Shown here piece by piece: positions 1 to 64,000 of a stretch of 64,000 nt of DNA (position 1 is its first letter; every line of letters starts with the position of its first letter). The DNA is from Acetobacteraceae bacterium. Its GTDB lineage: Bacteria > Pseudomonadota > Alphaproteobacteria > Acetobacterales > Acetobacteraceae. Where the stretch lies: assembly GCA_003164135.1 (NCBI GenBank), contig PLSD01000004.1, positions 1-64,000 of the forward strand, given 5' to 3'. Below the pieces are notes generated by a model. It saw only the letters and a program-made list of their open reading frames with translations, ran no database searches and had not been told where the DNA came from. The translations under genes and the position numbers were made by a program.

Positions 1-1
1 A

Positions 2-607
2 CGCACAGCTCTTGTAGTGCCCCCAGCTGCGGCGGCAGAGATGCGCCGTGGGCAACAGGAAGCGGCGATTTCTCCGCTCCTGAAAACCCCCATGCCGGCC
101 GCCTGGCTATCTTCATGCGTGGGCGAAATCCTTGCCCAACAGATCACCGTGGAAGCCTGGACGCTTGGCCACGCCGCTTGCACCGATAGCGCAGCCATCT
201 TGACCTGGGAGCGCCAGGATGGCGCTACCGTCGCAGAACGCCCCAGCGGGACGGTAGATAGAAGCGGCGACACGATCACGCAGACAATAGGCTTCCCTGC
301 CTCGCCCAATGGTTCGGACAACGCCCAGGGCCTCCCCGCGTCGAATATCGCGTTGCAGGCGCTTTTGCAGCCCATCGGTGTGTCTCCGCAAATCAGCGAG
401 CCGGTACAGCCCCAGCCGTTGCCTGGGGCTACCGCAGCAGTACCTCCGCCGGGCCTTCCCCCCGACCCGGAAGAAACCGTCACGATCACGCTCCCGGTCA
501 CTCCCACGCTGATCCACTTCGACCAGATTCCCGGCCTGCGCCTCGATACCCTCTCCATCAATGATGATGGCGATTGGATTTTGACGGGAGAAATCTATGG
601 ACGGTGA
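2..607 (+). CDS. PilO-like pilus assembly protein, C-terminal part (5' end outside window)
   Basis: The reading frame is open to the left edge of the window, so only the C-terminal part (about 200 residues) is seen; the GTG at 17 is only the first in-frame start codon. It has a Pro/Ala/Gln-rich linker around residues 120-155 and ends in a W-x-L-x-G-x-I-Y pattern. That pattern, and the position directly before a PilQ-type ATPase, fit the C-terminus of PilO from IncI-type thin-pilus systems, an inner-membrane or periplasmic assembly factor. In plasmid R64 a pilP gene separates pilO from pilQ. Here none does, so this could instead be a divergent PilP or a combined PilO/PilP protein. The identification rests mainly on gene order. 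It overlaps pilQ by 11 bases. Confidence 0.45.
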   Translation, partial: RTALVVPPAAAAEMRRGQQEAAISPLLKTPMPAAWLSSCVGEILAQQITVEAWTLGHAACTDSAAILTWERQDGATVAERPSGTVDRSGDTITQTIGFPASPNGSDNAQGLPASNIALQALLQPIGVSPQISEPVQPQPLPGATAAVPPPGLPPDPEETVTITLPVTPTLIHFDQIPGLRLDTLSINDDGDWILTGEIYGR

Positions 608-2198
608 ATTTAACACCTCCGCGGTCGCGATCCCTCCTAGCGATCTGCCAGAAATTCCCCCGTCCTTGTCGCGGCGAATGGCGGTGGACTATGCACGGAA
701 TAAAGTTCTCGTGCAGGAAAGCGATAAAAGCCACACCCTATTATTGACGTGGATCGACAAATGCCGCGTCAAAGGGCGCAAGTTCACCGTCGAATATACA
801 GACCTCGACCACATTGTTTTTTTCCTGGAGAGCCAAGAGGCCGAGTATAAGGCCACGATGCCGGAACGTGTTGAAGAGGTGTTAGAAAACCGCGATGCCG
901 CGTTAAAGCTTCTCTTTCACGCGGCGAGCTGCAACGTATCTGACATTCATATTCTGTTGCGGGGCACACACACTGAAATTCAATTCCGTGAGGACGGTGA
1001 ATTGGCCGTGGCCTCACGCACCACTCAATCCGAAGGCGCGGCGATTATACGCGCCTTTTATCAGGGCATTGCCACGATCAAGGAAGCATCCTTCACGCCT
1101 TCCGAAGTTCAAAACGCACAAATCTCCGGGTCTGTGCTGCAAGGCTCTCCGCTTACATCGGTTCGCATAGTTCGCGGGCCAGCATACCCGGAGGAAGGCG
1201 GTGGCGGATTTATGATTCTCCGCCTACAATATGGGCGCACCAATTATAGCAGCCCGGCGCGGCCTATAGTGAAATTGCAGAAGCCCCGCGCGCCCCAGGG
1301 AAGAATGGCCCTTGGTCACATGGGCTACAAACAGGAACAACTTGAACGCCTCGAATTCATCATGGAGGGGCCAAGCGGCCTCACGATTTTTACGGGGCCA
1401 ACTGGGTCCGGTAAAACGACATCGCTCTTTGAGCTGCTGAAACAGCTTGCCCGCCGGTCCCCCGGAAAACGGATACTTACCATCGAAGACCCGGTGGAAT
1501 ATCCGATGAGCTTTGCAATCCAGCTTGTCATATCAGCGGCTATGAGAGGCGAAGGGCGGGACTTCTTCGCAGAATTTCTCCGCCACGCACTCCGTATGGA
1601 CCCTGATACGATATTCTTGGGAGAGCTTCGCAGCGTTGAGACATTCCTTGCCGCCTTCCAGGCGGCAATGACCGGCCACCGCGTTCCATCAACCGTTCAC
1701 GTCGAAGACCCATTCTCTGTTCCTGATCGTATTGAGATCATGGACCCCGGCCGCTTGCCGCGCAAAATGTTCTGCAACTCAAAGATCATTCGCGGCATCA
1801 TCAATCAGCGCCTCACGCCGCTGCTTTGCCCGGCCTGTTCAGTCCGGCTGACCGATAAGACGTGCGAGCTTATTCATCCGCGCTTGATGAGTGCGTTAAA
1901 AACCTACGGCAACCTTGCCGATGTTCGCTTGCGGGGCGAGGGCTGCGATGCCTGCCACCGCAAAGGCATCAAGGGCCGGCGGGCAGTTGCCGAAGTCATC
2001 CATACGGACCAACGCCTGATGAACGATTTTATTAACCATGGGCCTGATGAAGCACGGCGCAATTTCCGCGCCCGTTCCGATACCGATAATTCGATCCTCT
2101 CAACCGCCATGGAAATGGTTTTGGCCGGCGAGCTGGACCCGCGCGACGTTGGCGACAACGTGGACGTGGTGGTGCCGAAAGAACAGGTGAATGCATGA
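597..2198 (+). CDS. pilQ: PilQ-type secretion/pilus assembly ATPase (GspE/PilT superfamily)
   Basis: Cytoplasmic hexameric ATPase that powers extension or retraction of a type IVB (thin) pilus. The 533-residue protein has an N-terminal domain to about residue 240, then a Walker A motif GPTGSGKTT (Lys about 273), an Asp box near ILTIEDPVEY, a Walker B-like MDPDTIFLGELRS and a His box TGHRVPSTVH. A C-terminal zinc-type pair (CPAC and CDAC) flanks about 55 residues. GELRS replaces the usual GEIRD, which is typical of the plasmid PilQ branch rather than PilB or PilT. The ATG at 597 lies inside the end of the upstream gene, and the stop overlaps the next start as ATGA, so translation is probably coupled. 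The family is certain; the IncI-like PilQ assignment comes from the neighbours. Confidence 0.88.
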   Translation: MDGEFNTSAVAIPPSDLPEIPPSLSRRMAVDYARNKVLVQESDKSHTLLLTWIDKCRVKGRKFTVEYTDLDHIVFFLESQEAEYKATMPERVEEVLENRDAALKLLFHAASCNVSDIHILLRGTHTEIQFREDGELAVASRTTQSEGAAIIRAFYQGIATIKEASFTPSEVQNAQISGSVLQGSPLTSVRIVRGPAYPEEGGGGFMILRLQYGRTNYSSPARPIVKLQKPRAPQGRMALGHMGYKQEQLERLEFIMEGPSGLTIFTGPTGSGKTTSLFELLKQLARRSPGKRILTIEDPVEYPMSFAIQLVISAAMRGEGRDFFAEFLRHALRMDPDTIFLGELRSVETFLAAFQAAMTGHRVPSTVHVEDPFSVPDRIEIMDPGRLPRKMFCNSKIIRGIINQRLTPLLCPACSVRLTDKTCELIHPRLMSALKTYGNLADVRLRGEGCDACHRKGIKGRRAVAEVIHTDQRLMNDFINHGPDEARRNFRARSDTDNSILSTAMEMVLAGELDPRDVGDNVDVVVPKEQVNA

Positions 2199-3289
2199 TG
2201 CAGGCTCTCACAATGACGCTGGGAACAACCGGCGAAAAGACCAAACTCGCCCTCGACAAGATGGCGTTCTCCTGGGGCGTCCGCGAGGAATTCTACCGCC
2301 ACATGAGCGGCCAAATCCGCAATGAGGTAGGCCAGGTCGCGGCGCTGGAGAGGTTTCAAAAAAGGCTGCTTCGGAACAAGCGGAAATCATCTGCCGAAAT
2401 CGTCGGAGACATTATCCGGCGGATGCAAAATGGCTCCCAGCTTGCGATAGCCTTGCGGAAATGGGTGCCCAATGACGAGGCCCTAATCCTCCTAGGCGGC
2501 GAAAACGCAGGCCAAATTTCTGATGCCTTCGACCTCATCATTGACTCCAAAATCAGAGTCCGCACGATACGCCGAACGCTCATAACGGCCCTCACCACAC
2601 CCACGGTTTATCTGGTGGCCCTGTACGGCCTCGTATGGGCCGTGGGGGTGTATGTTCTCCCGACAATCCGAATGGTTATCCCCGAATCGAGCGTTCACGG
2701 CAGCGCGGCCGTTCTCTTTACGCTTGGAGACGCGGCCACCAGCTATTGGATGATCGCCCCCGTGGCGGTGTTAGTCAGCATCATCGGCTGGATCACATGG
2801 GCTTTGCCCAACTGGACGGCAAAAATTCGTATGAAGGCTGAAGAGTATTTTCCTTTCAGCTTCTACCGCGACATTCAGGGCTTCATCTGGATTTTGACGT
2901 TTTCAGCCATGCTGAAAGCAGGCATGTCCGACACCAAAATCCTTGATGACCAGGCTCGTTTCGCTTCGCCGTGGCTACGCCAACGCCTTGTGGCAATTCG
3001 GCGGCGGATGCTGAATGGCGAATCGCTCGCCAAAGCCCTCATCGGCACGAATTACGGTTTTCCGAGCCCAGACATGATTGATGATATCGAATCAATGTCC
3101 GATTTCACGGATTTTCCGGAAAGAATTGCAGCGCGTGTTCGGCAATGGGCCGACGAGCTGCAGTATCGGACAGCCAAGAATGTTAAGATCATGGGCTTTG
3201 CCTTCGATCTTATCATGTATGCCCTGATCCTTTTAGTTCTCGTTGGGATCAACGGCGTGTCCACACAAATGGGAACAATACCAAACTAA
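2195..3289 (+). CDS. pilR: PilR-type inner-membrane platform protein (T2SF/GspF family)
   Basis: Integral membrane platform of a type IVB pilus machine, on which the PilQ ATPase acts. The 364-residue protein has two GspF-type (T2SF) cytoplasmic domains, roughly residues 20-130 and 215-335. Hydrophobic segments lie at about 130-155 (PTVYLVALYGLVWAVGVY), 180-205 (YWMIAPVAVLVSIIGWI) and 335-360 (FDLIMYALILLVLVGI). The glycine-rich E-N-A-G-Q motif near residue 105 is typical of the family. It starts at the ATGATG overlapping the pilQ stop and is followed after 25 bases by the pilin gene. It is intact and of normal length. Confidence 0.85.
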   Translation: MMQALTMTLGTTGEKTKLALDKMAFSWGVREEFYRHMSGQIRNEVGQVAALERFQKRLLRNKRKSSAEIVGDIIRRMQNGSQLAIALRKWVPNDEALILLGGENAGQISDAFDLIIDSKIRVRTIRRTLITALTTPTVYLVALYGLVWAVGVYVLPTIRMVIPESSVHGSAAVLFTLGDAATSYWMIAPVAVLVSIIGWITWALPNWTAKIRMKAEEYFPFSFYRDIQGFIWILTFSAMLKAGMSDTKILDDQARFASPWLRQRLVAIRRRMLNGESLAKALIGTNYGFPSPDMIDDIESMSDFTDFPERIAARVRQWADELQYRTAKNVKIMGFAFDLIMYALILLVLVGINGVSTQMGTIPN

Positions 3290-3314
3290 CTTCCCCCAGC
3301 AACAGGAGCCTACA

Positions 3315-3803
3315 TTGTCAGAAGTTCTCGGCACCCTCTTCAAATACCTGCTGGCCGTGTTGGCCATCGGCGCAGTCGTCCTGATTTTCTATGAGGCTTT
3401 CGGCTCCAATAAGGTAGGAACCGAAGCGTCGAATATCAGCACGCTCGATGCGAAATCGGCGCAGCTCTATTCAGGCACGTCATCGACCGCATCCTTGACG
3501 GATACGGTGCTGATCGCCGCCGGAGACGTACCGTCCAGCATGGTCAGCGGCACAACCGGCATCATCAACCCCTGGGGCGGCGCTGTGACTGTCACGGGCG
3601 ACGCTTCTAATGATGTCAACATCACCGACAGCGGTTTGTCGCAGTCCACCTGCGCGGCCGAGGCTACGGCGGTGGACAACTACACGACCCTTGCGATCAA
3701 TGGCGGCACCGCCGCCGCCGCATCTGCGGTGACGCCGGCCACCATTGCCACGGGTTGCATTGCGGGTAATACAAACAAGCTCGCTTTCGTGTTTAACCAG
3801 TAA
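3315..3803 (+). CDS. pilS: PilS-like type IVB major prepilin
   Basis: Predicted major pilin subunit of the thin pilus. I place the start at TTG 3315, because an AACAGGAGCC ribosome site lies just upstream and an earlier start would run into pilR. This gives 162 residues: a very short leader, one hydrophobic helix (KYLLAVLAIGAVVLIFYEAF, residues about 10-29), then a Ser/Thr/Gly/Ala-rich globular domain with the family-like stretch TDTVLIAAGDVPSSMV and two cysteines (in STCAAE and TGCIAG) able to form the C-terminal disulfide. A clear Gly-1/Glu+5 prepilin-peptidase signature is not visible, so processing by a PilU-type peptidase is uncertain. No peptidase gene is in the window. A strong stem-loop follows 53 bases after the stop. 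Confidence 0.7.
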   Translation: MSEVLGTLFKYLLAVLAIGAVVLIFYEAFGSNKVGTEASNISTLDAKSAQLYSGTSSTASLTDTVLIAAGDVPSSMVSGTTGIINPWGGAVTVTGDASNDVNITDSGLSQSTCAAEATAVDNYTTLAINGGTAAAASAVTPATIATGCIAGNTNKLAFVFNQ

Positions 3804-3809
3804 CCATCA

Positions 3810-4244
3810 ATGGCTTTGCTAGATATATCCTTTTCGGATTTATTTATCGGGGCCGATCTGGCGTCGTCTTTCTACAAGACGACGCCAGACTCGCGTACTG
3901 GGCACCCGGTTATCTCTACGACCCGCGCTGACGATATTCCTACCGGCTCTGCCCGCTTCGCGCGCAAAAACGGAGGCCAAAATGACGCGCTGGCTGATGC
4001 ACTATCAGCAGTCTTTCATCTTAGCCTCCAGCACTTCGACCCCAAGAATGCCATACCGTCGAGGAAGCAGGGCACTCCCGGTGTCGAAGCGCCGCCAGCG
4101 CGCCTTCTCAAAGTATCGCCCCTGTTTGTCTCGGAAACCAATGAGACCTCCATACGGTCGATAATCCGCGCTGGGAATTTCCAGCAGCTTTGGAGCCAAA
4201 TTGAACGCCAGCGCAATTTATTTTTGTCGGGTAGCTTGCCATAA
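3810..4244 (+). CDS. Hypothetical protein in pilus operon
   Basis: A 144-residue product that I do not recognise. There is no signal peptide or membrane helix; it is hydrophilic and ends in FQQLWSQIERQRNLFLSG. Support for coding comes from position: it starts 6 bases after pilS, runs in the same direction, and its TAA overlaps the ATG of the next gene as TAATG, as expected in a coupled operon. Against it, open frames also exist on the opposite strand here, and the first 80 bases contain a perfect stem-loop. It may be a diverged or decayed pilus gene. No IncI gene is normally found between pilS and the following pilM-like gene. Confidence 0.45.
   Translation: MALLDISFSDLFIGADLASSFYKTTPDSRTGHPVISTTRADDIPTGSARFARKNGGQNDALADALSAVFHLSLQHFDPKNAIPSRKQGTPGVEAPPARLLKVSPLFVSETNETSIRSIIRAGNFQQLWSQIERQRNLFLSGSLP
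3857..3889 (+). promoter_or_regulatory. Perfect 14-bp stem-loop after the pilin gene
   Basis: Two perfectly complementary 14-base arms (3857-3870 and 3876-3889, arm TCTGGCGTCGTCTT) enclose the loop TCTAC. No T-run follows, so it is not a standard intrinsic terminator. A 3' stabiliser or partial attenuator separating the abundant pilin message from the downstream genes would fit its position. It lies inside the 5' part of the unidentified gene 3810-4244. Confidence 0.6.
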
Positions 4245-4732
4245 TGTACGCCCTTCTCCCCTTGCTTTTTCTCTTCTTCATTTTCGGTTTCGGCGCGCTT
4301 GAGGGCGACTGGTCCCGCTCCATCACGGGACCACGGGCCGCGATATCGGCCGAGGCGCAAGGGCAAATGTTCATGACATACCGGAACATGGTTTTGACCT
4401 ACCTGGAGGCCAACGCGAACACGCCCACCAACTCCGGCACGCTTCCCACCGCAGACCTAACCTTCCCGTTGGGTGTGGCCGCCGCTGATCTGCCCAAGAA
4501 TATTACCAACTACGTTGTCGTCGGTAGCGGAACGCGAACCGTCTATGTCTTTGAACCATCCGTGCCCGGCATCATCGACGCTTTCAATCAGGAGTTTCCG
4601 GGGGATGTCAGCCTTGGCATCGCCACCGGAGGCGACTTTGCCAGCGATCCCGCTGGCGTTCTCTCTGCCCTCCCCGCCGCTGCCAATATCAGCAACGGCG
4701 ACATCATTTCCGTTGTTCAAATAGGGGAATAA
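4244..4732 (+). CDS. pilM: PilM-like type IVB pilus protein
   Basis: A 162-residue protein with a single N-terminal hydrophobic segment (MYALLPLLFLFFIFGFGAL), followed by a periplasmic domain with the pattern EAQGQMFMTYRNMVLTYLEA. The size, the N-terminal anchor and the MxxYRN stretch fit PilM of IncI-type thin pili, an inner-membrane accessory protein of unknown mechanism. In R64 pilM lies upstream of pilN; here it sits between pilS and pilV, so the gene order is rearranged. It starts in a TAATG overlap and is followed 2 bases later by pilV. A minor pseudopilin is the main alternative. Confidence 0.55.
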   Translation: MYALLPLLFLFFIFGFGALEGDWSRSITGPRAAISAEAQGQMFMTYRNMVLTYLEANANTPTNSGTLPTADLTFPLGVAAADLPKNITNYVVVGSGTRTVYVFEPSVPGIIDAFNQEFPGDVSLGIATGGDFASDPAGVLSALPAAANISNGDIISVVQIGE

Positions 4733-4734
4733 TC

Positions 4735-6264
4735 ATGCCCGCCATACTGGGTGCTCTGTTCGCCGTTTTAATTGGCCTCATGGCCATAAAGCCCTATGTC
4801 AATTACGAGCATCTGGGAATGGTCAATACTGAGGTGGCGGCGACGGCCGGCCAGCAGCGATTGATTGCGGATGCCGCGCAGGAATATATCCAGCAAAATT
4901 ACGCGGCAGTTGAAGCCGCGGCGACAGCCACAACGCCCGCCGCCATCACGGTGGCGATGCTCGAAAACACGGGCATGTTGCCCACGTCCGTTTCCGCCAC
5001 CAATCCCTACGGCCAGACATGGCAGGTGCAGGTTCTCCAGCCCACCGCAGGCAACCTCCAGGCGCTGGTCCTGAGTACCGGCGGCAATGCCATCCCCCAG
5101 AGCCAGGCGCCCGCCATTGCCGCTCAGACGGGTCAGCAAGGCGGCTTTATCCCCTACTCCGGCCAATATGGAACCATGGCCCCCACCATCGCCGAAGGAG
5201 CCTACGGCGGCTGGAGCGTGTCTATGACCGGCTACGCCAATCCCGGCGCCGGGCACCTCGCCTCCCTTGTGGCCTTTACCAACGGCAATCTTGAAAACGA
5301 TTACCTCTATCGCGTGGCCGTTCCGGGCGACCCTGCTGTGAATACCATGCAGACCAACATCAACATGGGCACCAACAGCATCACCAACGCCACGAGCTAC
5401 GCTACCACCAACAACCAGGTGCTCGCCCAGAACGAGACCAATGGCACTGCCCAGGTGCAAACCACCGCCGGGGATGGAAAAAGCACCGCTACCCTCTATT
5501 CGCCTGACGGCGGCTCATCTTCGGTCTCTACCCAGGCCGACACGGGTAAGGATGAGGCATATCTTACTTCGGCGCCGGACGCGGATGGATCGGTGGCAGT
5601 TGGTCCGGAAGGTGATGCAGAAAGCCTCGATTATAACGGAACACTTTTCTCGGGTGTGAATGGTGCTGACGGATCTGGTGCTACGTTTTTGGACGGCGGC
5701 GGCACAGCAGCCATACTCATGGAAAGTCCGAACCACAACAACGATCTTCAAGTGCAGATTAGCAATTCCGGTTCAGAACTGGTTTTGCAAACGAACGGAA
5801 CGGCTGCCAACCCTCCGTTCTTCGCGGATAGTACCGGTGAAGCCGGGGTTTCAAAGCAGTTGGACCTGCCTGTCAATCAACGCATAGGTGGCTCCTGCTC
5901 TCCCAACGGTGCCATTGCCGCCGCCGCTACCGGCACTCTTTTGTCATGCGTCGGCGGAGTTTGGGACTCTGCCGCAGGTTTTTCTTCAAGCTTTCAGATC
6001 GGCGTATCGAACGGCGAGAGACGGTACAACACCGGCTCAACGCCGATGTTTGTTTCAACCTATTGCTATGCAAATAACGCCGCCCAAAACATCACATTGG
6101 ACGTTTTGACACCGGCCGGAGTTCAATACGCTGCCTCAGAGGGCCAAGACTACTCGAATGGTTCATACTCGGTAGCACCCTCTGCATCAGTAATGGTCCC
6201 CGCTGGTTGGTCATTTATCACAACGGGCGTCAGCGACCTTTGCACGCTGCTGGTAAGTCAATGA
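4735..6264 (+). CDS. pilV: PilV-like minor tip pilin / adhesin
   Basis: A 509-residue protein with a pilin-like N-terminus (hydrophobic residues 2-20, then GMVNTEVAATAGQQ) and a long Asn/Thr/Gly/Ser-rich stalk containing TNINMGTNSITNAT. The C-terminal part has RIGGSCSPNGAIAAAATG, the cysteine-bearing signature typical of PilV before its variable tip. PilV sits at the tip of the thin pilus and chooses recipient cells in liquid mating. In R64 the C-terminus is shuffled by a multiple-inversion system. No invertible repeats or recombinase gene are visible near this 3' end, so this appears to be a fixed version. Its TGA overlaps the next ATG. Confidence 0.72.
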   Translation: MPAILGALFAVLIGLMAIKPYVNYEHLGMVNTEVAATAGQQRLIADAAQEYIQQNYAAVEAAATATTPAAITVAMLENTGMLPTSVSATNPYGQTWQVQVLQPTAGNLQALVLSTGGNAIPQSQAPAIAAQTGQQGGFIPYSGQYGTMAPTIAEGAYGGWSVSMTGYANPGAGHLASLVAFTNGNLENDYLYRVAVPGDPAVNTMQTNINMGTNSITNATSYATTNNQVLAQNETNGTAQVQTTAGDGKSTATLYSPDGGSSSVSTQADTGKDEAYLTSAPDADGSVAVGPEGDAESLDYNGTLFSGVNGADGSGATFLDGGGTAAILMESPNHNNDLQVQISNSGSELVLQTNGTAANPPFFADSTGEAGVSKQLDLPVNQRIGGSCSPNGAIAAAATGTLLSCVGGVWDSAAGFSSSFQIGVSNGERRYNTGSTPMFVSTYCYANNAAQNITLDVLTPAGVQYAASEGQDYSNGSYSVAPSASVMVPAGWSFITTGVSDLCTLLVSQ

Positions 6265-6971
6265 TCGCCCTCGCCTGCATACAGCAGGCCTCGACGGCTT
6301 ACTCAGTGCCCGTTCCAGCCATCGAGAGCGTCTTGACCAGCGCGGCCGGCGCGGGTGGCATCGGCCCTATGGGCATACCCGCCGCCTGGCTCCCGGTCTT
6401 GTCTCGCATCGGCTTTTCATCTGACCAGGTGCAATCCGATCCTTGCACCAATGTTGAGGCCGGCGCCTGGATCATGGCCTACGAAAAGCTGGCGGACAAA
6501 GGCAGGCAAGAGGTGCAATCCTCACATGCCGCAACAGTCATCCCCGGCGGGCCGGATGCCGGCGACGTGTTCGACGCCTGCGTTGTCTCCGCCGCGAATA
6601 AATTTAGCCTACAGGTTGTTCTCCTGCGCGGTATCCTCGCCACCGAGGGCGGCCATGTCGGACATATCCATTGGAACAACAATGGAACCTACGACATGGG
6701 GCCAGCGCAGGTGAATTCCACATGGTTGCCGAAATTGGCAACGATGGGAATCACCAAGACCGCTCTTACCAATGACGGATGCCTAAACGTCTCCGTTGGC
6801 GCTTGGATACTCTCGCAGGCCATGCAGGGCGCCGACCCGAATCAGCCCGCGCAATTCTGGCAGCATGTCGGCGCCTATAATTCCCAAACGCCATATTGGA
6901 ATCAAAAATACGCGGCGACGGTCTGGAGCCACGTCACACAGCTCGCCGAACTGGATAATAAAGGCAACTGA
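6261..6971 (+). CDS. pilT: PilT-type lytic transglycosylase with tandem SLT-like halves
   Basis: Periplasmic peptidoglycan-cleaving enzyme that opens the wall for the pilus. The ATG at 6261 overlaps the pilV stop (ATGA) and gives 236 residues. The C-terminal half is a normal SLT domain: catalytic Glu in LLRGILATEGG (about residue 129), NNNGTYDMGPAQVNSTWLP, GCLNVSVGAWIL and VGAYNS. The N-terminal half repeats the plan (ACIQQASTAYSVP, GIGPMGIPAAWLPVL, DPCTNVEAGAWIM) but has Ala-Ala where the catalytic Glu should be and lacks the substrate-binding insert. I infer a duplicated domain with an inactive first copy. The N-terminus is only weakly hydrophobic, so export may need another signal. It is not related to the PilT retraction ATPase. 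Confidence 0.8.
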   Translation: MIALACIQQASTAYSVPVPAIESVLTSAAGAGGIGPMGIPAAWLPVLSRIGFSSDQVQSDPCTNVEAGAWIMAYEKLADKGRQEVQSSHAATVIPGGPDAGDVFDACVVSAANKFSLQVVLLRGILATEGGHVGHIHWNNNGTYDMGPAQVNSTWLPKLATMGITKTALTNDGCLNVSVGAWILSQAMQGADPNQPAQFWQHVGAYNSQTPYWNQKYAATVWSHVTQLAELDNKGN

Positions 6972-6979
6972 ATAACTCT

Positions 6980-7237
6980 ATGAAAATTCCGAAGGAAATT
7001 CCCTATCGTGGGAAATATAAGCCATTTGTGCCCGAGCTACGCCGCCTCGCAAACGAAGGCTCTGCCGCCTACAGCATGGCCAGGATTTTGAGAAGAAAAT
7101 GGTTGCGCGATCCAAACCGGGGAATTTTTCCGCCGTCTGGTCCGGCAATCGCTAGAATTCTTACCCGCGATGGCATCGACATTCGCGGTAAACATCCGCG
7201 AAGCACTTACTTCTTGAGAAAAAACAAGTCGCCATAA
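6980..7237 (+). CDS. Small basic hypothetical protein
   Basis: An 85-residue product, rich in Arg and Lys, that starts 8 bases after the transglycosylase gene and ends the rightward cluster. The pattern RRLANEGSAAYSMARILRRKW followed by GPAIARILTRDGIDIRG could be a helix-turn-helix, as in small resolvase-like or Arc-like DNA binders, but no family is recognised. The strong basic charge makes nucleic-acid binding possible. The close spacing suggests it is the last gene of the pilus operon. Confidence 0.5.
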   Translation: MKIPKEIPYRGKYKPFVPELRRLANEGSAAYSMARILRRKWLRDPNRGIFPPSGPAIARILTRDGIDIRGKHPRSTYFLRKNKSP

Positions 7238-7244
7238 GAAACGA

Positions 7245-7583
7245 TTATTTCTGTGTAGCAACACGCTTCGAGATGCCAAACCCCCGCGCCTTGTCGATGA
7301 CGTAACGCGAACCATCGCGAGAGCGACGTAAAACGCCCATCATTGGACGCACCAAGGAGGGATCATCGATCATCACATAATAAGATTCGGTGCCTGTCCG
7401 CCGGCGGCGAGGCCAAAGAAAACCTATCTTGCTGTTTTCGGAAATTGCAAAATGGCTTGGATCAAGCGCCAACGTTGGTGTCGGCTGACGCATAAAAAAT
7501 ATTTCTTTTTTGATCGCTTTGATTGTCAAAACTCCAGAAAAGGAGCCGTTTTCGTGTCTTACGAAATAATCCCTATCACTCAT
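7245..7583 (-). CDS. Hypothetical protein, convergent with the pilus operon
   Basis: A 112-residue product with no recognised domain. It has a basic centre (WPRRRRTGTESYYVM) and no membrane segment or signal peptide. It converges on the pilus operon with only 7 bases between the stops. Downstream of its start (7584-7824) I see no gene. Confidence 0.4.
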   Translation of the reverse strand: MSDRDYFVRHENGSFSGVLTIKAIKKEIFFMRQPTPTLALDPSHFAISENSKIGFLWPRRRRTGTESYYVMIDDPSLVRPMMGVLRRSRDGSRYVIDKARGFGISKRVATQK

Positions 7584-7824
7584 TCAGAAAGCCTCAGTTA
7601 TTAAACTGGCGTGAACCTACAATTAAGATTCTCGTAACACAACCATCAAGAAAAGTAGAAACCGCCGAGTACCCGCTTAGGTATAGTCACGACGCTGTGA
7701 TGGTGTATTTTTTTGTATTTTCTTAAAATAGTGCTACTGTTACAATCGCATTTCTTCCTCAAATACTCGGTGCGCTTACAGGCTTGAGGCATGATGGCGC
7801 GCGGCTGTGCCGAAGCGGCTCTAC

Positions 7825-8323
7825 TCAGCCCGGCCGAGGCCGGGCCTCACCGAACCCCTGCGGGTTTCGGCCCATGCGGGTCACGATCCAGCGCGAGTAA
7901 ATTGTAACAGCGCTCACCCGTCCCCAGCCGGCTTGCAGCATGTCGGGGATGACCTCACGCGTCAGGATGAACGGTCCCATGAGGTTGATGCGGCAGATGC
8001 GCTCCAGCGCTTCGTCGGTAACATCGAGGAAGGGATGAAAATCGGCCACGGCAGCATTGTTGATGAGGACCTGGACTGGGCCGAGTTCCGCGCGGATGGG
8101 CCGCAAGCACGCGGTTGATATCATCACGTGCGGCGGCATCCTCATGATAGGCACACGCCACATGGCCCTCCTCCTTTATAAGCTCGGCCGTTTCCGCAGC
8201 AGCTTCGCCATCCACGTCCCACACAGCAATTTTTGCACCGTCTCGCGCCAGTTGGAGGCAACATGCACGTCCGATACCCTTGGCGCCTCCCGTAACAATA
8301 GCGATCTTGCCTGCCAGAACCAT
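7825..8323 (-). pseudogene. Short-chain dehydrogenase/reductase, frameshifted and truncated
   Basis: The start (MVLAGKIAIVTGGAKGIGRA) carries the TGxxxGIG NAD(P)-binding motif of classical SDR enzymes, with GPVQVLINNAAV (NNA motif) further on. The two parts are in different frames. The break is near 8110, where one extra C in a CCC run would explain it (VLAA then IRAELGPVQV). After GWGRV (about residue 133) the sequence no longer resembles an SDR and stops at 7825, so the Tyr-x-x-x-Lys catalytic half is missing. A single-base error could explain the frameshift but not the missing half. It is the last gene of the leftward catabolic set, 10 bases after the LLM gene. Confidence 0.75.
7828..7870. 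repeat. Two adjacent GC-rich inverted repeats at SDR remnant end
   Basis: GCCCGGCC-GA-GGCCGGGC (7828-7845) is a perfect inverted repeat. It is followed by the imperfect pair CCGAACCC and GGGTTTCGG (7850-7870). Together they mark the place where the leftward SDR reading frame has lost its normal C-terminus. There is no T-run, so a terminator is possible but not shown; they may instead be the edge of an old insertion or deletion. Confidence 0.4.
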
Positions 8324-8333
8324 GCGCGCCTCC

Positions 8334-9240
8334 TTATTCCAGCATACGCAGAATGGTCTCGGCGTAGCGCTCCATCATACGCTTCTTGTCATCGATGCTG
8401 GAGCCCCGGCCCAACCCCGCCGTGCGGTTACGGTCGACACCGCCGGCATCGAAAGGAGGCAGGAAGGTGGAGGTCACGCCCATATCGCGCAGGCGTTTGT
8501 AATCATCCACCCCTCGGTTCACGTCGATGGGCAGGATTGGCACGACAATGTCAAAAGGCTCGCTGCCGCGGCCAGCCTCCGTGCGGTAGCGTTTAAGATC
8601 GGCCACAAGCTGCGGTACCTCGTTCATCGAATGGCCAGGCCCCATATAACCGTCGCACAACATGGCCGCCCGCTTGAACGCGGCCTGGCTTTTGCCGCCG
8701 CAATAAAGCGGCACGCGGCGGGTCGGCACGGGACGCATTTCGATCTGGTCGAACTGGAAGAACCTTTCATGGTGCGAGACTACGCCGCCGACCCACAGCT
8801 TGTTCATCACCTCGATCATCTCATCTGTACGGCGGCCACGCGTATGGAAATCCACGCCCATCGCGTTGAACTCCGCCTTCTGCCAGCCCACGCCGAAGCC
8901 GATGGTAACGCGGTTGTTGCTGATGAGCGCCGCGGTGCCCGCCATTTTCGCTACCTCGATGGGGTTTGCGCAGCGGAAGGAGATAGACCGAGGAGGAAAA
9001 ACGCAGCGTCTTCGTTACGGCGGCCATGGCGGCGAAGGAAACCCACACATCCGGATAGTCGTAATCCAGCGCGTGGTTCATCTTGCCGTCCTCGGTATAA
9101 GGATAGTCTGAGCCCGTCTTGTGCGTCAGGAACAGATGCTCGGAATTGATAACGCCGTAAAAGCCGACCTCCTCCGCGAATTTCGCGATCTCGGTTAGCT
9201 GATCGGCTTCCGCCCAGGATATGCTTTGCCAGACACGCAT
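8334..9240 (-). pseudogene. LLM-class flavin-dependent oxidoreductase, frameshifted
   Basis: Luciferase-like monooxygenase family (F420- or FMN-dependent, the group named after Rv2161c-type proteins). The first 95 codons (SISWAEADQLTEIAKFAEE, then VYLLPLRKP) and the rest (MAGTAALISNNRVTIGFGVGWQ onward) lie in different frames. The join is near 8965, where one surplus C in a CCCC run breaks the frame (RKP-IEVAKMAG). With the base removed the protein would be full length, about 300 residues, with the family's GVGWQKAEF motif. This is therefore either a recent mutation or a sequence error. The neighbours suggest oxidation of a small organic compound; the substrate is unknown. Confidence 0.8.
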
Positions 9241-9285
9241 TGCTGCTTCCCCCTTACAATGGCTGCCTTCTGGCAGTCCGGTTAT

Positions 9286-10098
9286 TCAGGCAATGGCTTC
9301 CTCGCCCTCCAGCGTTACCCGGTGCATCAGGCGCCCGGCATCTGCCGGATAGGGCTCGACACGGTGCATTACGCCGCAATTGTCCCAGATGATCATATCG
9401 CCGACTGTCCATTCATGCCGGTAGACGAAGCGTGGCTGGCGCGCCCAGGCTTTCAGCTCGGCCAGAAGGGCGCGCCCTTCGTCAATGTCCATTCCGTCGA
9501 TCCAGTCGGCACTGGAGCCCAGCAGCAGCGACTTGCGGCCGGAGCGGTGAGTCCATACCAGCGGGTGCAGCTTGGCCGGATGACGCTGCCAGTCCGCCTC
9601 CTGTTCGGCCGTCACTTGGTCATAAATATCGCGCTGCGTGCCGGCCATGGTGTGGAAAACCTGCAGCTTCGCGATTTGCGCCTTCTTTTCTGCAGGCAGC
9701 TCCTCGTAGGCGGCATAAGCGTTGGAAAATTCCGTCTGTCCGCCAATGGACGAGAGCACCCGGGCGCTCAGGATCGAGCCGCGGGCCGGAATGTCATCGG
9801 CCCAGCCGTCGATATGCCACAGCACCGTGCCCCTCAGATATTCCGCCGAGGGCGTGATCTTTTTATCAAGCGTGATCTTGTAGATCCCGTTTTCACCCTG
9901 GTTGATCACGTCGCCCAGCGTGCGCGAGAAGGCTAGTTGCTCTTCATCGTTCATGGAAATCTGCGGGAAAACGAGAATGCCGCGTTGCTCCAGCAAGGTG
10001 CGCAGTTCCGCGGCACTTTTGCCGCTGACAAGTGTCTCCTTGTCCGTCGCAACGCTTGTCCCGATGAGAGGTGTCAGATCGGTTGTGGTGAACGTCAT
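9286..10098 (-). CDS. TauD/TfdA-family Fe(II)/2-oxoglutarate dioxygenase
   Basis: A 270-residue non-haem iron dioxygenase that couples 2-oxoglutarate decarboxylation to substrate hydroxylation. The iron ligands are visible as WHIDG (H-x-D) and VMHRVEPY (distal His), with the 2-oxoglutarate-binding Arg in DAGRLMHRVTLEG. The length is normal for the family (TauD about 280). It is intact and lies 2 bases after the alcohol dehydrogenase gene and 45 bases before the LLM gene, all leftward. This suggests one catabolic operon for an unidentified organosulfur, aryloxy or related compound. Substrate cannot be read from sequence. Confidence 0.85.
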   Translation of the reverse strand: MTFTTTDLTPLIGTSVATDKETLVSGKSAAELRTLLEQRGILVFPQISMNDEEQLAFSRTLGDVINQGENGIYKITLDKKITPSAEYLRGTVLWHIDGWADDIPARGSILSARVLSSIGGQTEFSNAYAAYEELPAEKKAQIAKLQVFHTMAGTQRDIYDQVTAEQEADWQRHPAKLHPLVWTHRSGRKSLLLGSSADWIDGMDIDEGRALLAELKAWARQPRFVYRHEWTVGDMIIWDNCGVMHRVEPYPADAGRLMHRVTLEGEEAIA

Positions 10099-10100
10099 GG

Positions 10101-11116
10101 TTAAGCCTCCGTGATGTCGATGCAGATTTTGCCGAAATGCTGTCCCGTCTTCAGATGGCGGAAGGCATCGGCGAGTTTTTCCAGGGGGAAGCGGCTGTCG
10201 ATGACCGGCCTGATGCCATGGGTCTCTATACCGCGCACCATGTCAAGCTGGTCCTGGCGGCTACCCACCGTCACCGCCTGCAGCCGCAGGCGCTTGGCCT
10301 GGACGATGGCGAACGGCATGGTGTCGATCTCGAATCCGCCCACCGCGCCGATAATCGCCACATGGCCGCCGGTGCGCGCCGCAATGAAGGATTGCCGCAG
10401 CGTATGCGGGCCGCCGACTTCGACGATGTGATCGACGCCGAGCCCGTCCGTAAGGGCCAATGCCACCTCACCCCAATTCTCCCTCTCGCGGTAATTGATG
10501 ACCTCATCCGCTCCGAGCGCCTTCAGCCGGCCAGTTTCTCGGCACTCGACGAGGTGGCGATGATTCGTGCTCCGGCCGCCTTGGCGAATTGCAATGCAAA
10601 GAGCGACACGCCGCCCGTACCTTGCACGAGCACTGTCGCGCCTGGCTTTACCTTGCCGTCGCTGATGACGGCGCGCCAGGCGGTAACACCGGCACAGGTA
10701 AGCGTCGCGGTCTCCACGTGGCTCAACCCTTTCGGCGCCTTGGTGAAATGGGTGACAGGCCGCGTCGCATAGGTGCAGGCATAGCCATCCGCCGGGCCGC
10801 CTGGCGTATTGTTGAGCTCGGCGCGCTCGATATGACCGTCGCGCCAGTTGGGATGGAAAGTGCTGACGACGGCGTCGCCGATAGCGAAGCCTTTCACGCC
10901 GGGGCCAACCTCAGCCACTTCTCCCGCCCCGTCGGACAAGGGAATGAGCCCCTCTGGCGCCGGGAAAAATCCGTTCACCACCAGCCCGTCACGGAAGTTC
11001 AGCGACGCGGCATGAATCCGCACCTTGATCTCACCGGGCCCGGGCGCGGGAGCTTCACCCTCCACGAGCGTTAGGGAGTCGAGATTGGCAGGTTTGCCAA
11101 GACGTATGGCCTTCAT
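10101..11116 (-). pseudogene. Zinc-type alcohol dehydrogenase / quinone reductase-like (MDR), frameshifted
   Basis: Medium-chain dehydrogenase. The first part (MKAIRLGKPANLDSLTLVEG, PLSDGAGEVAEVGPGVKGF, VLVQGTGGVSLFALQFAKAAG) has the GroES-like fold and the Rossmann GTGGVS motif. The frame breaks near 10530 after SSSAEKLA and continues in another frame (RLKALGADEVINYRE, then DGLGVDHIVEVGGP) to a normal end. Adding one C to a CC pair would restore an enzyme of about 335 residues. The zinc-ligand Cys/Asp/His set of classical ADH is not evident, so it is closer to the zinc-lacking NADPH:quinone reductase-like branch. Real decay or a sequence error are both possible. Confidence 0.8.
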
Positions 11117-11213
11117 GAAGTTTCCTCATCCACTGCTTTTGCGGACAGAACCGGCTCGTATTTCCAACGCGCCGGCCTCAACCCGCGCGGGAAACTGGAC
11201 GAAAAGCGAGGCG

Positions 11214-12278
11214 TCAGACTTGTTCGTTTTGGACAACCGGCTCATGGCCGGTGAGGTATTGATCCGAGGCTCGGGACCTTATGAGCGAGGGGGCAGCCCC
11301 AAGCCATTTGCGGCAGAAATAGGTCAGGGCGGATTGCTCGGCAAAACCGAGCCGCTCAGAGACGATGGTCAGGTCGAGCTGCGTCAACTCAAGATAATAG
11401 AGCGCGAGATCCCGCCGCACCTCGTTCTTGATCCGCTGAAAGGATGTACCCTCGGCCGTGAGCCGGCGATGCATCGCGCGGGTGTTCAATTGCAGCGCCT
11501 CGGCGGCATATCCATTCCAGCATTGCGCCGTACCCAGGAGATTCATGATCATGCCGCGCACAGTCGCATGCAGGGGCGGGCGGCCAAAATCCTGGGCATT
11601 GATGTAGTCGAGGGCCGCGCTGAAAGCATGCTCATCTGGTCTGATGGTTGGGCAGGACATGTCGCGCTGATGAAAGACGATGGCGTCTTCCTGCTGCCCA
11701 AATTTGGCTTCGCAGCCAAAATGATACCGGTAGACCCGCGACGGCGACATAGGCTGATGACGAAAGCCGATCCGCCTCGCGCGCACACGGCCACCCATGA
11801 TCTTGCGTATGATCAGATAGGCCACGAGCAGAATCTGCTCCATAGCCTGCGCTCTTTGGGGCAGTCCATCGAGCAGGATATCATAGCCGAGCGTTATTGT
11901 CTCGCCGTTTGGCGCGTGTCTAAGCCAGATGGAAAGCGCCGGGCTATGCACATTGCTATGTGCACTGACCTGCTCCAGCACATCGCCCAGGGTCTGGCAG
12001 GATTCGACCAGCTTCAGCAGCGGGCTACGAATGCCCTCGTACTGGGCCTTGGCCAGGCGCATCCCAAGATCAGGACATTGCAGCTGACCCGCGGCGAGTG
12101 CGACCAGCCTCACCATTTGCCGGTACGTTGCCTTATAGGTTCCGCTCTCGAAGCTTGCCGGATCGATATCCACCTGCATAAGGAGCGCACCTGGATCACC
12201 GCCCAGCTCACGAACTAGGACAGAGAAATGGCCTAATATATGGCCATCAACCGTATCAAAGGGCGCCGTGCTCGCCAT
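11214..12278 (-). CDS. AraC-family transcriptional regulator
   Basis: A 354-residue regulator with an N-terminal ligand-binding domain of the AraC 'arabinose_bd' type (residues about 25-210) and a C-terminal pair of helix-turn-helix motifs (LNTRAMHRRLTAEGTSFQRI and TIVSERLGFAEQSALTYFCR). It is first in a row of leftward genes (ADH, TauD, LLM, SDR) and separated from ADH by 97 bases, so it probably controls that set in response to its substrate. The layout resembles regulators of the OruR/ArgR/VirS group. It is intact. Confidence 0.85.
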   Translation of the reverse strand: MASTAPFDTVDGHILGHFSVLVRELGGDPGALLMQVDIDPASFESGTYKATYRQMVRLVALAAGQLQCPDLGMRLAKAQYEGIRSPLLKLVESCQTLGDVLEQVSAHSNVHSPALSIWLRHAPNGETITLGYDILLDGLPQRAQAMEQILLVAYLIIRKIMGGRVRARRIGFRHQPMSPSRVYRYHFGCEAKFGQQEDAIVFHQRDMSCPTIRPDEHAFSAALDYINAQDFGRPPLHATVRGMIMNLLGTAQCWNGYAAEALQLNTRAMHRRLTAEGTSFQRIKNEVRRDLALYYLELTQLDLTIVSERLGFAEQSALTYFCRKWLGAAPSLIRSRASDQYLTGHEPVVQNEQV

Positions 12279-12714
12279 TGCTGTTCAACAAAGCTTTCAT
12301 CAAGGGAATTGTTTGTCACGCCAGCACCGCCGGTGAGCGGGGCTCCCAGGAGTGAGGCCATCTATTCCTCCGCGTGTAATATGCTTCTCCTCGTGTTCGC
12401 GAAGCAAGAGGCAAAATACCATCGATCATCCTGTCCGACGGACCGAGCAGCGTTTGTGCCGGCCTGCGGCTGTCCGTCGGAATCCTGATGCTGTCAACTA
12501 TCGTCGCAGCCTTCCAGGCTGAGCCCGTCGCGGATCGATGAGCGGTTTATTTGCCATACGCCGCGTCAGCCAACACCTAGACGGTGATTTCGCCGGGAAG
12601 CGGCCATATGGTTTTCAAGCAATCTTGCTTCCTGTATGAACTGCATCTGTCGCCAGTCCACTTCGGATGTTTGGCTGACACGCGAGTCGCTTTTTAATAA
12701 AGGATTGCCAAAAC
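12279..12714. other. Intergenic region, possible transposase trace
   Basis: No convincing gene. On the minus strand near 12540-12600 a short stretch reads EITV-stop-VLADAAYGK-stop, which resembles the DDE-domain VLADAAY pattern of IS4/IS5-type transposases, but it is only about 15 codons with stops. The right end must hold the promoter of the 12715 gene; a weak AAAGGA ribosome site lies before its ATG. Confidence 0.3.
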
Positions 12715-13164
12715 ATGGCGAAAGCCGCACCGAAAAAAGCCGCCAAACCTGCAACCAAGGCTGCGAAGCCGGGTCGTCGTCCTGCCGCCGCGAAGACGAC
12801 CAAGGTTGTTAAAGCCGCAGCTCCAGTGAAAAAACCGGCCCCGGTAAAGGCCCCGGTGGTCAGCAAAGATGAGCTTCGCATTCAGTTGGAGAAGGCACAA
12901 AATACGATTGCCACATTGCGCACCAAGGGTCGTGAAGCTGTTCGCGCGGCCAAAGCGTCGACCGCACAGATTGCCGAATTAGAAGCCAAGGTAGCTCAAC
13001 TCGAAAAGAAGTCGGCCGTACAGGAAAAGCCCACGAGCCCAGCTCCCACTGCTAAAAAACCCACGAAGCAGCGCGGCCGCAAGGCTACTGTAAAAGCTGA
13101 CGTCAACGTGCCAGCTGAATCTGCCGATCCTGCCCTCGCAGAGGCTGAGACCACCGAGGATTAG
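12715..13164 (+). CDS. Histone-H1-like Lys/Ala/Pro-rich protein with coiled coil
   Basis: A 149-residue, strongly biased protein. Residues 1-48 are repeats of the (K)AAKPA/KKPAP type, like bacterial H1-like or AlgP-like C-terminal tails. Residues about 50-103 form a heptad coiled coil (LRIQLEKAQNTIATL, IAELEAKVAQLEKK). The end returns to KPTKQRGRK and finishes acidic (ALAEAETTED). Such proteins bind DNA non-specifically and help compact or silence it; this is inference from composition. The start follows a weak AAAGGA site. It stands alone between two unrelated genes. Confidence 0.65.
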   Translation: MAKAAPKKAAKPATKAAKPGRRPAAAKTTKVVKAAAPVKKPAPVKAPVVSKDELRIQLEKAQNTIATLRTKGREAVRAAKASTAQIAELEAKVAQLEKKSAVQEKPTSPAPTAKKPTKQRGRKATVKADVNVPAESADPALAEAETTED

Positions 13165-13460
13165 GCCCAACAAAATATGGTGCGCCGGTGTAGTCGGAAT
13201 TTAGACTGCACCGGGCCATTCTGTTCTCGGCTGGCGCTTCAGGCACCGCGTCACTCGGTAGTATCAAATGGCCGGCGCATCAGTACCTGTGACTATCTGG
13301 ATACTGTACCTGACGATTTTCTTTCCAACGTAACTTCTTTACCAATACCCATTGTGTTGCCGCCACGGTATCGCAATTGAGTGGCGCGGCATCGGTCTCG
13401 AACAGTTTTATTTTTTCGGGCCGACAAGAGCATTGCTGGATAGAGTGATACTCCACATTT

Positions 13461-13724
13461 TCACTGGCTATCGAGCCAATCCTCCCACGCTTCAAGGCCG
13501 CTAACTGCGGAATGCGGGATTAGGTCGCCGTCGTCATTGCGCAATCCCGCGGTGAGCTCGGCGGCGATCACAGGCCAAAAACGGTCAACAAGGGCGGGTA
13601 GCGTAGCAATCGTTGTGTCTGGCAGACCGCTAAGCTCCCGCGCACAGATCGCCCGGGCATAGGATTCGATGTTATCGTGTCGGTTTGGAGTACGTATCGC
13701 CATCACAGAATTCGCCGGGTTCAT
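13461..13724 (-). CDS. Small hypothetical protein
   Basis: An 87-residue acidic product, with no known domain recognised. It contains an amphipathic central part (ATLPALVDRFWPVIAAELTAGL) and ends EAWEDWLDSQ. An inner ATG at codon 8 is an alternative start. The 13165-13460 and 13725-14008 stretches around it show no other supported gene. Confidence 0.45.
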   Translation of the reverse strand: MNPANSVMAIRTPNRHDNIESYARAICARELSGLPDTTIATLPALVDRFWPVIAAELTAGLRNDDGDLIPHSAVSGLEAWEDWLDSQ

Positions 13725-14008
13725 TTCCGTCTCAAGGCTTTATCACAAAACGGCCACTGCCACATCGGAAATTAGGCGTCTGAAGAGACGAATTTCTTTC
13801 TGCTGACAAGGACACCCTGCCGGATGGAGGAACAGCCACGCATTAGCGTCATTCTGGCCGATGACGCGGTTACCATCCCCCGCTTCGATAGCAGGTAAGC
13901 CATGCAATTTGGGTGTCAGGTTGCATTTAATGCTGCGAATTTCGTTAATCCGCCTGGTTTCTGTATTTAATGATGAGAATTATTTTCCGAAAGTTTCTCC
14001 GTTATGCA

Positions 14009-15678
14009 GGCTCTGTCGCACTTTCCGTGCAGGTCATAGCGGTATCATCCTTGCTCGGAGCAGTTCTGTCCCACAGCGTCCATACATTGCGCGCTTCAGT
14101 GTCTTGAGCTTGTTGATATGCGCCTCAACCGGCCCGTTACTCCATGGTTCGGTGATCGCGTTTCGGATTGCATCGATGTCGCGCCTCACGGTTTTCACGA
14201 ACTTTCTGATGTGGGTAAAGCCGGTTTCCTGGGCCTTATTGAGCCAGCGATCGAGCTTTGTTGCGTCTCGACCGCGCAAGATGCCGCGAAACGAGGCGGC
14301 GAGTGCCCGCATCTTGGCGAACGCTTCGGAAGACCGTTTATAGAATTCAACGGTTTGTGCCTGCCGGGCTGTCAGCATACCGTGGGGCTTCATGCACAGC
14401 GCAGCGCCTTGGATTGGCGGAACCGCTGGCCCGGAAGGAAAAACAGGTACGCTCTCCGGGATCATCATGTCTGCAGCAGGCGGCACGTTTCCCGTGTTGC
14501 GCCACATCGAGAGATAGCGCGCCAAGTGCGAGAAACTCCCCGTATAGCCAAGGTCCTTGATCTCTGCGTGCAATCTCCGGCCGTGCGTCCTTCCGGCGTC
14601 CCAGGCCGCCTTCAGCTGTTCGTGAAACAGGGCGGGGTTATTGCGCCTCGGTGCCATCCGCTTCCGTTCGGGCAGCGCCTCAAGGTTCATCCACTGCGAG
14701 ATTGCGCGCATGCCGACCCCTGTGCGGCGCCAGATTTCCGTGGCGTTGGCTCCTTCCGCCTGCAGTCGCTTCACTAAGGAGAATTTGGCGGCCCGGAGCG
14801 CGCCGCGAACCACTTGCGCGGGTCCATTATCTCCTTCTTCTGTCGTGATCTCCTGGCCCTGGTTCCATAGGTGGTTGAGCTGATTTTCAACCGCCTGCCG
14901 GAGATTCTGCAAAATATGGAACCGATCCGCGCACTGTTTCGCTTGAGGCGCGCCTTCGCGGGCGCCCTTCGCATACAAGCCACACCGGTCGCGGCTGACG
15001 ACCTCGACCTCTGGATGGTTCCGGAACCAGTTGGCAGTGCCGTCGGCTGTGCGATCTTGCATGACGTCCAACACCTCATGCCGCTCGAGATCGATGATAA
15101 TCGTGCCATAGCTGCCATATCCCTTGCGCCAGGCCCAATCATCGATCCCCACCACACGGGCTTTCCGGTCACTCTCAGGCCTGGCCGCGCGCTACTTCAG
15201 GTGCCGTAGAATGGTATCGGTACTTCCCGGAAGCCCTAACCGTTGCAATAGCCTCTGAGCAGGTCTTCCGCCCGCCGTGTGGCCGGTCATCACGACGAGA
15301 TCCCGGACGCGACGCGTCGTTCGGGCGAAGCGATCGAACCCGGGCCCGGCCGGCTCGACAAAAGTGACGCGTGAACATGTCTGTTGTCGGCACCTGAGCC
15401 TGGCCAGGCTTACCTCCAATGTTACAGGAAACCCCTGAACGGGAAGGTCCCTCAGAAACCGGACATGCCCACTGTGACGGGAAGCCGAAGGGCAACCGCA
15501 ATCCGGGCAACGGCCTTGACCAACCCCTGCGACCTTCACCAGCCAAGATCCCCCACGAAATTCCGCACCGGTGACCCTCAGCCCCGGTCCAGGCGACAAA
15601 TCGATTTTTGCTTTCATCCACAGTGCGTATTGAGTTCTACCCGGCCTGCCAACCCTGCACGGAAAGTGCGACAGAGCC
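14009..15678. mobile_element. ISL3-family insertion sequence with 25-bp inverted repeats
   Basis: The two ends are perfect 25-base inverted repeats (14009-14033 beginning GGCTCTGTCGCACTTTCC, and its complement at 15654-15678). They enclose 1670 bases with one transposase read leftward; its stop lies immediately inside the left repeat. ISL3 elements normally make 8-base target duplications, but the flanks here (GTTATGCA and GTCTATAG) differ, so either one flank has been rearranged or the copy is old. The transposase has an in-frame amber, so this copy is probably immobile on its own. Confidence 0.88.
14034..15617 (-). pseudogene. ISL3-family transposase interrupted by an amber codon
   Basis: The N-terminal 141 codons carry the ISL3 zinc-binding part (RCPDCGCP and LRCRQQTCSRVTF) and a helix-turn-helix, ending ILRHLK. 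A TAG at 15192-15194 follows, and the same frame continues as RAARPESDRKARVVGIDDWAWRKG with the DDE catalytic domain (VGIDDWAW, ADRFHILQNL, NGPVEAHINKLKTLKR) to 14034. Frame and length are otherwise normal, so one nonsense change is the only visible lesion. Without readthrough the product is a DNA-binding fragment, and any internal start would yield a catalytic fragment. Confidence 0.85.
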
Positions 15679-15947
15679 GTCTATAGTAATTTTTGAGAAT
15701 GATCGTGTTACTCATTTCTTATTATCATTTGTTTTGTCATCAAAGTTTAATAAATCACCCGTGGCTTTTTCGGCTGTGTTTGGAGAGATCCATCTCTTTC
15801 CCTATTTATACTTGGCATTCGAGCAAATTCATCATTATTATTCTGTCGCCGATGCAGCGGTGAGCCTTCGTCTCATGCGAGACGACGCGGGAGCGTTATG
15901 CCGTTAGGCTGACTCTTGCCACTCAGGCTCGTGAAAAACTGTAAGCA

Positions 15948-15961
15948 TTGATCTGAATCAA
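15948..15961. promoter_or_regulatory. Perfect FNR/FixK box upstream of glgA (distal)
   Basis: TTGATCTGAATCAA, an exact TTGAT-N4-ATCAA palindrome, in the gene-free stretch 15679-16306. A weak -10-like TTAATA lies about 34 bases to the right. It is 345 bases before the glgA ATG, and a second site sits closer to the gene. Confidence 0.7.
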
Positions 15962-16191
15962 TGTAATCCACGCAGGGAGCCGGACACTTAATATGCGGTT
16001 GCCTGTTCACGCATAACTCTTTTGGAGGGGCGAGTTGAACCTGTAATTTTTTGGTTTGGCTCAATGGAAATGCGGCCCTAATATAGGGTGGAGCAGGTGA
16101 TTATGCAGACCACAAGGCTCGTGAAGATCAAGCGAGAATGCGAGCGGCATCCCACAAGAGGCAGGGGATGTAATCATAAGTGGTTATACGG

Positions 16192-16205
16192 TTGATTTAA
16201 ATCAG
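16192..16205. promoter_or_regulatory. Near-perfect FNR/FixK box upstream of glgA (proximal)
   Basis: TTGATTTAAATCAG matches the FNR/FixK palindrome at 9 of 10 fixed positions. It lies 101 bases before the glgA start. A TACCAT -10-like hexamer at 16232-16237 sits roughly where a class II FNR promoter (site near -41) would place it. The rest of 15679-16306 shows no supported gene. Confidence 0.65.
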
Positions 16206-16306
16206 TGTGCCCTGCAGCAGCCTCGCTTACTTACCATATTGATCGTGCGTATCGTCCCCGGGTCTATGGCGCTGTACGGCTTAATATAAAGATAGGAGAG
16301 CTGTCC

Positions 16307-17815
16307 ATGCGCGTGCTTTTCGTGTCATCCGAGGTTTTTCCTCTTATTAAGACCGGTGGGCTCGCGGATGTAAGCGCGGCGCTACCTGAAGCGTTAGCGG
16401 AACTGGGCCTTGAGGTGCAGTTGCTCCTCCCTGGCTATCCCAAGGCCCTGGAAATGGTCGCCAACAAGGCTGTTGAGGTTGAGTTTGCGGATTTCATGGG
16501 GGCTGGTCCGATGCGGGTGATATCGGGGCGCATACCGGACATTGGCCGGCCGATCTGGCTTGTTGACTGTCCCTCTCTGTATCAACGGTCTGGCGGCCCA
16601 TACCAAGATGAAAATGGGCATGACTGGCCCGACAATGCGCTACGCTTCGCGGTGTTCAATCATGTCGCGGCGCAGCTTTCCTGCGGGGTGATGCTGCCCG
16701 GTTGGCGGGCGGATATTGTACACGCCAATGATTGGCATACCGGTCTGGTGCCGATGATTTTGGCGGAAACCCCTGGTCACAGGCCCGGGACATTGCTGAC
16801 GATCCACAACCTCGCCTTTCAGGGCGTGTTTCCTACGGACATTTATCCCCGGTTGGGACTTCCTGGCGGGGATATTGTTCCGGAGGGGATCGAGTTTTAT
16901 GGAAAAATTTCATTCCTTAAAGCTGGGATCAGTTATTGCGATCGTCTGACAACCGTGAGCCCGACCTATGCGCGGGAGATCCTCACCTCTGAATATGGCT
17001 GTGGGCTTGAAGGGCTGTTGCAACATCGCGCGAAAGACACTTTTGGCATTCTCAACGGCGCCGATTATCATATTTGGGACCCGGTGGCTGACGTCCATAT
17101 TCCCGCCACTTATAATTTGCAGAACATCACCGGCAAGCGTATGTGCAAATGGGAATTGCAGGCGGAGCTTGGTCTTGAGGCAGAGCCGGAGGCCCCGCTT
17201 GTGGTTTTTGTAAGCAGGATCACGGAACAGAAGATGGCGGATGTGGTTGCCGCTGTTTTACCCGGTATTATCGAGCGCGGCGCCCAATTCGCGCTGGTCG
17301 GGGACGGAGATCGTGGTATCGAAGAACTATTTGTGGCATTGGCGCGCACGTATCCCGGCCGGGTCGCAATCCGGATCGGGTATGAAGAGCCGCTGGCGCA
17401 CCGCCTTATGGCAGGCGGCGATATCCTGCTCCATCCGTCACGCTTCGAGCCCTGCGGGCTGACGCAGCTTTATGCGATGCGTTACGGCACCTTGCCTATC
17501 GTGAGAAATACCGGCGGCCTCATCGACACTGTGGTGAACGCGTCCGACAGCGCGATCAGGCAGGGCACGGCAACCGGATTTGCGTTCGAGCAGGCAAATT
17601 CGGAGGAATTGCTTGCATGCATTGAACGGGCGCTGGACCTCTACCGGCAGCCTTTGCCCTGGCGTAAGGTACAGCGGCAGGCGATGGCGCAGAATTTCTG
17701 CTGGGCGGAATCCGCGCTCCAGTATCTTGCTCTTTACCGCAGCTTGGCGCCCGATGCCGTTCCGCTGCCGGTGGCTGCAACGGACGATCCTGTTCACGAA
17801 AAAGCTGCCGGATAG
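16307..17815 (+). CDS. glgA: Glycogen synthase (ADP-glucose)
   Basis: GT5 glycosyltransferase that extends alpha-1,4-glucan from ADP-glucose in the cytoplasm. The start at 16307 follows an ATAGGAGAGC ribosome site and gives the family's classic N-terminus MRVLFVSSEVFPLIKTGGLA with the KTGGLADV nucleotide-sugar site; it is 502 residues. The catalytic C-terminal motif is present as HPSRFEPCGLTQLYAMRYGT, followed by a TGGLIDTV segment. It is intact. Two FNR/FixK boxes precede it, suggesting glycogen storage is raised at low oxygen. The stop was once only about 45 bases from the glucan phosphorylase start; an IS66-derived element now separates them. Confidence 0.93.
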   Translation: MRVLFVSSEVFPLIKTGGLADVSAALPEALAELGLEVQLLLPGYPKALEMVANKAVEVEFADFMGAGPMRVISGRIPDIGRPIWLVDCPSLYQRSGGPYQDENGHDWPDNALRFAVFNHVAAQLSCGVMLPGWRADIVHANDWHTGLVPMILAETPGHRPGTLLTIHNLAFQGVFPTDIYPRLGLPGGDIVPEGIEFYGKISFLKAGISYCDRLTTVSPTYAREILTSEYGCGLEGLLQHRAKDTFGILNGADYHIWDPVADVHIPATYNLQNITGKRMCKWELQAELGLEAEPEAPLVVFVSRITEQKMADVVAAVLPGIIERGAQFALVGDGDRGIEELFVALARTYPGRVAIRIGYEEPLAHRLMAGGDILLHPSRFEPCGLTQLYAMRYGTLPIVRNTGGLIDTVVNASDSAIRQGTATGFAFEQANSEELLACIERALDLYRQPLPWRKVQRQAMAQNFCWAESALQYLALYRSLAPDAVPLPVAATDDPVHEKAAG

Positions 17816-17825
17816 CGCGCGAATA

Positions 17826-19454
17826 GTAAGCGATGCTCCGCGGCCCTGTGATTTAGCTTTGACTTTTGCGTCAGGGTGTGGCTGTCGGTTTCCAGCACCA
17901 GGGCATGAGTTCGTCGATTTTTGCCTGGGGCCATCCGTTGACGAGGCGGGTTAGCAGATCGGTGAAGTAGGTCTGTGGGTTGACGTTATTCAGCTTGCAG
18001 GTTTCGATCAGTGAAGCGGCGGCGGCCCAGTTTTCGGCGCCTTCGTCCGAGCCCGCGAACAGCGCGTTCTTCTTCGATAATTTGATGGGGCGCATGCATC
18101 GTTCGACGGTGTTGTTGTCGATTTCGATGCTGCCATCGGCAAGGAATTGCTCCAGGCCGTGCCAGTGGTTCAGTGGATAACGGATCACTTCGGCCATCGG
18201 ACTGCGGGCCGGCAAAGTCTTAAGCTGTGCCTCGAACCAAACCCGTAGATCTGTTACCAGCGGCCGGCTGAGTTCCTGGCGCTTGGCGAGGCGCGTGGCC
18301 GGGTCCTTGCCACGGATTTCGGTCTCGATGCGATAGAGTGCGGCGATTCTCACCAACGCTTCGGCGGCGGTCGGCGACGTGCCGGATTTGGCCGGGTCGT
18401 AAAACCCACGCCTCACATGGCTCCAGCAAAATGCCAGCGTTATCGGCGCATCCTCACGCGCCGGCCCGGTGAGCTGCTTGTAGGCATTGTAGCCATCGCA
18501 TTGTACGATGCCGCGATAGCCGCCGAGCAAAGCATCGGCATGGCGTTTGGCCCGGCCTGTGGCATATTGATAGATCACCGCCGGCGGATCGGCACCGCCG
18601 CAGGCCCGGTCATCCCGTGCTGCCACCCAAAAATAGCCTTGTTTCGTATGGCCGCGGCCGGGGTCAAGAACCTTCATCGTCGTCTCGTCGGCGAAGATTC
18701 GCGCAGATGAGAGCATGATCTCTTTGAGCCGCCGCACCACCGGCGCCATCTCGGCCGCACCATAGCCGACCCAGAAGGCCAAAGTCGCGCGGTCGATCAG
18801 AACGCCCTGCCGGGCCATGATCTGCGCCTGGCGGTAGAGCGGCTGGTGATCGGCAAAGCGCGAGACCATGACGTTTGCCACCAACGCCTCGGTGGGGATG
18901 CCGCCTTCGATCAGCCGTGCCGGCGCGGGTGCTTGGCAGACCACGCCTTCGCAAGCCCTGCAGGCATATTTCGGCCGCCGCGTCACGATCACCCGGTATT
19001 GCACCGGGATCACGTCAAGGCGCTGGGATTCGTCGTGACCGATCTCGATCTCCACCACCTGTGACGGTGCCGGCAGGGGCGGCGGCCGAGCTGGTATCAT
19101 CGTGGCCTCAACAATTGGCACAAAAGCCGGTGCGATGGCCGGCGTCTTACCGGACGGGGCCCGCAATGCCGCACACCGCCAGGCGAAAACTTGGCTGGCA
19201 CAAACCTGCCAGCGCCGCGCTATCTGCGCGACCACCGCACCCGGCACCATTGCCTCCGCCGCAACCAGCGCCTTCTGCTCATCAGACCAACGCCGTCGCC
19301 GGCCACGACCCGTCAGGACCTCAACACGCCGATAAACGCCCTTAGCATCGTCGTTAACATCGTCCATAATGTCGGTGCGAAGCCCTCTCTTGCCTCAAAA
19401 CCGAGAATCACATTCCGTATAAATTGAGAAGAAGGGCCATCGAGCACCGCTTAC
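17826..19454. mobile_element. IS66-family deletion derivative with 8-bp target duplication
   Basis: The ends are imperfect inverted repeats starting GTAAGCGATGCTCCGCGGCC on the left and, read inward, GTAAGCGGTGCTCGATGGCC on the right. Both flanks carry the same octamer CGCGAATA (17818-17825 and 19455-19462), the normal IS66 duplication. The element is 1629 bases, whereas complete IS66 elements are about 2.5-2.8 kb. tnpB and parts of tnpA and tnpC are missing, and the remainder forms one leftward fusion gene. It sits between glgA and glgP. Confidence 0.92.
17871..19367 (-). CDS. TnpA-TnpC fusion from an internally deleted IS66 element
   Basis: The 498-residue frame begins as an IS66 TnpA (RRRRWSDEQKALVAAEAMVP, helix-turn-helix QIARRWQVCASQVFAWR). 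At about residue 108 (VVEIEIG) it passes directly into the TnpC zinc-binding region (SQRLDVIPVQYRVIVTRRPK, then CRACEGVVCQAPAP) and continues to the normal TnpC end. The catalytic signature is present: FADETTMKVLDPG, QCDGYNAY and DNNTVERCMRPIKLSKKNALF. The deletion removed the TnpA C-terminus, all of TnpB and the TnpC leucine-zipper N-terminus without breaking the frame. The shared EIG residues at the joint suggest a short-homology deletion. Whether the fusion can act is unknown. It is strand-opposed to glgA and glgP. Confidence 0.85.
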   Translation of the reverse strand: MDDVNDDAKGVYRRVEVLTGRGRRRRWSDEQKALVAAEAMVPGAVVAQIARRWQVCASQVFAWRCAALRAPSGKTPAIAPAFVPIVEATMIPARPPPLPAPSQVVEIEIGHDESQRLDVIPVQYRVIVTRRPKYACRACEGVVCQAPAPARLIEGGIPTEALVANVMVSRFADHQPLYRQAQIMARQGVLIDRATLAFWVGYGAAEMAPVVRRLKEIMLSSARIFADETTMKVLDPGRGHTKQGYFWVAARDDRACGGADPPAVIYQYATGRAKRHADALLGGYRGIVQCDGYNAYKQLTGPAREDAPITLAFCWSHVRRGFYDPAKSGTSPTAAEALVRIAALYRIETEIRGKDPATRLAKRQELSRPLVTDLRVWFEAQLKTLPARSPMAEVIRYPLNHWHGLEQFLADGSIEIDNNTVERCMRPIKLSKKNALFAGSDEGAENWAAAASLIETCKLNNVNPQTYFTDLLTRLVNGWPQAKIDELMPWCWKPTATP

Positions 19455-19480
19455 CGCGAATATGAAGGAATGTCGAGTCT

Positions 19481-19993
19481 ATGACGCAACAGGTAGCAGG
19501 TAGTCATGCAAGCGAGCAGCTTTCATCCATGGGGGTTGATGGTTTTGAGTACTTGGCTGAGCTTGCGTTGGATATGTGCTCGGCGTGGAACCATGCCGCC
19601 GACGAGGTATGGCGGCAACTCGATCCTGTGTTGTGGGAGTTGACGCACAATCCCTGGGTTGTCCTCCAGACGGTCTCGCGGGAAAAACTTCAGAATATTT
19701 GCGGGAATGCGGATTTTCGTAAAAGCGTTGAAGATTTGGTTCATGCACGGCGGAATGCTGCGGCCGCTCCGGGGTGGTTTCAGCAAGCCTACCCGCAGGC
19801 GCCGCTGAGCTGTGTTGCCTATTTTAGTATGGAATTCATGTTGAGCGAGGCTTTGCCCATCTACTCGGGGGGGCTTGGCAATGTGGCGGGCGATCACCTC
19901 AAGGGCGCGAATGATCTAGGCGTGCCGGTGGTTGGCGTGGGGTTGCTCTACCAGCAAGGGTATTTTCGCCAGGTCACGGCGGATAACCCTTGA
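19481..19993 (+). pseudogene. glgP: Alpha-glucan (glycogen) phosphorylase, N-terminal fragment
   Basis: The 170 residues match the N-terminus of the GT35 alpha-glucan phosphorylase branch with the DUF3417 domain: LALDMCSAWNHAADEVWRQL, then VAYFSMEFMLSEALPIYSGGLG and GVGLLYQQGYFRQ. A functional protein is about 700-850 residues and needs a C-terminal PLP lysine, so this fragment cannot work. The match ends at about 19985, where the sequence becomes an IS1182-like transposase remnant on the other strand. The start (19481, after AAGGAATG) and spacing indicate it once followed glgA in an operon. Confidence 0.88.
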
Positions 19994-20221
19994 CCTCGGT
20001 GTAGGCCGCCATGATTGCAGAAAGATCAAGCTCCTCGGACACCAGATCACGAACCAAATGGGCAGGATGGCCGCTCGGCACAAAGTCAGCAACTGAAGGC
20101 GGGAAAAGCCAAACCTCATCAATTTCCCAGGGACGAAATACTTTGCTTATGCAAAAAAGAGAATCACCAAAATCTCGCCTTGTCGAGATTCACTCAGAAA
20201 TTACCGGGACACGCTCCTAGC
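19985..20221 (-). mobile_element. IS1182-like element remnant (left end and transposase N-terminus)
   Basis: Read leftward from about 20135 the sequence encodes KVFRPWEIDEVWLFPPSVAD, then PAHLVRDLVSEELDLSAIMA and AAYTEVKGY. This is the typical N-terminus of IS1182/IS5-like transposases (LVRDLVxEELDLSAI). An ATA stands where the start ATG is expected. The outer end probably lies near 20218, where the PRC-barrel coding sequence stops. A hairpin AATCTCG-CCTTG-TCGAGATT lies in the leader. Only about 50 transposase codons remain before the sequence joins glgP. Confidence 0.7.
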
Positions 20222-20333
20222 GCAATTGCCAGCTTTGATCGTCGAACTACAGATCACTCACCGTGCCGATCCGCCCGTCTGTCGCCTCCATCACGAAGCC
20301 ACGCAGCGCTGATGTGTTCCACAACACGGTCAT
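20222..20333 (-). pseudogene. PRC-barrel domain protein, N-terminal fragment
   Basis: Starts 22 bases after the slipin gene, in the same direction. It reads MTVLWNTSALRGFVMEATDG then RIGTVSDL, a TAG (20247-20249), and continues in the same frame FDDQSWQLR until the IS1182-like end. The WNTSALRGxxxEATDGRIGTVSD pattern is the first strand set of a PRC-barrel domain. It carries both a nonsense codon and an insertion. PRC-barrel and slipin genes are often stress-linked neighbours; function here is lost. Confidence 0.7.
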
Positions 20334-20355
20334 GTCCTTCCCAATTGGTGCGCGA

Positions 20356-21195
20356 TCAAACTGAGAGTGTTGCCTCGGGTGCCGGTGGGAGCTTGGCCTG
20401 GCCATTGGGTAGCAAAGGCTTGGGCGCCTTTTCGAATAAATCCAGAAACGGCTTGATGATATCGATCGGCATCGGGAACACTATGGTGCTATTCTGCTCG
20501 CCGCCGATTTCGGTTAGGGTTTGCAGATAGCGCAGCTGCATGGCCGCAGGCACGCTCGACAGAATTTTAGCCGCATTTGTCAGTGTCTGCGCCGCCTGGA
20601 ATTCCGCTTCAGCATGGATCACCTTGGCGCGCCGGTCGCGCTCGGCCTCCGCCTGCTTGGCAATGGCACGGACCATGTTCTCGGTCAGTTCAACCGTGCG
20701 GATTTCGACATTCGTGACTTTGATGCCCCAGGCTTCGGTCTGGCTATCCAGAATTGTCTGCACATCGACGTTCAGCTTCACGCGTTCAGCGAGCATTTCA
20801 TCCAGCTCATGCTGGCCCAGGACAGCGCGCATCGTGGTTTGAGCCAGCATTTTGGTGGCCGGCAGAAAGGACTGCACCTGAATAATCGCGCGTTCCGGGT
20901 CCGTCACTTTGAAATACAGCACCGCATCCACCTTCATGGAGACGTTGTCGTGCGAGATGACATCCTGGCTCGGGATTTCGATGACCTGGATGCGTAAATC
21001 AACCCGCACCATGGTCTGGATCCAAGGGACGAGCAGAACCAGCCCTGGGCCCTTCACCCGGTCGAACCGGCCGAGGGTGAAAACCACAGCGCGTTCATAC
21101 TCGCGTAGAATCCTTACCGTGGCGCCGATTAGCGCAGCAAGCACGAAGAACGCCACGATGATAGCCGGAAGAAATATAAAGGACGTGTTGAACAT
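20356..21195 (-). CDS. Slipin / stomatin-like SPFH (Band 7) membrane protein
   Basis: A 279-residue SPFH protein, taking the ATG that gives MFNTSFIFLPAIIVAFFVLA. It has one N-terminal membrane helix (residues about 5-28), then the Band 7 domain (REYERAVVFTLGRFDRVKGP through VEIRTVELTENMVRAIAKQ), and an Ala/Glu-rich helical segment (AEAERDRRAKVIHAEAEFQA). Slipins organise membrane microdomains, often with an NfeD partner, but no nfeD gene is adjacent. Its neighbour was a PRC-barrel protein, now broken. It is intact. Confidence 0.88.
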   Translation of the reverse strand: MFNTSFIFLPAIIVAFFVLAALIGATVRILREYERAVVFTLGRFDRVKGPGLVLLVPWIQTMVRVDLRIQVIEIPSQDVISHDNVSMKVDAVLYFKVTDPERAIIQVQSFLPATKMLAQTTMRAVLGQHELDEMLAERVKLNVDVQTILDSQTEAWGIKVTNVEIRTVELTENMVRAIAKQAEAERDRRAKVIHAEAEFQAAQTLTNAAKILSSVPAAMQLRYLQTLTEIGGEQNSTIVFPMPIDIIKPFLDLFEKAPKPLLPNGQAKLPPAPEATLSV

Positions 21196-21403
21196 GTGGT
21201 GATCCTTCGCACAAGTTGCCGCCGGCAAGGTCAAAAGGAAGCTGAGGCATGGATCGGCGGATTGAAACGATATGTGGCGGACGGAGCGTGCATGCTAGGA
21301 TCGGAAACTACTTAGATGCAGGGGTAACGGATGAAATGTAGTTTCTTGGTTCCCAAGATGGAGGGTGTGCCCCGAGGCTAAACGTCTGCTGCAATAGTGA
21401 GGG

Positions 21404-21439
21404 TCACGGAGAATAGAAGAATAGACCTGTGTCAGGCGG
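21404..21439. repeat. Partial copy of the antiporter gene 3' end
   Basis: The stretch TCACGGAGAATAG and ATAGACCTGTGTCAGGCGG, with a 7-9 base insertion between, matches the 3' end of the antiporter gene at 22759-22787. Leftward it would read RLTQVYS preceded by a hydrophobic run (FFIVVSVIQYL). This suggests a remnant of a second, deleted antiporter gene. Apart from this, 21196-21716 shows no supported gene. Confidence 0.45.
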
Positions 21440-21716
21440 ACACCCGCCGCTGCGGCGGTGAGGTACTGTATCACGCTGACGACGATGAAGAAGAGGTCGC
21501 TGATTTGGTGCCAGGGCTTGGCGTCGAATAATAATGGCGATCCCCACTATGACCACATTACCCATTCTCACCGAATACCCGCACGACGTTTTCGAATTTG
21601 AAGAGCGCTGGCATAGCACCGGGCTAAAGCTAACTAGACGGAAATTCATTCCGGACATCTACCCGTGTGATCATCCGCCCCATCGGGACTTTTCGTACGA
21701 TTTTTCGTTGCAATCG

Positions 21717-22421
21717 TCAGTGATTGGCTGCGGATATCAGTGTATACCCCGGCTCGTGTTGGTCTTTTCCCCGGTATTGGGCAATATAGGCCGGGAGAGG
21801 CTCAGCTTTGTTCCGAGATGGATCGGCGATGGGCACGGCAAAAATTGTTTTCGCGGGGATAACGCCGATCCAGGTAGGCCAGTCGGGTGATATATGTTCT
21901 TCGTCGGGAAATTCGTCGCGGGTCTTGGCGGAAACCTGTTCTATCCTCAGCCGTAGCAGGGTAATCTCCTGTGCTTCACTATCATTGATTGGACGCACTC
22001 GTTCATACCGATGAGGAATCACATGATTGACAAATGATTTCATCGCCGCCAACTTTACTTCGTGATCGGCAATGACTTCAGCTTTGCCATGAATGACGAC
22101 AGAACGGTAATTAAAAGAATGGTTTACAGCGCTGTGACCTAGGACCAGCCCATCAAAATGGGTGACGGTCAGGCAGATTTCGTTGTTGGCGCAAGCGTTA
22201 GCAAATCGTCCATTGGCGGCAGAATGGAAATATATGAACTCACCATCGCGCCAATACGACATCGGAATTATCATTGGTTTGCCGTCAGAGATGAAGCCAA
22301 TATGGCAGACATAACCCGCATCAAGAATGGCAAAAACGCTCGCCTTGTCGTAGGTGGCGCGTTCGGCATGACGGATCACGCGATGCTGAGGGGGGGTTAC
22401 GAAGGAGGTGTCATCGGTCAT
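21717..22421 (-). CDS. Pyridoxamine 5'-phosphate oxidase-fold (flavin-binding) protein
   Basis: A 234-residue member of the pyridoxamine-phosphate-oxidase-related, split-barrel flavin-binding group (similar to NimA or PF12900-type proteins). Visible features are ILDAGYVCHIGFISDGKPMI, IPMSYWRDGEFIYFHSA and NYRSVVIHGKAEVI, the standard strand order for FMN contact. Members reduce or detoxify small molecules; the substrate is unknown. It stands alone and reads leftward. It does not look like the biosynthetic PdxH. Confidence 0.8.
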   Translation of the reverse strand: MTDDTSFVTPPQHRVIRHAERATYDKASVFAILDAGYVCHIGFISDGKPMIIPMSYWRDGEFIYFHSAANGRFANACANNEICLTVTHFDGLVLGHSAVNHSFNYRSVVIHGKAEVIADHEVKLAAMKSFVNHVIPHRYERVRPINDSEAQEITLLRLRIEQVSAKTRDEFPDEEHISPDWPTWIGVIPAKTIFAVPIADPSRNKAEPLPAYIAQYRGKDQHEPGYTLISAANH

Positions 22422-22758
22422 TGGGGGGGCTTTACATAAAGTGTGGTGTTGGCCGACTTTTTTGCACGGTCGACCTAGTCGATGGCGCTTGAATTACGAG
22501 TTGGTCAGACCAATCACATCGCCCATAACCCTCTCATAAACCGTCTGCAGTTCCGCTTGGGTGAATTTTAGCGGCGTCAGATGCAGGGGCAACTCTAAGT
22601 GTGCGGATTGGACCAAATGGTAGGTGCCACGCTAAACTCTGCAGTGGTATCAGCCTGGGTTTGGTAGTAAAGTACCAAGAGAAGGGCCAGCTTTACTGGT
22701 CCATCTCTTCAATACCCTGACTTACGTATTGGCCCAACCTCACGCTACAACCCCGGGG
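22422..22758. other. Gene-free stretch with a possible C-terminal gene remnant
   Basis: On the minus strand about 30 codons ending at a TAA near 22492 read LPLHLTPLKFTQAELQTVYE then RVMGDVIGLTNS. This looks like a protein C-terminus without its gene, but I cannot name it. No promoter motif for the PPOX-fold gene stands out. Confidence 0.3.
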
Positions 22759-22759
22759 T

Positions 22760-24280
22760 TCACGGAGAATAGACCTGTGTCAGGCGGCCGGTGAACAGCA
22801 TCCAGACCGCCAGGATGCCAAGCGCGACCAGGGCAATAGCCACGATCAGCTCAACCGGCTTGAACGGAAACTCCTTTGGAGCGTGCTCCAAGCGCGCCCA
22901 GATGAAAACAAGATTTCCGAGTGCGAAGAACGCAGCGCCGCCGAGCATGTATTCCAGGCCGGCGGCATAAACCAGCCAGAAACCGTATATCGTGCCCAGC
23001 ACGCTGCTGATCAGTGCCTGCGTCCTGCCCATCCTTGCCGTTTCCGGATATTGCCCGGTTGCAATCAGCTTCCAGAGAAACCCGGTAGACCCGATGTAGG
23101 CGGGCAAGATCATCACGCCGGTGATCGACAACATCACGTTCCAGGCATTGTTAGAGAAGTAGACCAGAATCATCATCACCTGCATGACGATCGTCGACAC
23201 CCAAAGAGAAACCGAAGCAGCGCCCATCTTGTTGGTCGCGGCAAAGATTTTGGGATAGCTTCCATCTTTTGCGCCGGCCCAGGGAAGTTCAGCCACAAGC
23301 AGCGTCCACACCAGCCAGCAGGAAAGGATTGAAATGATGACGCCGGCGTTGACAAGGTACTCGCCCCACTTGCCCACAATCGTGTCCATGACTGCCGCCA
23401 TCGACGGGGGAGCAAGCGCGGACAATTGGGCCTGCGACTCAACGCCGAACGGGAGTACCGATACGAGGACGTAAATCGCTGTCGTGATCAAAAATCCAAG
23501 CAGTGTCGCCCGGCTGACGGTTTTCGCGTCGGAGTTATCAGACATGACAACGGCACCCTCAATGCCAATGAAGACCCAGAGAGTTACCAGCATCGTGCTC
23601 TTAACCTGAACGAGGAGGCTGCCGAGCGGCTTGGCAGTGGCGACGTTGGCGCTCACATTACCCCAGAAAGAGCTGCTCCAGATACCAGCCTTCATGGCGA
23701 GGGCAACAACCGCGATAAAGACGGCAATCGGAATGAACTTGGCGATGGTTCCGATCACATTGAGCGCAGCCGCGCCCTTGATACCGCGCAGCACGAGCCA
23801 GTTCATGATCCAGAAGACGACCGAGGCGGCAATCACCGCTTCCCACGTGTTGCCGCCTTTGAAATACGGCGGATAGAAGTAGTTGACCGTGTCCATAAGC
23901 AGCACGCCGAACCCGACATTACCGAAAGCCGACGAGAGCCAGTAGCCCCAAGCAATCTGAAAGCCGGCATATTTGCCGAAGCCCTTACTGGAATAGGTGT
24001 AGATGCCCGATTTCAGTTCAGGTTTGATGTCGGCCAGCACCTGGAAGGTTCGCGCCAGGAAGAAGATGCCCAGGCCCGAAACAAGCCAGGCGATCAGCAC
24101 CGCGATCAACGAGGCCGACTGCGCCATGTTTTGCGGGAGGTTGAACACGCCACCCCCGACCATGGCGCTGATTACCAGCAGGGTGAGTGCGATCAGGCCG
24201 ACGTTATGGGGGCTAGCCGCCTTGCCGCCAGCCGGCACCGCGCTTGTGGTCAACGTCGTTGGCTTGCTATCCATTGTCAT
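22760..24280 (-). CDS. APC-family basic amino acid / polyamine antiporter
   Basis: A 506-residue, 12-helix amino-acid/product antiporter of the ArcD/AdiC-like branch. The first helix has the family's VISAMVGGGVFNLPQNMA (GxGxF-like substrate site), and later segments include IGTIAKFIPIAVFIAVVAL and WVFIGIEGAVVMSDNSD. It follows the two decarboxylase genes in the same direction, with 43 bases between. It probably exchanges arginine or ornithine outside for the decarboxylation product (agmatine or putrescine) inside, giving net proton consumption in acid. A paralogue lies at 39769-41280. Confidence 0.88.
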   Translation of the reverse strand: MTMDSKPTTLTTSAVPAGGKAASPHNVGLIALTLLVISAMVGGGVFNLPQNMAQSASLIAVLIAWLVSGLGIFFLARTFQVLADIKPELKSGIYTYSSKGFGKYAGFQIAWGYWLSSAFGNVGFGVLLMDTVNYFYPPYFKGGNTWEAVIAASVVFWIMNWLVLRGIKGAAALNVIGTIAKFIPIAVFIAVVALAMKAGIWSSSFWGNVSANVATAKPLGSLLVQVKSTMLVTLWVFIGIEGAVVMSDNSDAKTVSRATLLGFLITTAIYVLVSVLPFGVESQAQLSALAPPSMAAVMDTIVGKWGEYLVNAGVIISILSCWLVWTLLVAELPWAGAKDGSYPKIFAATNKMGAASVSLWVSTIVMQVMMILVYFSNNAWNVMLSITGVMILPAYIGSTGFLWKLIATGQYPETARMGRTQALISSVLGTIYGFWLVYAAGLEYMLGGAAFFALGNLVFIWARLEHAPKEFPFKPVELIVAIALVALGILAVWMLFTGRLTQVYSP

Positions 24281-24323
24281 TCCCTTTGGCTGAATCGCGT
24301 TGTGTTCTTATGTTGTGTGGACG

Positions 24324-26621
24324 TTATTGCTTCACGCAAAGGACCCTGTAGAGGCCGTCCTCGACCTCGACGCCGTGGATGTCGTGGGCGAATCCGGGAA
24401 TTGCCGCATCGAAAGCTTCCAGAGCCTTGAGGTAGCCCAGCAGCGGGCCGCCGGGTTCGCCTGCGCTTTCGCCGGGCATGAGCAAGGGAATGCCTGGCGG
24501 ATAGGGCACAACCCCGGTAGCAACCGTTCGCCCGGCCATCTGTTCAAGTGTCAGGGATTCGATATCGCCATTGACGAGCCGCTCGTAGGCTTCCACCGGC
24601 GAGAAAACGGGGGTCGGCAGAACACCGAAGCCGGCCGAAAGAAGTTCGGTGGTCTTGAATTTTTTCATGGCCGCAAACATCGCCGTGGCCAGGTCTGCAA
24701 GCCCGGTTTTGCCGTAGTGTTCCGGGTGAGCAGCGGCGAGTGCTGGGATCGCCTGGGCGAGAGGCGTATTGGCGAGGATATCACGATGAAAGCCGAGCAA
24801 GGCATTGATCAGCGTGCCCCATTTACCGCGCGTAATACCCAGTGAGAACAGGAAAAGGCAGCTAAAGTCCGTGGTTTTTTCGACCACGATCCCCTGCGCA
24901 TCAAGATAGGCGGTCAGCAACGCAGCCGGAATGCCGGTGGCCGCCAGCTTGCCATCGCGTCCCATGCCGGGAGTGACCACCGAGACCTTGATCGGATCGA
25001 GCATGCAATAGCCGTCCTCCAGGTCGCCAAACCCATGCCAACTGTCGCCGGGGTGAAGCACCCAGGCGTTCGGGTCGCACGCAAGCAACTCCGGATCGGC
25101 AAGGCGGAATGGTGTATACGCGCCGGATTTCGCGTCGATGATATCGTCGGGCTGCCAGGCCGAGAAAAACCAGGTTCCCTTGGCGGCAAACTCGGCGCTG
25201 AGCCGCGCCAGTGTCTGGCGGAATGCCACCGCCTCGCGGATTGATTCGCCGGTGAGCGCCGGTCCCGATGGACCATCCATCATCGCGGCGGCGACATCAT
25301 TCGAGGCTATGATCGCGTATTGCGGGGAGGTCGATGCATGCATCATGAAGGCTTCGTTGAAGCGCGCATGGTTGATAGGGCGCCGCCCATCGCGGATGTG
25401 AATGTAGGACGCCTGAGAGAGGGCCGCCAGCAGCTTATGCGTGGACTGCGTCGCAAACATCGTCGGGCGGTCCTTTTGGGACGTGCCGGGGTCGCCGTGC
25501 ATGGCGAAGCGTTTGGCATAAATCGGATTGAAGCGTGCGTAGCCGTACCAAGCCTCGTCGAAATGCAGCCGGTCCACGGATTGCCCAAGCAGCATTTCAA
25601 CCCGTTCGACATTGTAGCAGAGACCGTCATAGGTTGAATTGGTGATCACCGCATGCACGGGCTTTGGATCGATGCCGCTCTTTACAAGGGCATTGGCCGC
25701 AATGCTCTCGCGGATGGCCGCCGGTTCGAGGTGCTCCGGATGAATCGGGCCGATGATGCCCAGATAGTTGCGCGACGGCATCAGATAGGTCGGTATCGCG
25801 CCGGTCAGCGTCATGGCGTGTTCGACGGATTTATGACAATTGCGGTCGCACAAGGCGATCTGGTTGCGGGTCACGCTCGACATCAGGATAACCCGGTTGG
25901 AAGTCGACGACCCGTTTGTCACGAAATAGGTGCGATCCGCGCCGAACACGCGCGCCGCGTAGCGTTCAGCTTCGCCGATCGGGCCTGAATGATCCAGGAG
26001 TGAACCTAATTCTCCCACCGAGATCGAGAGATCTGAGCGGAATAACTCTTCGCCAAAGAATTCGAAGAAGGCACGCCCGACTGGGTGCTTGAGAAACGCG
26101 GTGCCGCCCGCATGTCCGGGCGTGTGCCAGGAGTACTCGTATGTGCCGGCAAACTTTGCCAGCGCCTTGAACATCGGCGGTAGCAAGGTGGCCCGGTAAC
26201 GGTCGATCGCGGCCATGACACGCCCGCCGATAAAGTCAGACGTATCCTCGAACAACCAGACATAATCATTGACGGCCTCAAGGACGCCGGAGGGGATTTC
26301 GGCAAGGGAGCCACGAGACGCGAGCAGGAACACAGGAAGGTTCGAGGTGTGCGCGCGCACGGTGGCGATCACCTGTCGCGCGGCTTCGTGATCGGCCCCC
26401 CCCGCCAATTCCCAGTCGACCATAACGGCCTGAAGCAAGGAATGGGTGGCGATCTGCGCCTCGGCTTCACCCTGGGATACCGCGTCGACGACTTCGATGT
26501 CGCGGTCACGCAGATCCTGTACCAACGCTGTGGTCGCACGGCCCGGAGCAGTCATGCTATCCATGCCGTTATGAACTACCAGCACGCGCCGGTTGAATAG
26601 TATCCCTGGAACACTTGCCAT
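24324..26621 (-). CDS. Orn/Lys/Arg decarboxylase, AdiA-like (probable arginine decarboxylase)
   Basis: A 765-residue PLP-dependent decarboxylase of the acid-induced AdiA/CadA/SpeC class. It has an N-terminal flavodoxin-like wing domain (residues 1-130), an aminotransferase-like core with the PLP lysine in QSTHKLLAALSQAS (Lys about 396), SSTSNRVILMS upstream and HFDEAWYGYARF, and a C-terminal domain. The length and the THKLL-ALSQASYIH pattern are closest to AdiA (756 residues). It would consume a cytoplasmic proton per amino acid. Its start lies 2 bases after the upstream decarboxylase stop, so translation is coupled. Substrate preference is inferred only. Confidence 0.85.
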   Translation of the reverse strand: MASVPGILFNRRVLVVHNGMDSMTAPGRATTALVQDLRDRDIEVVDAVSQGEAEAQIATHSLLQAVMVDWELAGGADHEAARQVIATVRAHTSNLPVFLLASRGSLAEIPSGVLEAVNDYVWLFEDTSDFIGGRVMAAIDRYRATLLPPMFKALAKFAGTYEYSWHTPGHAGGTAFLKHPVGRAFFEFFGEELFRSDLSISVGELGSLLDHSGPIGEAERYAARVFGADRTYFVTNGSSTSNRVILMSSVTRNQIALCDRNCHKSVEHAMTLTGAIPTYLMPSRNYLGIIGPIHPEHLEPAAIRESIAANALVKSGIDPKPVHAVITNSTYDGLCYNVERVEMLLGQSVDRLHFDEAWYGYARFNPIYAKRFAMHGDPGTSQKDRPTMFATQSTHKLLAALSQASYIHIRDGRRPINHARFNEAFMMHASTSPQYAIIASNDVAAAMMDGPSGPALTGESIREAVAFRQTLARLSAEFAAKGTWFFSAWQPDDIIDAKSGAYTPFRLADPELLACDPNAWVLHPGDSWHGFGDLEDGYCMLDPIKVSVVTPGMGRDGKLAATGIPAALLTAYLDAQGIVVEKTTDFSCLFLFSLGITRGKWGTLINALLGFHRDILANTPLAQAIPALAAAHPEHYGKTGLADLATAMFAAMKKFKTTELLSAGFGVLPTPVFSPVEAYERLVNGDIESLTLEQMAGRTVATGVVPYPPGIPLLMPGESAGEPGGPLLGYLKALEAFDAAIPGFAHDIHGVEVEDGLYRVLCVKQ

Positions 26622-26623
26622 TG

Positions 26624-28990
26624 TTATTCTTTTACGACGTAGGTGTGGAACTGGATCTTGCCTTCGACTTCGTCGGGATAGACGCCCTGCACTTCGTAGG
26701 CGAAGCCGGGGAACCGGTTGAAAGCCTCTTCGAAAACTAGGAAATAGTCAAGCATTGGCTGCGCCCGGGCATCGTAGCGCTCGCCGGGAACCACGATCCC
26801 GATGCCTGGCGGATAGATGAGCGCCAGCACGGCCGCGATCCGGCCTTTACACTGCGCCAGCGGTAGATAGTCGACATTGTTGCCGACGAGGGCCTCCGTG
26901 GCCTGCTGCACCGTCATCGCCTGTTCCGGGAAGTGCTCGGCGCGGAAGCACAGGCGCTGCAACTCCTTGATGTCATGGTCGCGATAGAACTGGTGCATCT
27001 CGTCGCAGAGGCGCTGCAGGGTGTAGCCTGCATAGCGGGCCGGATAACGTGCAAGCGTTGTCGGCAGCACATCTTCGAGCGGCGCGTTGGCGTCATACAA
27101 ATGCTTGAACGCCACCAACCGGGAGATCAGTGATGCACATTTACCCGGTTCAATGGCTGGCGTCATCAAGAACAAAATGCTGTTGAGGTCGCACTTCTCG
27201 GGAACGATATTGTTTTCCCTGAGATAGGCGGCCAGCACGGTTGCGGGAACCCCGATCGGCCCGTATTCACCCGTTTTGCGGTCAAGACCTGGCGTGATCA
27301 GGGTCAGCTTGTTGGGGTCAGTCATCGCCCAATTAGGCGAGCTGTGGCGGAAGCCGTGCCAGTTGGCGCCCGGCGTCAGCGTCCAGCAAACCTGTTCCCT
27401 GAGCAGGACTTCCGTCGGAACCTGCTCCCACGGGACGCTATCGAGATCAGGGCTGACCTTCGAGCCCTTGAGCGTCACGACGTCGGGCACGAACGGATCA
27501 AAAAACCAGGCTGTGCGTTCGTCGTGGGGCGCGCTTGCGAAACCCGCACCCAGCGTACGCAGCTTCTTGCGCGTCTCGATACCCAGCCGCACTGCGTCGT
27601 CCCAGAGCGCCAGCCCGTTCCTACCCTTGTGCATGTGGGCATCAACATCCAGGCTCGCGAACAACGGATAAAACGGCGATGTTGAGCAATGCAGCATGAA
27701 CATTTCGTTGAACCGGCGGTGCTCGGTGCGCCGGACCTGGCCTTTAATGTGATTGTCGCGGACGTGGATCTGCGAAGCCTGCGAAAAGCCAGCGAGCTGC
27801 TTGTGCGTGGATTGTGTTGCGATGATGCCCGGGCTATTTGCATCGAGGTTTTTGATGCCCATGGCGTAATGGTCTTCGAACAGCGGGTGGAATTTCATGA
27901 AGCCCGCCCATGCCTCGTCGAAATGCACGTAATCGCAAAGGTGGCCAATCCGCTCCAGTAGTTTGCTGGCGTTGTAAATGGTGCCGTCGTAGCTGCACTG
28001 TTCCATGACCGCGAGACGAAATGGCCGCTCACGCCTCCATGCGTTCTTATCTGTGACGAGCGGATGTGTACGGATTTGTTCGCGTAGCTTTGCCTCGTCC
28101 AGGGCTTCATAATCCATCGGGCCAATCAGGCCCTGTGGGTTGCGGTCGGTTTCGATATAAATCGGGACGGCGCCGGCCAGCAGCAGTGCGCCATGGTGGA
28201 TCGACTTGTGATTATTGCGGTCGAAGAGAACCAGGTCACCACGCTTGAGCAGCGCCGCGGAAACCACTTTGTTGGACGTCGATGTGCCATTGAGGATAAA
28301 GTACGTCCGATCGGCGCCAAAGACCTTCGCTGCCGCCTTTTCTGCCCGCAATGCCGGCCCTTCATGAATGAGCAGGTCGCCCAGTTCAGGTACCGAATTG
28401 TCGATGTCGTTGCGGAATACTGCCTCTCCAAGGTGCTCAACAAAAAGCCGGCCGGCAGGGCTGCGGCGATAGAACGCGCCGCCTTGATGACCGGGACACG
28501 TCCACATTTGGTTGCCCTCGTAATCATAGTCCATCAGTGCGCCGAAGAAGGGCGGTTTGAGCTCTGCCGCGTAGCGCTCAAGCGCGAAGATCACTTCCTT
28601 AGCCGTGAAGCCGGGCGTTTCGTTGTCGAGGTAAGCGTACCCGGTTACCTCGCCAAGCGGCGCGAGGGACAATGTCTCGACACCCTTGAATTCGCTCAGG
28701 AGGTAGATCGGCGTATCCAGGCCACGGTCCTGGCGGATGAATTGAATAAGGTGCTGCACCTCGGGCTCGTCAGGACCGTCGATGGCAAGTAGAAAGCAGC
28801 CAATCGACATATCGCTCTCCGCGGCGACCCTCGCCCCGGTTAGCGTCGGCACAACGTCAGCGCGGTAGCCATAGCCAGACATCGCGTCCAGAAGGCGCTG
28901 CAAAAGGCGAGCTTCGTTGCTCTCGGGGGCATTTTTGAAGACTGTGCTGTAGGCGAGGAAGTGGAAGAGCTTGTTATAGGGAACCGTCAT
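26624..28990 (-). CDS. Orn/Lys/Arg decarboxylase, ornithine-decarboxylase-like
   Basis: A 788-residue PLP decarboxylase, taking the ATG at 28990, which is preceded by a GAAGGAAG ribosome site; upstream in-frame codons lack one. The PLP lysine is in QSTHKQLAGFSQAS (Lys about 397). The segment GTSTSNKVVSAALL then FDRNNHKSIHHGALLLAGAV resembles biodegradative ornithine decarboxylase (SpeF/SpeC) more than AdiA. This first gene of a three-gene acid-resistance operon would work with the second decarboxylase and the antiporter. An FNR/FixK box lies 159 bases upstream. An arginine or lysine substrate cannot be excluded. Confidence 0.85.
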   Translation of the reverse strand: MTVPYNKLFHFLAYSTVFKNAPESNEARLLQRLLDAMSGYGYRADVVPTLTGARVAAESDMSIGCFLLAIDGPDEPEVQHLIQFIRQDRGLDTPIYLLSEFKGVETLSLAPLGEVTGYAYLDNETPGFTAKEVIFALERYAAELKPPFFGALMDYDYEGNQMWTCPGHQGGAFYRRSPAGRLFVEHLGEAVFRNDIDNSVPELGDLLIHEGPALRAEKAAAKVFGADRTYFILNGTSTSNKVVSAALLKRGDLVLFDRNNHKSIHHGALLLAGAVPIYIETDRNPQGLIGPMDYEALDEAKLREQIRTHPLVTDKNAWRRERPFRLAVMEQCSYDGTIYNASKLLERIGHLCDYVHFDEAWAGFMKFHPLFEDHYAMGIKNLDANSPGIIATQSTHKQLAGFSQASQIHVRDNHIKGQVRRTEHRRFNEMFMLHCSTSPFYPLFASLDVDAHMHKGRNGLALWDDAVRLGIETRKKLRTLGAGFASAPHDERTAWFFDPFVPDVVTLKGSKVSPDLDSVPWEQVPTEVLLREQVCWTLTPGANWHGFRHSSPNWAMTDPNKLTLITPGLDRKTGEYGPIGVPATVLAAYLRENNIVPEKCDLNSILFLMTPAIEPGKCASLISRLVAFKHLYDANAPLEDVLPTTLARYPARYAGYTLQRLCDEMHQFYRDHDIKELQRLCFRAEHFPEQAMTVQQATEALVGNNVDYLPLAQCKGRIAAVLALIYPPGIGIVVPGERYDARAQPMLDYFLVFEEAFNRFPGFAYEVQGVYPDEVEGKIQFHTYVVKE

Positions 28991-29148
28991 ATGGAACTTC
29001 CTTCGCTCAGGTATTAGAATAAAGTTCGTCGACGTCCTCGCCGGCAAGACTCGGATGTAACTTGCTGTTCGATGCGCCTTCGGAGGCATGCAATTAACAG
29101 ATGGTAATCTCCGAAAACGGCTCTGGCATGGTCACGCGGCCATAGTAA

Positions 29149-29162
29149 TTGATCTCAATCAA
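29149..29162. promoter_or_regulatory. Perfect FNR/FixK box between decarboxylase operon and 29450 gene
   Basis: TTGATCTCAATCAA fits TTGAT-N4-ATCAA exactly. For a rightward promoter, the hexamer TTTAAT (29185-29190, 5 of 6 to TATAAT) sits exactly where a class II site centred at -41.5 requires. No equally good -10 is seen for the leftward decarboxylase operon. The box is the only clear signal in the gene-free stretch 28991-29449. Confidence 0.72.
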
Positions 29163-29449
29163 GTCGGGGCGAATATGTTCAGTTTTTAATGTCTTGGTAG
29201 GTTTTGTAGGTGTCAGGCTGAAGTCGCGATTGCGTATTGTCATTATGGGAATAAGTGAATTTGGACGTTCTATTGGTGCCGTCACTTGGGATTGGGGGCT
29301 GTCCCGCTGACGGGATTGTGGGACTAAGTAATAGCCGAGCCTTGTAAAACGCCCTCCTAGGCTGTACTTTAGGCACCATTAATAGAAGCGAAAGCTTTGC
29401 AATCTGCGTTCGTGTGGGTTTGCCCGTTCGATGAAAGTTGTGAAATTCC

Positions 29450-29965
29450 ATGGCTGCAATTATACGTGCTCGTGCAACACGATTTCTCGGGCCTGAATTT
29501 AACAGTTTTTTATTCGCGCCGATTGGAGCGGATCGAAACGGAACAAATCTCAGCGTTGTTTCAGCGTTGGCGCGGTGTGACCTTGATCCTTGGGCCGAGG
29601 CAGAAAAACTTACAAAGTTACCAGAAGAAATTGCTATACAAAAATTGTCTGCCTTGATTTCTAGCCTGCCAGAAGTTCCATTGACGTCTCAGGAACCAGG
29701 ACGAACCGCAGCTCGTTTGATTGCACTTTTGCCAGAACATGGACAGACAAAAACATCATCGAGAAACTCGATTGCCGGTGTTAACTCTATGACAAAATCT
29801 CCACCGGATTGGCCGACTTTCTTGATCATTATGGCCATCATCCTGGGCATCCAGATATTGGCGTATACGTATCAACACACGGCACAAGCGGTTAACACTC
29901 AGGTGATAAGTTCCGAAGGCTCCCCACTACCAATACCGTCAGTGAAAGGTCATAAATTAAATTGA
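29450..29965 (+). CDS. Hypothetical protein with one C-terminal membrane helix
   Basis: A 171-residue product of no recognised family. Residues 1-110 are soluble and Ala/Leu-rich (NGTNLSVVSALARCDLDPWA, LPEEIAIQKLSALISSLPEV), suggesting a small helical domain. Residues about 124-142 (FLIIMAIILGIQILAYTY) form a membrane helix, followed by a short polar tail. It stands in front of phaC in the same direction, 146 bases away, and behind a well-placed FNR/FixK promoter, so it may be an oxygen-regulated membrane protein. The WAEAEKLTKLP pattern could be a phasin-like or anti-sigma-like helix, but this is speculative. Confidence 0.55.
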   Translation: MAAIIRARATRFLGPEFNSFLFAPIGADRNGTNLSVVSALARCDLDPWAEAEKLTKLPEEIAIQKLSALISSLPEVPLTSQEPGRTAARLIALLPEHGQTKTSSRNSIAGVNSMTKSPPDWPTFLIIMAIILGIQILAYTYQHTAQAVNTQVISSEGSPLPIPSVKGHKLN

Positions 29966-30111
29966 TTATGCCGTTGCATTTCCTTTCGCGTGGCAGACGC
30001 GAGCAACGATAGCTTTAGGAGGACGGAATTGCTTCCAATGTTATTGTCTGAAACTCTCTTGGTGCTTGCAATGACCTATATGATTGTTACTCCATTCAAG
30101 GAGCACTAAAA

Positions 30112-31929
30112 ATGCTAGGTATGCCTGTGCGACTTCGTCAGCCTGCCGTAGCCGGCGTGCAACCATCAATTCCGCTGATGACAACGCCGGAAAATCTTGA
30201 CCACATGCTGCATAATTGGCAGAGCCGCTTTACCGGCGGACGTTCGCCCAGCACGGTGGCACTCGCCTTCATGGACTGGGCCGCGCATACGGCAAACTCC
30301 CCATTCAAAACAGCGGCGCTCGGGCAAACGGCGATGACGCAATGGCAACGTCTTGTCCGCACAATGATGGGTGGAGAAAATTCAATCGCACCGCAACCGG
30401 GCGACCACCGCTTTGTCCATCCGGCATGGCAGCAGCGCCCTTATAATTTACTTACCCAATCGGTGTTGCTCGGCGAGGAATGGTGGGACCAGCTTGTGCG
30501 CGGCGCCGGCGGCGTCAGCCCGCCCAACGAACGAATGGTGGCTTTTACCGTGCGCCAATTTCTCGACCTGATTTCGCCTTCCAATATTCCCTGGCTCAAC
30601 CCGGAGGTGATAGAGGCCACACGTGCCAGTGGTGGCCGCAACCTCGTGGACGGTATGACCAACTTCCTGCGCGATCAGTTGGCTGCGCAGGGCCACGCCG
30701 CGATGAAGGGGTTTAAAGTCGGCGAGAACCTCGCCGCCACGCCCGGCAAGGTGGTTTTCCGCAATACGTTGATGGAGCTGATCCAGTACACGCCGACGAC
30801 CGCGAAGGTGGGTGCTGAACCAGTGCTGATCGTGCCGGCCTGGATCATGAAATATTACATTCTCGACCTGTCAGCCAATAACTCTCTGATCGGCTGGCTG
30901 GTGGCGCAGGGGCGCACGGTGTTTGCGATCTCCTGGCGCAATCCTGGCGCCGAGATGCGCGATACCTCGCTCGATGATTACCGCCGCGAGGGGGTTATGG
31001 CCGCTATCGACGCGGTGCAAACCATCTGCGGGGCGGCAAAAATCCATGCGACCGGTTACTGTCTCGGTGGTACGTTGCTGACGATCGCGGCGGCGGCCAT
31101 GGCGCGCGATAACGACGACCGGCTCGCCAGCCTGTCGCTGTTCGCCGCGCAGACTGATTTTACCGAAGCCGGTGAGTTGCAACTGTTTATCACCGAGGAC
31201 CAGCTTAACTTCCTCAACGACATCATGCAGACGCAAGGTTATCTCGACAGCGCACAGATGGGTGGTGCGTTTGAGATGTTGCAGTCCAACGATCTCGTCT
31301 GGTCGCACGCGATCCGCAGCTACCTGCTCGGCGAACAAGATGCGCCGTTTGACCTGATGGCCTGGGATGCCGACGGCACACGTCTGCCGGCACGCATGCA
31401 CATCGAATATCTACGGCAACTCTATCTTCATAATGCCCTCGCGGAAGGACGCTTTGAAGTTGCGGGAAATCCGTTGGAACTCGGCGATATTAAGCTGCCG
31501 ATATTTGTCGTGGGAACCGAGCGCGACCACATCGCGCCGTGGCATTCGGTGTTCAAGCTGCATCTGCTGAATGATGGTGAAATCACCTTCGTGCTGACGT
31601 CCGGCGGCCATAATGCCGGCATCGTCAGCGAACCTGGCCATGCGCATCGCCACTTCCGGATCCGTGTCCGGGACGCTGGTGCCCGCACCCTTGGCCCGGA
31701 TGAATGGGAGCGCGATACCGCAGCGCAGGATGGGTCGTGGTGGGTGGAATGGGGCAAATTTCTCGGCCAGCATTCGACGAAAAATGTTGTGCCGCCACCC
31801 ATGGGGGGGCTGAACTCAAACCGCTCTGCGACGCCCCAGGCACCTATGTGCTGGAAGGATAAGAAACCATGCAGGATGCAGACGCAAGCGCCGAAACCTA
31901 TATTGAGAACCGGACGTTTGACGAGCTGA
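30112..31929 (+). CDS. phaC: Class I poly(R)-hydroxyalkanoate synthase (3' end probably frameshifted)
   Basis: Polymerises (R)-3-hydroxyacyl-CoA into PHB granules. The start follows AAGGAG. The lipase-like box GYCLGG carries the catalytic Cys (residue 317), with Asp472 (ERDHIAPW) and His500 (SGGHNAGI) completing the triad. The N-terminal region is typical of PhaC. From about codon 563 the frame departs from the family: after a run of seven G (31803-31809) the expected ending GAELKPLCDAPGTYVLEG lies in another frame and stops at 31862, six bases before the next gene. As written the frame runs 605 residues and overlaps the next gene by 61 bases. A G-run length change or sequence error is likely. 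Confidence 0.9.
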   Translation: MLGMPVRLRQPAVAGVQPSIPLMTTPENLDHMLHNWQSRFTGGRSPSTVALAFMDWAAHTANSPFKTAALGQTAMTQWQRLVRTMMGGENSIAPQPGDHRFVHPAWQQRPYNLLTQSVLLGEEWWDQLVRGAGGVSPPNERMVAFTVRQFLDLISPSNIPWLNPEVIEATRASGGRNLVDGMTNFLRDQLAAQGHAAMKGFKVGENLAATPGKVVFRNTLMELIQYTPTTAKVGAEPVLIVPAWIMKYYILDLSANNSLIGWLVAQGRTVFAISWRNPGAEMRDTSLDDYRREGVMAAIDAVQTICGAAKIHATGYCLGGTLLTIAAAAMARDNDDRLASLSLFAAQTDFTEAGELQLFITEDQLNFLNDIMQTQGYLDSAQMGGAFEMLQSNDLVWSHAIRSYLLGEQDAPFDLMAWDADGTRLPARMHIEYLRQLYLHNALAEGRFEVAGNPLELGDIKLPIFVVGTERDHIAPWHSVFKLHLLNDGEITFVLTSGGHNAGIVSEPGHAHRHFRIRVRDAGARTLGPDEWERDTAAQDGSWWVEWGKFLGQHSTKNVVPPPMGGLNSNRSATPQAPMCWKDKKPCRMQTQAPKPILRTGRLTS

Positions 31930-33278
31930 AAGTGGGGGATACAGCCAGTTCCTCACACACCGTAACGCAGCGCGACATTGACCTTTTTTCGACTGTAACC
32001 GGCGATGTGAACCCCGCCCATGTCGATCCTGCCTATGCGGAAACGGATATGTTCCACCACATCATTATCCAAGGTATGTGGGGGGCGGGGCTGATCTCGG
32101 CTGTGCTAGGCACCAAGCTGCCAGGTCCTGGGACAATCTATCTCGGCCAGGATCTACGGTTCCGCTATCCGGTATCTATCGGCGACACGATTACCGCCAC
32201 CATGACGGTGCGCGAGAAGAAGCCAGAAAAAGGCGACGTGACGCTGGACTGCGTTTGCACCGAACAGGACGGCAAGGAGGTGATTACCGGAACCGCCTTC
32301 ACGCGCGCACCAAAGGTCAAGGTTCGCCGCAAGCGGGTGGTATTGCCCGATGTGCGGGTTGGCCGGCACGACGCGCTGCACGCCATTCTCGCACGCGCGT
32401 CCGGCGGGGTTGCCGTGAAGACGGCGGTGGTATTTCCGGTTGACAGCGCCTCGCTCTCGGCAGCCGTTAATGCCGCGGGAGCTGGGCTGATCACACCCGT
32501 TCTCATCGGGCCGGCCACGCGTATCCAGGAAATTGCCAAAGCAGTGGGTCTGGACATTGAGGCGTTCCATCTCATCGATGTGCCGGATGCCGCGGCGGCC
32601 TCGGCCCAGGCCGTGCAGCTTGCCCGCAGCGGCGGTGTGGCACTGCTGATGAAGGGCGATCTGCATACGGATATTTTGATGCATGAGGTCATCGCCACGG
32701 CAACTGGGTTGCGCACGCCGCGCCAGATCAGCCATGTTTACCTGATGGACGTACCGGATTACCCGCGCCCACTGCTGGTGACGGATGCCGCCATCAACAT
32801 CTCGCCGGATTTGGATGAAAAAGCCGGCATCCTGCAAAACGCCATCGACCTTGCGCATATCATCGGCATTGCCCAGCCGCGCGTCGCGATTCTTGCCGCC
32901 GTGGAAACGGTCAACGCTAGGCAGCCCTCGACACTGAATGCGGCGGCATTGTGCAAAATGGCGGATCGCGGGCAGATCACCGGGGGCCTGCTGGACGGCC
33001 CGCTTGCTTTTGACAACGCGGTGAGCGAAGCGGCCGCGAACGAAAAGGGCATCATCTCGCAGGTTGCCGGCAAAGCGGATATCCTGTTGGTTCCCGACCT
33101 TGAAGCCGGCAACATGCTAGCCAAGCAGCTGACCTTCATGTCCGGGGCGGAGGCAGCCGGCGTGGTGCTAGGCGCGCGTGTACCAATCATTCTGACCAGC
33201 CGTGCCGATAGCGCGCGCACCGGTATGGCCTCCTGCGCTTTGGCCGTGATGGTGGCGCGGGCCGGAGCCCTTAAATGA
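31869..33278 (+). CDS. Bifunctional enoyl-CoA hydratase (MaoC/PhaJ-like) / phosphate acetyltransferase
   Basis: A 469-residue fusion. Residues 1-150 are a hotdog-fold (R)-specific hydratase with the hydratase-2 motif GDVNPAHVDPAY (Asp and His catalytic). Residues about 165-469 are a Pta-type phosphotransacylase (TPVLIGPATRIQEIAKAVGL, HLIDVPDAAAASAQAV, PRQISHVYLMDVP). The fusion would link beta-oxidation intermediates to PHB precursors and turn acyl-CoA into acyl-phosphate. A GGAAGG site precedes the ATG. Its TGA overlaps the next ATG (ATGA). Next to phaC and ackA it forms a module that balances redox and makes ATP when respiration is limited. Confidence 0.9.
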   Translation: MQDADASAETYIENRTFDELKVGDTASSSHTVTQRDIDLFSTVTGDVNPAHVDPAYAETDMFHHIIIQGMWGAGLISAVLGTKLPGPGTIYLGQDLRFRYPVSIGDTITATMTVREKKPEKGDVTLDCVCTEQDGKEVITGTAFTRAPKVKVRRKRVVLPDVRVGRHDALHAILARASGGVAVKTAVVFPVDSASLSAAVNAAGAGLITPVLIGPATRIQEIAKAVGLDIEAFHLIDVPDAAAASAQAVQLARSGGVALLMKGDLHTDILMHEVIATATGLRTPRQISHVYLMDVPDYPRPLLVTDAAINISPDLDEKAGILQNAIDLAHIIGIAQPRVAILAAVETVNARQPSTLNAAALCKMADRGQITGGLLDGPLAFDNAVSEAAANEKGIISQVAGKADILLVPDLEAGNMLAKQLTFMSGAEAAGVVLGARVPIILTSRADSARTGMASCALAVMVARAGALK

Positions 33279-34471
33279 GCGGCTCGATCCTGACCATCAA
33301 TGCAGGTTCGTCGAGCGTGAAATTCGCTTTATTCGACAATGACGCCGCGTTGACCGAAATGGTGCGCGGCGAAATCGAGAATCTGGGTACGGCGCCGCAT
33401 TTTTGCGCACGCGATACGGCTGGGAAAGTGCTGGCCGAAAGGCGTTGGCCGGCGGATGTCAAACAATCATTTGCCGACACACTCGGCACGTTGCTGACCT
33501 TCGCCGAGGGGCATCTCGATCGTGGCGGCCTTGTCGGCGTTGGCCATCGCGTCGTGCATGGCGGCGCCAAGCATATCGAACCCGCTCTGGTTACACCGGC
33601 GTTACTGGAGGATCTAGAAGCCCTGACGCCGCTCGCTCCACTGCATATGCCGCATAATCTGGCACCGATACACGCCATCGCCGCCGCCCGCCCCGAGTTG
33701 GCGCAGGTGGCGTGTTTCGACACAGCGTTCCATCACACACTGCCGCCGGTTGCCAGGCAGTTTGCCTTGCCGCGCGCCATCACCGAAGCGGGCGTGCGCC
33801 GTTATGGTTTCCATGGATTGTCCTATGAATACATCGCTGGCCGCTTGCAAATGCAGCTCCCAGCTCTGGCGTGCGGCCGGGTGATCGCGGCACATCTGGG
33901 CTCTGGCGCCAGCATGTGCGCCCTCAAAAACGGCATCAGTATCGCCACCACCACTGGTTTCAGCGCGCTGGACGGGCTGGTGATGGCCACACGTTGCGGC
34001 CGCCTTGACCCGGGCGTGCTGCTTTATCTCGGCGCGCAGGGCCGCAGCTTCGGCGATATCGAGGATATGCTCTACCGCCACTCCGGGCTGTTGGGCGTCT
34101 CAGGTATCAGCGATGATGTCCGCACATTGCTCGCCAGCGAGGATCCACACGCCAAAGAGGCGATCGACCTTTTCACCTACCAGATCGCCATCGAGACCGG
34201 CGGCCTAGTCAGCGCGCTGGGTGGACTGGATGGACTGATCTTCACGGCCGGCATTGGCGAACACGCCCCAGAAATCCGCGCTGCCGTGTGCGAACGCTTG
34301 GCTTGGCTCGGCCTGCGCCTCGATGCCATCGCCAACGCGGCGAACGCGGCCTGCATCAGCACACCGGACAGCAGCATCAAAGTCCACGTCATAGCGACCG
34401 ACGAGGAGGCGATGATCGCCCGTCACACGCGAACAATCACCCAAGCACATACCTTACAGGAGTCGAAGTAA
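33275..34471 (+). CDS. ackA: Acetate/propionate kinase
   Basis: A 398-residue acetokinase-family enzyme making ATP from acetyl- or propionyl-phosphate. The N-terminal LTINAGSSSVKFALF, then VGVGHRVVHGGAKH, CFDTAFHHTLP, YGFHGLSYEYIA and IAAHLGSGASMCAL are the standard phosphate- and substrate-binding motifs in order. It is intact. It starts in an ATGA overlap with the Pta fusion, so the kinase receives acyl-phosphate from its neighbour. The TAATG at its end begins a gutted fabI. Confidence 0.93.
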   Translation: MSGSILTINAGSSSVKFALFDNDAALTEMVRGEIENLGTAPHFCARDTAGKVLAERRWPADVKQSFADTLGTLLTFAEGHLDRGGLVGVGHRVVHGGAKHIEPALVTPALLEDLEALTPLAPLHMPHNLAPIHAIAAARPELAQVACFDTAFHHTLPPVARQFALPRAITEAGVRRYGFHGLSYEYIAGRLQMQLPALACGRVIAAHLGSGASMCALKNGISIATTTGFSALDGLVMATRCGRLDPGVLLYLGAQGRSFGDIEDMLYRHSGLLGVSGISDDVRTLLASEDPHAKEAIDLFTYQIAIETGGLVSALGGLDGLIFTAGIGEHAPEIRAAVCERLAWLGLRLDAIANAANAACISTPDSSIKVHVIATDEEAMIARHTRTITQAHTLQESK

Positions 34472-34857
34472 TGGACCTTCCAATCACCACCAGCCTGCGC
34501 GGCAGGCGCGGCCTCGTCGTCGGCATTGCCAATGAATCCAGCATCGCCGCCGGCTGCGCACGGGCCTTCACCGCCGCTGGCGCCAAACTCGCGGCCACCT
34601 ATCTGAACGAAAAATTACTGCCTTATGTCAAGCCGGTCACCGACGCACTCGACGGCAAGCTGCTTCTGCCATGCGACGTGCATGTGCCGGGGCATTTCGA
34701 CGAATTACTGGCCGCTGAGGCTGCCGCAGCGCCAGAACACCAGTTGGTGAGTATTGACGACGCCGACGCCCTGGCCGCGTTTCTCGTCGGCGACGTCCCG
34801 CGCCGCATCACCGGCAACATCATCCCCGTCGATGGCGGTCAACACGCGATCGCCTGA
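34471..34857 (+). pseudogene. fabI: Enoyl-ACP reductase (FabI-like) with large internal deletion
   Basis: 128 codons remain of about 255. The N-terminus (SLRGRRGLVVGIANESSIAA, with the FabI pattern GIANxxSIAxG and LLPCDVH) joins directly after HFDELLA to the C-terminal part (LVSIDDADALAAFLVGDVPR then ITGNIIPVDGG). The missing middle contains the active-site Tyr-x6-Lys and most of the fold, so no activity is expected. The frame is preserved. The gene starts in a TAATG overlap with ackA, the usual partner order in phaC-pta-ackA-fabI clusters of other alphaproteobacteria. Confidence 0.85.
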
Positions 34858-34898
34858 GGTAAGACAAAACCGAAAGAAGCATGAACATGAAACCGCAA
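34817..34898 (+). repeat. 82-bp diverged direct repeat, copy 1
   Basis: Covers the last codons of the fabI remnant and the following leader (CTGAGGTAAGACAAAACCG, then GAAACCGCAA). A second copy without gaps occurs at 35330-35411, directly before the P-type ATPase. The right half of the two copies is nearly identical. The segment between them contains only the 108-residue gene. Confidence 0.75.
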
Positions 34899-34911
34899 AG
34901 GAGAACAGGAA

Positions 34912-35238
34912 ATGAATGAGGCAGACTTGCATTTAGCACTGAAAATGCGCGTCAAAACCTTGGGCCTGCGCATCACAGCACTCAAGAAGACGATGAGCGA
35001 AGCAACGGAGTCAAGGAGGATTGAGAAGTTGGGCGAGCTCCACGAGCTGGAGCGGCGCCATAAACATCTCGAGGAACGGCTGCACCAGATTGGCCGTGAA
35101 GGTCCAGGACTTCGGCAGGATGTGAACACCGACTTCAGTCTTATGGCCGATAATATTCAGGGTGGCCTCGATAGTCTCATGTTTTCGATAGATGAGCATT
35201 ATCTCGCCGGAGAACACGCGAAGTCCCGGCGCAAGTAG
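34912..35238 (+). CDS. Small charged coiled-coil hypothetical protein
   Basis: A 108-residue product not recognised as a known family. Residues 5-60 are an uninterrupted charged amphipathic helix (LKMRVKTLGLRITALKKTM, RIEKLGELHELERRHKHLEE), with an acidic C-terminal part (VNTDFSLMADNIQGGLDSLM). It may oligomerise or regulate a partner. The ATG follows AAAGGAGAACAGG. It lies between the two 82-bp repeats and just before the proton ATPase, which suggests it was inserted or duplicated as a unit. Confidence 0.6.
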   Translation: MNEADLHLALKMRVKTLGLRITALKKTMSEATESRRIEKLGELHELERRHKHLEERLHQIGREGPGLRQDVNTDFSLMADNIQGGLDSLMFSIDEHYLAGEHAKSRRK

Positions 35239-35329
35239 TGGATATGCTGCCGGCAGGATTTTCTATTCGAAACAATGGTCATAACCGGGTAGTATCGCAT
35301 ATCCAGACGCAACCACAAAATTGTGGACA

Positions 35330-35411
35330 CCATCATCCCCGCCTATAGCGAGCAGCCGTCAATCGCTTGAGGTGAGACCAAACCGAAAGAAACATGATTA
35401 TGAAACCGCAA
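35330..35411 (+). repeat. 82-bp diverged direct repeat, copy 2 (P-type ATPase leader)
   Basis: Second copy of 34817-34898. The left half still reads like a fabI C-terminus (TIIPAYSEQPSIA-stop), and the right half contains the start region of the P-type ATPase (GAAAGAAACATG). This implies that the ATPase leader derives from sequence downstream of a fabI gene. Confidence 0.75.
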
Positions 35412-38400
35412 GCCGACCAGCCTCAGTCTCCCGTCTCGAAGCCGGGGGCAAAGCCGAACACCCCGGATGCGAAGGATGATCTGAAGACGCTGCCGCTGCC
35501 GGAGGTGGAGAAGCGGCTGGAAACCTCGGCGGACGGCCTCACCCAGGCCGAGGCGGAAAAACGGCTGACCAAATACGGCCCGAATGAACTTGTTGAAGAG
35601 AAGCAGAACCCGCTGCTGAAATTCCTCAGCTATTTCTGGGGCCCCATTCCGTGGATGATCGAGGTCGCGGTCATCCTCTCCGGGGTCGTCCGGCACTGGC
35701 CGGATTTTTTCATTATTCTGCTCCTGCTCTTGGCCAACGCCGTGGTCGGGTTCTGGGAGGAGCATGAGGCGGGCAATGCCATTGCCGCGCTGAAAGCCAA
35801 GCTAGCGATCAAGGCGCGGGTGAAGCGCGACGGCAAATGGATCAACCCGGCAGCGCGTGACCTGGTGCCGGGCGATGTCATTCGGTTACGCCTAGGCGAT
35901 ATTGTGCCAGCGGATGCACGCTTGCTGGATGGTGACCCGGTGGAAGTGGATCAATCCGCGCTGACAGGGGAATCCCTGCCGACCACACGCAAACCCGGCG
36001 AGGCGGTGTTTTCCGGCTCGATTATCCGCCAGGGCGAAATCGGCGCACTGGTCTATGCCACAGGTGAGAACACCTATTTCGGCAAGACCGCGCAGCTCGT
36101 GCAAACGGCCCATACCGTCAGCCATTTTCAACGCGCCGTCCTGAAAATCGGCAATTACCTGATCATTCTGGCGCTGGTTATGGTCGCCGTGATCATTGGC
36201 GTTTCCATTTACCGGGGCGACCCGATCCTCACCACCTTGCAGTTTGCTTTGGTACTTACCGTGGCTGCAATTCCCGTGGCAATGCCGACGGTGCTGTCCG
36301 TGACGATGGCGGTCGGCGCGCGTCTGCTCGCCAAAAAACAGGCCGTGGTGAGTCGGCTGGTGGCGATCGAGGAACTGGCGGGGGTGGATGTGCTGTGTGC
36401 GGATAAGACCGGCACGCTGACGCAGAACAAGCTGAGTCTGGGCGATCCGTTCTGCGTGAAAGATATCCAGGCCAACCAAGTGGTCCTGTACGGCGCGCTG
36501 GCATCCCGGGCAGATAATAACGACACCATCGATCTGGCCGTTCTGGCGGGCGTAAAAAACAAAGATGCGCTGAAGGACTATCAACAAACGCACTTCCAGC
36601 CCTTCGACCCGGTGCATAAGCGTACCGAGGCCACTGTGAAGGGTAAGGACGGCAAGGAATTCAAAGTTACCAAGGGTGCGCCGCAGGTCATTCTGGCGCT
36701 CGTGGACGATGCAGGGGTGAAGGACGCTGTCGATAAAGCCGTAGACGAGTTCGCGGCGCGAGGCTTTCGTTCACTGGGTGTGGCAAAGGCCGAGGGCGAC
36801 GGCAAGTGGCAGTTTATTGGCGTATTGCCGCTGTTTGACCCACCACGAGACGATGCCAAAGCCACCATCGCCGCCGCGCTGAAAATGGGCGTGACGGTAA
36901 AGATGGTGACCGGCGATGCCTTGGCGATTGCCCAGGAAACTGCCAAAAAACTGGGAATGGGCACAAATATTCTCGATGCCAGCAGTCTTGGCGATGTAAA
37001 AAAAGAGGAAAACAAAACGATCACCACGCTAATCGAGAAGGCGGATGGTTTCGCTCAGGTGTTTCCTGAGCACAAGTTTCACATTGTCGACGTGCTACAA
37101 AAGCATGGCCATATCGTCGGTATGACGGGCGACGGCGTCAATGACGCGCCGGCGCTAAAAAAAGCTGATTGCGGCATCGCGGTTTCGGGCGCGACTGACG
37201 CGGCCCGCGCCGCCGCGGCGATTGTGTTGCTGACCCCCGGCCTTTCGGTGGTCATCGACGCGATCAAGGAAAGCCGCCGCATTTTCCAGCGCATGAACAG
37301 CTACGCGATCTACCGTATCGCCGAGACGTTGCGTGTGCTGCTGTTCATGACGTCGGCCATCCTGGTCTTCAATTTTTATCCGCTGACAGCGGTCATGATT
37401 GTAATGCTGGCGCTGCTCAATGACGGCGCCATTCTGTCCATTGCATACGACAATGTGCGGTACAGGGACCAGCCCGAGGCGTGGGATATGCGCACGGTGC
37501 TGGGCATCGCCACGGCGCTGGGCGTTATCGGCCCCATCGCCGCGTTCGGGCTGTTTTATCTCGGCGACCGGGTGTTCCATCTCGACCGGCCGCATGTGCA
37601 GACGCTGATGTATCTGATGCTATCCGTGGCGGGACATCTTACGATTTTCCTGTCGCGCACGCGCGGCCCGTTCTGGTCCATACGTCCGGCGAAAATTCTA
37701 TTGGTGGCCGTATTTGGCACGCAAGCACTGGCGACGCTGATCGCGGTTTACGGACTGTTCATGACGCCGCTGGGCTGGAAATGGGCTGGCTTCGTCTGGG
37801 CCTACGCGCTGGTCTGGTTCCTCATCAATGACGGCTTGAAACTGGTTGCGTATAAGGTGCTTGATGCCACGAAAGGAGTTGTGAAGCCTAAAATCACAGC
37901 AACAGCCAAGCCTGAGGACAAGGCCGAACCTGACGCCGAGGCCAAGAACAAGCCTCAGCCAGCGGCGGAACCGCAAGCCAAAGCTGAACCCAAGCCTGAA
38001 GACAAAGCCATGGCAAAGCCCGATGGCAACGCGAAGCCTGAGGTCGGGGTCGAACCGAAGTCGGACACCGCAGAACAACCCGAACCCGAGGCCGCCGCAC
38101 CACCTGAGGCCGACGACAGGAACAAACCCAAGCCTCAGCCAGCGGTCGAACCGCAAGCCAAAGCTGACCCCAAGTCTGATGACAAAGCCGTGGTAAAGCC
38201 TGACGGCAACGCGAAGCCTGAGGTCGAGGACAAACCGAAGTCGGAGACCGTAGAACAGCCCCGGCAAGGGGACGCCGCCCCGGCTGAAGCCGATGCCAAG
38301 GACAAACCACAGCCTCAGCCGGTGGTCGAACCCGAAACTGCCCCCAAACCTGATGCCAAAACTGCCATCTCGACCCTGCTCGACACGACGCTGGGTGATG

Positions 38401-38606
38401 TTCTCTTGGCCGGTATAGTGAAAGACCCCGGGGCTGCCGGGCGGATCATCGCAGAGGCGCTCAGCCCGGCGGAAACACCTGCTGATAAAGCCGAGCCAAA
38501 GTCCGAAGATAAAGCCACGACACCGGCTGTTGCATTACCAACATCCAGCAAGTCAACGACGCCCCAAGTAAGCGACGATGACGCTCCCAAAGGAGTAAAG
38601 AAATGA
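35394..38606 (+). CDS. Plasma-membrane-type H+-exporting P-type ATPase (P3A) with repetitive C-terminal tail
   Basis: ATP-driven proton pump of the yeast Pma1/archaeal type. Residues 1-830 hold the full catalytic unit: actuator TGES ([13 protein letters not shown]), phosphorylated Asp in [11 protein letters not shown] (Asp337), [15 protein letters not shown], and ten membrane helices. It would export protons in acid and support pH homeostasis. Residues about 830-1070 are an unusual Glu/Lys/Pro/Ala-rich tail with two 60-residue tandem repeats, then a helical patch ([20 protein letters not shown]) and a Ser/Thr-rich end. The tail is not part of bacterial P3A enzymes as usually described (about 800-850 residues). 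Its ATG at 35394 is followed by another at 35400. The stop overlaps the PPK2 start (ATGA). Confidence 0.92.
37951..38310 (+). repeat. Two 180-bp tandem repeats encoding the ATPase tail
   Basis: Units begin at 37951 and 38131, exactly 180 bases (60 codons) apart; both open with AGCCTCAGCCAGCGG and share CCGCAAGCCAAAGCTGA. They encode two Glu/Lys/Pro-rich copies such as [14 protein letters not shown] and [14 protein letters not shown], each containing PDGNAKPEV. Shorter related pieces ([11 protein letters not shown]) continue after them. The high similarity points to a fairly recent in-frame duplication. Confidence 0.85.
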
Positions 38607-39484
38607 AGATCAATACAAAGGAGTTTCGGGTCCGCGAGGGTGATGACGTCGATCTCGATAAATGGCCGACGGAAGGTAAGTCTGCGTATAAATCAAAGGA
38701 TGATTACAAGGCCGTGCTGGAAGACCACGTCGCACAATTGAGTGACCTGCAGCGGATGCATTATGCGTCGAACAGGCATGCTGTTCTGCTAATTTTTCAA
38801 GCCATGGACGCAGCCGGGAAAGACGGGGCGATCCGGCACGTGATGTCCGGTGTGAATCCGCAAGGCTGCCAGGTATTCAGCTTCAAACATCCCAGTCCCG
38901 CCGAATTGCAGCATGATTTTCTTTGGCGGACTACGCGGGATCTACCGGAGCGCGGGCGAATTGGGATTTTCAACCGCTCCTACTATGAGGAAGTGCTCAT
39001 CGTGCGCGTACATCAAGAAATTCTCCAAAGCGAGGGGCTCCCTGACGTTGGCGAGGACAAAAAAGCCATCTGGCACGACCGGTATCGCTCTATCGTTGAC
39101 CTGGAACGACATTTGCACTGCAATGGTACAAGGATCGTGAAATTCTTCCTTCATCTTTCCAAGGATGAACAGCGGAAGCGCTTCCTCGAACGGATCGACG
39201 AGCCAGAGAAAAACTGGAAGTTCAGCATGGCTGACATCGAGGAGCGCAAATTCTGGAAGGATTATATGAAGGCATACGAGAAATGTTTGAGCGCGACGAG
39301 CACCGAAGATTCGCCGTGGTATATTGTTCCCGCAGACGACAAGGAGAACGCGAGGCTCATCGTATCTCAGATTGTCGTTGATACACTCAAAGAGTTAAAA
39401 ATGAGCTATCCAAAAACGACGAAAGAACGGCACGAGGAGTTGCTGGAGATCCGAAAAAGACTAATGAAACAGCATGACCACTGA
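38603..39484 (+). CDS. ppk2: Polyphosphate kinase 2 family protein
   Basis: A 293-residue PPK2, which transfers phosphate between polyphosphate and nucleotides. Walker A is [10 protein letters not shown], the lid region is [15 protein letters not shown], and Walker B is [16 protein letters not shown]; the [15 protein letters not shown] block is also typical. The motif set resembles class III enzymes, which make ADP and ATP from AMP and polyphosphate, but class is inferred. The start overlaps the proton-ATPase stop, so ATP for the pump could come from polyphosphate through this enzyme. The downstream 39485-39768 shows no supported gene. Confidence 0.9.
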
Positions 39485-39768
39485 CGAGGCGGAGCTCTTG
39501 ATGCAGCATAGAGGAGAAGGATAAATTGGGCCATTGGCGAGTATCCTGCTAGGCCGATTATCGCGAGGCATTCTTGCCATCCTCTCAAAGCTGCGGATGC
39601 ATTCTGGTGCGGCACCATAGCGAAGCGAGCGATGGCCGACTTACTTAAGGCAACCAAAAGTGACTGGATTCGTTTGGATTTCGGGTGCAAAAGCGAAGAA
39701 CCATTTGTTGTCAGAGAGGAACTCAATGACACGGCAGGTGCGGTTTATGAAGGAAATCAAAAGCCCAA

Positions 39769-41280
39769 TCACCCGAGTTTAACGGCGCCATCTTTGAATA
39801 GCACGACAGCGGCGATTGTCGCGGCTAGGAGTAAAAGCATTGCAAACTTCTCGTATCCATTAAACACAATTGTTAGATGCTGTTCGCGCTGTGCCCACCA
39901 GAATACGGGAACACCTATGATGTACATGACGGCAGAGAGAAGAAGGAATTGCAAACCTGCCGCATAGAGAAGCCAGATGGAATAAGCAGTGCCAAGAATG
40001 CCGGTGATGGCCGAAGCCATGCGTGTCTCACTCTTCGTTGGGTTATAATCTCGATTGCCCGAAAATTTCCAAAGAAACGCGGTACATGCAAGATATGGTG
40101 GCAGAGACATTGCGCCGGTAACAGTGATAAGCCAGATCCAGGCATTATGCGCGAACAGCACCGAGAACATCGCCATCTGCATGACAATGCTGGAAATCCA
40201 CAGAGCGGGAGCGGCCGCGTGATGGCTATTTTCAAGGGCTAGAAATTTTGGGAAGACGCCATCCTTCGCGCCCATGAGGGGTAGCTCTGCGGTCAAGATT
40301 GTCCAGGCAAGCCAGCTACTAAGCACCGCTATCAGCAGAGCCATATTAACCAATGTACCACCCCAGGACCCCACGACGGCATTCAGCACAAGCGCGGCAG
40401 ACGGATTGTTTAAGTGCGCGAGTTGAGATTGCGTCATAATCCCGAAAGGCAGCATCGAAATCAGCACGTAGAGAATAAAGCAGACCAAAAGGCCAATGAA
40501 TGTGGCTTTGCCAACATCGTTCTGAGACCGTGCCCGGTCGGACACGACGACAGCCCCCTCAATGCCAAGGAACACCCATAGGGCGACGAGCATCGTGCTC
40601 TTCATCTGGCCGAGAATACCACCAAGATGAGCTGCTTTACCCCAAAAATCGATGCTAAAATGCTCCAGCTTCACATAGGCAAACATAATGATAATGGCTG
40701 CGATCAGTCCTGTTAGTTTCAAGATGGTCGCGACTAAATTCAGCACCGCGACGCGCCTGACGCCGCTCAGTACAAGAAAACACATCACCCAAATTAAGAG
40801 TGAGCCACCAATTAGTGATGGAATGTTCTGCCCCTGGCCAAACATGGGAAAGAAATAGCCCAAAACCTGCATTGTCAGCACAGCAAAAGCGACGTTACCA
40901 AGGGCTGAACTGAGCCAGTAGCCCCAAGCCATCATGAATCCTGCGAATTTTCCAAAACCCTCGCGCGCGTAGGAGTAGATGCCAGCAGTGAGATCTGGCC
41001 GTTGATTGGCAAGGGTACGGAAAGTATTGGCAAGGAAGAACATGCCGAACAGGGTTACACCCCAGGCAATGGCAATAGCCCCAAGGCTCGCAGTTGCAGC
41101 CATATTTTGTGGCAGGTCGAATGCACCGCCGCCGATCATCGAGCTAATGACCATACCGCTCAAAAGCAGCAACCCAATCTGGCGCGATTTTGGTTTTGTC
41201 ACGGCAGGCCCTTTCTGTGCCAGGACCACGTCGTGATCGGAAGTTTTTCGCAGCGTAGAGGTCTTCCTGAACAGCATCAT
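39769..41280 (-). CDS. APC-family amino acid antiporter (second copy)
   Basis: A 503-residue, 12-helix transporter related to the antiporter at 22760-24280: the first helix has the same VISSMIGGGAFDLPQNMA motif, and both contain a WVFLGIEGAVVVSDR-like segment. It probably exchanges a basic amino acid for its decarboxylation product. It is the second gene of a leftward pair; its ATG overlaps the SulP stop (ATGA). There is no decarboxylase next to it, so it may serve the operon at 24-29 kb or handle a different substrate. Confidence 0.87.
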   Translation of the reverse strand: MMLFRKTSTLRKTSDHDVVLAQKGPAVTKPKSRQIGLLLLSGMVISSMIGGGAFDLPQNMAATASLGAIAIAWGVTLFGMFFLANTFRTLANQRPDLTAGIYSYAREGFGKFAGFMMAWGYWLSSALGNVAFAVLTMQVLGYFFPMFGQGQNIPSLIGGSLLIWVMCFLVLSGVRRVAVLNLVATILKLTGLIAAIIIMFAYVKLEHFSIDFWGKAAHLGGILGQMKSTMLVALWVFLGIEGAVVVSDRARSQNDVGKATFIGLLVCFILYVLISMLPFGIMTQSQLAHLNNPSAALVLNAVVGSWGGTLVNMALLIAVLSSWLAWTILTAELPLMGAKDGVFPKFLALENSHHAAAPALWISSIVMQMAMFSVLFAHNAWIWLITVTGAMSLPPYLACTAFLWKFSGNRDYNPTKSETRMASAITGILGTAYSIWLLYAAGLQFLLLSAVMYIIGVPVFWWAQREQHLTIVFNGYEKFAMLLLLAATIAAVVLFKDGAVKLG

Positions 41281-43001
41281 CGCGTCGTTTTCCCGAAGGC
41301 GGGAGGTGCCACAGCCGGACCGGGTAGGTCATGTGGCTGGTTACCCAAGGCGGCTCGAACGGCGTCGATAGCTTCGTGGAGAGTCGAGAAGATATGGGCT
41401 GCGCCGGCGGCGTCGGTAATGCCGTGGCGGTCAAGGTCGGCACGAAGGTAAGCGCTGACACGAGCAAAAACCATGGTGATGCTGTGATTTTCCAACTCGG
41501 TGAGCAGCTCGCGGATGGCGTGGGCGGCGGAGAAGTCGATGTCGGTAATGGCGCTGGCGTCCACAACGAACCAATGAATTTGGGTTGGGTTGTGGTCAGT
41601 CAGGGTATGCACGTCGTCGATGAAGCGGTTGTAGTTGGCGTAGAAGAGGTCCGCGCCAAAACGATAGACGATGAAACCCGGCTCGGTTTGCTCGTTTGGT
41701 ACGATGGGGGCTGGCTCCCAAATTCCCGTGGCGCTGGGCATGAGGATCGTCGTGTTGGGGCGGTAGCTATGGCGGACATGGCGAAAGAGCGAGAGGGCGA
41801 TCGCCAAGAGGATACCTTGTTCGACGCCGATACCCACAACGGCAGCTGCGGTGATGGCGGCGAGCATGAATTCACCAGGACTTTCGCGGCGAATATTCCG
41901 CAGTGCGGCGATGTCGATCATCCCGATTGCGACAGTGAAGACGATGGCACCGAGGACGCAGCGCGGGAGATATTGGAGTGGTCTGGTAAGGAAGAGCAGG
42001 ACCAACAGAACGAGCGCAGCGAAAACGAGTTGGGCGATCTGGCTGCGCGCACCAGCGCGATCCGCCATGGCGGTTTGGCTGGGGCTGCCGTTGACGACGA
42101 AGGTGCCACTGATAGCGGCGGCGGCATTGGCGGCGGCGAGACCAAGAATGTCGGCATTTTCGTCGACGGTTTCGCGGTAACGCGTGGCGAAGACGCGCGA
42201 TGTGGCAGCACTCTGCGTGATGATCATAACGAAGCATGAGGCGGCGACCGGCAGGAGCTCGAGGGTTTCACTCCAGGTGACGGCGGGTAGGCTGAACGGG
42301 GGCAGGCCACCGGAAACTGGGCCGATGATGGCGATGCCATTTGCAGCAAAGTGGAATTCGGCGCTTGCGGTGATAGTGCCAAGGACGGCAAAGAGCGGGA
42401 GCGGGACACGGGGGCTGAAGCGATTACCGAGCAGTATGGCCGCCGCGACAAAAGCAGCAAGGCTGAGTGTTGGGAGGTTGGTGCCGTGCAAAGCGCGGGC
42501 GACCTGCCAAATTTGGACGACGGTGTTGTGGGCGTGGGCGGTGAGGCCGAGCATGTCACTTAGCATGGAAATGCCGACTTGCAGTCCGACCCCGGCCAGA
42601 AATCCGACCAGGACCGTGCGAGAGAGAAAATCCGCGAGGAAGCCTAGTTTGAAGATGCGGGCCAGGAGTAGGAAGCCCGCGGTCAGTAAGGCAACCATGC
42701 TGGCAAGCGCCATATATGTCGTGGTGCCTGGTGTCGCCATTTGCGAGAGAGAGCTGAAAAGGATGGCAGCAGTGGCGCTGTCCGCGGCGACGACAAGGTG
42801 ACGGGACGAGCCGAAGGCGGCAAAACCAACCAGCGGCAACAGCACTGTATAGAGGCCGGTGATGGGCGAGGTACCAGCGATGCGGGTGTAGCCAATGACC
42901 TGCGGGATGTTCATTGAGGCCAGTGAGATACCCGCGACCGCGTTGCGGATGGTGCCGCCACGGGAGAACGGGCCTAGTCCACCGAAGAGGGGCAAGCGCA
43001 T
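41277..43001 (-). CDS. SulP-family anion transporter with STAS domain
   Basis: A 574-residue transporter, taking the ATG at 43001 because a GGAGG site stands 7 bases upstream. Residues 20-420 are the SulP membrane domain (LASMNIPQVIGYTRIAGTSP, GLYTVLLPLVGFAAFGSSR, SQTAMADRAGARSQIAQLVF). The C-terminal STAS domain spans about residues 450-560 (FYANYNRFIDDVHTLTDHNP, FVVDASAITDIDFSAAHA). SulP proteins carry sulfate, bicarbonate or other anions; the substrate is not readable here. Coupled translation with the antiporter downstream suggests a shared ion or pH role. Confidence 0.9.
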   Translation of the reverse strand: MRLPLFGGLGPFSRGGTIRNAVAGISLASMNIPQVIGYTRIAGTSPITGLYTVLLPLVGFAAFGSSRHLVVAADSATAAILFSSLSQMATPGTTTYMALASMVALLTAGFLLLARIFKLGFLADFLSRTVLVGFLAGVGLQVGISMLSDMLGLTAHAHNTVVQIWQVARALHGTNLPTLSLAAFVAAAILLGNRFSPRVPLPLFAVLGTITASAEFHFAANGIAIIGPVSGGLPPFSLPAVTWSETLELLPVAASCFVMIITQSAATSRVFATRYRETVDENADILGLAAANAAAAISGTFVVNGSPSQTAMADRAGARSQIAQLVFAALVLLVLLFLTRPLQYLPRCVLGAIVFTVAIGMIDIAALRNIRRESPGEFMLAAITAAAVVGIGVEQGILLAIALSLFRHVRHSYRPNTTILMPSATGIWEPAPIVPNEQTEPGFIVYRFGADLFYANYNRFIDDVHTLTDHNPTQIHWFVVDASAITDIDFSAAHAIRELLTELENHSITMVFARVSAYLRADLDRHGITDAAGAAHIFSTLHEAIDAVRAALGNQPHDLPGPAVAPPAFGKTTR

Positions 43002-43218
43002 CCGGATCCTCCATATTCTTTTGAAGATGCTATCAGGCCGTGGTTTAAACCCCCCTCGCGCCGAGCGCAAAGTGATCGGCGGCGGCCGATTTGGCGGGCG
43101 CCACATTCCTGATCTGTACTGAAACGGGCTGCAGACCTACACCGCCTGCCCGGAGTTCACCGGAGGATCAATCTGGTGCAGAACCTGGGCTGTTGAAACA
43201 ATGTCAAGGAGTAACGCC

Positions 43219-43735
43219 ATGCCAAAGACCATCCGGGAAGCCGTCGCCGTATTCGACACCGCCGAGGCGCTCGACGCCGCTGTCTTCGCGCTGGACACGC
43301 GTGGCTTCGACCGTACTGCGTTCTCGCTTCTGGCAAGCGAAGAGGCCGTCACCCAGAAACTGGGTCACCGTTATCAGCAGGTGAAAGAGGTCGAGGACGA
43401 TCCGAACGTACCGCGGGATACCTTCTTTTCGCGGACCTCCCGGCTTAAAGCCGAATACTTGCCCGCACCGGCCTTGCCTCGATCGGGTTCCTCATGATGG
43501 CTGGCGTCGGCAGCGGCTTGCCGGCCATCATTGCAGTCGGTGGCGGGGCTTTGATCGGCGCGGCACTCGGCCGGCTGATCCATCAGCACCACGCCACAGT
43601 TGTCAAGGAACAGCTCGCACGAGGCGGGCTGCTGCTTTGGGTGAATGTCCGCAATGCGAGCGAGGAAAAAAAGCCCTGGAGATTCTGCGCGTTCACTCCG
43701 CTCATGACGTTCATCTCCATGAGATCCCCGCATAA
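43219..43735 (+). pseudogene. General-stress-protein (GSP17M-like) membrane protein, two frameshifts
   Basis: The start (MPKTIREAVAVFDTAEALDA) follows AAGGAG and resembles the N-terminal domain of general stress protein 17M-type proteins (AVxxFDTxExLDAAVxxL). The frame breaks near 43460 (EYL then ARTGLASIGFLMMAGVGSGL with a glycine-rich membrane helix) and again in an A7 run near 43670 (EEKK then ALEILRVHSAHDVHLHEIPA), with a stop at 43733-43735. Reading through both shifts gives about 170 residues. Either the gene is decaying or the homopolymers are miscalled. A similar short remnant occurs near 50130-50190. Confidence 0.7.
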
Positions 43736-43816
43736 TGTTTTGTCCGTCAGCCCCCCAATAAATCGCATTGATGCTTGCGTCTGCCTCTGATCCTGCGTCA
43801 TTAAAAAGACGTTAGG

Positions 43817-43830
43817 TTGATCGAGATCAA
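43817..43830. promoter_or_regulatory. Perfect FNR/FixK box upstream of the phasin gene
   Basis: TTGATCGAGATCAA, an exact TTGAT-N4-ATCAA palindrome, 96 bases before the phasin ATG. No convincing -10 hexamer is evident at the class II spacing, so the promoter class is open. Confidence 0.68.
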
Positions 43831-43926
43831 GCGCCCGAGCCTCCAGCCATGCAAGGGGAACTGCCGAAAGGGCGATGTTCAGAATGTGTGTCTGAACTCG
43901 GTCGCGTAATTCGCCCGGAGGACAGA

Positions 43927-44331
43927 ATGGCAGAAGCCGCGAAAGCCGAAACGAAGACGTTTATCGAAGCGTTATCTCCTATCAATCTCGTGGAGGCGCA
44001 GAAGCACAATACCGCGTTCATCACCGAGGGGAACGAGCTCACCATGAAAACAGCCCGCGATCTGTGGGAAAGTCAGGCCGACTTGTTCCGGATCCAGGCC
44101 GAGCAAGCGACCAAGGGCCTTGTTCCCGTGAAAACCGGAGCAAGTCCTGCAGCAGCTATCGCTGAGTATTGTGATCAACAGCATGAACGAACGGCCCAAA
44201 TGGTCGCTCATATGCGCAAGACCAACGATCTGGTTCTCGATTATGGTTGGAAGGTGCTTGGAATTTATAATCAAGCCTTCAAGCAGGCCGCACAGAATTC
44301 ACAGCCATTGAGCCGTAACGCCAAGGCTTGA
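43927..44331 (+). CDS. Phasin-family PHB granule protein
   Basis: A 134-residue phasin that coats polyhydroxyalkanoate granules. I chose the ATG at 43927, after CGGAGGACAG. The protein is almost entirely amphipathic helix: NLVEAQKHNTAFITEGNELT, then RDLWESQADLFRIQAEQATK and HMRKTNDLVLDYGWKVLG, matching the phasin_2 pattern. It pairs functionally with phaC 12 kb to the left. The FNR/FixK box in front suggests granule coating is linked to oxygen limitation. Confidence 0.87.
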   Translation: MAEAAKAETKTFIEALSPINLVEAQKHNTAFITEGNELTMKTARDLWESQADLFRIQAEQATKGLVPVKTGASPAAAIAEYCDQQHERTAQMVAHMRKTNDLVLDYGWKVLGIYNQAFKQAAQNSQPLSRNAKA

Positions 44332-44553
44332 ATGTCGCGCCTTTGCCGCTCCTAAATGGACCGGGGAAAAGCGAATGAGGTGAAACGGGCACGGTGATTT
44401 CTGGCTTGATGCCGCGGAATGGGGCTGGGCTTAATGGGTGGGTGGAAGCGTGGACTGATGTGAGCTTGATCGCTGCGGAGAGAGAATCGTTGTGTCATCG
44501 CGGTACCGGAGGTTGATTGGCGTTTTGAATTTGCCACCGAGCAGGCCCGTCTG

Positions 44554-47061
44554 ATGACGGAAACGCCTGCAACGGCGCAATACTCGGTGCCCAAGGTGCC
44601 GCCGGAATATCGAAACGCCGGCGCCGATATTACAAAGACCGACCCAACTATTGGCCTGACCGAAGCTGAAGCATCTGAGCGCCGCGCCAGATTCGGTGAG
44701 AACGTGCTCTCCGAGACCCATGTCAGCGCACTGGCCCGATTGCTTGCCTATTTCTGGGGGCCGATCCCCTGGATGATCGAGGTCGCGGCTGTGCTCTCGG
44801 CCGCCGTACAGCATTGGGCGGATTTTTCGATTATTTTTACCCTGCTGATCCTGAATGCCGGGGTTGGCTTCTGGCAGGAATTCAAGGCGGACACGGCGAT
44901 TGCGGCACTCAAGCAACGTCTGGCGCTGACCGCCCGCGTGTTGCGTGGCGGTACTTGGCGGGATCTGCCCGCGCGGCTGTTGGTCCCCGGCGATGTTGTG
45001 CTCATCCGCCTCGGTAATATCATTCCTGCCGACCTCCGCCTCATCGAGGGTGATTATGTCAGCGTCGATCAATCGGCGCTGACGGGCGAGTCACTACCAG
45101 TCGACAAGAAGACTGGGGATACGGCCTATTCCGGTTCGATCGTCAGGCTCGGTGAGATGAATGCCTTGGTCACCGCGACCGGAATGGCCACATATCTGGG
45201 CAAAACCGCCCGCCTCGTCGAGACCGCCGGGACCGTCTCGCATTTCCAGCGGGCCGTCCTCAAAATCGGCAATTTCTTGATCCTGTGTACAATCGGTCTC
45301 GTGTCACTAATTCTGGTCGTCGCCCTGTTCCGCGGCAATCCGCTGGTCCAGACCGTGCTGTTTACTCTCATCCTGACGGTAGCAGCGATCCCGGTGGCGC
45401 TGCCAGCCGTCCTTTCGGTGACTATGGCGGTTGGCGCCGAACGCTTGGCGCGGTTGAAGGTCATAGTTTCCCGTCTGGTCGCGATTGAAGAACTCGCCGG
45501 CGTCGATATACTCTGCGCCGACAAAACCGGCACGTTAACGCAAAACAGCCTCACCCTGGGCGAACCGGCGGTCATCGGGGCGAAAGACGTGGACGAGCTG
45601 CTACTGGCCGCGTCCCTTGCCTCGCGGCAGCAGGGCGGCGATGCGATCGACCAAGCCATCTTGGCTAGGCTTGAGGGGAAGGAGCGCCTGGCCGATTACA
45701 CGATTACCCAGTTCCTGCCGTTCGACCCGGTGGCCAAGCGGGCCGAGGCCGCTGTTCAGTATGGTGGCACCGGCTTTCGCGTCTCCAAGGGCGCGCCGCA
45801 GGTGATGCTGGCCCTCGCAGCACCAAGCACCGCTCTTGCGCAGCAGGTGCATGAGGCGGTGGATACGTTCGCCGCGCGAGGCTACCGCACCCTGGGTGTC
45901 GTACGCCGGGACGATAGCGAAAGCTGCTGGCGCTTCCTGGGCCTCTTGCCGCTCTTCGATCCGCCCCGTGAGGACGCCGCCGCCACGATCGCGCGTGCGA
46001 AAGCCATGGGTTTGGACATCAAGATGGTCACTGGCGATCATCAGGCGATCGCGCGGGAGATCGCCGGAACGCTCGGCCTCGGACAGCACATTCTGCCGGC
46101 CGACCAGGCTTTTGGAAAGGCTGGGGAAGCGCTCGACCCCTCAGCGGTCGAGGGTGCGGACGGCTTCGCCCTGGTCTTCCCCGAGCATAAATACGCGATT
46201 GTCAAAACCCTGCAGGCGCGCGGCCATATCGTCGGGATGACGGGCGACGGTGTCAACGATGCCCCGGCGCTCAAGCAGGCCGATGTCGGGATCGCGGTGA
46301 GCGGCGCGACGGATGCGGCACGCGCCGCCGCCGACCTCGTTCTGACCGCGCCCGGGCTCTCGGTCATCACAACTGGCATCGAGGAAGCGCGGCGTATCTT
46401 CGAGCGCATGACGAGCTACGCCATCTACCGCATCAGCGAGACGATCCGCGTGCTGCTGTTCATGACGCTCTCGATCCTCATCTTTAACTTCTACCCTGTC
46501 ACCGCGGTCATGATCGTGCTGCTGGCGCTTTTTAACGATTTCCCGATCATGATGATCGCCTACGACAACGCGCCGGTGGCCGAGCGCCCCGTGCGCTGGG
46601 ACATGCCGGTTACGCTGACGCTTGCCGTACTGCTTGGCGTGCTCGGGGTGATCGCCTCATTCATCTTGTTCTGGATCGCCGAGCGCTATCTCCATCTCGG
46701 ACGCGCCACGGTGCAGACGATAATCTTCCTCAAGCTGCTGGTCGCGGGCCATCTCACGATCTACCTCACCCGCAACAAGGGGGCAATCTGGCAGCGCCCC
46801 TTGCCGAGCTGGAAGCTGTTTGTGGCGACCGAGACAACCCAGGTTCTCGGTACGCTGGCCGCCGTCTATGGCTGGCTTATCACGCCGATCGGCTGGCACT
46901 ACGCGCTGCTGGTCTGGGCCTATTCGATGGCCTGGTTTATGGTCAACAGTGGTTTCAAGATCATGGCCTATCGACTCATGAACCATCGCGGCCCTGGGCA
47001 CGCCGCGCATCTCGCGCGCGTCGAAGGTTGGTTGCATGCTCATGTTTTGCGTCACCGTTGA
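44554..47061 (+). CDS. Plasma-membrane-type H+-exporting P-type ATPase (P3A), second copy
   Basis: An 835-residue proton pump paralogous to 35394-38606 but without the long tail. Motifs in order: [13 protein letters not shown], phospho-Asp in [11 protein letters not shown] (Asp323), VSKGAPQVMLAL (nucleotide-binding), [15 protein letters not shown], then six C-terminal membrane helices. The stretch [11 protein letters not shown]-type ([14 protein letters not shown]) occurs in both copies. It begins at ATG 44554 and is followed after 59 bases by a universal stress protein, probably in one operon. Two different P3A pumps in 12 kb indicate strong proton stress. Confidence 0.92.
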   Translation: MTETPATAQYSVPKVPPEYRNAGADITKTDPTIGLTEAEASERRARFGENVLSETHVSALARLLAYFWGPIPWMIEVAAVLSAAVQHWADFSIIFTLLILNAGVGFWQEFKADTAIAALKQRLALTARVLRGGTWRDLPARLLVPGDVVLIRLGNIIPADLRLIEGDYVSVDQSALTGESLPVDKKTGDTAYSGSIVRLGEMNALVTATGMATYLGKTARLVETAGTVSHFQRAVLKIGNFLILCTIGLVSLILVVALFRGNPLVQTVLFTLILTVAAIPVALPAVLSVTMAVGAERLARLKVIVSRLVAIEELAGVDILCADKTGTLTQNSLTLGEPAVIGAKDVDELLLAASLASRQQGGDAIDQAILARLEGKERLADYTITQFLPFDPVAKRAEAAVQYGGTGFRVSKGAPQVMLALAAPSTALAQQVHEAVDTFAARGYRTLGVVRRDDSESCWRFLGLLPLFDPPREDAAATIARAKAMGLDIKMVTGDHQAIAREIAGTLGLGQHILPADQAFGKAGEALDPSAVEGADGFALVFPEHKYAIVKTLQARGHIVGMTGDGVNDAPALKQADVGIAVSGATDAARAAADLVLTAPGLSVITTGIEEARRIFERMTSYAIYRISETIRVLLFMTLSILIFNFYPVTAVMIVLLALFNDFPIMMIAYDNAPVAERPVRWDMPVTLTLAVLLGVLGVIASFILFWIAERYLHLGRATVQTIIFLKLLVAGHLTIYLTRNKGAIWQRPLPSWKLFVATETTQVLGTLAAVYGWLITPIGWHYALLVWAYSMAWFMVNSGFKIMAYRLMNHRGPGHAAHLARVEGWLHAHVLRHR

Positions 47062-47120
47062 ACCATCTGCATTAAAAATAGCGGACAAATGATCTCATCA
47101 AAAAACTCAAGGAGCAGAAA

Positions 47121-47558
47121 ATGAAACGGATACTGGTTGCAACCGATGGATCAGATGGGGCGGATCGTGCCATTGATTACGCAGCGCGCTGGGCGAAGCA
47201 CGTGAGTGCCGAGCTCCTGATCGTCAACATCATTGGCGGATACGGGCTTCCGAACAAGCTAATGCGTACCTTTACGCAGGCACAGCATGCTTGGCTGGAC
47301 GAGATGCTGCAATCGTTATCGGCGGAGATGCTGACGAAGGCACGAGATCGCGCCCAAGGTGCCGGTGTCGCCGTCATCCTGTTGGACTCTCGCAGCGGGG
47401 ACGTTGCGCAGTCGATCATCAACATTGCAAAGGAAAAAACCGCCGATGTCATCGTCGTTGGTAAACGTGGTGCAGGACACGTCGCTGGAGTTCTGATCGG
47501 CAGCGTCTCGCAAAAGCTCGTCAGCCTCGCGCCCTTGCCGGTCGTTGTCGTTCCCTGA
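47121..47558 (+). CDS. Universal stress protein (UspA family)
   Basis: A 145-residue UspA with the ATP-binding signature G-x2-G-x9-G-S (GKRGAGHVAGVLIGSVSQKL) and the N-terminal ILVATDGSDGADRAIDYAAR. It binds ATP and acts in stress survival; exact action is unknown for most members. The ATG follows AAGGAGCAG, 59 bases after the second proton ATPase. A TGAT-CTC-ATCA sequence upstream looks FNR-like but has the wrong spacing. Confidence 0.92.
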   Translation: MKRILVATDGSDGADRAIDYAARWAKHVSAELLIVNIIGGYGLPNKLMRTFTQAQHAWLDEMLQSLSAEMLTKARDRAQGAGVAVILLDSRSGDVAQSIINIAKEKTADVIVVGKRGAGHVAGVLIGSVSQKLVSLAPLPVVVVP

Positions 47559-47634
47559 ATTATTACCGGACTATAAGACGTCAGTCTTCTGCGACACCGA
47601 GATTCTGGGACCACATTTTCGGGAGAAGCTAGTG

Positions 47635-47895
47635 ATGGGTCTTAATACTGATTGGTTCTATTCCAACTGCCCTAAGACACGAACGCTGCAACGCGCATTT
47701 GCTGAAAGAAAAGACCGCAGCTCGATGGGCGATTTATTGTTTCTTGAGCGCTGGGAAATTTGCCCTCTACCCGGTCCGGCCGCAGCATTGCGCGTTAGCC
47801 AGATAAGACGTGCTAACCCTGAACTGGCAGCGGCAATCCGGCGCGAGTTGGACGAGCTTCAGCAAAGGACTCCGGCAACTTATAGGCTTTACTGA
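47635..47895 (+). CDS. Small hypothetical protein
   Basis: An 86-residue product, taking the ATG at 47635 after GGGAGAAGC; an upstream in-frame start at 47545 would overlap the usp gene. No family is recognised. It has an N-terminal WFYSNCPKTRTLQRAF stretch and a Leu/Arg-rich amphipathic end (AAAIRRELDELQQRTP). It follows the stress protein in the same direction. The next 300 bases, to 48194, show no supported gene. Confidence 0.5.
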   Translation: MGLNTDWFYSNCPKTRTLQRAFAERKDRSSMGDLLFLERWEICPLPGPAAALRVSQIRRANPELAAAIRRELDELQQRTPATYRLY

Positions 47896-48194
47896 CGGTC
47901 GATATGCTTGCTGCCCTTTGTTCAAAACCAGAAGCATTTCGAAGTTTTTCTTTAAATTGTCGTTATTTTTGGCGACATTCATGCTGCTCCCTGCGGCGTA
48001 TTCGATTGCGATGCTGGATAGCACAAAAGGCCGTGTTCATTTATTAGGGAAGCTCCAAAAGATATGTGGTCTGAAATCCTGGATTTCAGCCTCCCAGCCG
48101 GAATATCCAGTGAGCGTTTCTGGCGGTGGTCCGGTTACCCGGCGGCTCTGCGAGACATTTGACAAAGCGGTCCGTTCGCGCTGTTCCCTCAAGC

Positions 48195-50012
48195 ATGAAT
48201 GACACCTTCCCGCCGGCGGCTTCCTTGCAAAATGCTGTGCCAAGCCCCGCCATCAAACCGCTGAACCTTGGTACGCTTTCCCTGCTCGCGTTGGTCGTCG
48301 GTCTCGTCACCGGCATCGGCGCGGTGGTGTTTCGCGCGCTGATCGGTTTCATCCATAACCTGTTCTTCCTGGGCTCGTTTTCGACCCATTACGACGCGAA
48401 CCATTTTACGCCCGTCGGGCATTGGGGCGTGTTGGTCATCCTGGTGCCGGTCGTCGGTGGTCTTGGCGTCACCTTCCTGGTCTCCAACTTCGCGCCCGAG
48501 GCCAAAGGCCACGGCGTGCCCGAGGTAATGGATGCGATCTACTACAAGGGCGGCACCATCCGCCCCGTCGTGGCGGTGGTCAAATCACTGGCCTCCGCCT
48601 TGTCGATCGGGACTGGCGCCGCGGTGGGGCGCGAGGGGCCGATTATCCAGATCGGCTCGGCCTTAGGCTCAACTCTGGGTCAGCTCATCCGTATGCCGCC
48701 GTCGAACCGTATCATCCTGGTCGCGGCCGGTGCGGGTGCCGGCATCGCGGCAACCTTCAACACGCCGATCGGCGGCGTGATGTTCGCCATCGAACTGATG
48801 ATGCCTGAAGTCAGCGTCACCACCTTTCTGCCGGTAGCGCTGGCCACCGGTGCGGCGACCTTCGTGGGGCGGTACTTCTTTGGCGATGCGGCGGCGTTCG
48901 TGGTGCCGGCCCTTCCCGCGCTTGGAACTAACGGCCAAGCGGCGCTCGAACTCCTGTTATTCGCGATCCTCGGCGGATTGACCGGGGTGGCGGCAACCGG
49001 GCTGATCCGCGGGCTGCACTGGGCGGAGGACGCCTTTGAGCGGATACCTGGCCGCTACGGGCGCCACGCCCTCGGCATGGCGATGGTGGGGGCGCTGATC
49101 TACGCGCTGCAACTCAGCTACGGCCATTATTACGTGGAAGGCGTCGGCTACAGCACCATTGAGGCAATCTTGAACGGGCAGATCGCCACCTGTGGGCTGT
49201 TACTTCTGTTGTTCTTCTGCAAACTGGCCGCTACCTCAGTGAGCCTCGGCTCGGGGGCGTCGGGCGGCATTTTTTCGCCCTCGCTATTTATGGGCGCGGC
49301 CATCGGCGGCGGGTTTGCGGCCGTACTGCTCGCGCTGCATGTGCCGCTACCGGTGAGCATACCCGTCTTCGCCATGATCGGCATGGCGGCCATGGTCGGC
49401 GGCGGCACCGGCGCGGTGATGACCGCCGTGACGATGATTTTCGAGATGACGCGCGACTACGACATCGTGATGCCGATGATCATCGCGGTGGCGGTGAGCG
49501 TACAAGTACGGCGGATGCTCTCCGTCGAAAACATCTACACAATCAAACTTGTCCGCCGCGGGCATCCGATCCCAAAAGCGCTGCATGCGAACATGTTCCT
49601 GGTGAAGCGCGCCGCCGAGGTGATGGATTGCGACGTGGTGGTACTACCGGCGGAAACCGGACTGGATGAGTTTTTGCGACGCGAGGATCATGCCGGGCGG
49701 ACTCGGCATGTGGTGGTCACGCGAGAGGGACATATCGCCGGCGTTCTGCGGGTCAATACCGGGCTGCGGCGAGGTTTGGCACAGACCGATACCGGCATCA
49801 CCCTGGGCGACGTGGCATCACAGAATTTCACTATCGTGCGGGAAACGACGCTGGTGTTCGACGTGATCCGCCGGATCTGGCAAAAAAACGCCGTCATGGC
49901 GGTCGTGGTCCATGGGCAGGACACGCCGCGAGGAACCGATGTGGTCGGGGTCATCAGCAAGGAACATGTGGCGGATTCGGTCGCCGAGAGCGTAAAATTC
50001 TATCCCGATTGA
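48195..50012 (+). CDS. ClC-family chloride channel/transporter with CBS domains
   Basis: A 605-residue ClC protein, taking the ATG at 48195. The chloride path motifs are AKGHGVPEVMDAI (GHGVP in place of GSGIP) and GAAVGREGPIIQIGS, whose Glu147 corresponds to the gating Glu148 of ClC-ec1. LGSGASGGIFSPSLFMGAAI (GxFxP) is also present. At the inner proton-glutamate position (ec1 FIIEEMRP) it reads FAIELMMP, with Leu instead of Glu203. The C-terminal 130 residues form a CBS pair (AAEVMDCDVVVLPAETGLDE). It may move Cl- to balance charge during proton extrusion. Whether it is a channel or an exchanger is open. Confidence 0.9.
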   Translation: MNDTFPPAASLQNAVPSPAIKPLNLGTLSLLALVVGLVTGIGAVVFRALIGFIHNLFFLGSFSTHYDANHFTPVGHWGVLVILVPVVGGLGVTFLVSNFAPEAKGHGVPEVMDAIYYKGGTIRPVVAVVKSLASALSIGTGAAVGREGPIIQIGSALGSTLGQLIRMPPSNRIILVAAGAGAGIAATFNTPIGGVMFAIELMMPEVSVTTFLPVALATGAATFVGRYFFGDAAAFVVPALPALGTNGQAALELLLFAILGGLTGVAATGLIRGLHWAEDAFERIPGRYGRHALGMAMVGALIYALQLSYGHYYVEGVGYSTIEAILNGQIATCGLLLLLFFCKLAATSVSLGSGASGGIFSPSLFMGAAIGGGFAAVLLALHVPLPVSIPVFAMIGMAAMVGGGTGAVMTAVTMIFEMTRDYDIVMPMIIAVAVSVQVRRMLSVENIYTIKLVRRGHPIPKALHANMFLVKRAAEVMDCDVVVLPAETGLDEFLRREDHAGRTRHVVVTREGHIAGVLRVNTGLRRGLAQTDTGITLGDVASQNFTIVRETTLVFDVIRRIWQKNAVMAVVVHGQDTPRGTDVVGVISKEHVADSVAESVKFYPD

Positions 50013-50106
50013 CCAAAAGCTCCCCAATGGGCTCATAAGCCGCGTTCGCCGTCAGCCAACAGGCGAGCGCGGATATAGGCTAAGCACGGAGCCAACGGGG
50101 TAGCGG

Positions 50107-50134
50107 CTTTTATCGCGGATATCCGCGATAAAAG
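50107..50134. repeat. 28-bp perfect palindrome after the ClC gene
   Basis: CTTTTATCGCGGAT followed immediately by its exact reverse complement. It lies 95 bases after the ClC stop and could fold as a terminator-like hairpin in RNA (ending in AAAAG, not U-rich) or bind a dimeric protein. A short remnant resembling part of the 43219 gene overlaps it on the minus strand. Confidence 0.6.
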
Positions 50135-50226
50135 GGTCTCCTGTGGCACTTCCGGATTGTCTTCGGCCCCTTCCCCGCTCCGAGCAGGCCCGTTTGTACT
50201 CGACCTTACACAGGCTAACATCTACA

Positions 50227-50234
50227 ATTCAACC
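50227..50234. repeat. IS66 target-site duplication, left copy
   Basis: ATTCAACC occurs here and again at 53064-53071, on the two sides of the IS66 element. Eight bases is the standard IS66 duplication length. Confidence 0.85.
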
Positions 50235-50313
50235 GTATCCCTCCGGCGGCGGCCACCTCCTCGGATTTGGAGATTTGTGTGAGGATGCTGGCATCGTAAC
50301 TTAAGGGTGGAAA

Positions 50314-50703
50314 GTGTCCACAACCTCAATAATGGACACAAGTTTGCGGGCGAAGCGTCGGCACAAAGTGTGGCCTGAATCGCTGAAGCGGGAGATCGTG
50401 GCGGCCTGCCTGGTGCCGGGAGCGTCGGTATCGGTGGTCGCGCGGCAATACGACGTGAACACCAACATGGTTTTCACCTGGCGCAAGCTTTATGGCGGCG
50501 TGCCGAACACGGTAGCGCCTCAGATGTTGCCGGTGGTGGTGACGCCGGACTCGCCGGTAGCTGCTCCACCTGCGCCGTCGGCCGGCCTGCACTCGGCCGG
50601 CCTGATAGAGATTGAGCTGCCGGGCGGCTACCGTGTGCGGATCGGCAGCAACATCAAGGCCGCGGCGTTACGTGTTGTGCTGGATGCGTTGGAGCGGCGA
50701 TGA
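50314..50703 (+). CDS. tnpA: IS66-family TnpA (OrfA)
   Basis: 129 residues from GTG 50314; ATG 50332 is an alternative start. It is a small helix-turn-helix protein (LRAKRRHKVWPESLKREIVA, SVVARQYDVNTNMVFTWRKL) with a Pro/Ala linker and the C-terminal LIEIELPGGYRVRIG. It is one of three proteins needed for IS66 transposition; its exact role is not settled. Stop and the tnpB start overlap (ATGA). Confidence 0.9.
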   Translation: MSTTSIMDTSLRAKRRHKVWPESLKREIVAACLVPGASVSVVARQYDVNTNMVFTWRKLYGGVPNTVAPQMLPVVVTPDSPVAAPPAPSAGLHSAGLIEIELPGGYRVRIGSNIKAAALRVVLDALERR

Positions 50704-51047
50704 TCGCCTTTCCCTCGAGTGTGCGCGTATGGTTGGCGGTCGGGCGGACTGATATGCGTCGCGGCATGACGGGCCTTGCTTTACAGGTTCAGCAATCGCT
50801 CGGGCGGGACCCGCACGCGGGCGACCTCTACGTGTTCAGAGGCGCGCGCGGAGACCTGATAAAAATCATCTGGCACGACGGCATTGGGATGTCGTTATAT
50901 GCAAAACGGCTGGAGAAATCTCGCTTCATCTGGCCATCGCCGAGTGGCGGTGTGGTGGCGATTTCCGCGGCGCAGCTGGGCTATATGCTTGACGGAATCG
51001 ACTGGCGAAATCCGCGCCACACCTGGCGCCCGGCAAGTGCCGGATAA
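50700..51047 (+). CDS. tnpB: IS66-family TnpB (OrfB)
   Basis: A 115-residue IS66 Orf2 protein with the hallmark VWLAVGRTDMRRGMTGLALQVQ (first 20 residues of motif: GRTDMRRGMTGL), then DLYVFRGARGDLIKIIWHDG and KRLEKSRFIWP. It is an auxiliary protein of transposition. Coupled to tnpA. Full length. Confidence 0.92.
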   Translation: MIAFPSSVRVWLAVGRTDMRRGMTGLALQVQQSLGRDPHAGDLYVFRGARGDLIKIIWHDGIGMSLYAKRLEKSRFIWPSPSGGVVAISAAQLGYMLDGIDWRNPRHTWRPASAG

Positions 51048-51106
51048 TATCTGGTGGCGCAATTTTATAGATGCCAACAGGCAAAATTTGTGATTCTATC
51101 AGGGAT

Positions 51107-52780
51107 ATGGACGCCGATCTTGCAGCCCTGCCGGACGATATTGATGCGCTGAAAGCGGCGCTCATGATCGAGCGCGCCCGGATGCGGGAGGTAGCCGCCG
51201 AACGTGACGTGCGGGGGGCGGAACTCGCCGTGGCACGCGCCAAGGCGTCGGAAGATTTGGCCTTGATCGCCCATCAAAAGCTTCGGATTGCCAAGCTGGA
51301 GCGGCAAATCTACGGTCCGCGGTCGGAGCGATCGTCTTTGCTGATCGAGCAGATGGCGCTGGCGTTCGAGGAACTTGCAGCCAGCGCCACCGAGGATGAA
51401 CTGGCCGCCGAACTCGCGGTCGCCAATGTCACATCGGTGGCGGGGTTTACCCGCCAGCGTCCCGAGCGAAACACCTTTCCCGAGCATCTCCCCCGCGAAC
51501 GTATCGTGATCGATCCGCCGGCGGCGTGTGATTGCTGCGGCGGCAAGCGGCTTCGCAAGATGGGCGAGGACGTCACGAAGACGCTGGAATCGATCCCCCG
51601 TAAATGGAAGGTGATCGAGACCGTGAGGGAGAAATTTACCTGCCGGGATTGTGAGAAGATCAGCCAGGCGCCGGCCCCCTTCCACGTCATCGCCAGAGGC
51701 TGGGCTGGGCCGAGCCTTCTGGCGATGATCCTATTTGAGAAATTCGGTCAGCATCAGCCGCTCAACCGCCAGGCCGAGCGCTATGCGCGTGAAGGCGTGC
51801 CAATCAGCCTCTCCACCATGGCCGACGCCGTGGGGTCGGCTTGCACGGCACTGGCGCCATTGAGCCGGCGGCTTGAGTCCCACGTCCTGGCCGCAGAACG
51901 CCTGCATGGCGATGACACGACGGTTCCGGTTCTGGCCAAAGGCAAGACCGACACCGCCCGATGTTGGGTTTATGTCCGCGACGATCGGCCATTCGGTGGA
52001 ACATCTCCACCGGCCGCAATGTTTTATTATTCTCGCGATCGCAAGGGCGAGCATCCACGGCTCCATCTCGCTGGATATAGCGGGCTGTTCCAGGCTGATG
52101 CCTTTGATGGATATCGCCATCTTTATGCGCCGGACCGCAGCCCCGGACGCATCCTGGAAGCGGCGTGTTGGGTTCATGCCAGGCGTCCGTTCTTCGCCAT
52201 GGCCGATCTTGATGAGAACGCGCGGCGAAAAGCCTCTGGTAAAAAGGAGATCCCCCTCTCCCCCATCGCGATCGAAATCGTGCGCCGTATCGACGCGTTG
52301 TTCGAGATCGAACGGCCCATAAACGGTAAAACGCCAGATGAACGCAGGGCTGTGCGCCAGATGCTGAGCAAGCCACTCGCGGCGGAGTTGCAGCTCTATA
52401 TGCGCGAGCAGCGCGCCAAACTCGCCCGCGGCCACGACCTTGCCAAGGCCATCGATTATATCATCAAGCGTTGGGACGCCTTCACTTTGTTCCTGGATCA
52501 CGGCCGCGTCTGCCTATCGAACAATGCCGCCGAGCGGGCGTTGCGCGGCATCGCATTGGGCAGAAAATCTTGGATGTTCTGCGGCTCCGACCGCGGTGGT
52601 CAGCGTGCCGCCGCCATGTATAGCCTCATCGTCAGTGCCAAAATGAACGACGTCGACCCGCAAGCTTGGCTGGCGGACGTCCTCGCGCGGATTGCCGCTC
52701 ATCCTGAGCATCGCCTCGATGAGCTGCTGCCGTGGCACTGGAAGCCAGCGGTCCCCGCGGTTGCCGATGTCGCGGCCTGA
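51107..52780 (+). CDS. tnpC: IS66-family TnpC transposase (OrfC)
   Basis: A 557-residue DDE transposase, using the ATG at 51107 (MDADLAALPDDIDALKAAL), the usual IS66 beginning. An N-terminal coiled coil carries LRIAKLERQIYGPRSERSS, and the zinc-binding part is CDCCGGKRLRKMGEDV and FTCRDCEK. The DDE residues are in LHGDDTTVPVLAKGKT, LFQADAFDGYRHLY and SNNAAERALRGIALGRKSW. It is a different subgroup from the deletion derivative at 17826-19454. No lesion is visible. Confidence 0.93.
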   Translation: MDADLAALPDDIDALKAALMIERARMREVAAERDVRGAELAVARAKASEDLALIAHQKLRIAKLERQIYGPRSERSSLLIEQMALAFEELAASATEDELAAELAVANVTSVAGFTRQRPERNTFPEHLPRERIVIDPPAACDCCGGKRLRKMGEDVTKTLESIPRKWKVIETVREKFTCRDCEKISQAPAPFHVIARGWAGPSLLAMILFEKFGQHQPLNRQAERYAREGVPISLSTMADAVGSACTALAPLSRRLESHVLAAERLHGDDTTVPVLAKGKTDTARCWVYVRDDRPFGGTSPPAAMFYYSRDRKGEHPRLHLAGYSGLFQADAFDGYRHLYAPDRSPGRILEAACWVHARRPFFAMADLDENARRKASGKKEIPLSPIAIEIVRRIDALFEIERPINGKTPDERRAVRQMLSKPLAAELQLYMREQRAKLARGHDLAKAIDYIIKRWDAFTLFLDHGRVCLSNNAAERALRGIALGRKSWMFCGSDRGGQRAAAMYSLIVSAKMNDVDPQAWLADVLARIAAHPEHRLDELLPWHWKPAVPAVADVAA

Positions 52781-52782
52781 TC

Positions 52783-53037
52783 ATGTCATCGCAGACCAAT
52801 AAGGAACACCACGTCCATACCATCGCACGCGTCGCCGAGATGCTGGGTGAAGACGAGGACTGGCTGGGAGACATTGCCAACGAAATGGACCGGGAGGATG
52901 GCCTCATCTGGGTCTACGGAGCTGGTGACGAAGGGGTCATGGCATTCACCGATTTTGGAATCGAGACGCTGCAGAACCTGATCGAAATCTACAAGGCCGA
53001 CCCTGGCCTGCTCAGGCGATCAACAGATCCGCTATAG
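52783..53037 (+). CDS. Small IS66-associated accessory protein
   Basis: 84 residues, starting 2 bases after tnpC (ATG in CTGATCATGTCATC) and still within the element. It reads HTIARVAEMLGEDEDWLGDI and DGLIWVYGAGDEGVMAFTDF, an acidic protein often found downstream of tnpC in alphaproteobacterial IS66 elements. It has no known function. Its length, frame and coupling show it is a real fourth gene of this IS. Confidence 0.8.
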   Translation: MSSQTNKEHHVHTIARVAEMLGEDEDWLGDIANEMDREDGLIWVYGAGDEGVMAFTDFGIETLQNLIEIYKADPGLLRRSTDPL

Positions 53038-53063
53038 CCCTGCGGCCCACGCCGAATGCTTAC

Positions 53064-53071
53064 ATTCAACC
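53064..53071. repeat. IS66 target-site duplication, right copy
   Basis: ATTCAACC, identical to 50227-50234, directly after the right inverted repeat. Confidence 0.85.
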
Positions 53072-53090
53072 AGCACAGGGAGCCAGTTGC

Positions 53091-54308
53091 ATGGATGGGA
53101 TACTCACAAAGGTCGTCGGCTTGCTCGTCGTTGCCATTGTCGTTGCACTTGTGGCCCGGCGCTTCCGGCTGCCCTACACGGTAGGTCTGGTCGGTATAGG
53201 AATAGTGCTCGTGCTGACGCGAATGGCCGGAGGAATTGTTCTCACCCATGACTTCATCTTTGACGTCATTCTCCCGCCTTTGTTATTTGAAGCTGCAATC
53301 AACATCCACTGGCCGGATCTTCGGCGGGATTTTCTCCCTGTTTTTACACTCGCCATTTTAGGCACGATCATTTCGGCTGCTGCTGTGGGGTTAGGGATGG
53401 TCTACACGCTAGGCTGGCCTGTTCGATCCGCCACTTTGTTCGGCGTTCTCATTGCCGCGACCGATCCGGTGGCTGTGATTGCCATGTTTAAGGATAACGG
53501 AATTACCGGCAGGCTGCGTCTTCTGACTGAAAGTGAAAGTCTTTTTAATGACGGGGTCGCGGCAGTTCTCTTTACAATCGCCCTCACCTGGGGCCAGGCA
53601 ACGGCAGGCGGACAGATCGCGCCCATTTTTGTGCTGCAAACGCTAGCGCTCACTGTGGGCGGCGGCATCCTCGCAGGTCTCTTATGCGCTGGCGTGGCTT
53701 TAGCCGTAGCCGGTCGAACTTCCGATCATCTCATTGAAAGTACCCTTACAGCCGTGACAGCTTATGGATCATTTCTACTCGCCGAGCATTTTCACTGTTC
53801 TGGTGTTCTAGCTACGCTCACGGCGGGTATTTTAATTGGAAATTTTGGATTTTTAGCCCATGACGATCAAAGTCGCATGTCATCAGTCGGTCGTGAATTT
53901 ACGTTGGCTTTGTGGGAATTCATTACGTTCATAGTAAACTCCCTTATCTTTCTCCTTATAGGAATGAGCGTGGCGATGATCTCGTTCAGCCAGCTTGGTA
54001 TTGCTGCTTTTTTAATAATTATGGCACTTGTTCTGCTGGCACGAGCACTCGCGGTATATCCGTTGTGTTTTCTTTTTATCCGGTCACGCGTGGCAATGTC
54101 TCTTTCAGAACAGCATATCCTTTGGTGGGGTGGGTTGAGGGGGGCTCTCGGATTGGCATTGGCCCTCGCTTTGCCGCCATCGTTCCCGTTCAGAAGTCAA
54201 ATTCTGGTCGCTACATTTGGTGTTGTTTCATTTTCCGTGATTATTCAGGGTCTAACAATGCCTCTTTTGCTCAGAACGCTAGGTTTCGCAAAGGGTACTT
54301 CGATTTAG
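53091..54308 (+). CDS. CPA1-family Na+/H+ antiporter
   Basis: A 405-residue cation/proton antiporter, all membrane, with the conserved AATDPVAVIAMFKD (ion-binding Asp) and ESESLFNDGVAAVLFTIAL (E-x-x-x-NDG block), and WWGGLRGALGLALALALPP near the C-terminus. It lacks the long cytoplasmic tail found in larger CPA1 proteins, so it is a compact form. It would exchange Na+ or K+ for protons and fit the pH-homeostasis neighbourhood. The IS66 insertion just upstream may have changed its expression. Confidence 0.9.
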   Translation: MDGILTKVVGLLVVAIVVALVARRFRLPYTVGLVGIGIVLVLTRMAGGIVLTHDFIFDVILPPLLFEAAINIHWPDLRRDFLPVFTLAILGTIISAAAVGLGMVYTLGWPVRSATLFGVLIAATDPVAVIAMFKDNGITGRLRLLTESESLFNDGVAAVLFTIALTWGQATAGGQIAPIFVLQTLALTVGGGILAGLLCAGVALAVAGRTSDHLIESTLTAVTAYGSFLLAEHFHCSGVLATLTAGILIGNFGFLAHDDQSRMSSVGREFTLALWEFITFIVNSLIFLLIGMSVAMISFSQLGIAAFLIIMALVLLARALAVYPLCFLFIRSRVAMSLSEQHILWWGGLRGALGLALALALPPSFPFRSQILVATFGVVSFSVIIQGLTMPLLLRTLGFAKGTSI

Positions 54309-54449
54309 GGACAACTACTATTGTGACAACCTTAGAGCCGAAACTGGCCTCTTGAACCAAAATGCGCGACTGGAGCCACCTTGATCTTGCCGTTGAGCAA
54401 CCCAGCACTTATAGTTTTGTCGTCATAAGGTTAAGTGGAGGAACGGAAA

Positions 54450-54866
54450 ATGTTCCAACTTATTGAGGGCCTGCCGGCGAGTGTAATCGCGATCGAAGCC
54501 ATAGGCGAAGTAACGGACCAGGACTATCGTGACGTCCTAATTCCAAAGGCCGAGGCAATGATCGCCAAGGGGCCGATCAAGATGCTCTATGTTATCGGAG
54601 AAGATTTTACAGGTTTCAAGCTCGAAGCGCTGTGGGACGACACAGTGTTCGGCATCAAGCACGGGCACGATTTTAGCCATATCGCCGTCGCGGCTGATCA
54701 TGCCTGGCTCCGGGCCATGGTGAGCATGTTCCAGCCATTTTTCCATGGCGAAGTCCGGCTGTTCAGGCTTTCCGAGTTGCCCGCCGCCAAAGACTGGATC
54801 TCAAATGCGAAAGAAGCTGTTTCCTCTATCAGTGCGAGCCCCCGGGGTCCGCGAACGGCTAGTTAA
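54450..54866 (+). CDS. SpoIIAA-like (STAS/SEC14-type) protein
   Basis: A 138-residue member of the SpoIIAA-like family. ATG 54450 is preferred over the GTG at 54435 because GGAGGAACGG stands at the right distance. Typical features are PASVIAIEAIGEVTDQDYRD, then GPIKMLYVIGEDFTGFKLEA and HDFSHIAVAADHAWLRAM. Members bind small lipids or anti-sigma-like partners; no partner is identified. It is at the end of the rightward genes, converging on the MscS gene with 33 bases between stops. Confidence 0.85.
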   Translation: MFQLIEGLPASVIAIEAIGEVTDQDYRDVLIPKAEAMIAKGPIKMLYVIGEDFTGFKLEALWDDTVFGIKHGHDFSHIAVAADHAWLRAMVSMFQPFFHGEVRLFRLSELPAAKDWISNAKEAVSSISASPRGPRTAS

Positions 54867-54899
54867 TCACCACTTTACATCAAGAGAATACCGGCGTGA

Positions 54900-56387
54900 T
54901 TATCCGAGACCGAAGAGTTCTCGCATACGGCTGGCCAGTCTATCGACTAAATTGTTGCCGTGGCCGGCATCCTCAGGATGTTGTTCCAGAAGTTTCTTCC
55001 CCATATCCTCGCGCCGCGCCAGGATATGACTAAGTTCCGCGGTTATTGCCGGCCTCTCCGAAAGAATCGGGGCAAGATCATCCTTCGCGATCTCGTAGAC
55101 GGTTGCCTTCGTCAGCGCCTTGATCTTGAACCTCGCAGAGGCTCCAGTCAGCAACCCTGCCTCACCGAAGCTGTCACCGGGGCCAAGCCTGACCACCTCT
55201 TTTTCTCCTGTCTCACGATCTTGCAACGCGACCAGCACTCCAGAGCTCAGAATCGCTAGCGCCTGGGCCACGGCCCCCGGTTCAACGACAATTTCCCCGG
55301 CTTTATAAATCCGGCGCTTCAATTTTGGGGCAAGAGCAATCCGCTCATCGTCTGAGAGCGGCACAAAGATTGGCAGGTTTTCGAGTAGCCGCCTAGGTAT
55401 GTCTTTGGGATCCTGCCGGGTAAGACGCGGCGCCAGGACGATCGGACTTTCCGTAGGTGGAGCAAGACGGATACCGGCCGCCGCGCAATGGCGATGCACC
55501 AGATCGAAGACCTCGTTTTGAGCTTCAGAACCATTTTCGATCGCGGACACAAAAAATTGCACCTCGCATTCCAGGGCCGCAGCATCGAGTGACCGAATCG
55601 ACACTGACGGCGCCGGTACCCGGAGTATCCGATTGCAGCTCAACAACGCGGTCTCCAGTATGGCGCACTCACGCGAGGGCGCGATTGTCGGTTCCAGCCT
55701 GATAACGATCGTAAGGCCGTGCGCCTTTGTCGGATGGCTGGCGTTGGTGAGTTTTCCCTTGGCGATGACGCTATTCGGGACGGTGGCTAGGTCATTGCTA
55801 CCGGTAAGGATCTGTGTTGCTCGCCAGTTCGTCTCGATAACTCGCCCCTGGAGACCATCATCGAGGATCACCCAATCGCCCGGGGAATATGGCTTGGCAA
55901 TATTAAGAACAATACCCGAAAAGACGTCGCCGAGCGTGCTTTGCAGTGCGAGACCAAGCACAATGGCGATGACGCCGGATGCCGCGAGCAGGCCGCTGAC
56001 AGGCATGTCGAATACATATGAGATGATGGCAAAGACTGCGCCGACATAGACAACGCCGGAAAAGAGATCCTGAACGATCCGCGTTTCCCTGAGGCGCCGT
56101 TCGAAGACCGCGTGGAAGGCGCCAACCGCCAACCACGCCGCCGCCAGCCACCAGATGATCTTGAATACGCTGGTTACAATATGTGTGGCTGTGTGATCGA
56201 GTGCCGGGGTCGGGACCGACGGTACAATTCCCGCAATCAGGAGCATTATGGTGAAACCGGCAAAGGACGAAATCTGGCACAGCAACCGCCCTACCGGGCG
56301 GTTGCTGAAGATGAGCGACGTCGCCAGGAAGCCTACCAAAAGGAAGGCTCCGGCGAACACCAGTGAGGCGAAGGGCAGTTGGATCAT
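54900..56387 (-). CDS. MscS-type mechanosensitive channel with cyclic-nucleotide-binding domain
   Basis: A 495-residue protein. Four to five N-terminal helices are followed by an MscS pore and beta domain (VLGLALQSTLGDVFSGIVLN, PYSPGDWVILDDG, NWRATQILTGSNDLATVPNS). The C-terminal 130 residues form a Crp-like cNMP-binding domain (FVPLSDDERIALAPKLKRR, VRLGPGDSFGEAGLLTGASA). GEAGLLTG and the shortened phosphate cassette suggest nucleotide or ligand control. It resembles cyanobacterial and proteobacterial bCNG channels. It would release ions on osmotic downshock or in response to a nucleotide signal. Upstream 56388-56686 shows no gene. Confidence 0.88.
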   Translation of the reverse strand: MIQLPFASLVFAGAFLLVGFLATSLIFSNRPVGRLLCQISSFAGFTIMLLIAGIVPSVPTPALDHTATHIVTSVFKIIWWLAAAWLAVGAFHAVFERRLRETRIVQDLFSGVVYVGAVFAIISYVFDMPVSGLLAASGVIAIVLGLALQSTLGDVFSGIVLNIAKPYSPGDWVILDDGLQGRVIETNWRATQILTGSNDLATVPNSVIAKGKLTNASHPTKAHGLTIVIRLEPTIAPSRECAILETALLSCNRILRVPAPSVSIRSLDAAALECEVQFFVSAIENGSEAQNEVFDLVHRHCAAAGIRLAPPTESPIVLAPRLTRQDPKDIPRRLLENLPIFVPLSDDERIALAPKLKRRIYKAGEIVVEPGAVAQALAILSSGVLVALQDRETGEKEVVRLGPGDSFGEAGLLTGASARFKIKALTKATVYEIAKDDLAPILSERPAITAELSHILARREDMGKKLLEQHPEDAGHGNNLVDRLASRMRELFGLG

Positions 56388-56686
56388 TTGTGAAGTTTAG
56401 CAGATCGGAAGGCAGTCATCTATCGCAATTCCACCAACACGGACCAGAGTCTGATTCGTGTCAACTTTGTTCGTGAACCTCAATTAATCAAACTAAAAAA
56501 CTATAACACGAAATATTATGGAAGCCGGCAAACATGAAATGATGCGTCGCCTTTCTAGGAATCTTTTAAATATCAATAAAAGATCAATAAGTGAATTTGA
56601 CGGTCAGCAGTGGAATGATGTGATCGTGGCGATTTGGGATTGCTTTGAGGTGGCGTAGGAAGGTGCGAACGTAAAATGATCGTATC

Positions 56687-57415
56687 CTAATGTTCTGACA
56701 ACAATGCTGCTTCGAAGGTGTTTTCATCTGTGAGCTCAACACATTGAGGTGTGACCAAGCGAATGATCCCCTGTCGATTGAGTTGATTTAGATTACGGCT
56801 GACGGTCTCAATCGCAAGCCCCGCATAGTTTGCAATATCCGCACGGCTCATTGGTAGATGAATCTGCTGTGTCTTTTGTTCAGAAGATTCGCCGTGCATC
56901 TTTAAAAGATTGATTAGCATTAAGAGCCTTTTCTTCGCGCTAGATTGGGATAGCACAATGGCATGCTGCCGTGCCAGCCATAACTCGTGAATGGTTTTAG
57001 TCAGAAAATAAAAATGCAGATTTGGGTTGGACCGCAATAACGTTTCCAGTGCAGAAATCGGCAGGTGAAAGGCTGTCACCGGCGTAATTGCCTTGACAGT
57101 GTTGATGTAACGGCCATTTTCCGCGAATCCAATGAGGTCATTGGCAGAGAAAAAACCCTGAATGATCTTCTTACCGTTCGGCATAAAGTTAAAAGCCTTT
57201 ACCACACCGGAAGCGATGTTGAGGAGACAGGTGGCTTCGTCATCCTCATGAATCAGGCAATCGCTGGCATTATAATGGCGGACCGAAGCGATCGACGCTA
57301 GTTTCAGCCGGTCCTCTTCACTCAAAAGCGGCTTGAATGGGCCGATGTTACCTGGACGCATCGGCACAGCGCTGATATTCGGACTGCCACCAAAAAATCT
57401 ATTAAAATCAGTCAT
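56687..57415 (-). CDS. Crp/Fnr-family transcription regulator, FixK-like
   Basis: A 242-residue regulator. It has an N-terminal cupin (CLIHEDDEATCLLNIASGVV, FFSANDLIGFAENGRYI), a long dimer helix and a C-terminal winged helix (RADIANYAGLAIETVSRNLN, QLNRQGIIRL). The recognition helix ETVSRNL holds the E-x-x-S-R set that reads TGAT half-sites. There are no N-terminal cysteines for an FNR-type [4Fe-4S] cluster, so it is FixK-like or senses by another route. It is the only such regulator here, and the boxes at 15948, 16192, 29149 and 43817 fit its expected specificity. The link is inferred. Confidence 0.87.
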   Translation of the reverse strand: MTDFNRFFGGSPNISAVPMRPGNIGPFKPLLSEEDRLKLASIASVRHYNASDCLIHEDDEATCLLNIASGVVKAFNFMPNGKKIIQGFFSANDLIGFAENGRYINTVKAITPVTAFHLPISALETLLRSNPNLHFYFLTKTIHELWLARQHAIVLSQSSAKKRLLMLINLLKMHGESSEQKTQQIHLPMSRADIANYAGLAIETVSRNLNQLNRQGIIRLVTPQCVELTDENTFEAALLSEH

Positions 57416-57589
57416 GATACACTCTTAGTTGATATTTTTCGTATTGCACGCCCCTCTACCCATCATGAACGAAAAAGTGGCCGCATTTAAGGGCTTTTGA
57501 GAACTGGGCGAGAATTTTTTTGTCCCCCTATGGAGAACCTAATTCTGGGAGGCACGAACGTAGCGCGGCGCAATTAACATTCATCGAAA

Positions 57590-58000
57590 ATCCCTCGTCT
57601 ATCTTGATCCGGTCGATATGGAGATCAGGGACATAGGTTTCCCTTGCCTTGCGGCCCAGTGTCTCAGGCGTGTCCGGGCCACTACCTGTCTTCACCTGGT
57701 CGCCGCGCCCTTGTGACACGGGAAACGCAACACCACGCTCCCCGACACTCGCAAGTTCGGCCGACAAATCGGTGAGCCGGTGCGCGCTGACATGCACAAC
57801 ATCTCCTTCCCGCGGCACCCGCCCATAGACGGCCATCATGCCCGATGAACGGATAATCCGGCGCCGTTTCTCGTAAAGGTCTGGCCAATTGGATGCGCCC
57901 GCAGGCTCAAGCCCATATGCACATAATCCTCTACCACCTCCCGTCCGCCTCGGCGATTTGCACGAGTGCCGCCGCCGGCACACTCAGCAGAGGGCGGCCT
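57590..58000 (-). pseudogene. dnaE2: Error-prone DNA polymerase DnaE2, C-terminal remnant
   Basis: The minus strand encodes NWPDLYEKRRRIIRSSGMMA, YGRVPREGDVVHVSAHRL, TDLSAELASVGERGVAFPVS and YVPDLHIDRIKI, the OB-fold and C-terminal tail of DnaE2. A second frame just upstream holds REVVEDYVHMGLSLRAHP, the preceding DnaE2 segment, with about 60 residues missing between them. The polymerase domain is absent. This is a decayed fragment with at least one deletion and a frame change, stranded beside the Cu-ATPase. Confidence 0.72.
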
Positions 58001-58094
58001 GACCGTCTCGGCTCTTTCGCGATGACAATGCTCTGTCAGCCGAATGTGGTGTGCGGCCAGCGCGCCAGGCCCGGATACCCCAGACGCCTGGGGT

Positions 58095-60461
58095 TCACAA
58101 TCGGGCTGCCTTGAGCCGCAGCGCGTTGCCAATGACGGATACGGAGCTCAGCGACATCGCCAGCGCGGCCACCACCGGGCTAAGCAGGATGCCGAAGGAG
58201 GGGTAGAGCACGCCCGCAGCCACCGGGATTCCGATCGCGTTGTAGGCGAAGGCAAACACAAGGTTCTCCCGGATGTTGCCCATGGTCGCGCGGCTGAGGG
58301 CGCGGGCGCGGACAATGCCGGCGAGATCGCCTTTGACCAGCGTGACGCCGGCACTCTGGATCGCAACCTCCGTGCCCGTTCCCATCGCGATGCCCACATC
58401 GGCCTCAGCCAGCGCGGGTGCGTCGTTCACGCCATCGCCGGCCATGGCGACAATCCTGCCATCGGCGCGCAGTTTGCGAACGATGCGGTTCTTGTCTTCG
58501 GGCAGGACATCTGCCTCGACATCGTCAATGCCAAGCTGCCGGGCGACGGCTTCAGCCGTGGTTCGATTATCGCCGGTGAGCATCACAATATGGATGCCAT
58601 CCGCGCGCAGGCTATCAAGAGCGGTGCGCGTGGTCGCCTTAATGGGGTCCGCGATCGCAATGATGCCTCCAGGCTTACCATCCACGCCGATCAAAAGAAC
58701 GGTGGCGCTTTCGCCGCGGAGTTCATCGGCTTTTCCGGCGAAGTCACCCAGGTCGATCCCCTGGTCTGCCATCAGCTTGGCGTTGCCGAGCGCCACGGCC
58801 CGCCCGGCGACCTTGCCGGTCACACCCTTGCCGGTTGCGGAACTGAAACCGCTTAGCTCTTCTGCAGCGATCCCTTTCTCCATGGCTGCCTTAACAATCG
58901 CGGCGGCCAGTGGATGCTCGCTCAACTGCTCCAGGCTTGCGGCGAGACGCAATACATCGCCTTCGCTCAGCCCGTTGGCGGGAATCACTGCAGTCACCTT
59001 GGGCTTGCCCTCGGTCAGTGTGCCGGTCTTATCCACGACCAGCGTGTTGACCTTCTCCATCCGCTCCAGTGACTCTGCCGACTTGATGAGCACGCCGGCG
59101 CCAGCACCTTTGCCGACTCCGACCATAATCGACATCGGAGTGGCCAACCCGAGTGCGCAGGGGCAGGCGATGATGACAACGGACACCGCCGCGATGAGCG
59201 CGTAGGAGAATGCCGGCGGGGGGCCCCACACCGCCCAGCCCGCAAAGGCCGCAATGGCGATGGCCAGTACCGCCGGGACGAAATAGCCCGCGACCGTGTC
59301 GGCAATGCGCTGGATGGGCGCGCGGCTGCGCTGCGCCTCGGCGACCATGGCGACGATGCGCGCAAGCACGGTACCGGCGCCAACCGTCTCGGCGCGGATG
59401 ATGAGCGCGCCGGTGCCATTGACGGTACCGCCGATGACCTTGTCCCCCGGCGCCCTTTGCGTGGGCATGGATTCGCCCGTAACCATGGACTCATCAACAG
59501 CGCTTTTGCCGTCCAACACCACGCCATCTACGGGAATGCCGTCGCCTGGACGGACGCGCAACCGATCTCCGACCTTGACCGCCTCCAGCGGGATTTCTTC
59601 ATCATCGCCGCCGTCACGCAAACGGCGCGCGCTCTTGGGCGCGAGGTTGAGTAGGGCACGGATGGCACCCCCGGTTTGGTCGCGCGCCCGCAGTTCGAGC
59701 ACCTGGCCGAGCAGGACCAGAACCGTGATGACGGCGGCAGCCTCGTAATAGACGGGAACGGCGCCGCCCATTGTCCGAAAGCCCGGCGGGAAGACTTCAG
59801 GGATGAAGGTAGCTGCAAGGCTGTAGAGGTAGGCGGTGCCGGTACCCAGCGAGATGAGCGTGAACATGTTGAGGTGGCGGCTGACCAGCGAAGCCCAGCC
59901 ACGCTCGAAGAAAGGCCATCCAGCCCACAGGATAACAGGCGTCGCCAGTACGAATTGTATCCAGGTGGAGAGGACGGGCGGCACGAAGGTCTCCAGCTTT
60001 AGGCCAGGGATGTGGGTGCCCATTTCGAGGATGAAGACCGGCAGGGTAAGCACAAGGCCGACCCAGAAGCGCCGGGTCATGTCGGCGCGTTCGTGGTTCG
60101 GCTCCACCGTTCCGGATATCTCCAAAGGTTCGAGCGTCATGCCGCAGATGGGGCAATTTCCCGGCCGCCCCTTGCGGATTTTCAGGTGCATGGGGCAGGT
60201 GTAGATAACACCGGCCTTGGAGGGTCCAGGCGTTGCGGTCTTGGGCTTAAGATAGGGCTTAAAATATGTGTTAGGGTCTGCTTCGAACTTGGCCTGGCAG
60301 CCAGCCGAGCAAAAGTGAAAAATCGTCCCGCCATGGTCGAAGCGGTGCTTCGATGTCGCGGGGTTCACCGCCATACCGCAGACCGGGTCTGTGGTCGGAG
60401 CATTTTCAATCACGGCCTTTGCCCCCGAAAACGCGTCATGACTTGCGGCCACGGAACGCAA
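58095..60461 (-). CDS. copA: Cu+-exporting P1B-type ATPase with YHS-like N-terminus
   Basis: A 788-residue heavy-metal ATPase that exports Cu+ (or Ag+). The N-terminus has a YHS-type segment (TDPVCGMAVNPATSKHRF, FCSAGCQAKFEAD) and CPMHLKIRKG then CPICGMTLEPLE. The membrane metal site is the CPC motif in IIACPCALGLATP; phospho-Asp is in VVDKTGTLTEGK, and [20 protein letters not shown] follows. No ATG is near, so the start is TTG 60461 or GTG 60452, inside the small upstream gene. The end differs from a CopZ-bearing cluster: no copZ or cueR gene is adjacent. The family is certain. Confidence 0.92.
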   Translation of the reverse strand: MRSVAASHDAFSGAKAVIENAPTTDPVCGMAVNPATSKHRFDHGGTIFHFCSAGCQAKFEADPNTYFKPYLKPKTATPGPSKAGVIYTCPMHLKIRKGRPGNCPICGMTLEPLEISGTVEPNHERADMTRRFWVGLVLTLPVFILEMGTHIPGLKLETFVPPVLSTWIQFVLATPVILWAGWPFFERGWASLVSRHLNMFTLISLGTGTAYLYSLAATFIPEVFPPGFRTMGGAVPVYYEAAAVITVLVLLGQVLELRARDQTGGAIRALLNLAPKSARRLRDGGDDEEIPLEAVKVGDRLRVRPGDGIPVDGVVLDGKSAVDESMVTGESMPTQRAPGDKVIGGTVNGTGALIIRAETVGAGTVLARIVAMVAEAQRSRAPIQRIADTVAGYFVPAVLAIAIAAFAGWAVWGPPPAFSYALIAAVSVVIIACPCALGLATPMSIMVGVGKGAGAGVLIKSAESLERMEKVNTLVVDKTGTLTEGKPKVTAVIPANGLSEGDVLRLAASLEQLSEHPLAAAIVKAAMEKGIAAEELSGFSSATGKGVTGKVAGRAVALGNAKLMADQGIDLGDFAGKADELRGESATVLLIGVDGKPGGIIAIADPIKATTRTALDSLRADGIHIVMLTGDNRTTAEAVARQLGIDDVEADVLPEDKNRIVRKLRADGRIVAMAGDGVNDAPALAEADVGIAMGTGTEVAIQSAGVTLVKGDLAGIVRARALSRATMGNIRENLVFAFAYNAIGIPVAAGVLYPSFGILLSPVVAALAMSLSSVSVIGNALRLKAARL

Positions 60462-60564
60462 AAACCACGATCGCCACGATGGCTACAAAGATCAGAATAC
60501 AAAGCCCTCCGTAGCCGCCGAGCCCCCAACCCATCATCCCCCATCCGCCGGTGTTGCTAAACAT
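60436..60564 (-). CDS. 42-residue glycine-rich membrane peptide upstream of copA
   Basis: ATG 60564 to TGA 60436. The product starts MFSNTGGWGMMGWGLGGYGG, then has one hydrophobic helix (CILIFVAIVAIVVFAF) and a basic end (RGRKS). Met and Gly repeats with a single helix resemble the tiny proteins often found beside copper ATPases. It overlaps the copA start by about 26 bases, so the two are translated together. It may be a copper-related membrane peptide; Met-rich termini can bind Cu+. Confidence 0.6.
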   Translation of the reverse strand: MFSNTGGWGMMGWGLGGYGGLCILIFVAIVAIVVFAFRGRKS

Positions 60565-60754
60565 TTTCGTTGTCCCCTAAATGCAAATTGCCAAATTGGT
60601 GCGAATGGCCGTCCAATGCACATCGGACCAAATATTTTCATGGTTCATTCGGGTTCCCTCCACTCCCGCAGCATTTTCCCATCCGCTAAAGTAATTTTAG
60701 CAGGAGTCCAAAGCAATAAGCTTCGATAATTGCCTTTGCACAGAAGGTAGAATG

Positions 60755-62380
60755 CTAGCGTCCCCGCATCTGCCTGTAACGGATGATCAACGCGTTGGTT
60801 GATACGTCGTGAGAAAGTGTTGGCTCCGCACAGTGGCTCAATTCTGGAATGATGCGGCTGGCCATGACCTTCCCTAACTCGCCGCCCCACTGGTCGAAGC
60901 TATCGATCGCCCAGATCGCGCCCTGGGTGAAAACGCTATGCTCGTATAACGCCACCAGGCTGCCAAGTGTCTTTGGATCAAGTGTATTAGCGAGAATCAT
61001 ATTGGTGGGGCGGTTGCCCTCCATGGCGCGAAAGGGCGTCTGGAAGACTGGAGAGCCCTCGGCTATCAGTTCCTCAGCCGTTCGGCCAAAAGCCAATGCC
61101 TCTGCCTGCGCGAATAGATTGGCCATCAATAGATCATGCTGTTCGGTAAATGGACTAAGCGGTTGACAAAAACCGATCATGTCGCAGGGAATTAACTTCG
61201 TGCCCTGGTGGAGAAGTTGATAAAACGAGTGCTGGCCGTCGGTACCTGGCTCTCCCCATATGATCGGGCCGGTTTGATAGTTTACAACATGTCCATCCAA
61301 ATCGACATGCTTGCCGTTACTCTCCATCTGCAATTGCTGGAGATAGGCCGGAAGGCGCGCGAGATGCGCGGCGTAAGGCATGATCCCAATGGTCTGGGCG
61401 CCGAAGAAATTATTGTACCAGACGCTGAGAAGCCCCAGCAGCAATGGCAGGTTGCGGGCCGGGGGGGCGGTCCGGAAATGCTCATCCATGGCGTGAAAGC
61501 CGGATAGCATGGCGCTAAAATTATCCGGTCCTACCGCGATCATTGTCGAGAGGCCAATGGCGCTATCCATCGAATAACGCCCGCCGACCCAGTCCCAGAA
61601 GCCGAAAATATTAGCGCGGTCGATACCAAATTTCGTTACGCCCTCTATATTGGTTGAGACCGCTGCAAAATGCTTCGCGACAGCAGCTTCGGAGCCAAGC
61701 TTTTGCACGAGCCAGGCGCGTGCAGTCGCTGCGTTGGTCATCGTCTCCAGCGTCGTGAAAGTTTTGGAGCAGATAATGAACAGAGTCTCCTCGGCGTCCA
61801 AATCGAGTGTGGCCTCATTGAAATCCGCGCCGTCCACATTGGCGACAAATCGGAAAGTCATCGACCGATCGCCAAATGATCGCAACGCGCGGTAAGCCAT
61901 TTCCGGTCCCAAGTAGGATCCACCGATGCCGATGTTCACGACGTTACGGATGCGTTTGCCGGTGTGGCCGGTAAAGGTGCCGCTACGCAGACGTGTGGAG
62001 AAAGACGCCATGGCGTCAAGCACTTGATGCACGCCGGCCACGACATCGGCCCCCTTAACCTTAATGCGGATGCCCCGTGGCGCGCGCAAGGCAATATGGA
62101 GCGCCGCACGATGTTCGGTGGTGTTGATCATCTCGCCAGCAAACATCGCATCTCGCCGTTTCGTAACGCCGCGCTCTTCCGCAAGCTGGAGCAACAGGCG
62201 TATCGTCTCACCGGTGATTCGATTTTTCGAGTAATCCAGAAAAAGACCGGCACCCTCGGCCGAGAAGCACTTTGCGCGGCCGGGATCATCGGCGAACAAG
62301 GTGCGCAGATGCTCATCCTTGATTTTCGCATGATGCGTTGCCAGCTCTTTCCAGGCCGGAGTGGCGGTGAGGGTTGTCAT
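60755..62380 (-). CDS. pgi: Glucose-6-phosphate isomerase
   Basis: A 541-residue enzyme interconverting glucose 6-phosphate and fructose 6-phosphate. Motifs: [52 protein letters not shown] and the C-terminal [14 protein letters not shown]. It is intact and ends in [11 protein letters not shown]. It starts 15 bases after tal in the same leftward operon, linking the pentose phosphate branch to glycogen synthesis 45 kb away. Confidence 0.95.
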
Positions 62381-62395
62381 CGGCGTCTCCCGGAT

Positions 62396-63478
62396 TCAGG
62401 TCAGAACCTTGCTCTTGGATTCAATCGCGCCCAGAAGTTCGTTCCATGATTTGACAAAGCTCGCCGCGCCTTCGGCCTGCAATTGTGCCGAGAGAGCCGT
62501 TAGGTCGACGCCCGCGTTGATGTGTGCGGCAAGCACTGGCTCCGCGTCGCCACCATCCCGCGACAGCGCCATCCCGGTCTTGCCATGGTCCGCGAAGGCC
62601 AACAGCGTGGCTTCGGGCATCGTGTTGACCGTGTTCGGCGCCGCAAGCGCGTCGATATACAGCGTATCCGCGACGGTCTTATCCTTTGTACCCGTGCTGG
62701 CGAACAGCAACCGTTGCGCACGCGCGCCCATATTCTCCAGGCACAGGAACCTGTCGCTCTCCAGAATGTCACGGTACGCCTTGTAAGTTTGTTTGCTGAC
62801 TGCCACGCCGAGTTTGTTGCGAAGCACTTCGGGCACTTTGTTAGCCACCGCGACGTCCCACCGGCTGACGAAAAGGGAGGCAACGGAACGCACATCTGGC
62901 GGCAATCCGGCCTTCACGCGACGCTCCAGCCCTTTCATATAGGCATCGGCCGCAGCCATGTATTGATCAGTGGAGAACAGAAGTGTGACGTTGATCGGTA
63001 CGCCGGCGAAGATTGAGTCCTCAATCGCCGGTAAGCCTTCTTTTGTCCCCGGAATTTTTATAAATAGGTTCGGTCTATTTGCCTGCGCGTGCAGCATCTT
63101 GGCCTGTTCAACCGTCGCCTTGGTATCGTAGGCGAATACCGGCGAAACTTCCAATGAAACGAAACCGTCGACCTTGCTAGTGCGCTCATAGACGGGCAGG
63201 AACAGCTCGGCTGCCCGGCTGAGATCCTGAATGGCAAGCTTAAAGAATAGTGCCTCGCCGGTTGCCCCGGAATCTAGCTGCCTACGGATTTCGTCGTCAT
63301 ACCAGGTGTTTTTGGAAATTGCGTGGTCGAATATGGTGGGGTTGGACGTCAGCCCGGTGATCGACAATTCGTCGATATAGCGCTGCAATGTGCCATGATC
63401 GAGAAGATTACGGGTTATATTGTCGAGCCACAGACTCTGACCGAGTTTTTGCAGATTCCCGGGAGCGTTCGATACCAT
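62396..63478 (-). CDS. tal: Transaldolase
   Basis: A 360-residue transaldolase of the longer cyanobacterial/actinobacterial TalB-like type (YIDELSITGLTSNPTIFDHA, FIKIPGTKEGLPAIEDSIFA with the Schiff-base Lys in KIPGT, GVPINVTLLFSTDQYMAAAD). It shifts a dihydroxyacetone unit between sugar phosphates. It lies between zwf (132 bases upstream) and pgi (15 bases downstream) in one leftward operon. Confidence 0.94.
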   Translation of the reverse strand: MVSNAPGNLQKLGQSLWLDNITRNLLDHGTLQRYIDELSITGLTSNPTIFDHAISKNTWYDDEIRRQLDSGATGEALFFKLAIQDLSRAAELFLPVYERTSKVDGFVSLEVSPVFAYDTKATVEQAKMLHAQANRPNLFIKIPGTKEGLPAIEDSIFAGVPINVTLLFSTDQYMAAADAYMKGLERRVKAGLPPDVRSVASLFVSRWDVAVANKVPEVLRNKLGVAVSKQTYKAYRDILESDRFLCLENMGARAQRLLFASTGTKDKTVADTLYIDALAAPNTVNTMPEATLLAFADHGKTGMALSRDGGDAEPVLAAHINAGVDLTALSAQLQAEGAASFVKSWNELLGAIESKSKVLT

Positions 63479-63610
63479 ATTCAGCGTCCTTTATCGTTTA
63501 ATCAGGGCTCCTAGATCATATTCCAGAAAGTCACCGATATGTCCTGCCATTTTGTCCACGTCGAGGAGAAAGGTGGCACTATTTGTCTCATCCGTGCGGC
63601 CAGCTCTTCA

Positions 63611-64000
63611 TTACGAACTTGCCTTCCTCGCGGCTTCGGCGGCTTGCGGGTCGCGCCATGGACCGTCGCCGCCGATCAGCTGCAATGCCTCGTCCGGACC
63701 CCAGCTTCCCGGCTCATAGGTATAGAGCGGCGCCGCGTCGTCCAGAATGCCTTGCACGACGCGCCACTGGGCATCCACGATGTCCTCGCGGCCAAACAGG
63801 TCACCTTTCCCGTGCAACGCATCACCGAGCAGCCGCTGGTAAGGCGGACGGTAGGTTGCGGCCTGTGTGCTAAGCATCAGCTCCATGTCGTTGCCGACCA
63901 TCCGTTCGCCTGGCTGCTTCACCCGCAGACCCATGCCGATCGCCATGTCAGGACCCAGCCGGAACCGCATATGCGCCGAGCCGCTCGGCACCAGCTCGCC
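63611..64000 (-). CDS. zwf: Glucose-6-phosphate 1-dehydrogenase, C-terminal part
   Basis: Only the last 130 residues are inside the window; the frame is open to the right edge. The sequence (GELVPSGSAHMRFRLGPDMA, MGLRVKQPGERMVGNDMELM, YQRLLGDALHGKGDLFGRED, WRVVQGILDDAAPLYTYEPG) is the C-terminal domain of G6PDH, with the LGDALHGKGDLF stretch typical of the family. It is the entry enzyme of the oxidative pentose phosphate pathway, followed by tal and pgi. Confidence 0.92.
   Translation of the reverse strand, partial: GELVPSGSAHMRFRLGPDMAIGMGLRVKQPGERMVGNDMELMLSTQAATYRPPYQRLLGDALHGKGDLFGREDIVDAQWRVVQGILDDAAPLYTYEPGSWGPDEALQLIGGDGPWRDPQAAEAARKASS

Follow-up and report, generated by a model that had tools for sequence, protein, structure and literature searches.

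The window analysed here, a single stretch of DNA of 64 kb, is the first part of a 101,466-base contig (C4) in a draft genome of the genus Acidocella (4,415,081 bases in 137 contigs). It carries a glycogen synthase gene, an amino acid permease gene with two decarboxylase genes, genes for a PHB synthase, a phasin-like protein and a proton-efflux ATPase, and a gene for a Crp/Fnr regulator (Table 1). Scanning the window for TTGAT-N4-ATCAA with at most one mismatch gave five FNR/FixK-type sites, three exact and two with one mismatch. Four of them had been listed in a preliminary description of this DNA, three as exact (15948, 29149, and 43817) and one with a mismatch (16192), and all four were found again. 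Its statement that they lie in front of genes also holds, given the measured distances to glgA, the ornithine-decarboxylase-type (ODC) gene and the phasin-like gene. The fifth site, at 56910, is absent from that list and lies inside the regulator gene; this position led us to reject it as an autoregulatory site.

The reading frame of the ODC gene opens at 29089, and 28990 was picked as its start by coding score and ribosome site. The box at 29149 starts 159 bp before this likely start and ends 288 bp before a plus-strand reading frame of unknown function. The box at 43817 ends 97 bp before the likely ATG of the phasin-like gene, whose name is weak, its Phasin_2 score being under the curated Pfam cut-off. 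Phasin homologues were few and weak elsewhere in the genus (5 of 37 other genomes), with an exact box at none of those loci. Contig C4 as a whole appears plasmid-like because it encodes a TrwC relaxase, a type II/IV secretion ATPase, T2SSF, a shufflon-type protein, and transposases (IS66 and ISL3). Fermentation and storage genes accompany these. The contig encodes phosphoketolase, transketolase, transaldolase, PGI, aldolase and phosphoglucomutase, and further a MaoC-PTA protein, acetate kinase, PPK2, Usp, and ClC.

Table 1. Boxes and genes of the 64-kb window discussed in the text.
Feature	Coordinates	Strand	Evidence and remarks
FNR/FixK-type box	15948..15961		Exact; distal to glgA; ends 346 bp before ATG
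FNR/FixK-type box	16192..16205		One mismatch; proximal to glgA; ends 102 bp before ATG
glgA, glycogen synthase	16307..17815	+	Probable target; NCBIfam GlgA NF001899, 638.8 bits (cut-off 459)
Amino acid permease	22760..24280	-	Pfam AA_permease_2; probably same operon as ODC
Second OKR (arginine-type) decarboxylase	24324..26621	-	Pfam OKR_DC_1; best NCBIfam arginine decarboxylase, under its cut-off; probably same operon as ODC
Ornithine-decarboxylase-type OKR decarboxylase (ODC)	26624..28990	-	Probable target; PRK13578, 808.6 bits (cut-off 794); Pfam OKR_DC_1
FNR/FixK-type box	29149..29162		Exact; precedes decarboxylase operon
PhaC, PHB synthase	30112..31929	+	Candidate target; Pfam PhaC_N, PHBC_N; starts 950 bp after box 29149
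FNR/FixK-type box	43817..43830		Exact; precedes phasin-like gene
Phasin-like gene	43927..44331	+	Probable target; Pfam Phasin_2, E 2.2e-4, 21.8 bits (curated cut-off 24.9); ORF opens at 43849
Plasma-membrane proton-efflux P-type ATPase	44554..47061	+	Possible second gene behind box 43817; TIGR01647, 960 bits (cut-off 615.5)
Crp/Fnr regulator, window type	56687..57415	-	Pfam HTH_Crp_2 and cNMP_binding; ETVSR helix; no Fe-S cysteine motif; possible box reader, one of five
One-mismatch box	56910..56923		Within coding sequence of regulator gene; probably chance

The preliminary description had put the number of exact matches expected by chance at 0.06. This figure is somewhat low (shuffled windows contain 0.11 exact boxes on average), and the conclusion drawn from it stands: none of 100 shuffles reached three exact boxes, and with up to one mismatch allowed (mean 1.63 boxes) 3 of 100 reached five. 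Measured against the genome's own box density, the three exact boxes compare with 0.59 expected per 64 kb (P(>=3) = 0.023), so the window is mildly rich in boxes and no exception within its own genome. Clusters also occur elsewhere, with five boxes in 63 kb on contig C45 and five in 93 kb on contig C97.

A whole-genome scan, a check proposed earlier and made here with the exact pattern, found 41 TTGAT-N4-ATCAA sites and a single site of the pattern read backwards. Spacers of 0 to 12 bases together gave 98 sites, 57 of which are spread over the 12 non-N4 spacers (4.75 each), and the N4 spacer is thus 8.6-fold enriched over the others (41 vs. 4.75; Poisson 2e-24). Placement was compared with 29 listed of the 57 other-spacer sites. 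Eight of the 41 N4 boxes lie wholly inside predicted genes (among them L034 and L048, which depend on low coding scores, and L053, which merely touches a stop end), compared with 22 of the 29 controls (Fisher p 5e-6). The remainder, not wholly inside a predicted gene, are 33/41 and 7/29, respectively, and sites that are both outside genes and at most 400 bp before a start number 27/41 against 3/29, with starts taken from a codon-score gene finder that was written for this analysis, trained on 15 window genes, and missed phaC at 30112. The N4 boxes are rarer inside genes than the controls; equal frequency there had been named as an outcome that would refute the first proposal. At one N4 site (L045) the flanking genes are convergent, and no promoter role is apparent.

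By name, the genes beside the boxes broadly match the profile of a low-oxygen regulon. Pfam searches of 30 chosen neighbours, a subset of all neighbours, identified cytochrome bd oxidase subunit I (C20), ALA dehydratase (hemB) and Nramp (C109), cytochrome c (C124), a pyridine-nucleotide/4Fe-4S reductase (C40), and an iron alcohol dehydrogenase (Fe-ADH; C92). Other neighbours are a prismane/hybrid-cluster protein and an ATP-synthase beta-type operon (C97), a second glgA, glucokinase and a BON protein (C85), and an amino-acid permease with an OKR decarboxylase, Hsp20 and a CBS-pair protein (C45). Less typical of low oxygen are a P450, HisG, a 2OG oxygenase, an amidohydrolase and a PAS/HD protein, and for one of the 30 no Pfam family was found.

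The second glgA, on contig C85, is 77% identical to the window copy and has boxes of its own upstream. Compared with this copy, 13 of 14 bases are kept in the distal box at 15948 and 11 of 14 in the proximal box at 16192, which occupies the same place about 100 bp before the ATG. Across the upstream alignment, 24/28 bases are identical within the boxes vs. 215/411 outside them (p 2e-4), and the best-kept 14-base windows include both boxes and the ribosome site. This conservation applies to the C85 copy; nine glgA loci from other Acidocella genomes, at 44-47% identity, lack a box upstream. The window glgA is followed by an IS66 transposase and, further on, by a fragment that shares 84% identity with the gene next to the C85 copy.

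That the boxes are simply chance matches is very improbable. A probability of 0.023 for three boxes at genome density and the eight boxes inside genes are what such an account could point to, but shuffles, spacer excess, placement, and the conservation between the glgA copies all contradict it, and we rejected it. The boxes are probably working FNR/FixK-type operators.

Boxes also precede decarboxylase genes in other genomes. We collected 30 decarboxylase loci (L065 to L094) and set aside two from the window's own genome (L065 and L086), four fragments or second pieces (L084, L090, L093, and L094), and a distant-class hit (L085); of the 23 loci used, five are operon-internal and one is cut, leaving 17 counted starts. 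Six of these carry a box with no more than one mismatch (two exact), in every case 53-62 bp upstream of the start. For comparison, 27 of 198 other first genes have a box within 250 bp (14 exact), which makes the excess modest (p 0.03) against a null that is conservative, as it includes FNR-gene loci rich in boxes. No window-type regulator, defined by at least 42% identity, was found in the six genomes with a boxed decarboxylase (G003, G006, G013, G015, G017, and G018), and two of them, G013 and G015, encode a cysteine-bearing FNR about 0.9 kb from the boxed gene. Where a window-type regulator is present (G009, G011, G016, and G023), none of four decarboxylase starts is boxed; these genes may be operon-internal, because a co-directional gene lies 60-71 bp upstream in all four. 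In A. aquatica the permease-decarboxylase operon is preceded by two boxes, one exact and one with a mismatch, which start 227 bp and 89 bp, respectively, before the permease. Separately, the locus of the decarboxylase fragment L084 (genome G002) has an exact box, but it lies near a different gene.

The Crp/Fnr protein of the window has the E-x-x-S-R helix (as ETVSR) and lacks a CxxC...C cysteine motif, as first described. A profile search of the genome with PF13545 marked 13 places, six of them over the cut-off, giving six Crp/Fnr proteins, and ETVSR is common to five (C113, C40, C67, C97a, and C4, the window protein), four of which are without the cysteine motif. The C113 protein is an FNR that combines ETVSR with CDDCGARHSGLC (CxxCx7C cysteines), the N-terminal Fe-S cysteines that are absent from the window protein, and its gene has an exact box 28 bp upstream of the start. 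The C40 protein is short and FixK-like, while C67, C97a and the window protein are three paralogues. In a tree of 31 chosen regulators, the window type forms one group of 10 rows (100/99) and the cysteine FNRs a separate group of 11 rows (100/99), with long branches for row G053 and the Crp/Fnr protein linked to a hybrid-cluster-protein (hcp) gene. The best match of the window regulator family is NZ_BSOS01000039.1 from Acidocella aquatica; a contig search with the window regulator alone as query found no relative. The C97 paralogue of the window type is flanked by ftsK and a PHB depolymerase gene, an arrangement that, judging by gene sizes, probably recurs in several other genomes and hints at PHB. 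A copper ATPase gene lies at 58095-60461 in the window; the gene of 770-800 aa beside window-type regulators in other genomes was rejected as a copper ATPase, the C97 copy being FtsK by Pfam.

The preliminary description had tied the boxes to one regulator, the window protein, in a FixK-type circuit. The part of this proposal that concerns FNR/FixK-type control of storage and decarboxylase genes is borne out at the sequence level; ownership by the window regulator is not, given six Crp/Fnr proteins, five with ETVSR and one of these a cysteine-bearing FNR, and a sequence cannot tell which of the five ETVSR proteins reads a given box. A local circuit on a plasmid-like contig, with the window protein as dedicated reader of the four boxes, is accordingly unlikely, even though regulator and targets share a contig and the ETVSR helix suits the sites. 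Distribution across the genus bears on this in both directions. The window-type clade was found in 8 of 38 genus genomes, where absence from a draft means not found. In 37 of the 38 (G044 left out; sizes rounded, completeness of the drafts 73-100%), boxes average 5.65 per Mb where a window-type regulator is present (8 genomes) and 2.74 where it was not found (29 genomes; Mann-Whitney p 3.4e-4, or 9.7e-4 without the window's own genome), by a statistic that ignores kinship. The window genome has three window-type paralogues and the most boxes among the 61 genomes searched, and a single A. aquatica contig holds a window-type regulator, the boxed permease-decarboxylase operon and two further boxes. 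We regard the doubled density as a lead, since relatives share history. On the other side, seven stretches of 6-20 kb around window-type regulators, taken from six other genomes, contain no exact box, the nearest exact box in A. aquatica is 18 kb from the regulator, and the window regulator's own gene has no box upstream with up to one mismatch. The six boxed decarboxylases in genomes where the regulator was not found, set against none of four where it is present (these perhaps operon-internal), weigh in the same direction. We therefore rejected the window regulator as sole owner of the boxes.

A nitric-oxide- or redox-sensing relative of the DNR/NnrR or hcp-linked type could also read the boxes, in response to something other than oxygen. 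The sixth Crp/Fnr protein (C97b) would be a candidate: its gene adjoins the hybrid-cluster-protein gene, with a box between the two, and NnrR sites are said to overlap the FixK consensus (PMC5596199). However, its helix, ENLSR, differs in the middle, and many boxed genes belong to low-oxygen respiration, haem, storage and stress, which makes this possibility improbable, more so than a dedicated window reader.

We consider it likely, with a probability of about 0.75, that the boxes serve as operators in an FNR/FixK-type regulon with which the organism responds to low oxygen, read by FNR and/or several ETVSR proteins together, not by the window protein alone. For the glycogen, amino-acid decarboxylase and PHB-granule genes, predicted control of the FNR/FixK type has good support from sequence, namely from the N4 excess, the placement outside genes, the box conservation between the glgA copies and the low-oxygen neighbours. 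Boxes, enrichment, placement, glgA-pair conservation, and the number and helix of the regulators were computed directly from sequence, and from them we infer binding of the boxes and activation of the targets, with low oxygen as the probable signal. Low oxygen would activate a Crp/Fnr dimer via the Fe-S cluster of the C113 FNR or, alternatively, act by raising the amounts of paralogues without a cluster, the window protein among them. The active dimer would bind the window boxes and, once bound, could activate storage and acid-consuming genes.

Plasmids of Acidiphilium cryptum, Lichenicola cladoniae, Polymorphobacter megasporae and Caballeronia carry gene sets partly similar to that of C4. A relative of the proton ATPase is present in all four, as in C4, and PPK2, acetate kinase, phosphoketolase, pentose-phosphate or stress genes are present in some. 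The four plasmid stretches (32-42 kb each) contain no exact box and three one-mismatch boxes together; a gene set like that of C4 thus does not need exact boxes everywhere. More tentatively, C4 may carry a transmissible low-oxygen storage and fermentation set with its own Crp/Fnr paralogue, wired into the host FNR regulon by box gain in the genus, and a third Crp/Fnr clade may have co-evolved with a larger regulon in which carbon storage is coupled to decarboxylation that consumes acid.

These results outline, by computation, the FNR/FixK regulon of an Acidocella-type acidophile, in which glycogen, PHB granules and amino-acid decarboxylases are linked to a signal that is probably low oxygen. 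They also illustrate that a regulator gene nearby is no evidence of ownership when five paralogues share a recognition helix. With many regulators and many boxes in one genome, the division of one site among Crp/Fnr paralogues becomes testable. In the literature searched we found no account of FNR in Acidocella, or of FNR with decarboxylases in acidophiles, and the available portions of PMC4999443 and PMC7677001 hold nothing on either subject; earlier publication is possible.

The boxes have the same consensus as that published for rhizobial FixK/FixK2, TTGAT-N4-ATCAA (PMC5596199), and a profile of the window regulator family has FixK2 (4i2o) as its top match among solved structures (90.8 bits). 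Tables of the Bradyrhizobium response to microoxia, in the part available, include Usp, CBS, phasin and phosphoketolase entries (PMC6515984). As differences, the window protein scores far under the cut-off of the curated FixK model NF050806, whose name points to Caulobacter (95.7 vs. 300 bits), and FNR comes nearly as close to the window family (89.6 bits). Contig C4 may also resemble the lxa locus of Burkholderia, in a comparison by gene kinds only, in its Usp, Cl channel, proton ATPase and storage genes. That locus comprises 50 genes for stress, metabolism, electron transfer and regulators that are raised at low oxygen (PMC6127331). In Herbaspirillum seropedicae, according to the available text of PMC5934665, Fnr1 and Fnr3 directly control phaC1, a phasin and cydAB, and the likeness to Acidocella lies in several Fnr paralogues per genome and in PHB genes under multiple Fnr. 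The H. seropedicae regulons were separated by RNA-seq and ChIP-seq, whereas the Acidocella boxes are known from sequence; Acidocella differs further in that its boxed genes include glgA and amino-acid decarboxylases and in that most of its ETVSR regulators have no cysteine motif. What we describe is an ordinary regulon in an acidophile, for which the control of PHB genes by multiple Fnr proteins already provides a precedent (PMC5934665).

The window and the part of its contig (C4) that lies past it encode a secretion/pilus ATPase, a shufflon-type protein and a TrwC relaxase (window positions 1-7000; loci L063 and L064), and because of these genes the sequence suggests that C4 is a conjugative plasmid or a similar element. 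The glgA operon of the window looks to have been broken by insertion, and an IS66 element is present there. The gene fragment past this element has 84% identity to the gene that adjoins the second glgA copy, on contig C85.

Features and their coordinates
Feature	Location	Context
IS66 element	window 17871-19993	between glgA and gene fragment
Neighbours of the window Crp/Fnr regulator	window 54900-60461	copper-type P-ATPase on one side, MscS-like channel on the other
Box pair, contig C59	L032 4001-4069	
Box pair, contig C86	L036 4001-4069	
Regulator paralogue locus, contig C97	L138 6134-13401	

The channel adjoining the window regulator is fused to a cyclic-nucleotide-binding domain. Near the C-terminus of the regulator itself, the cysteine at residue 225 is invariant in all nine aligned regulators of the window type, which makes it a candidate for a redox function.

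Contigs C59 and C86 carry an identical pair of predicted FNR/FixK-type boxes, spaced 55 bp, in a region that is probably a duplicated stretch; no well-scored gene start occurs within about 290 bp of the pair.

Around the regulator paralogue on C97, the gene order is ammonium transporter, ftsK, regulator paralogue, cupin, GST and PHB depolymerase. Gene sizes suggest that several Acidocella genomes share this order.
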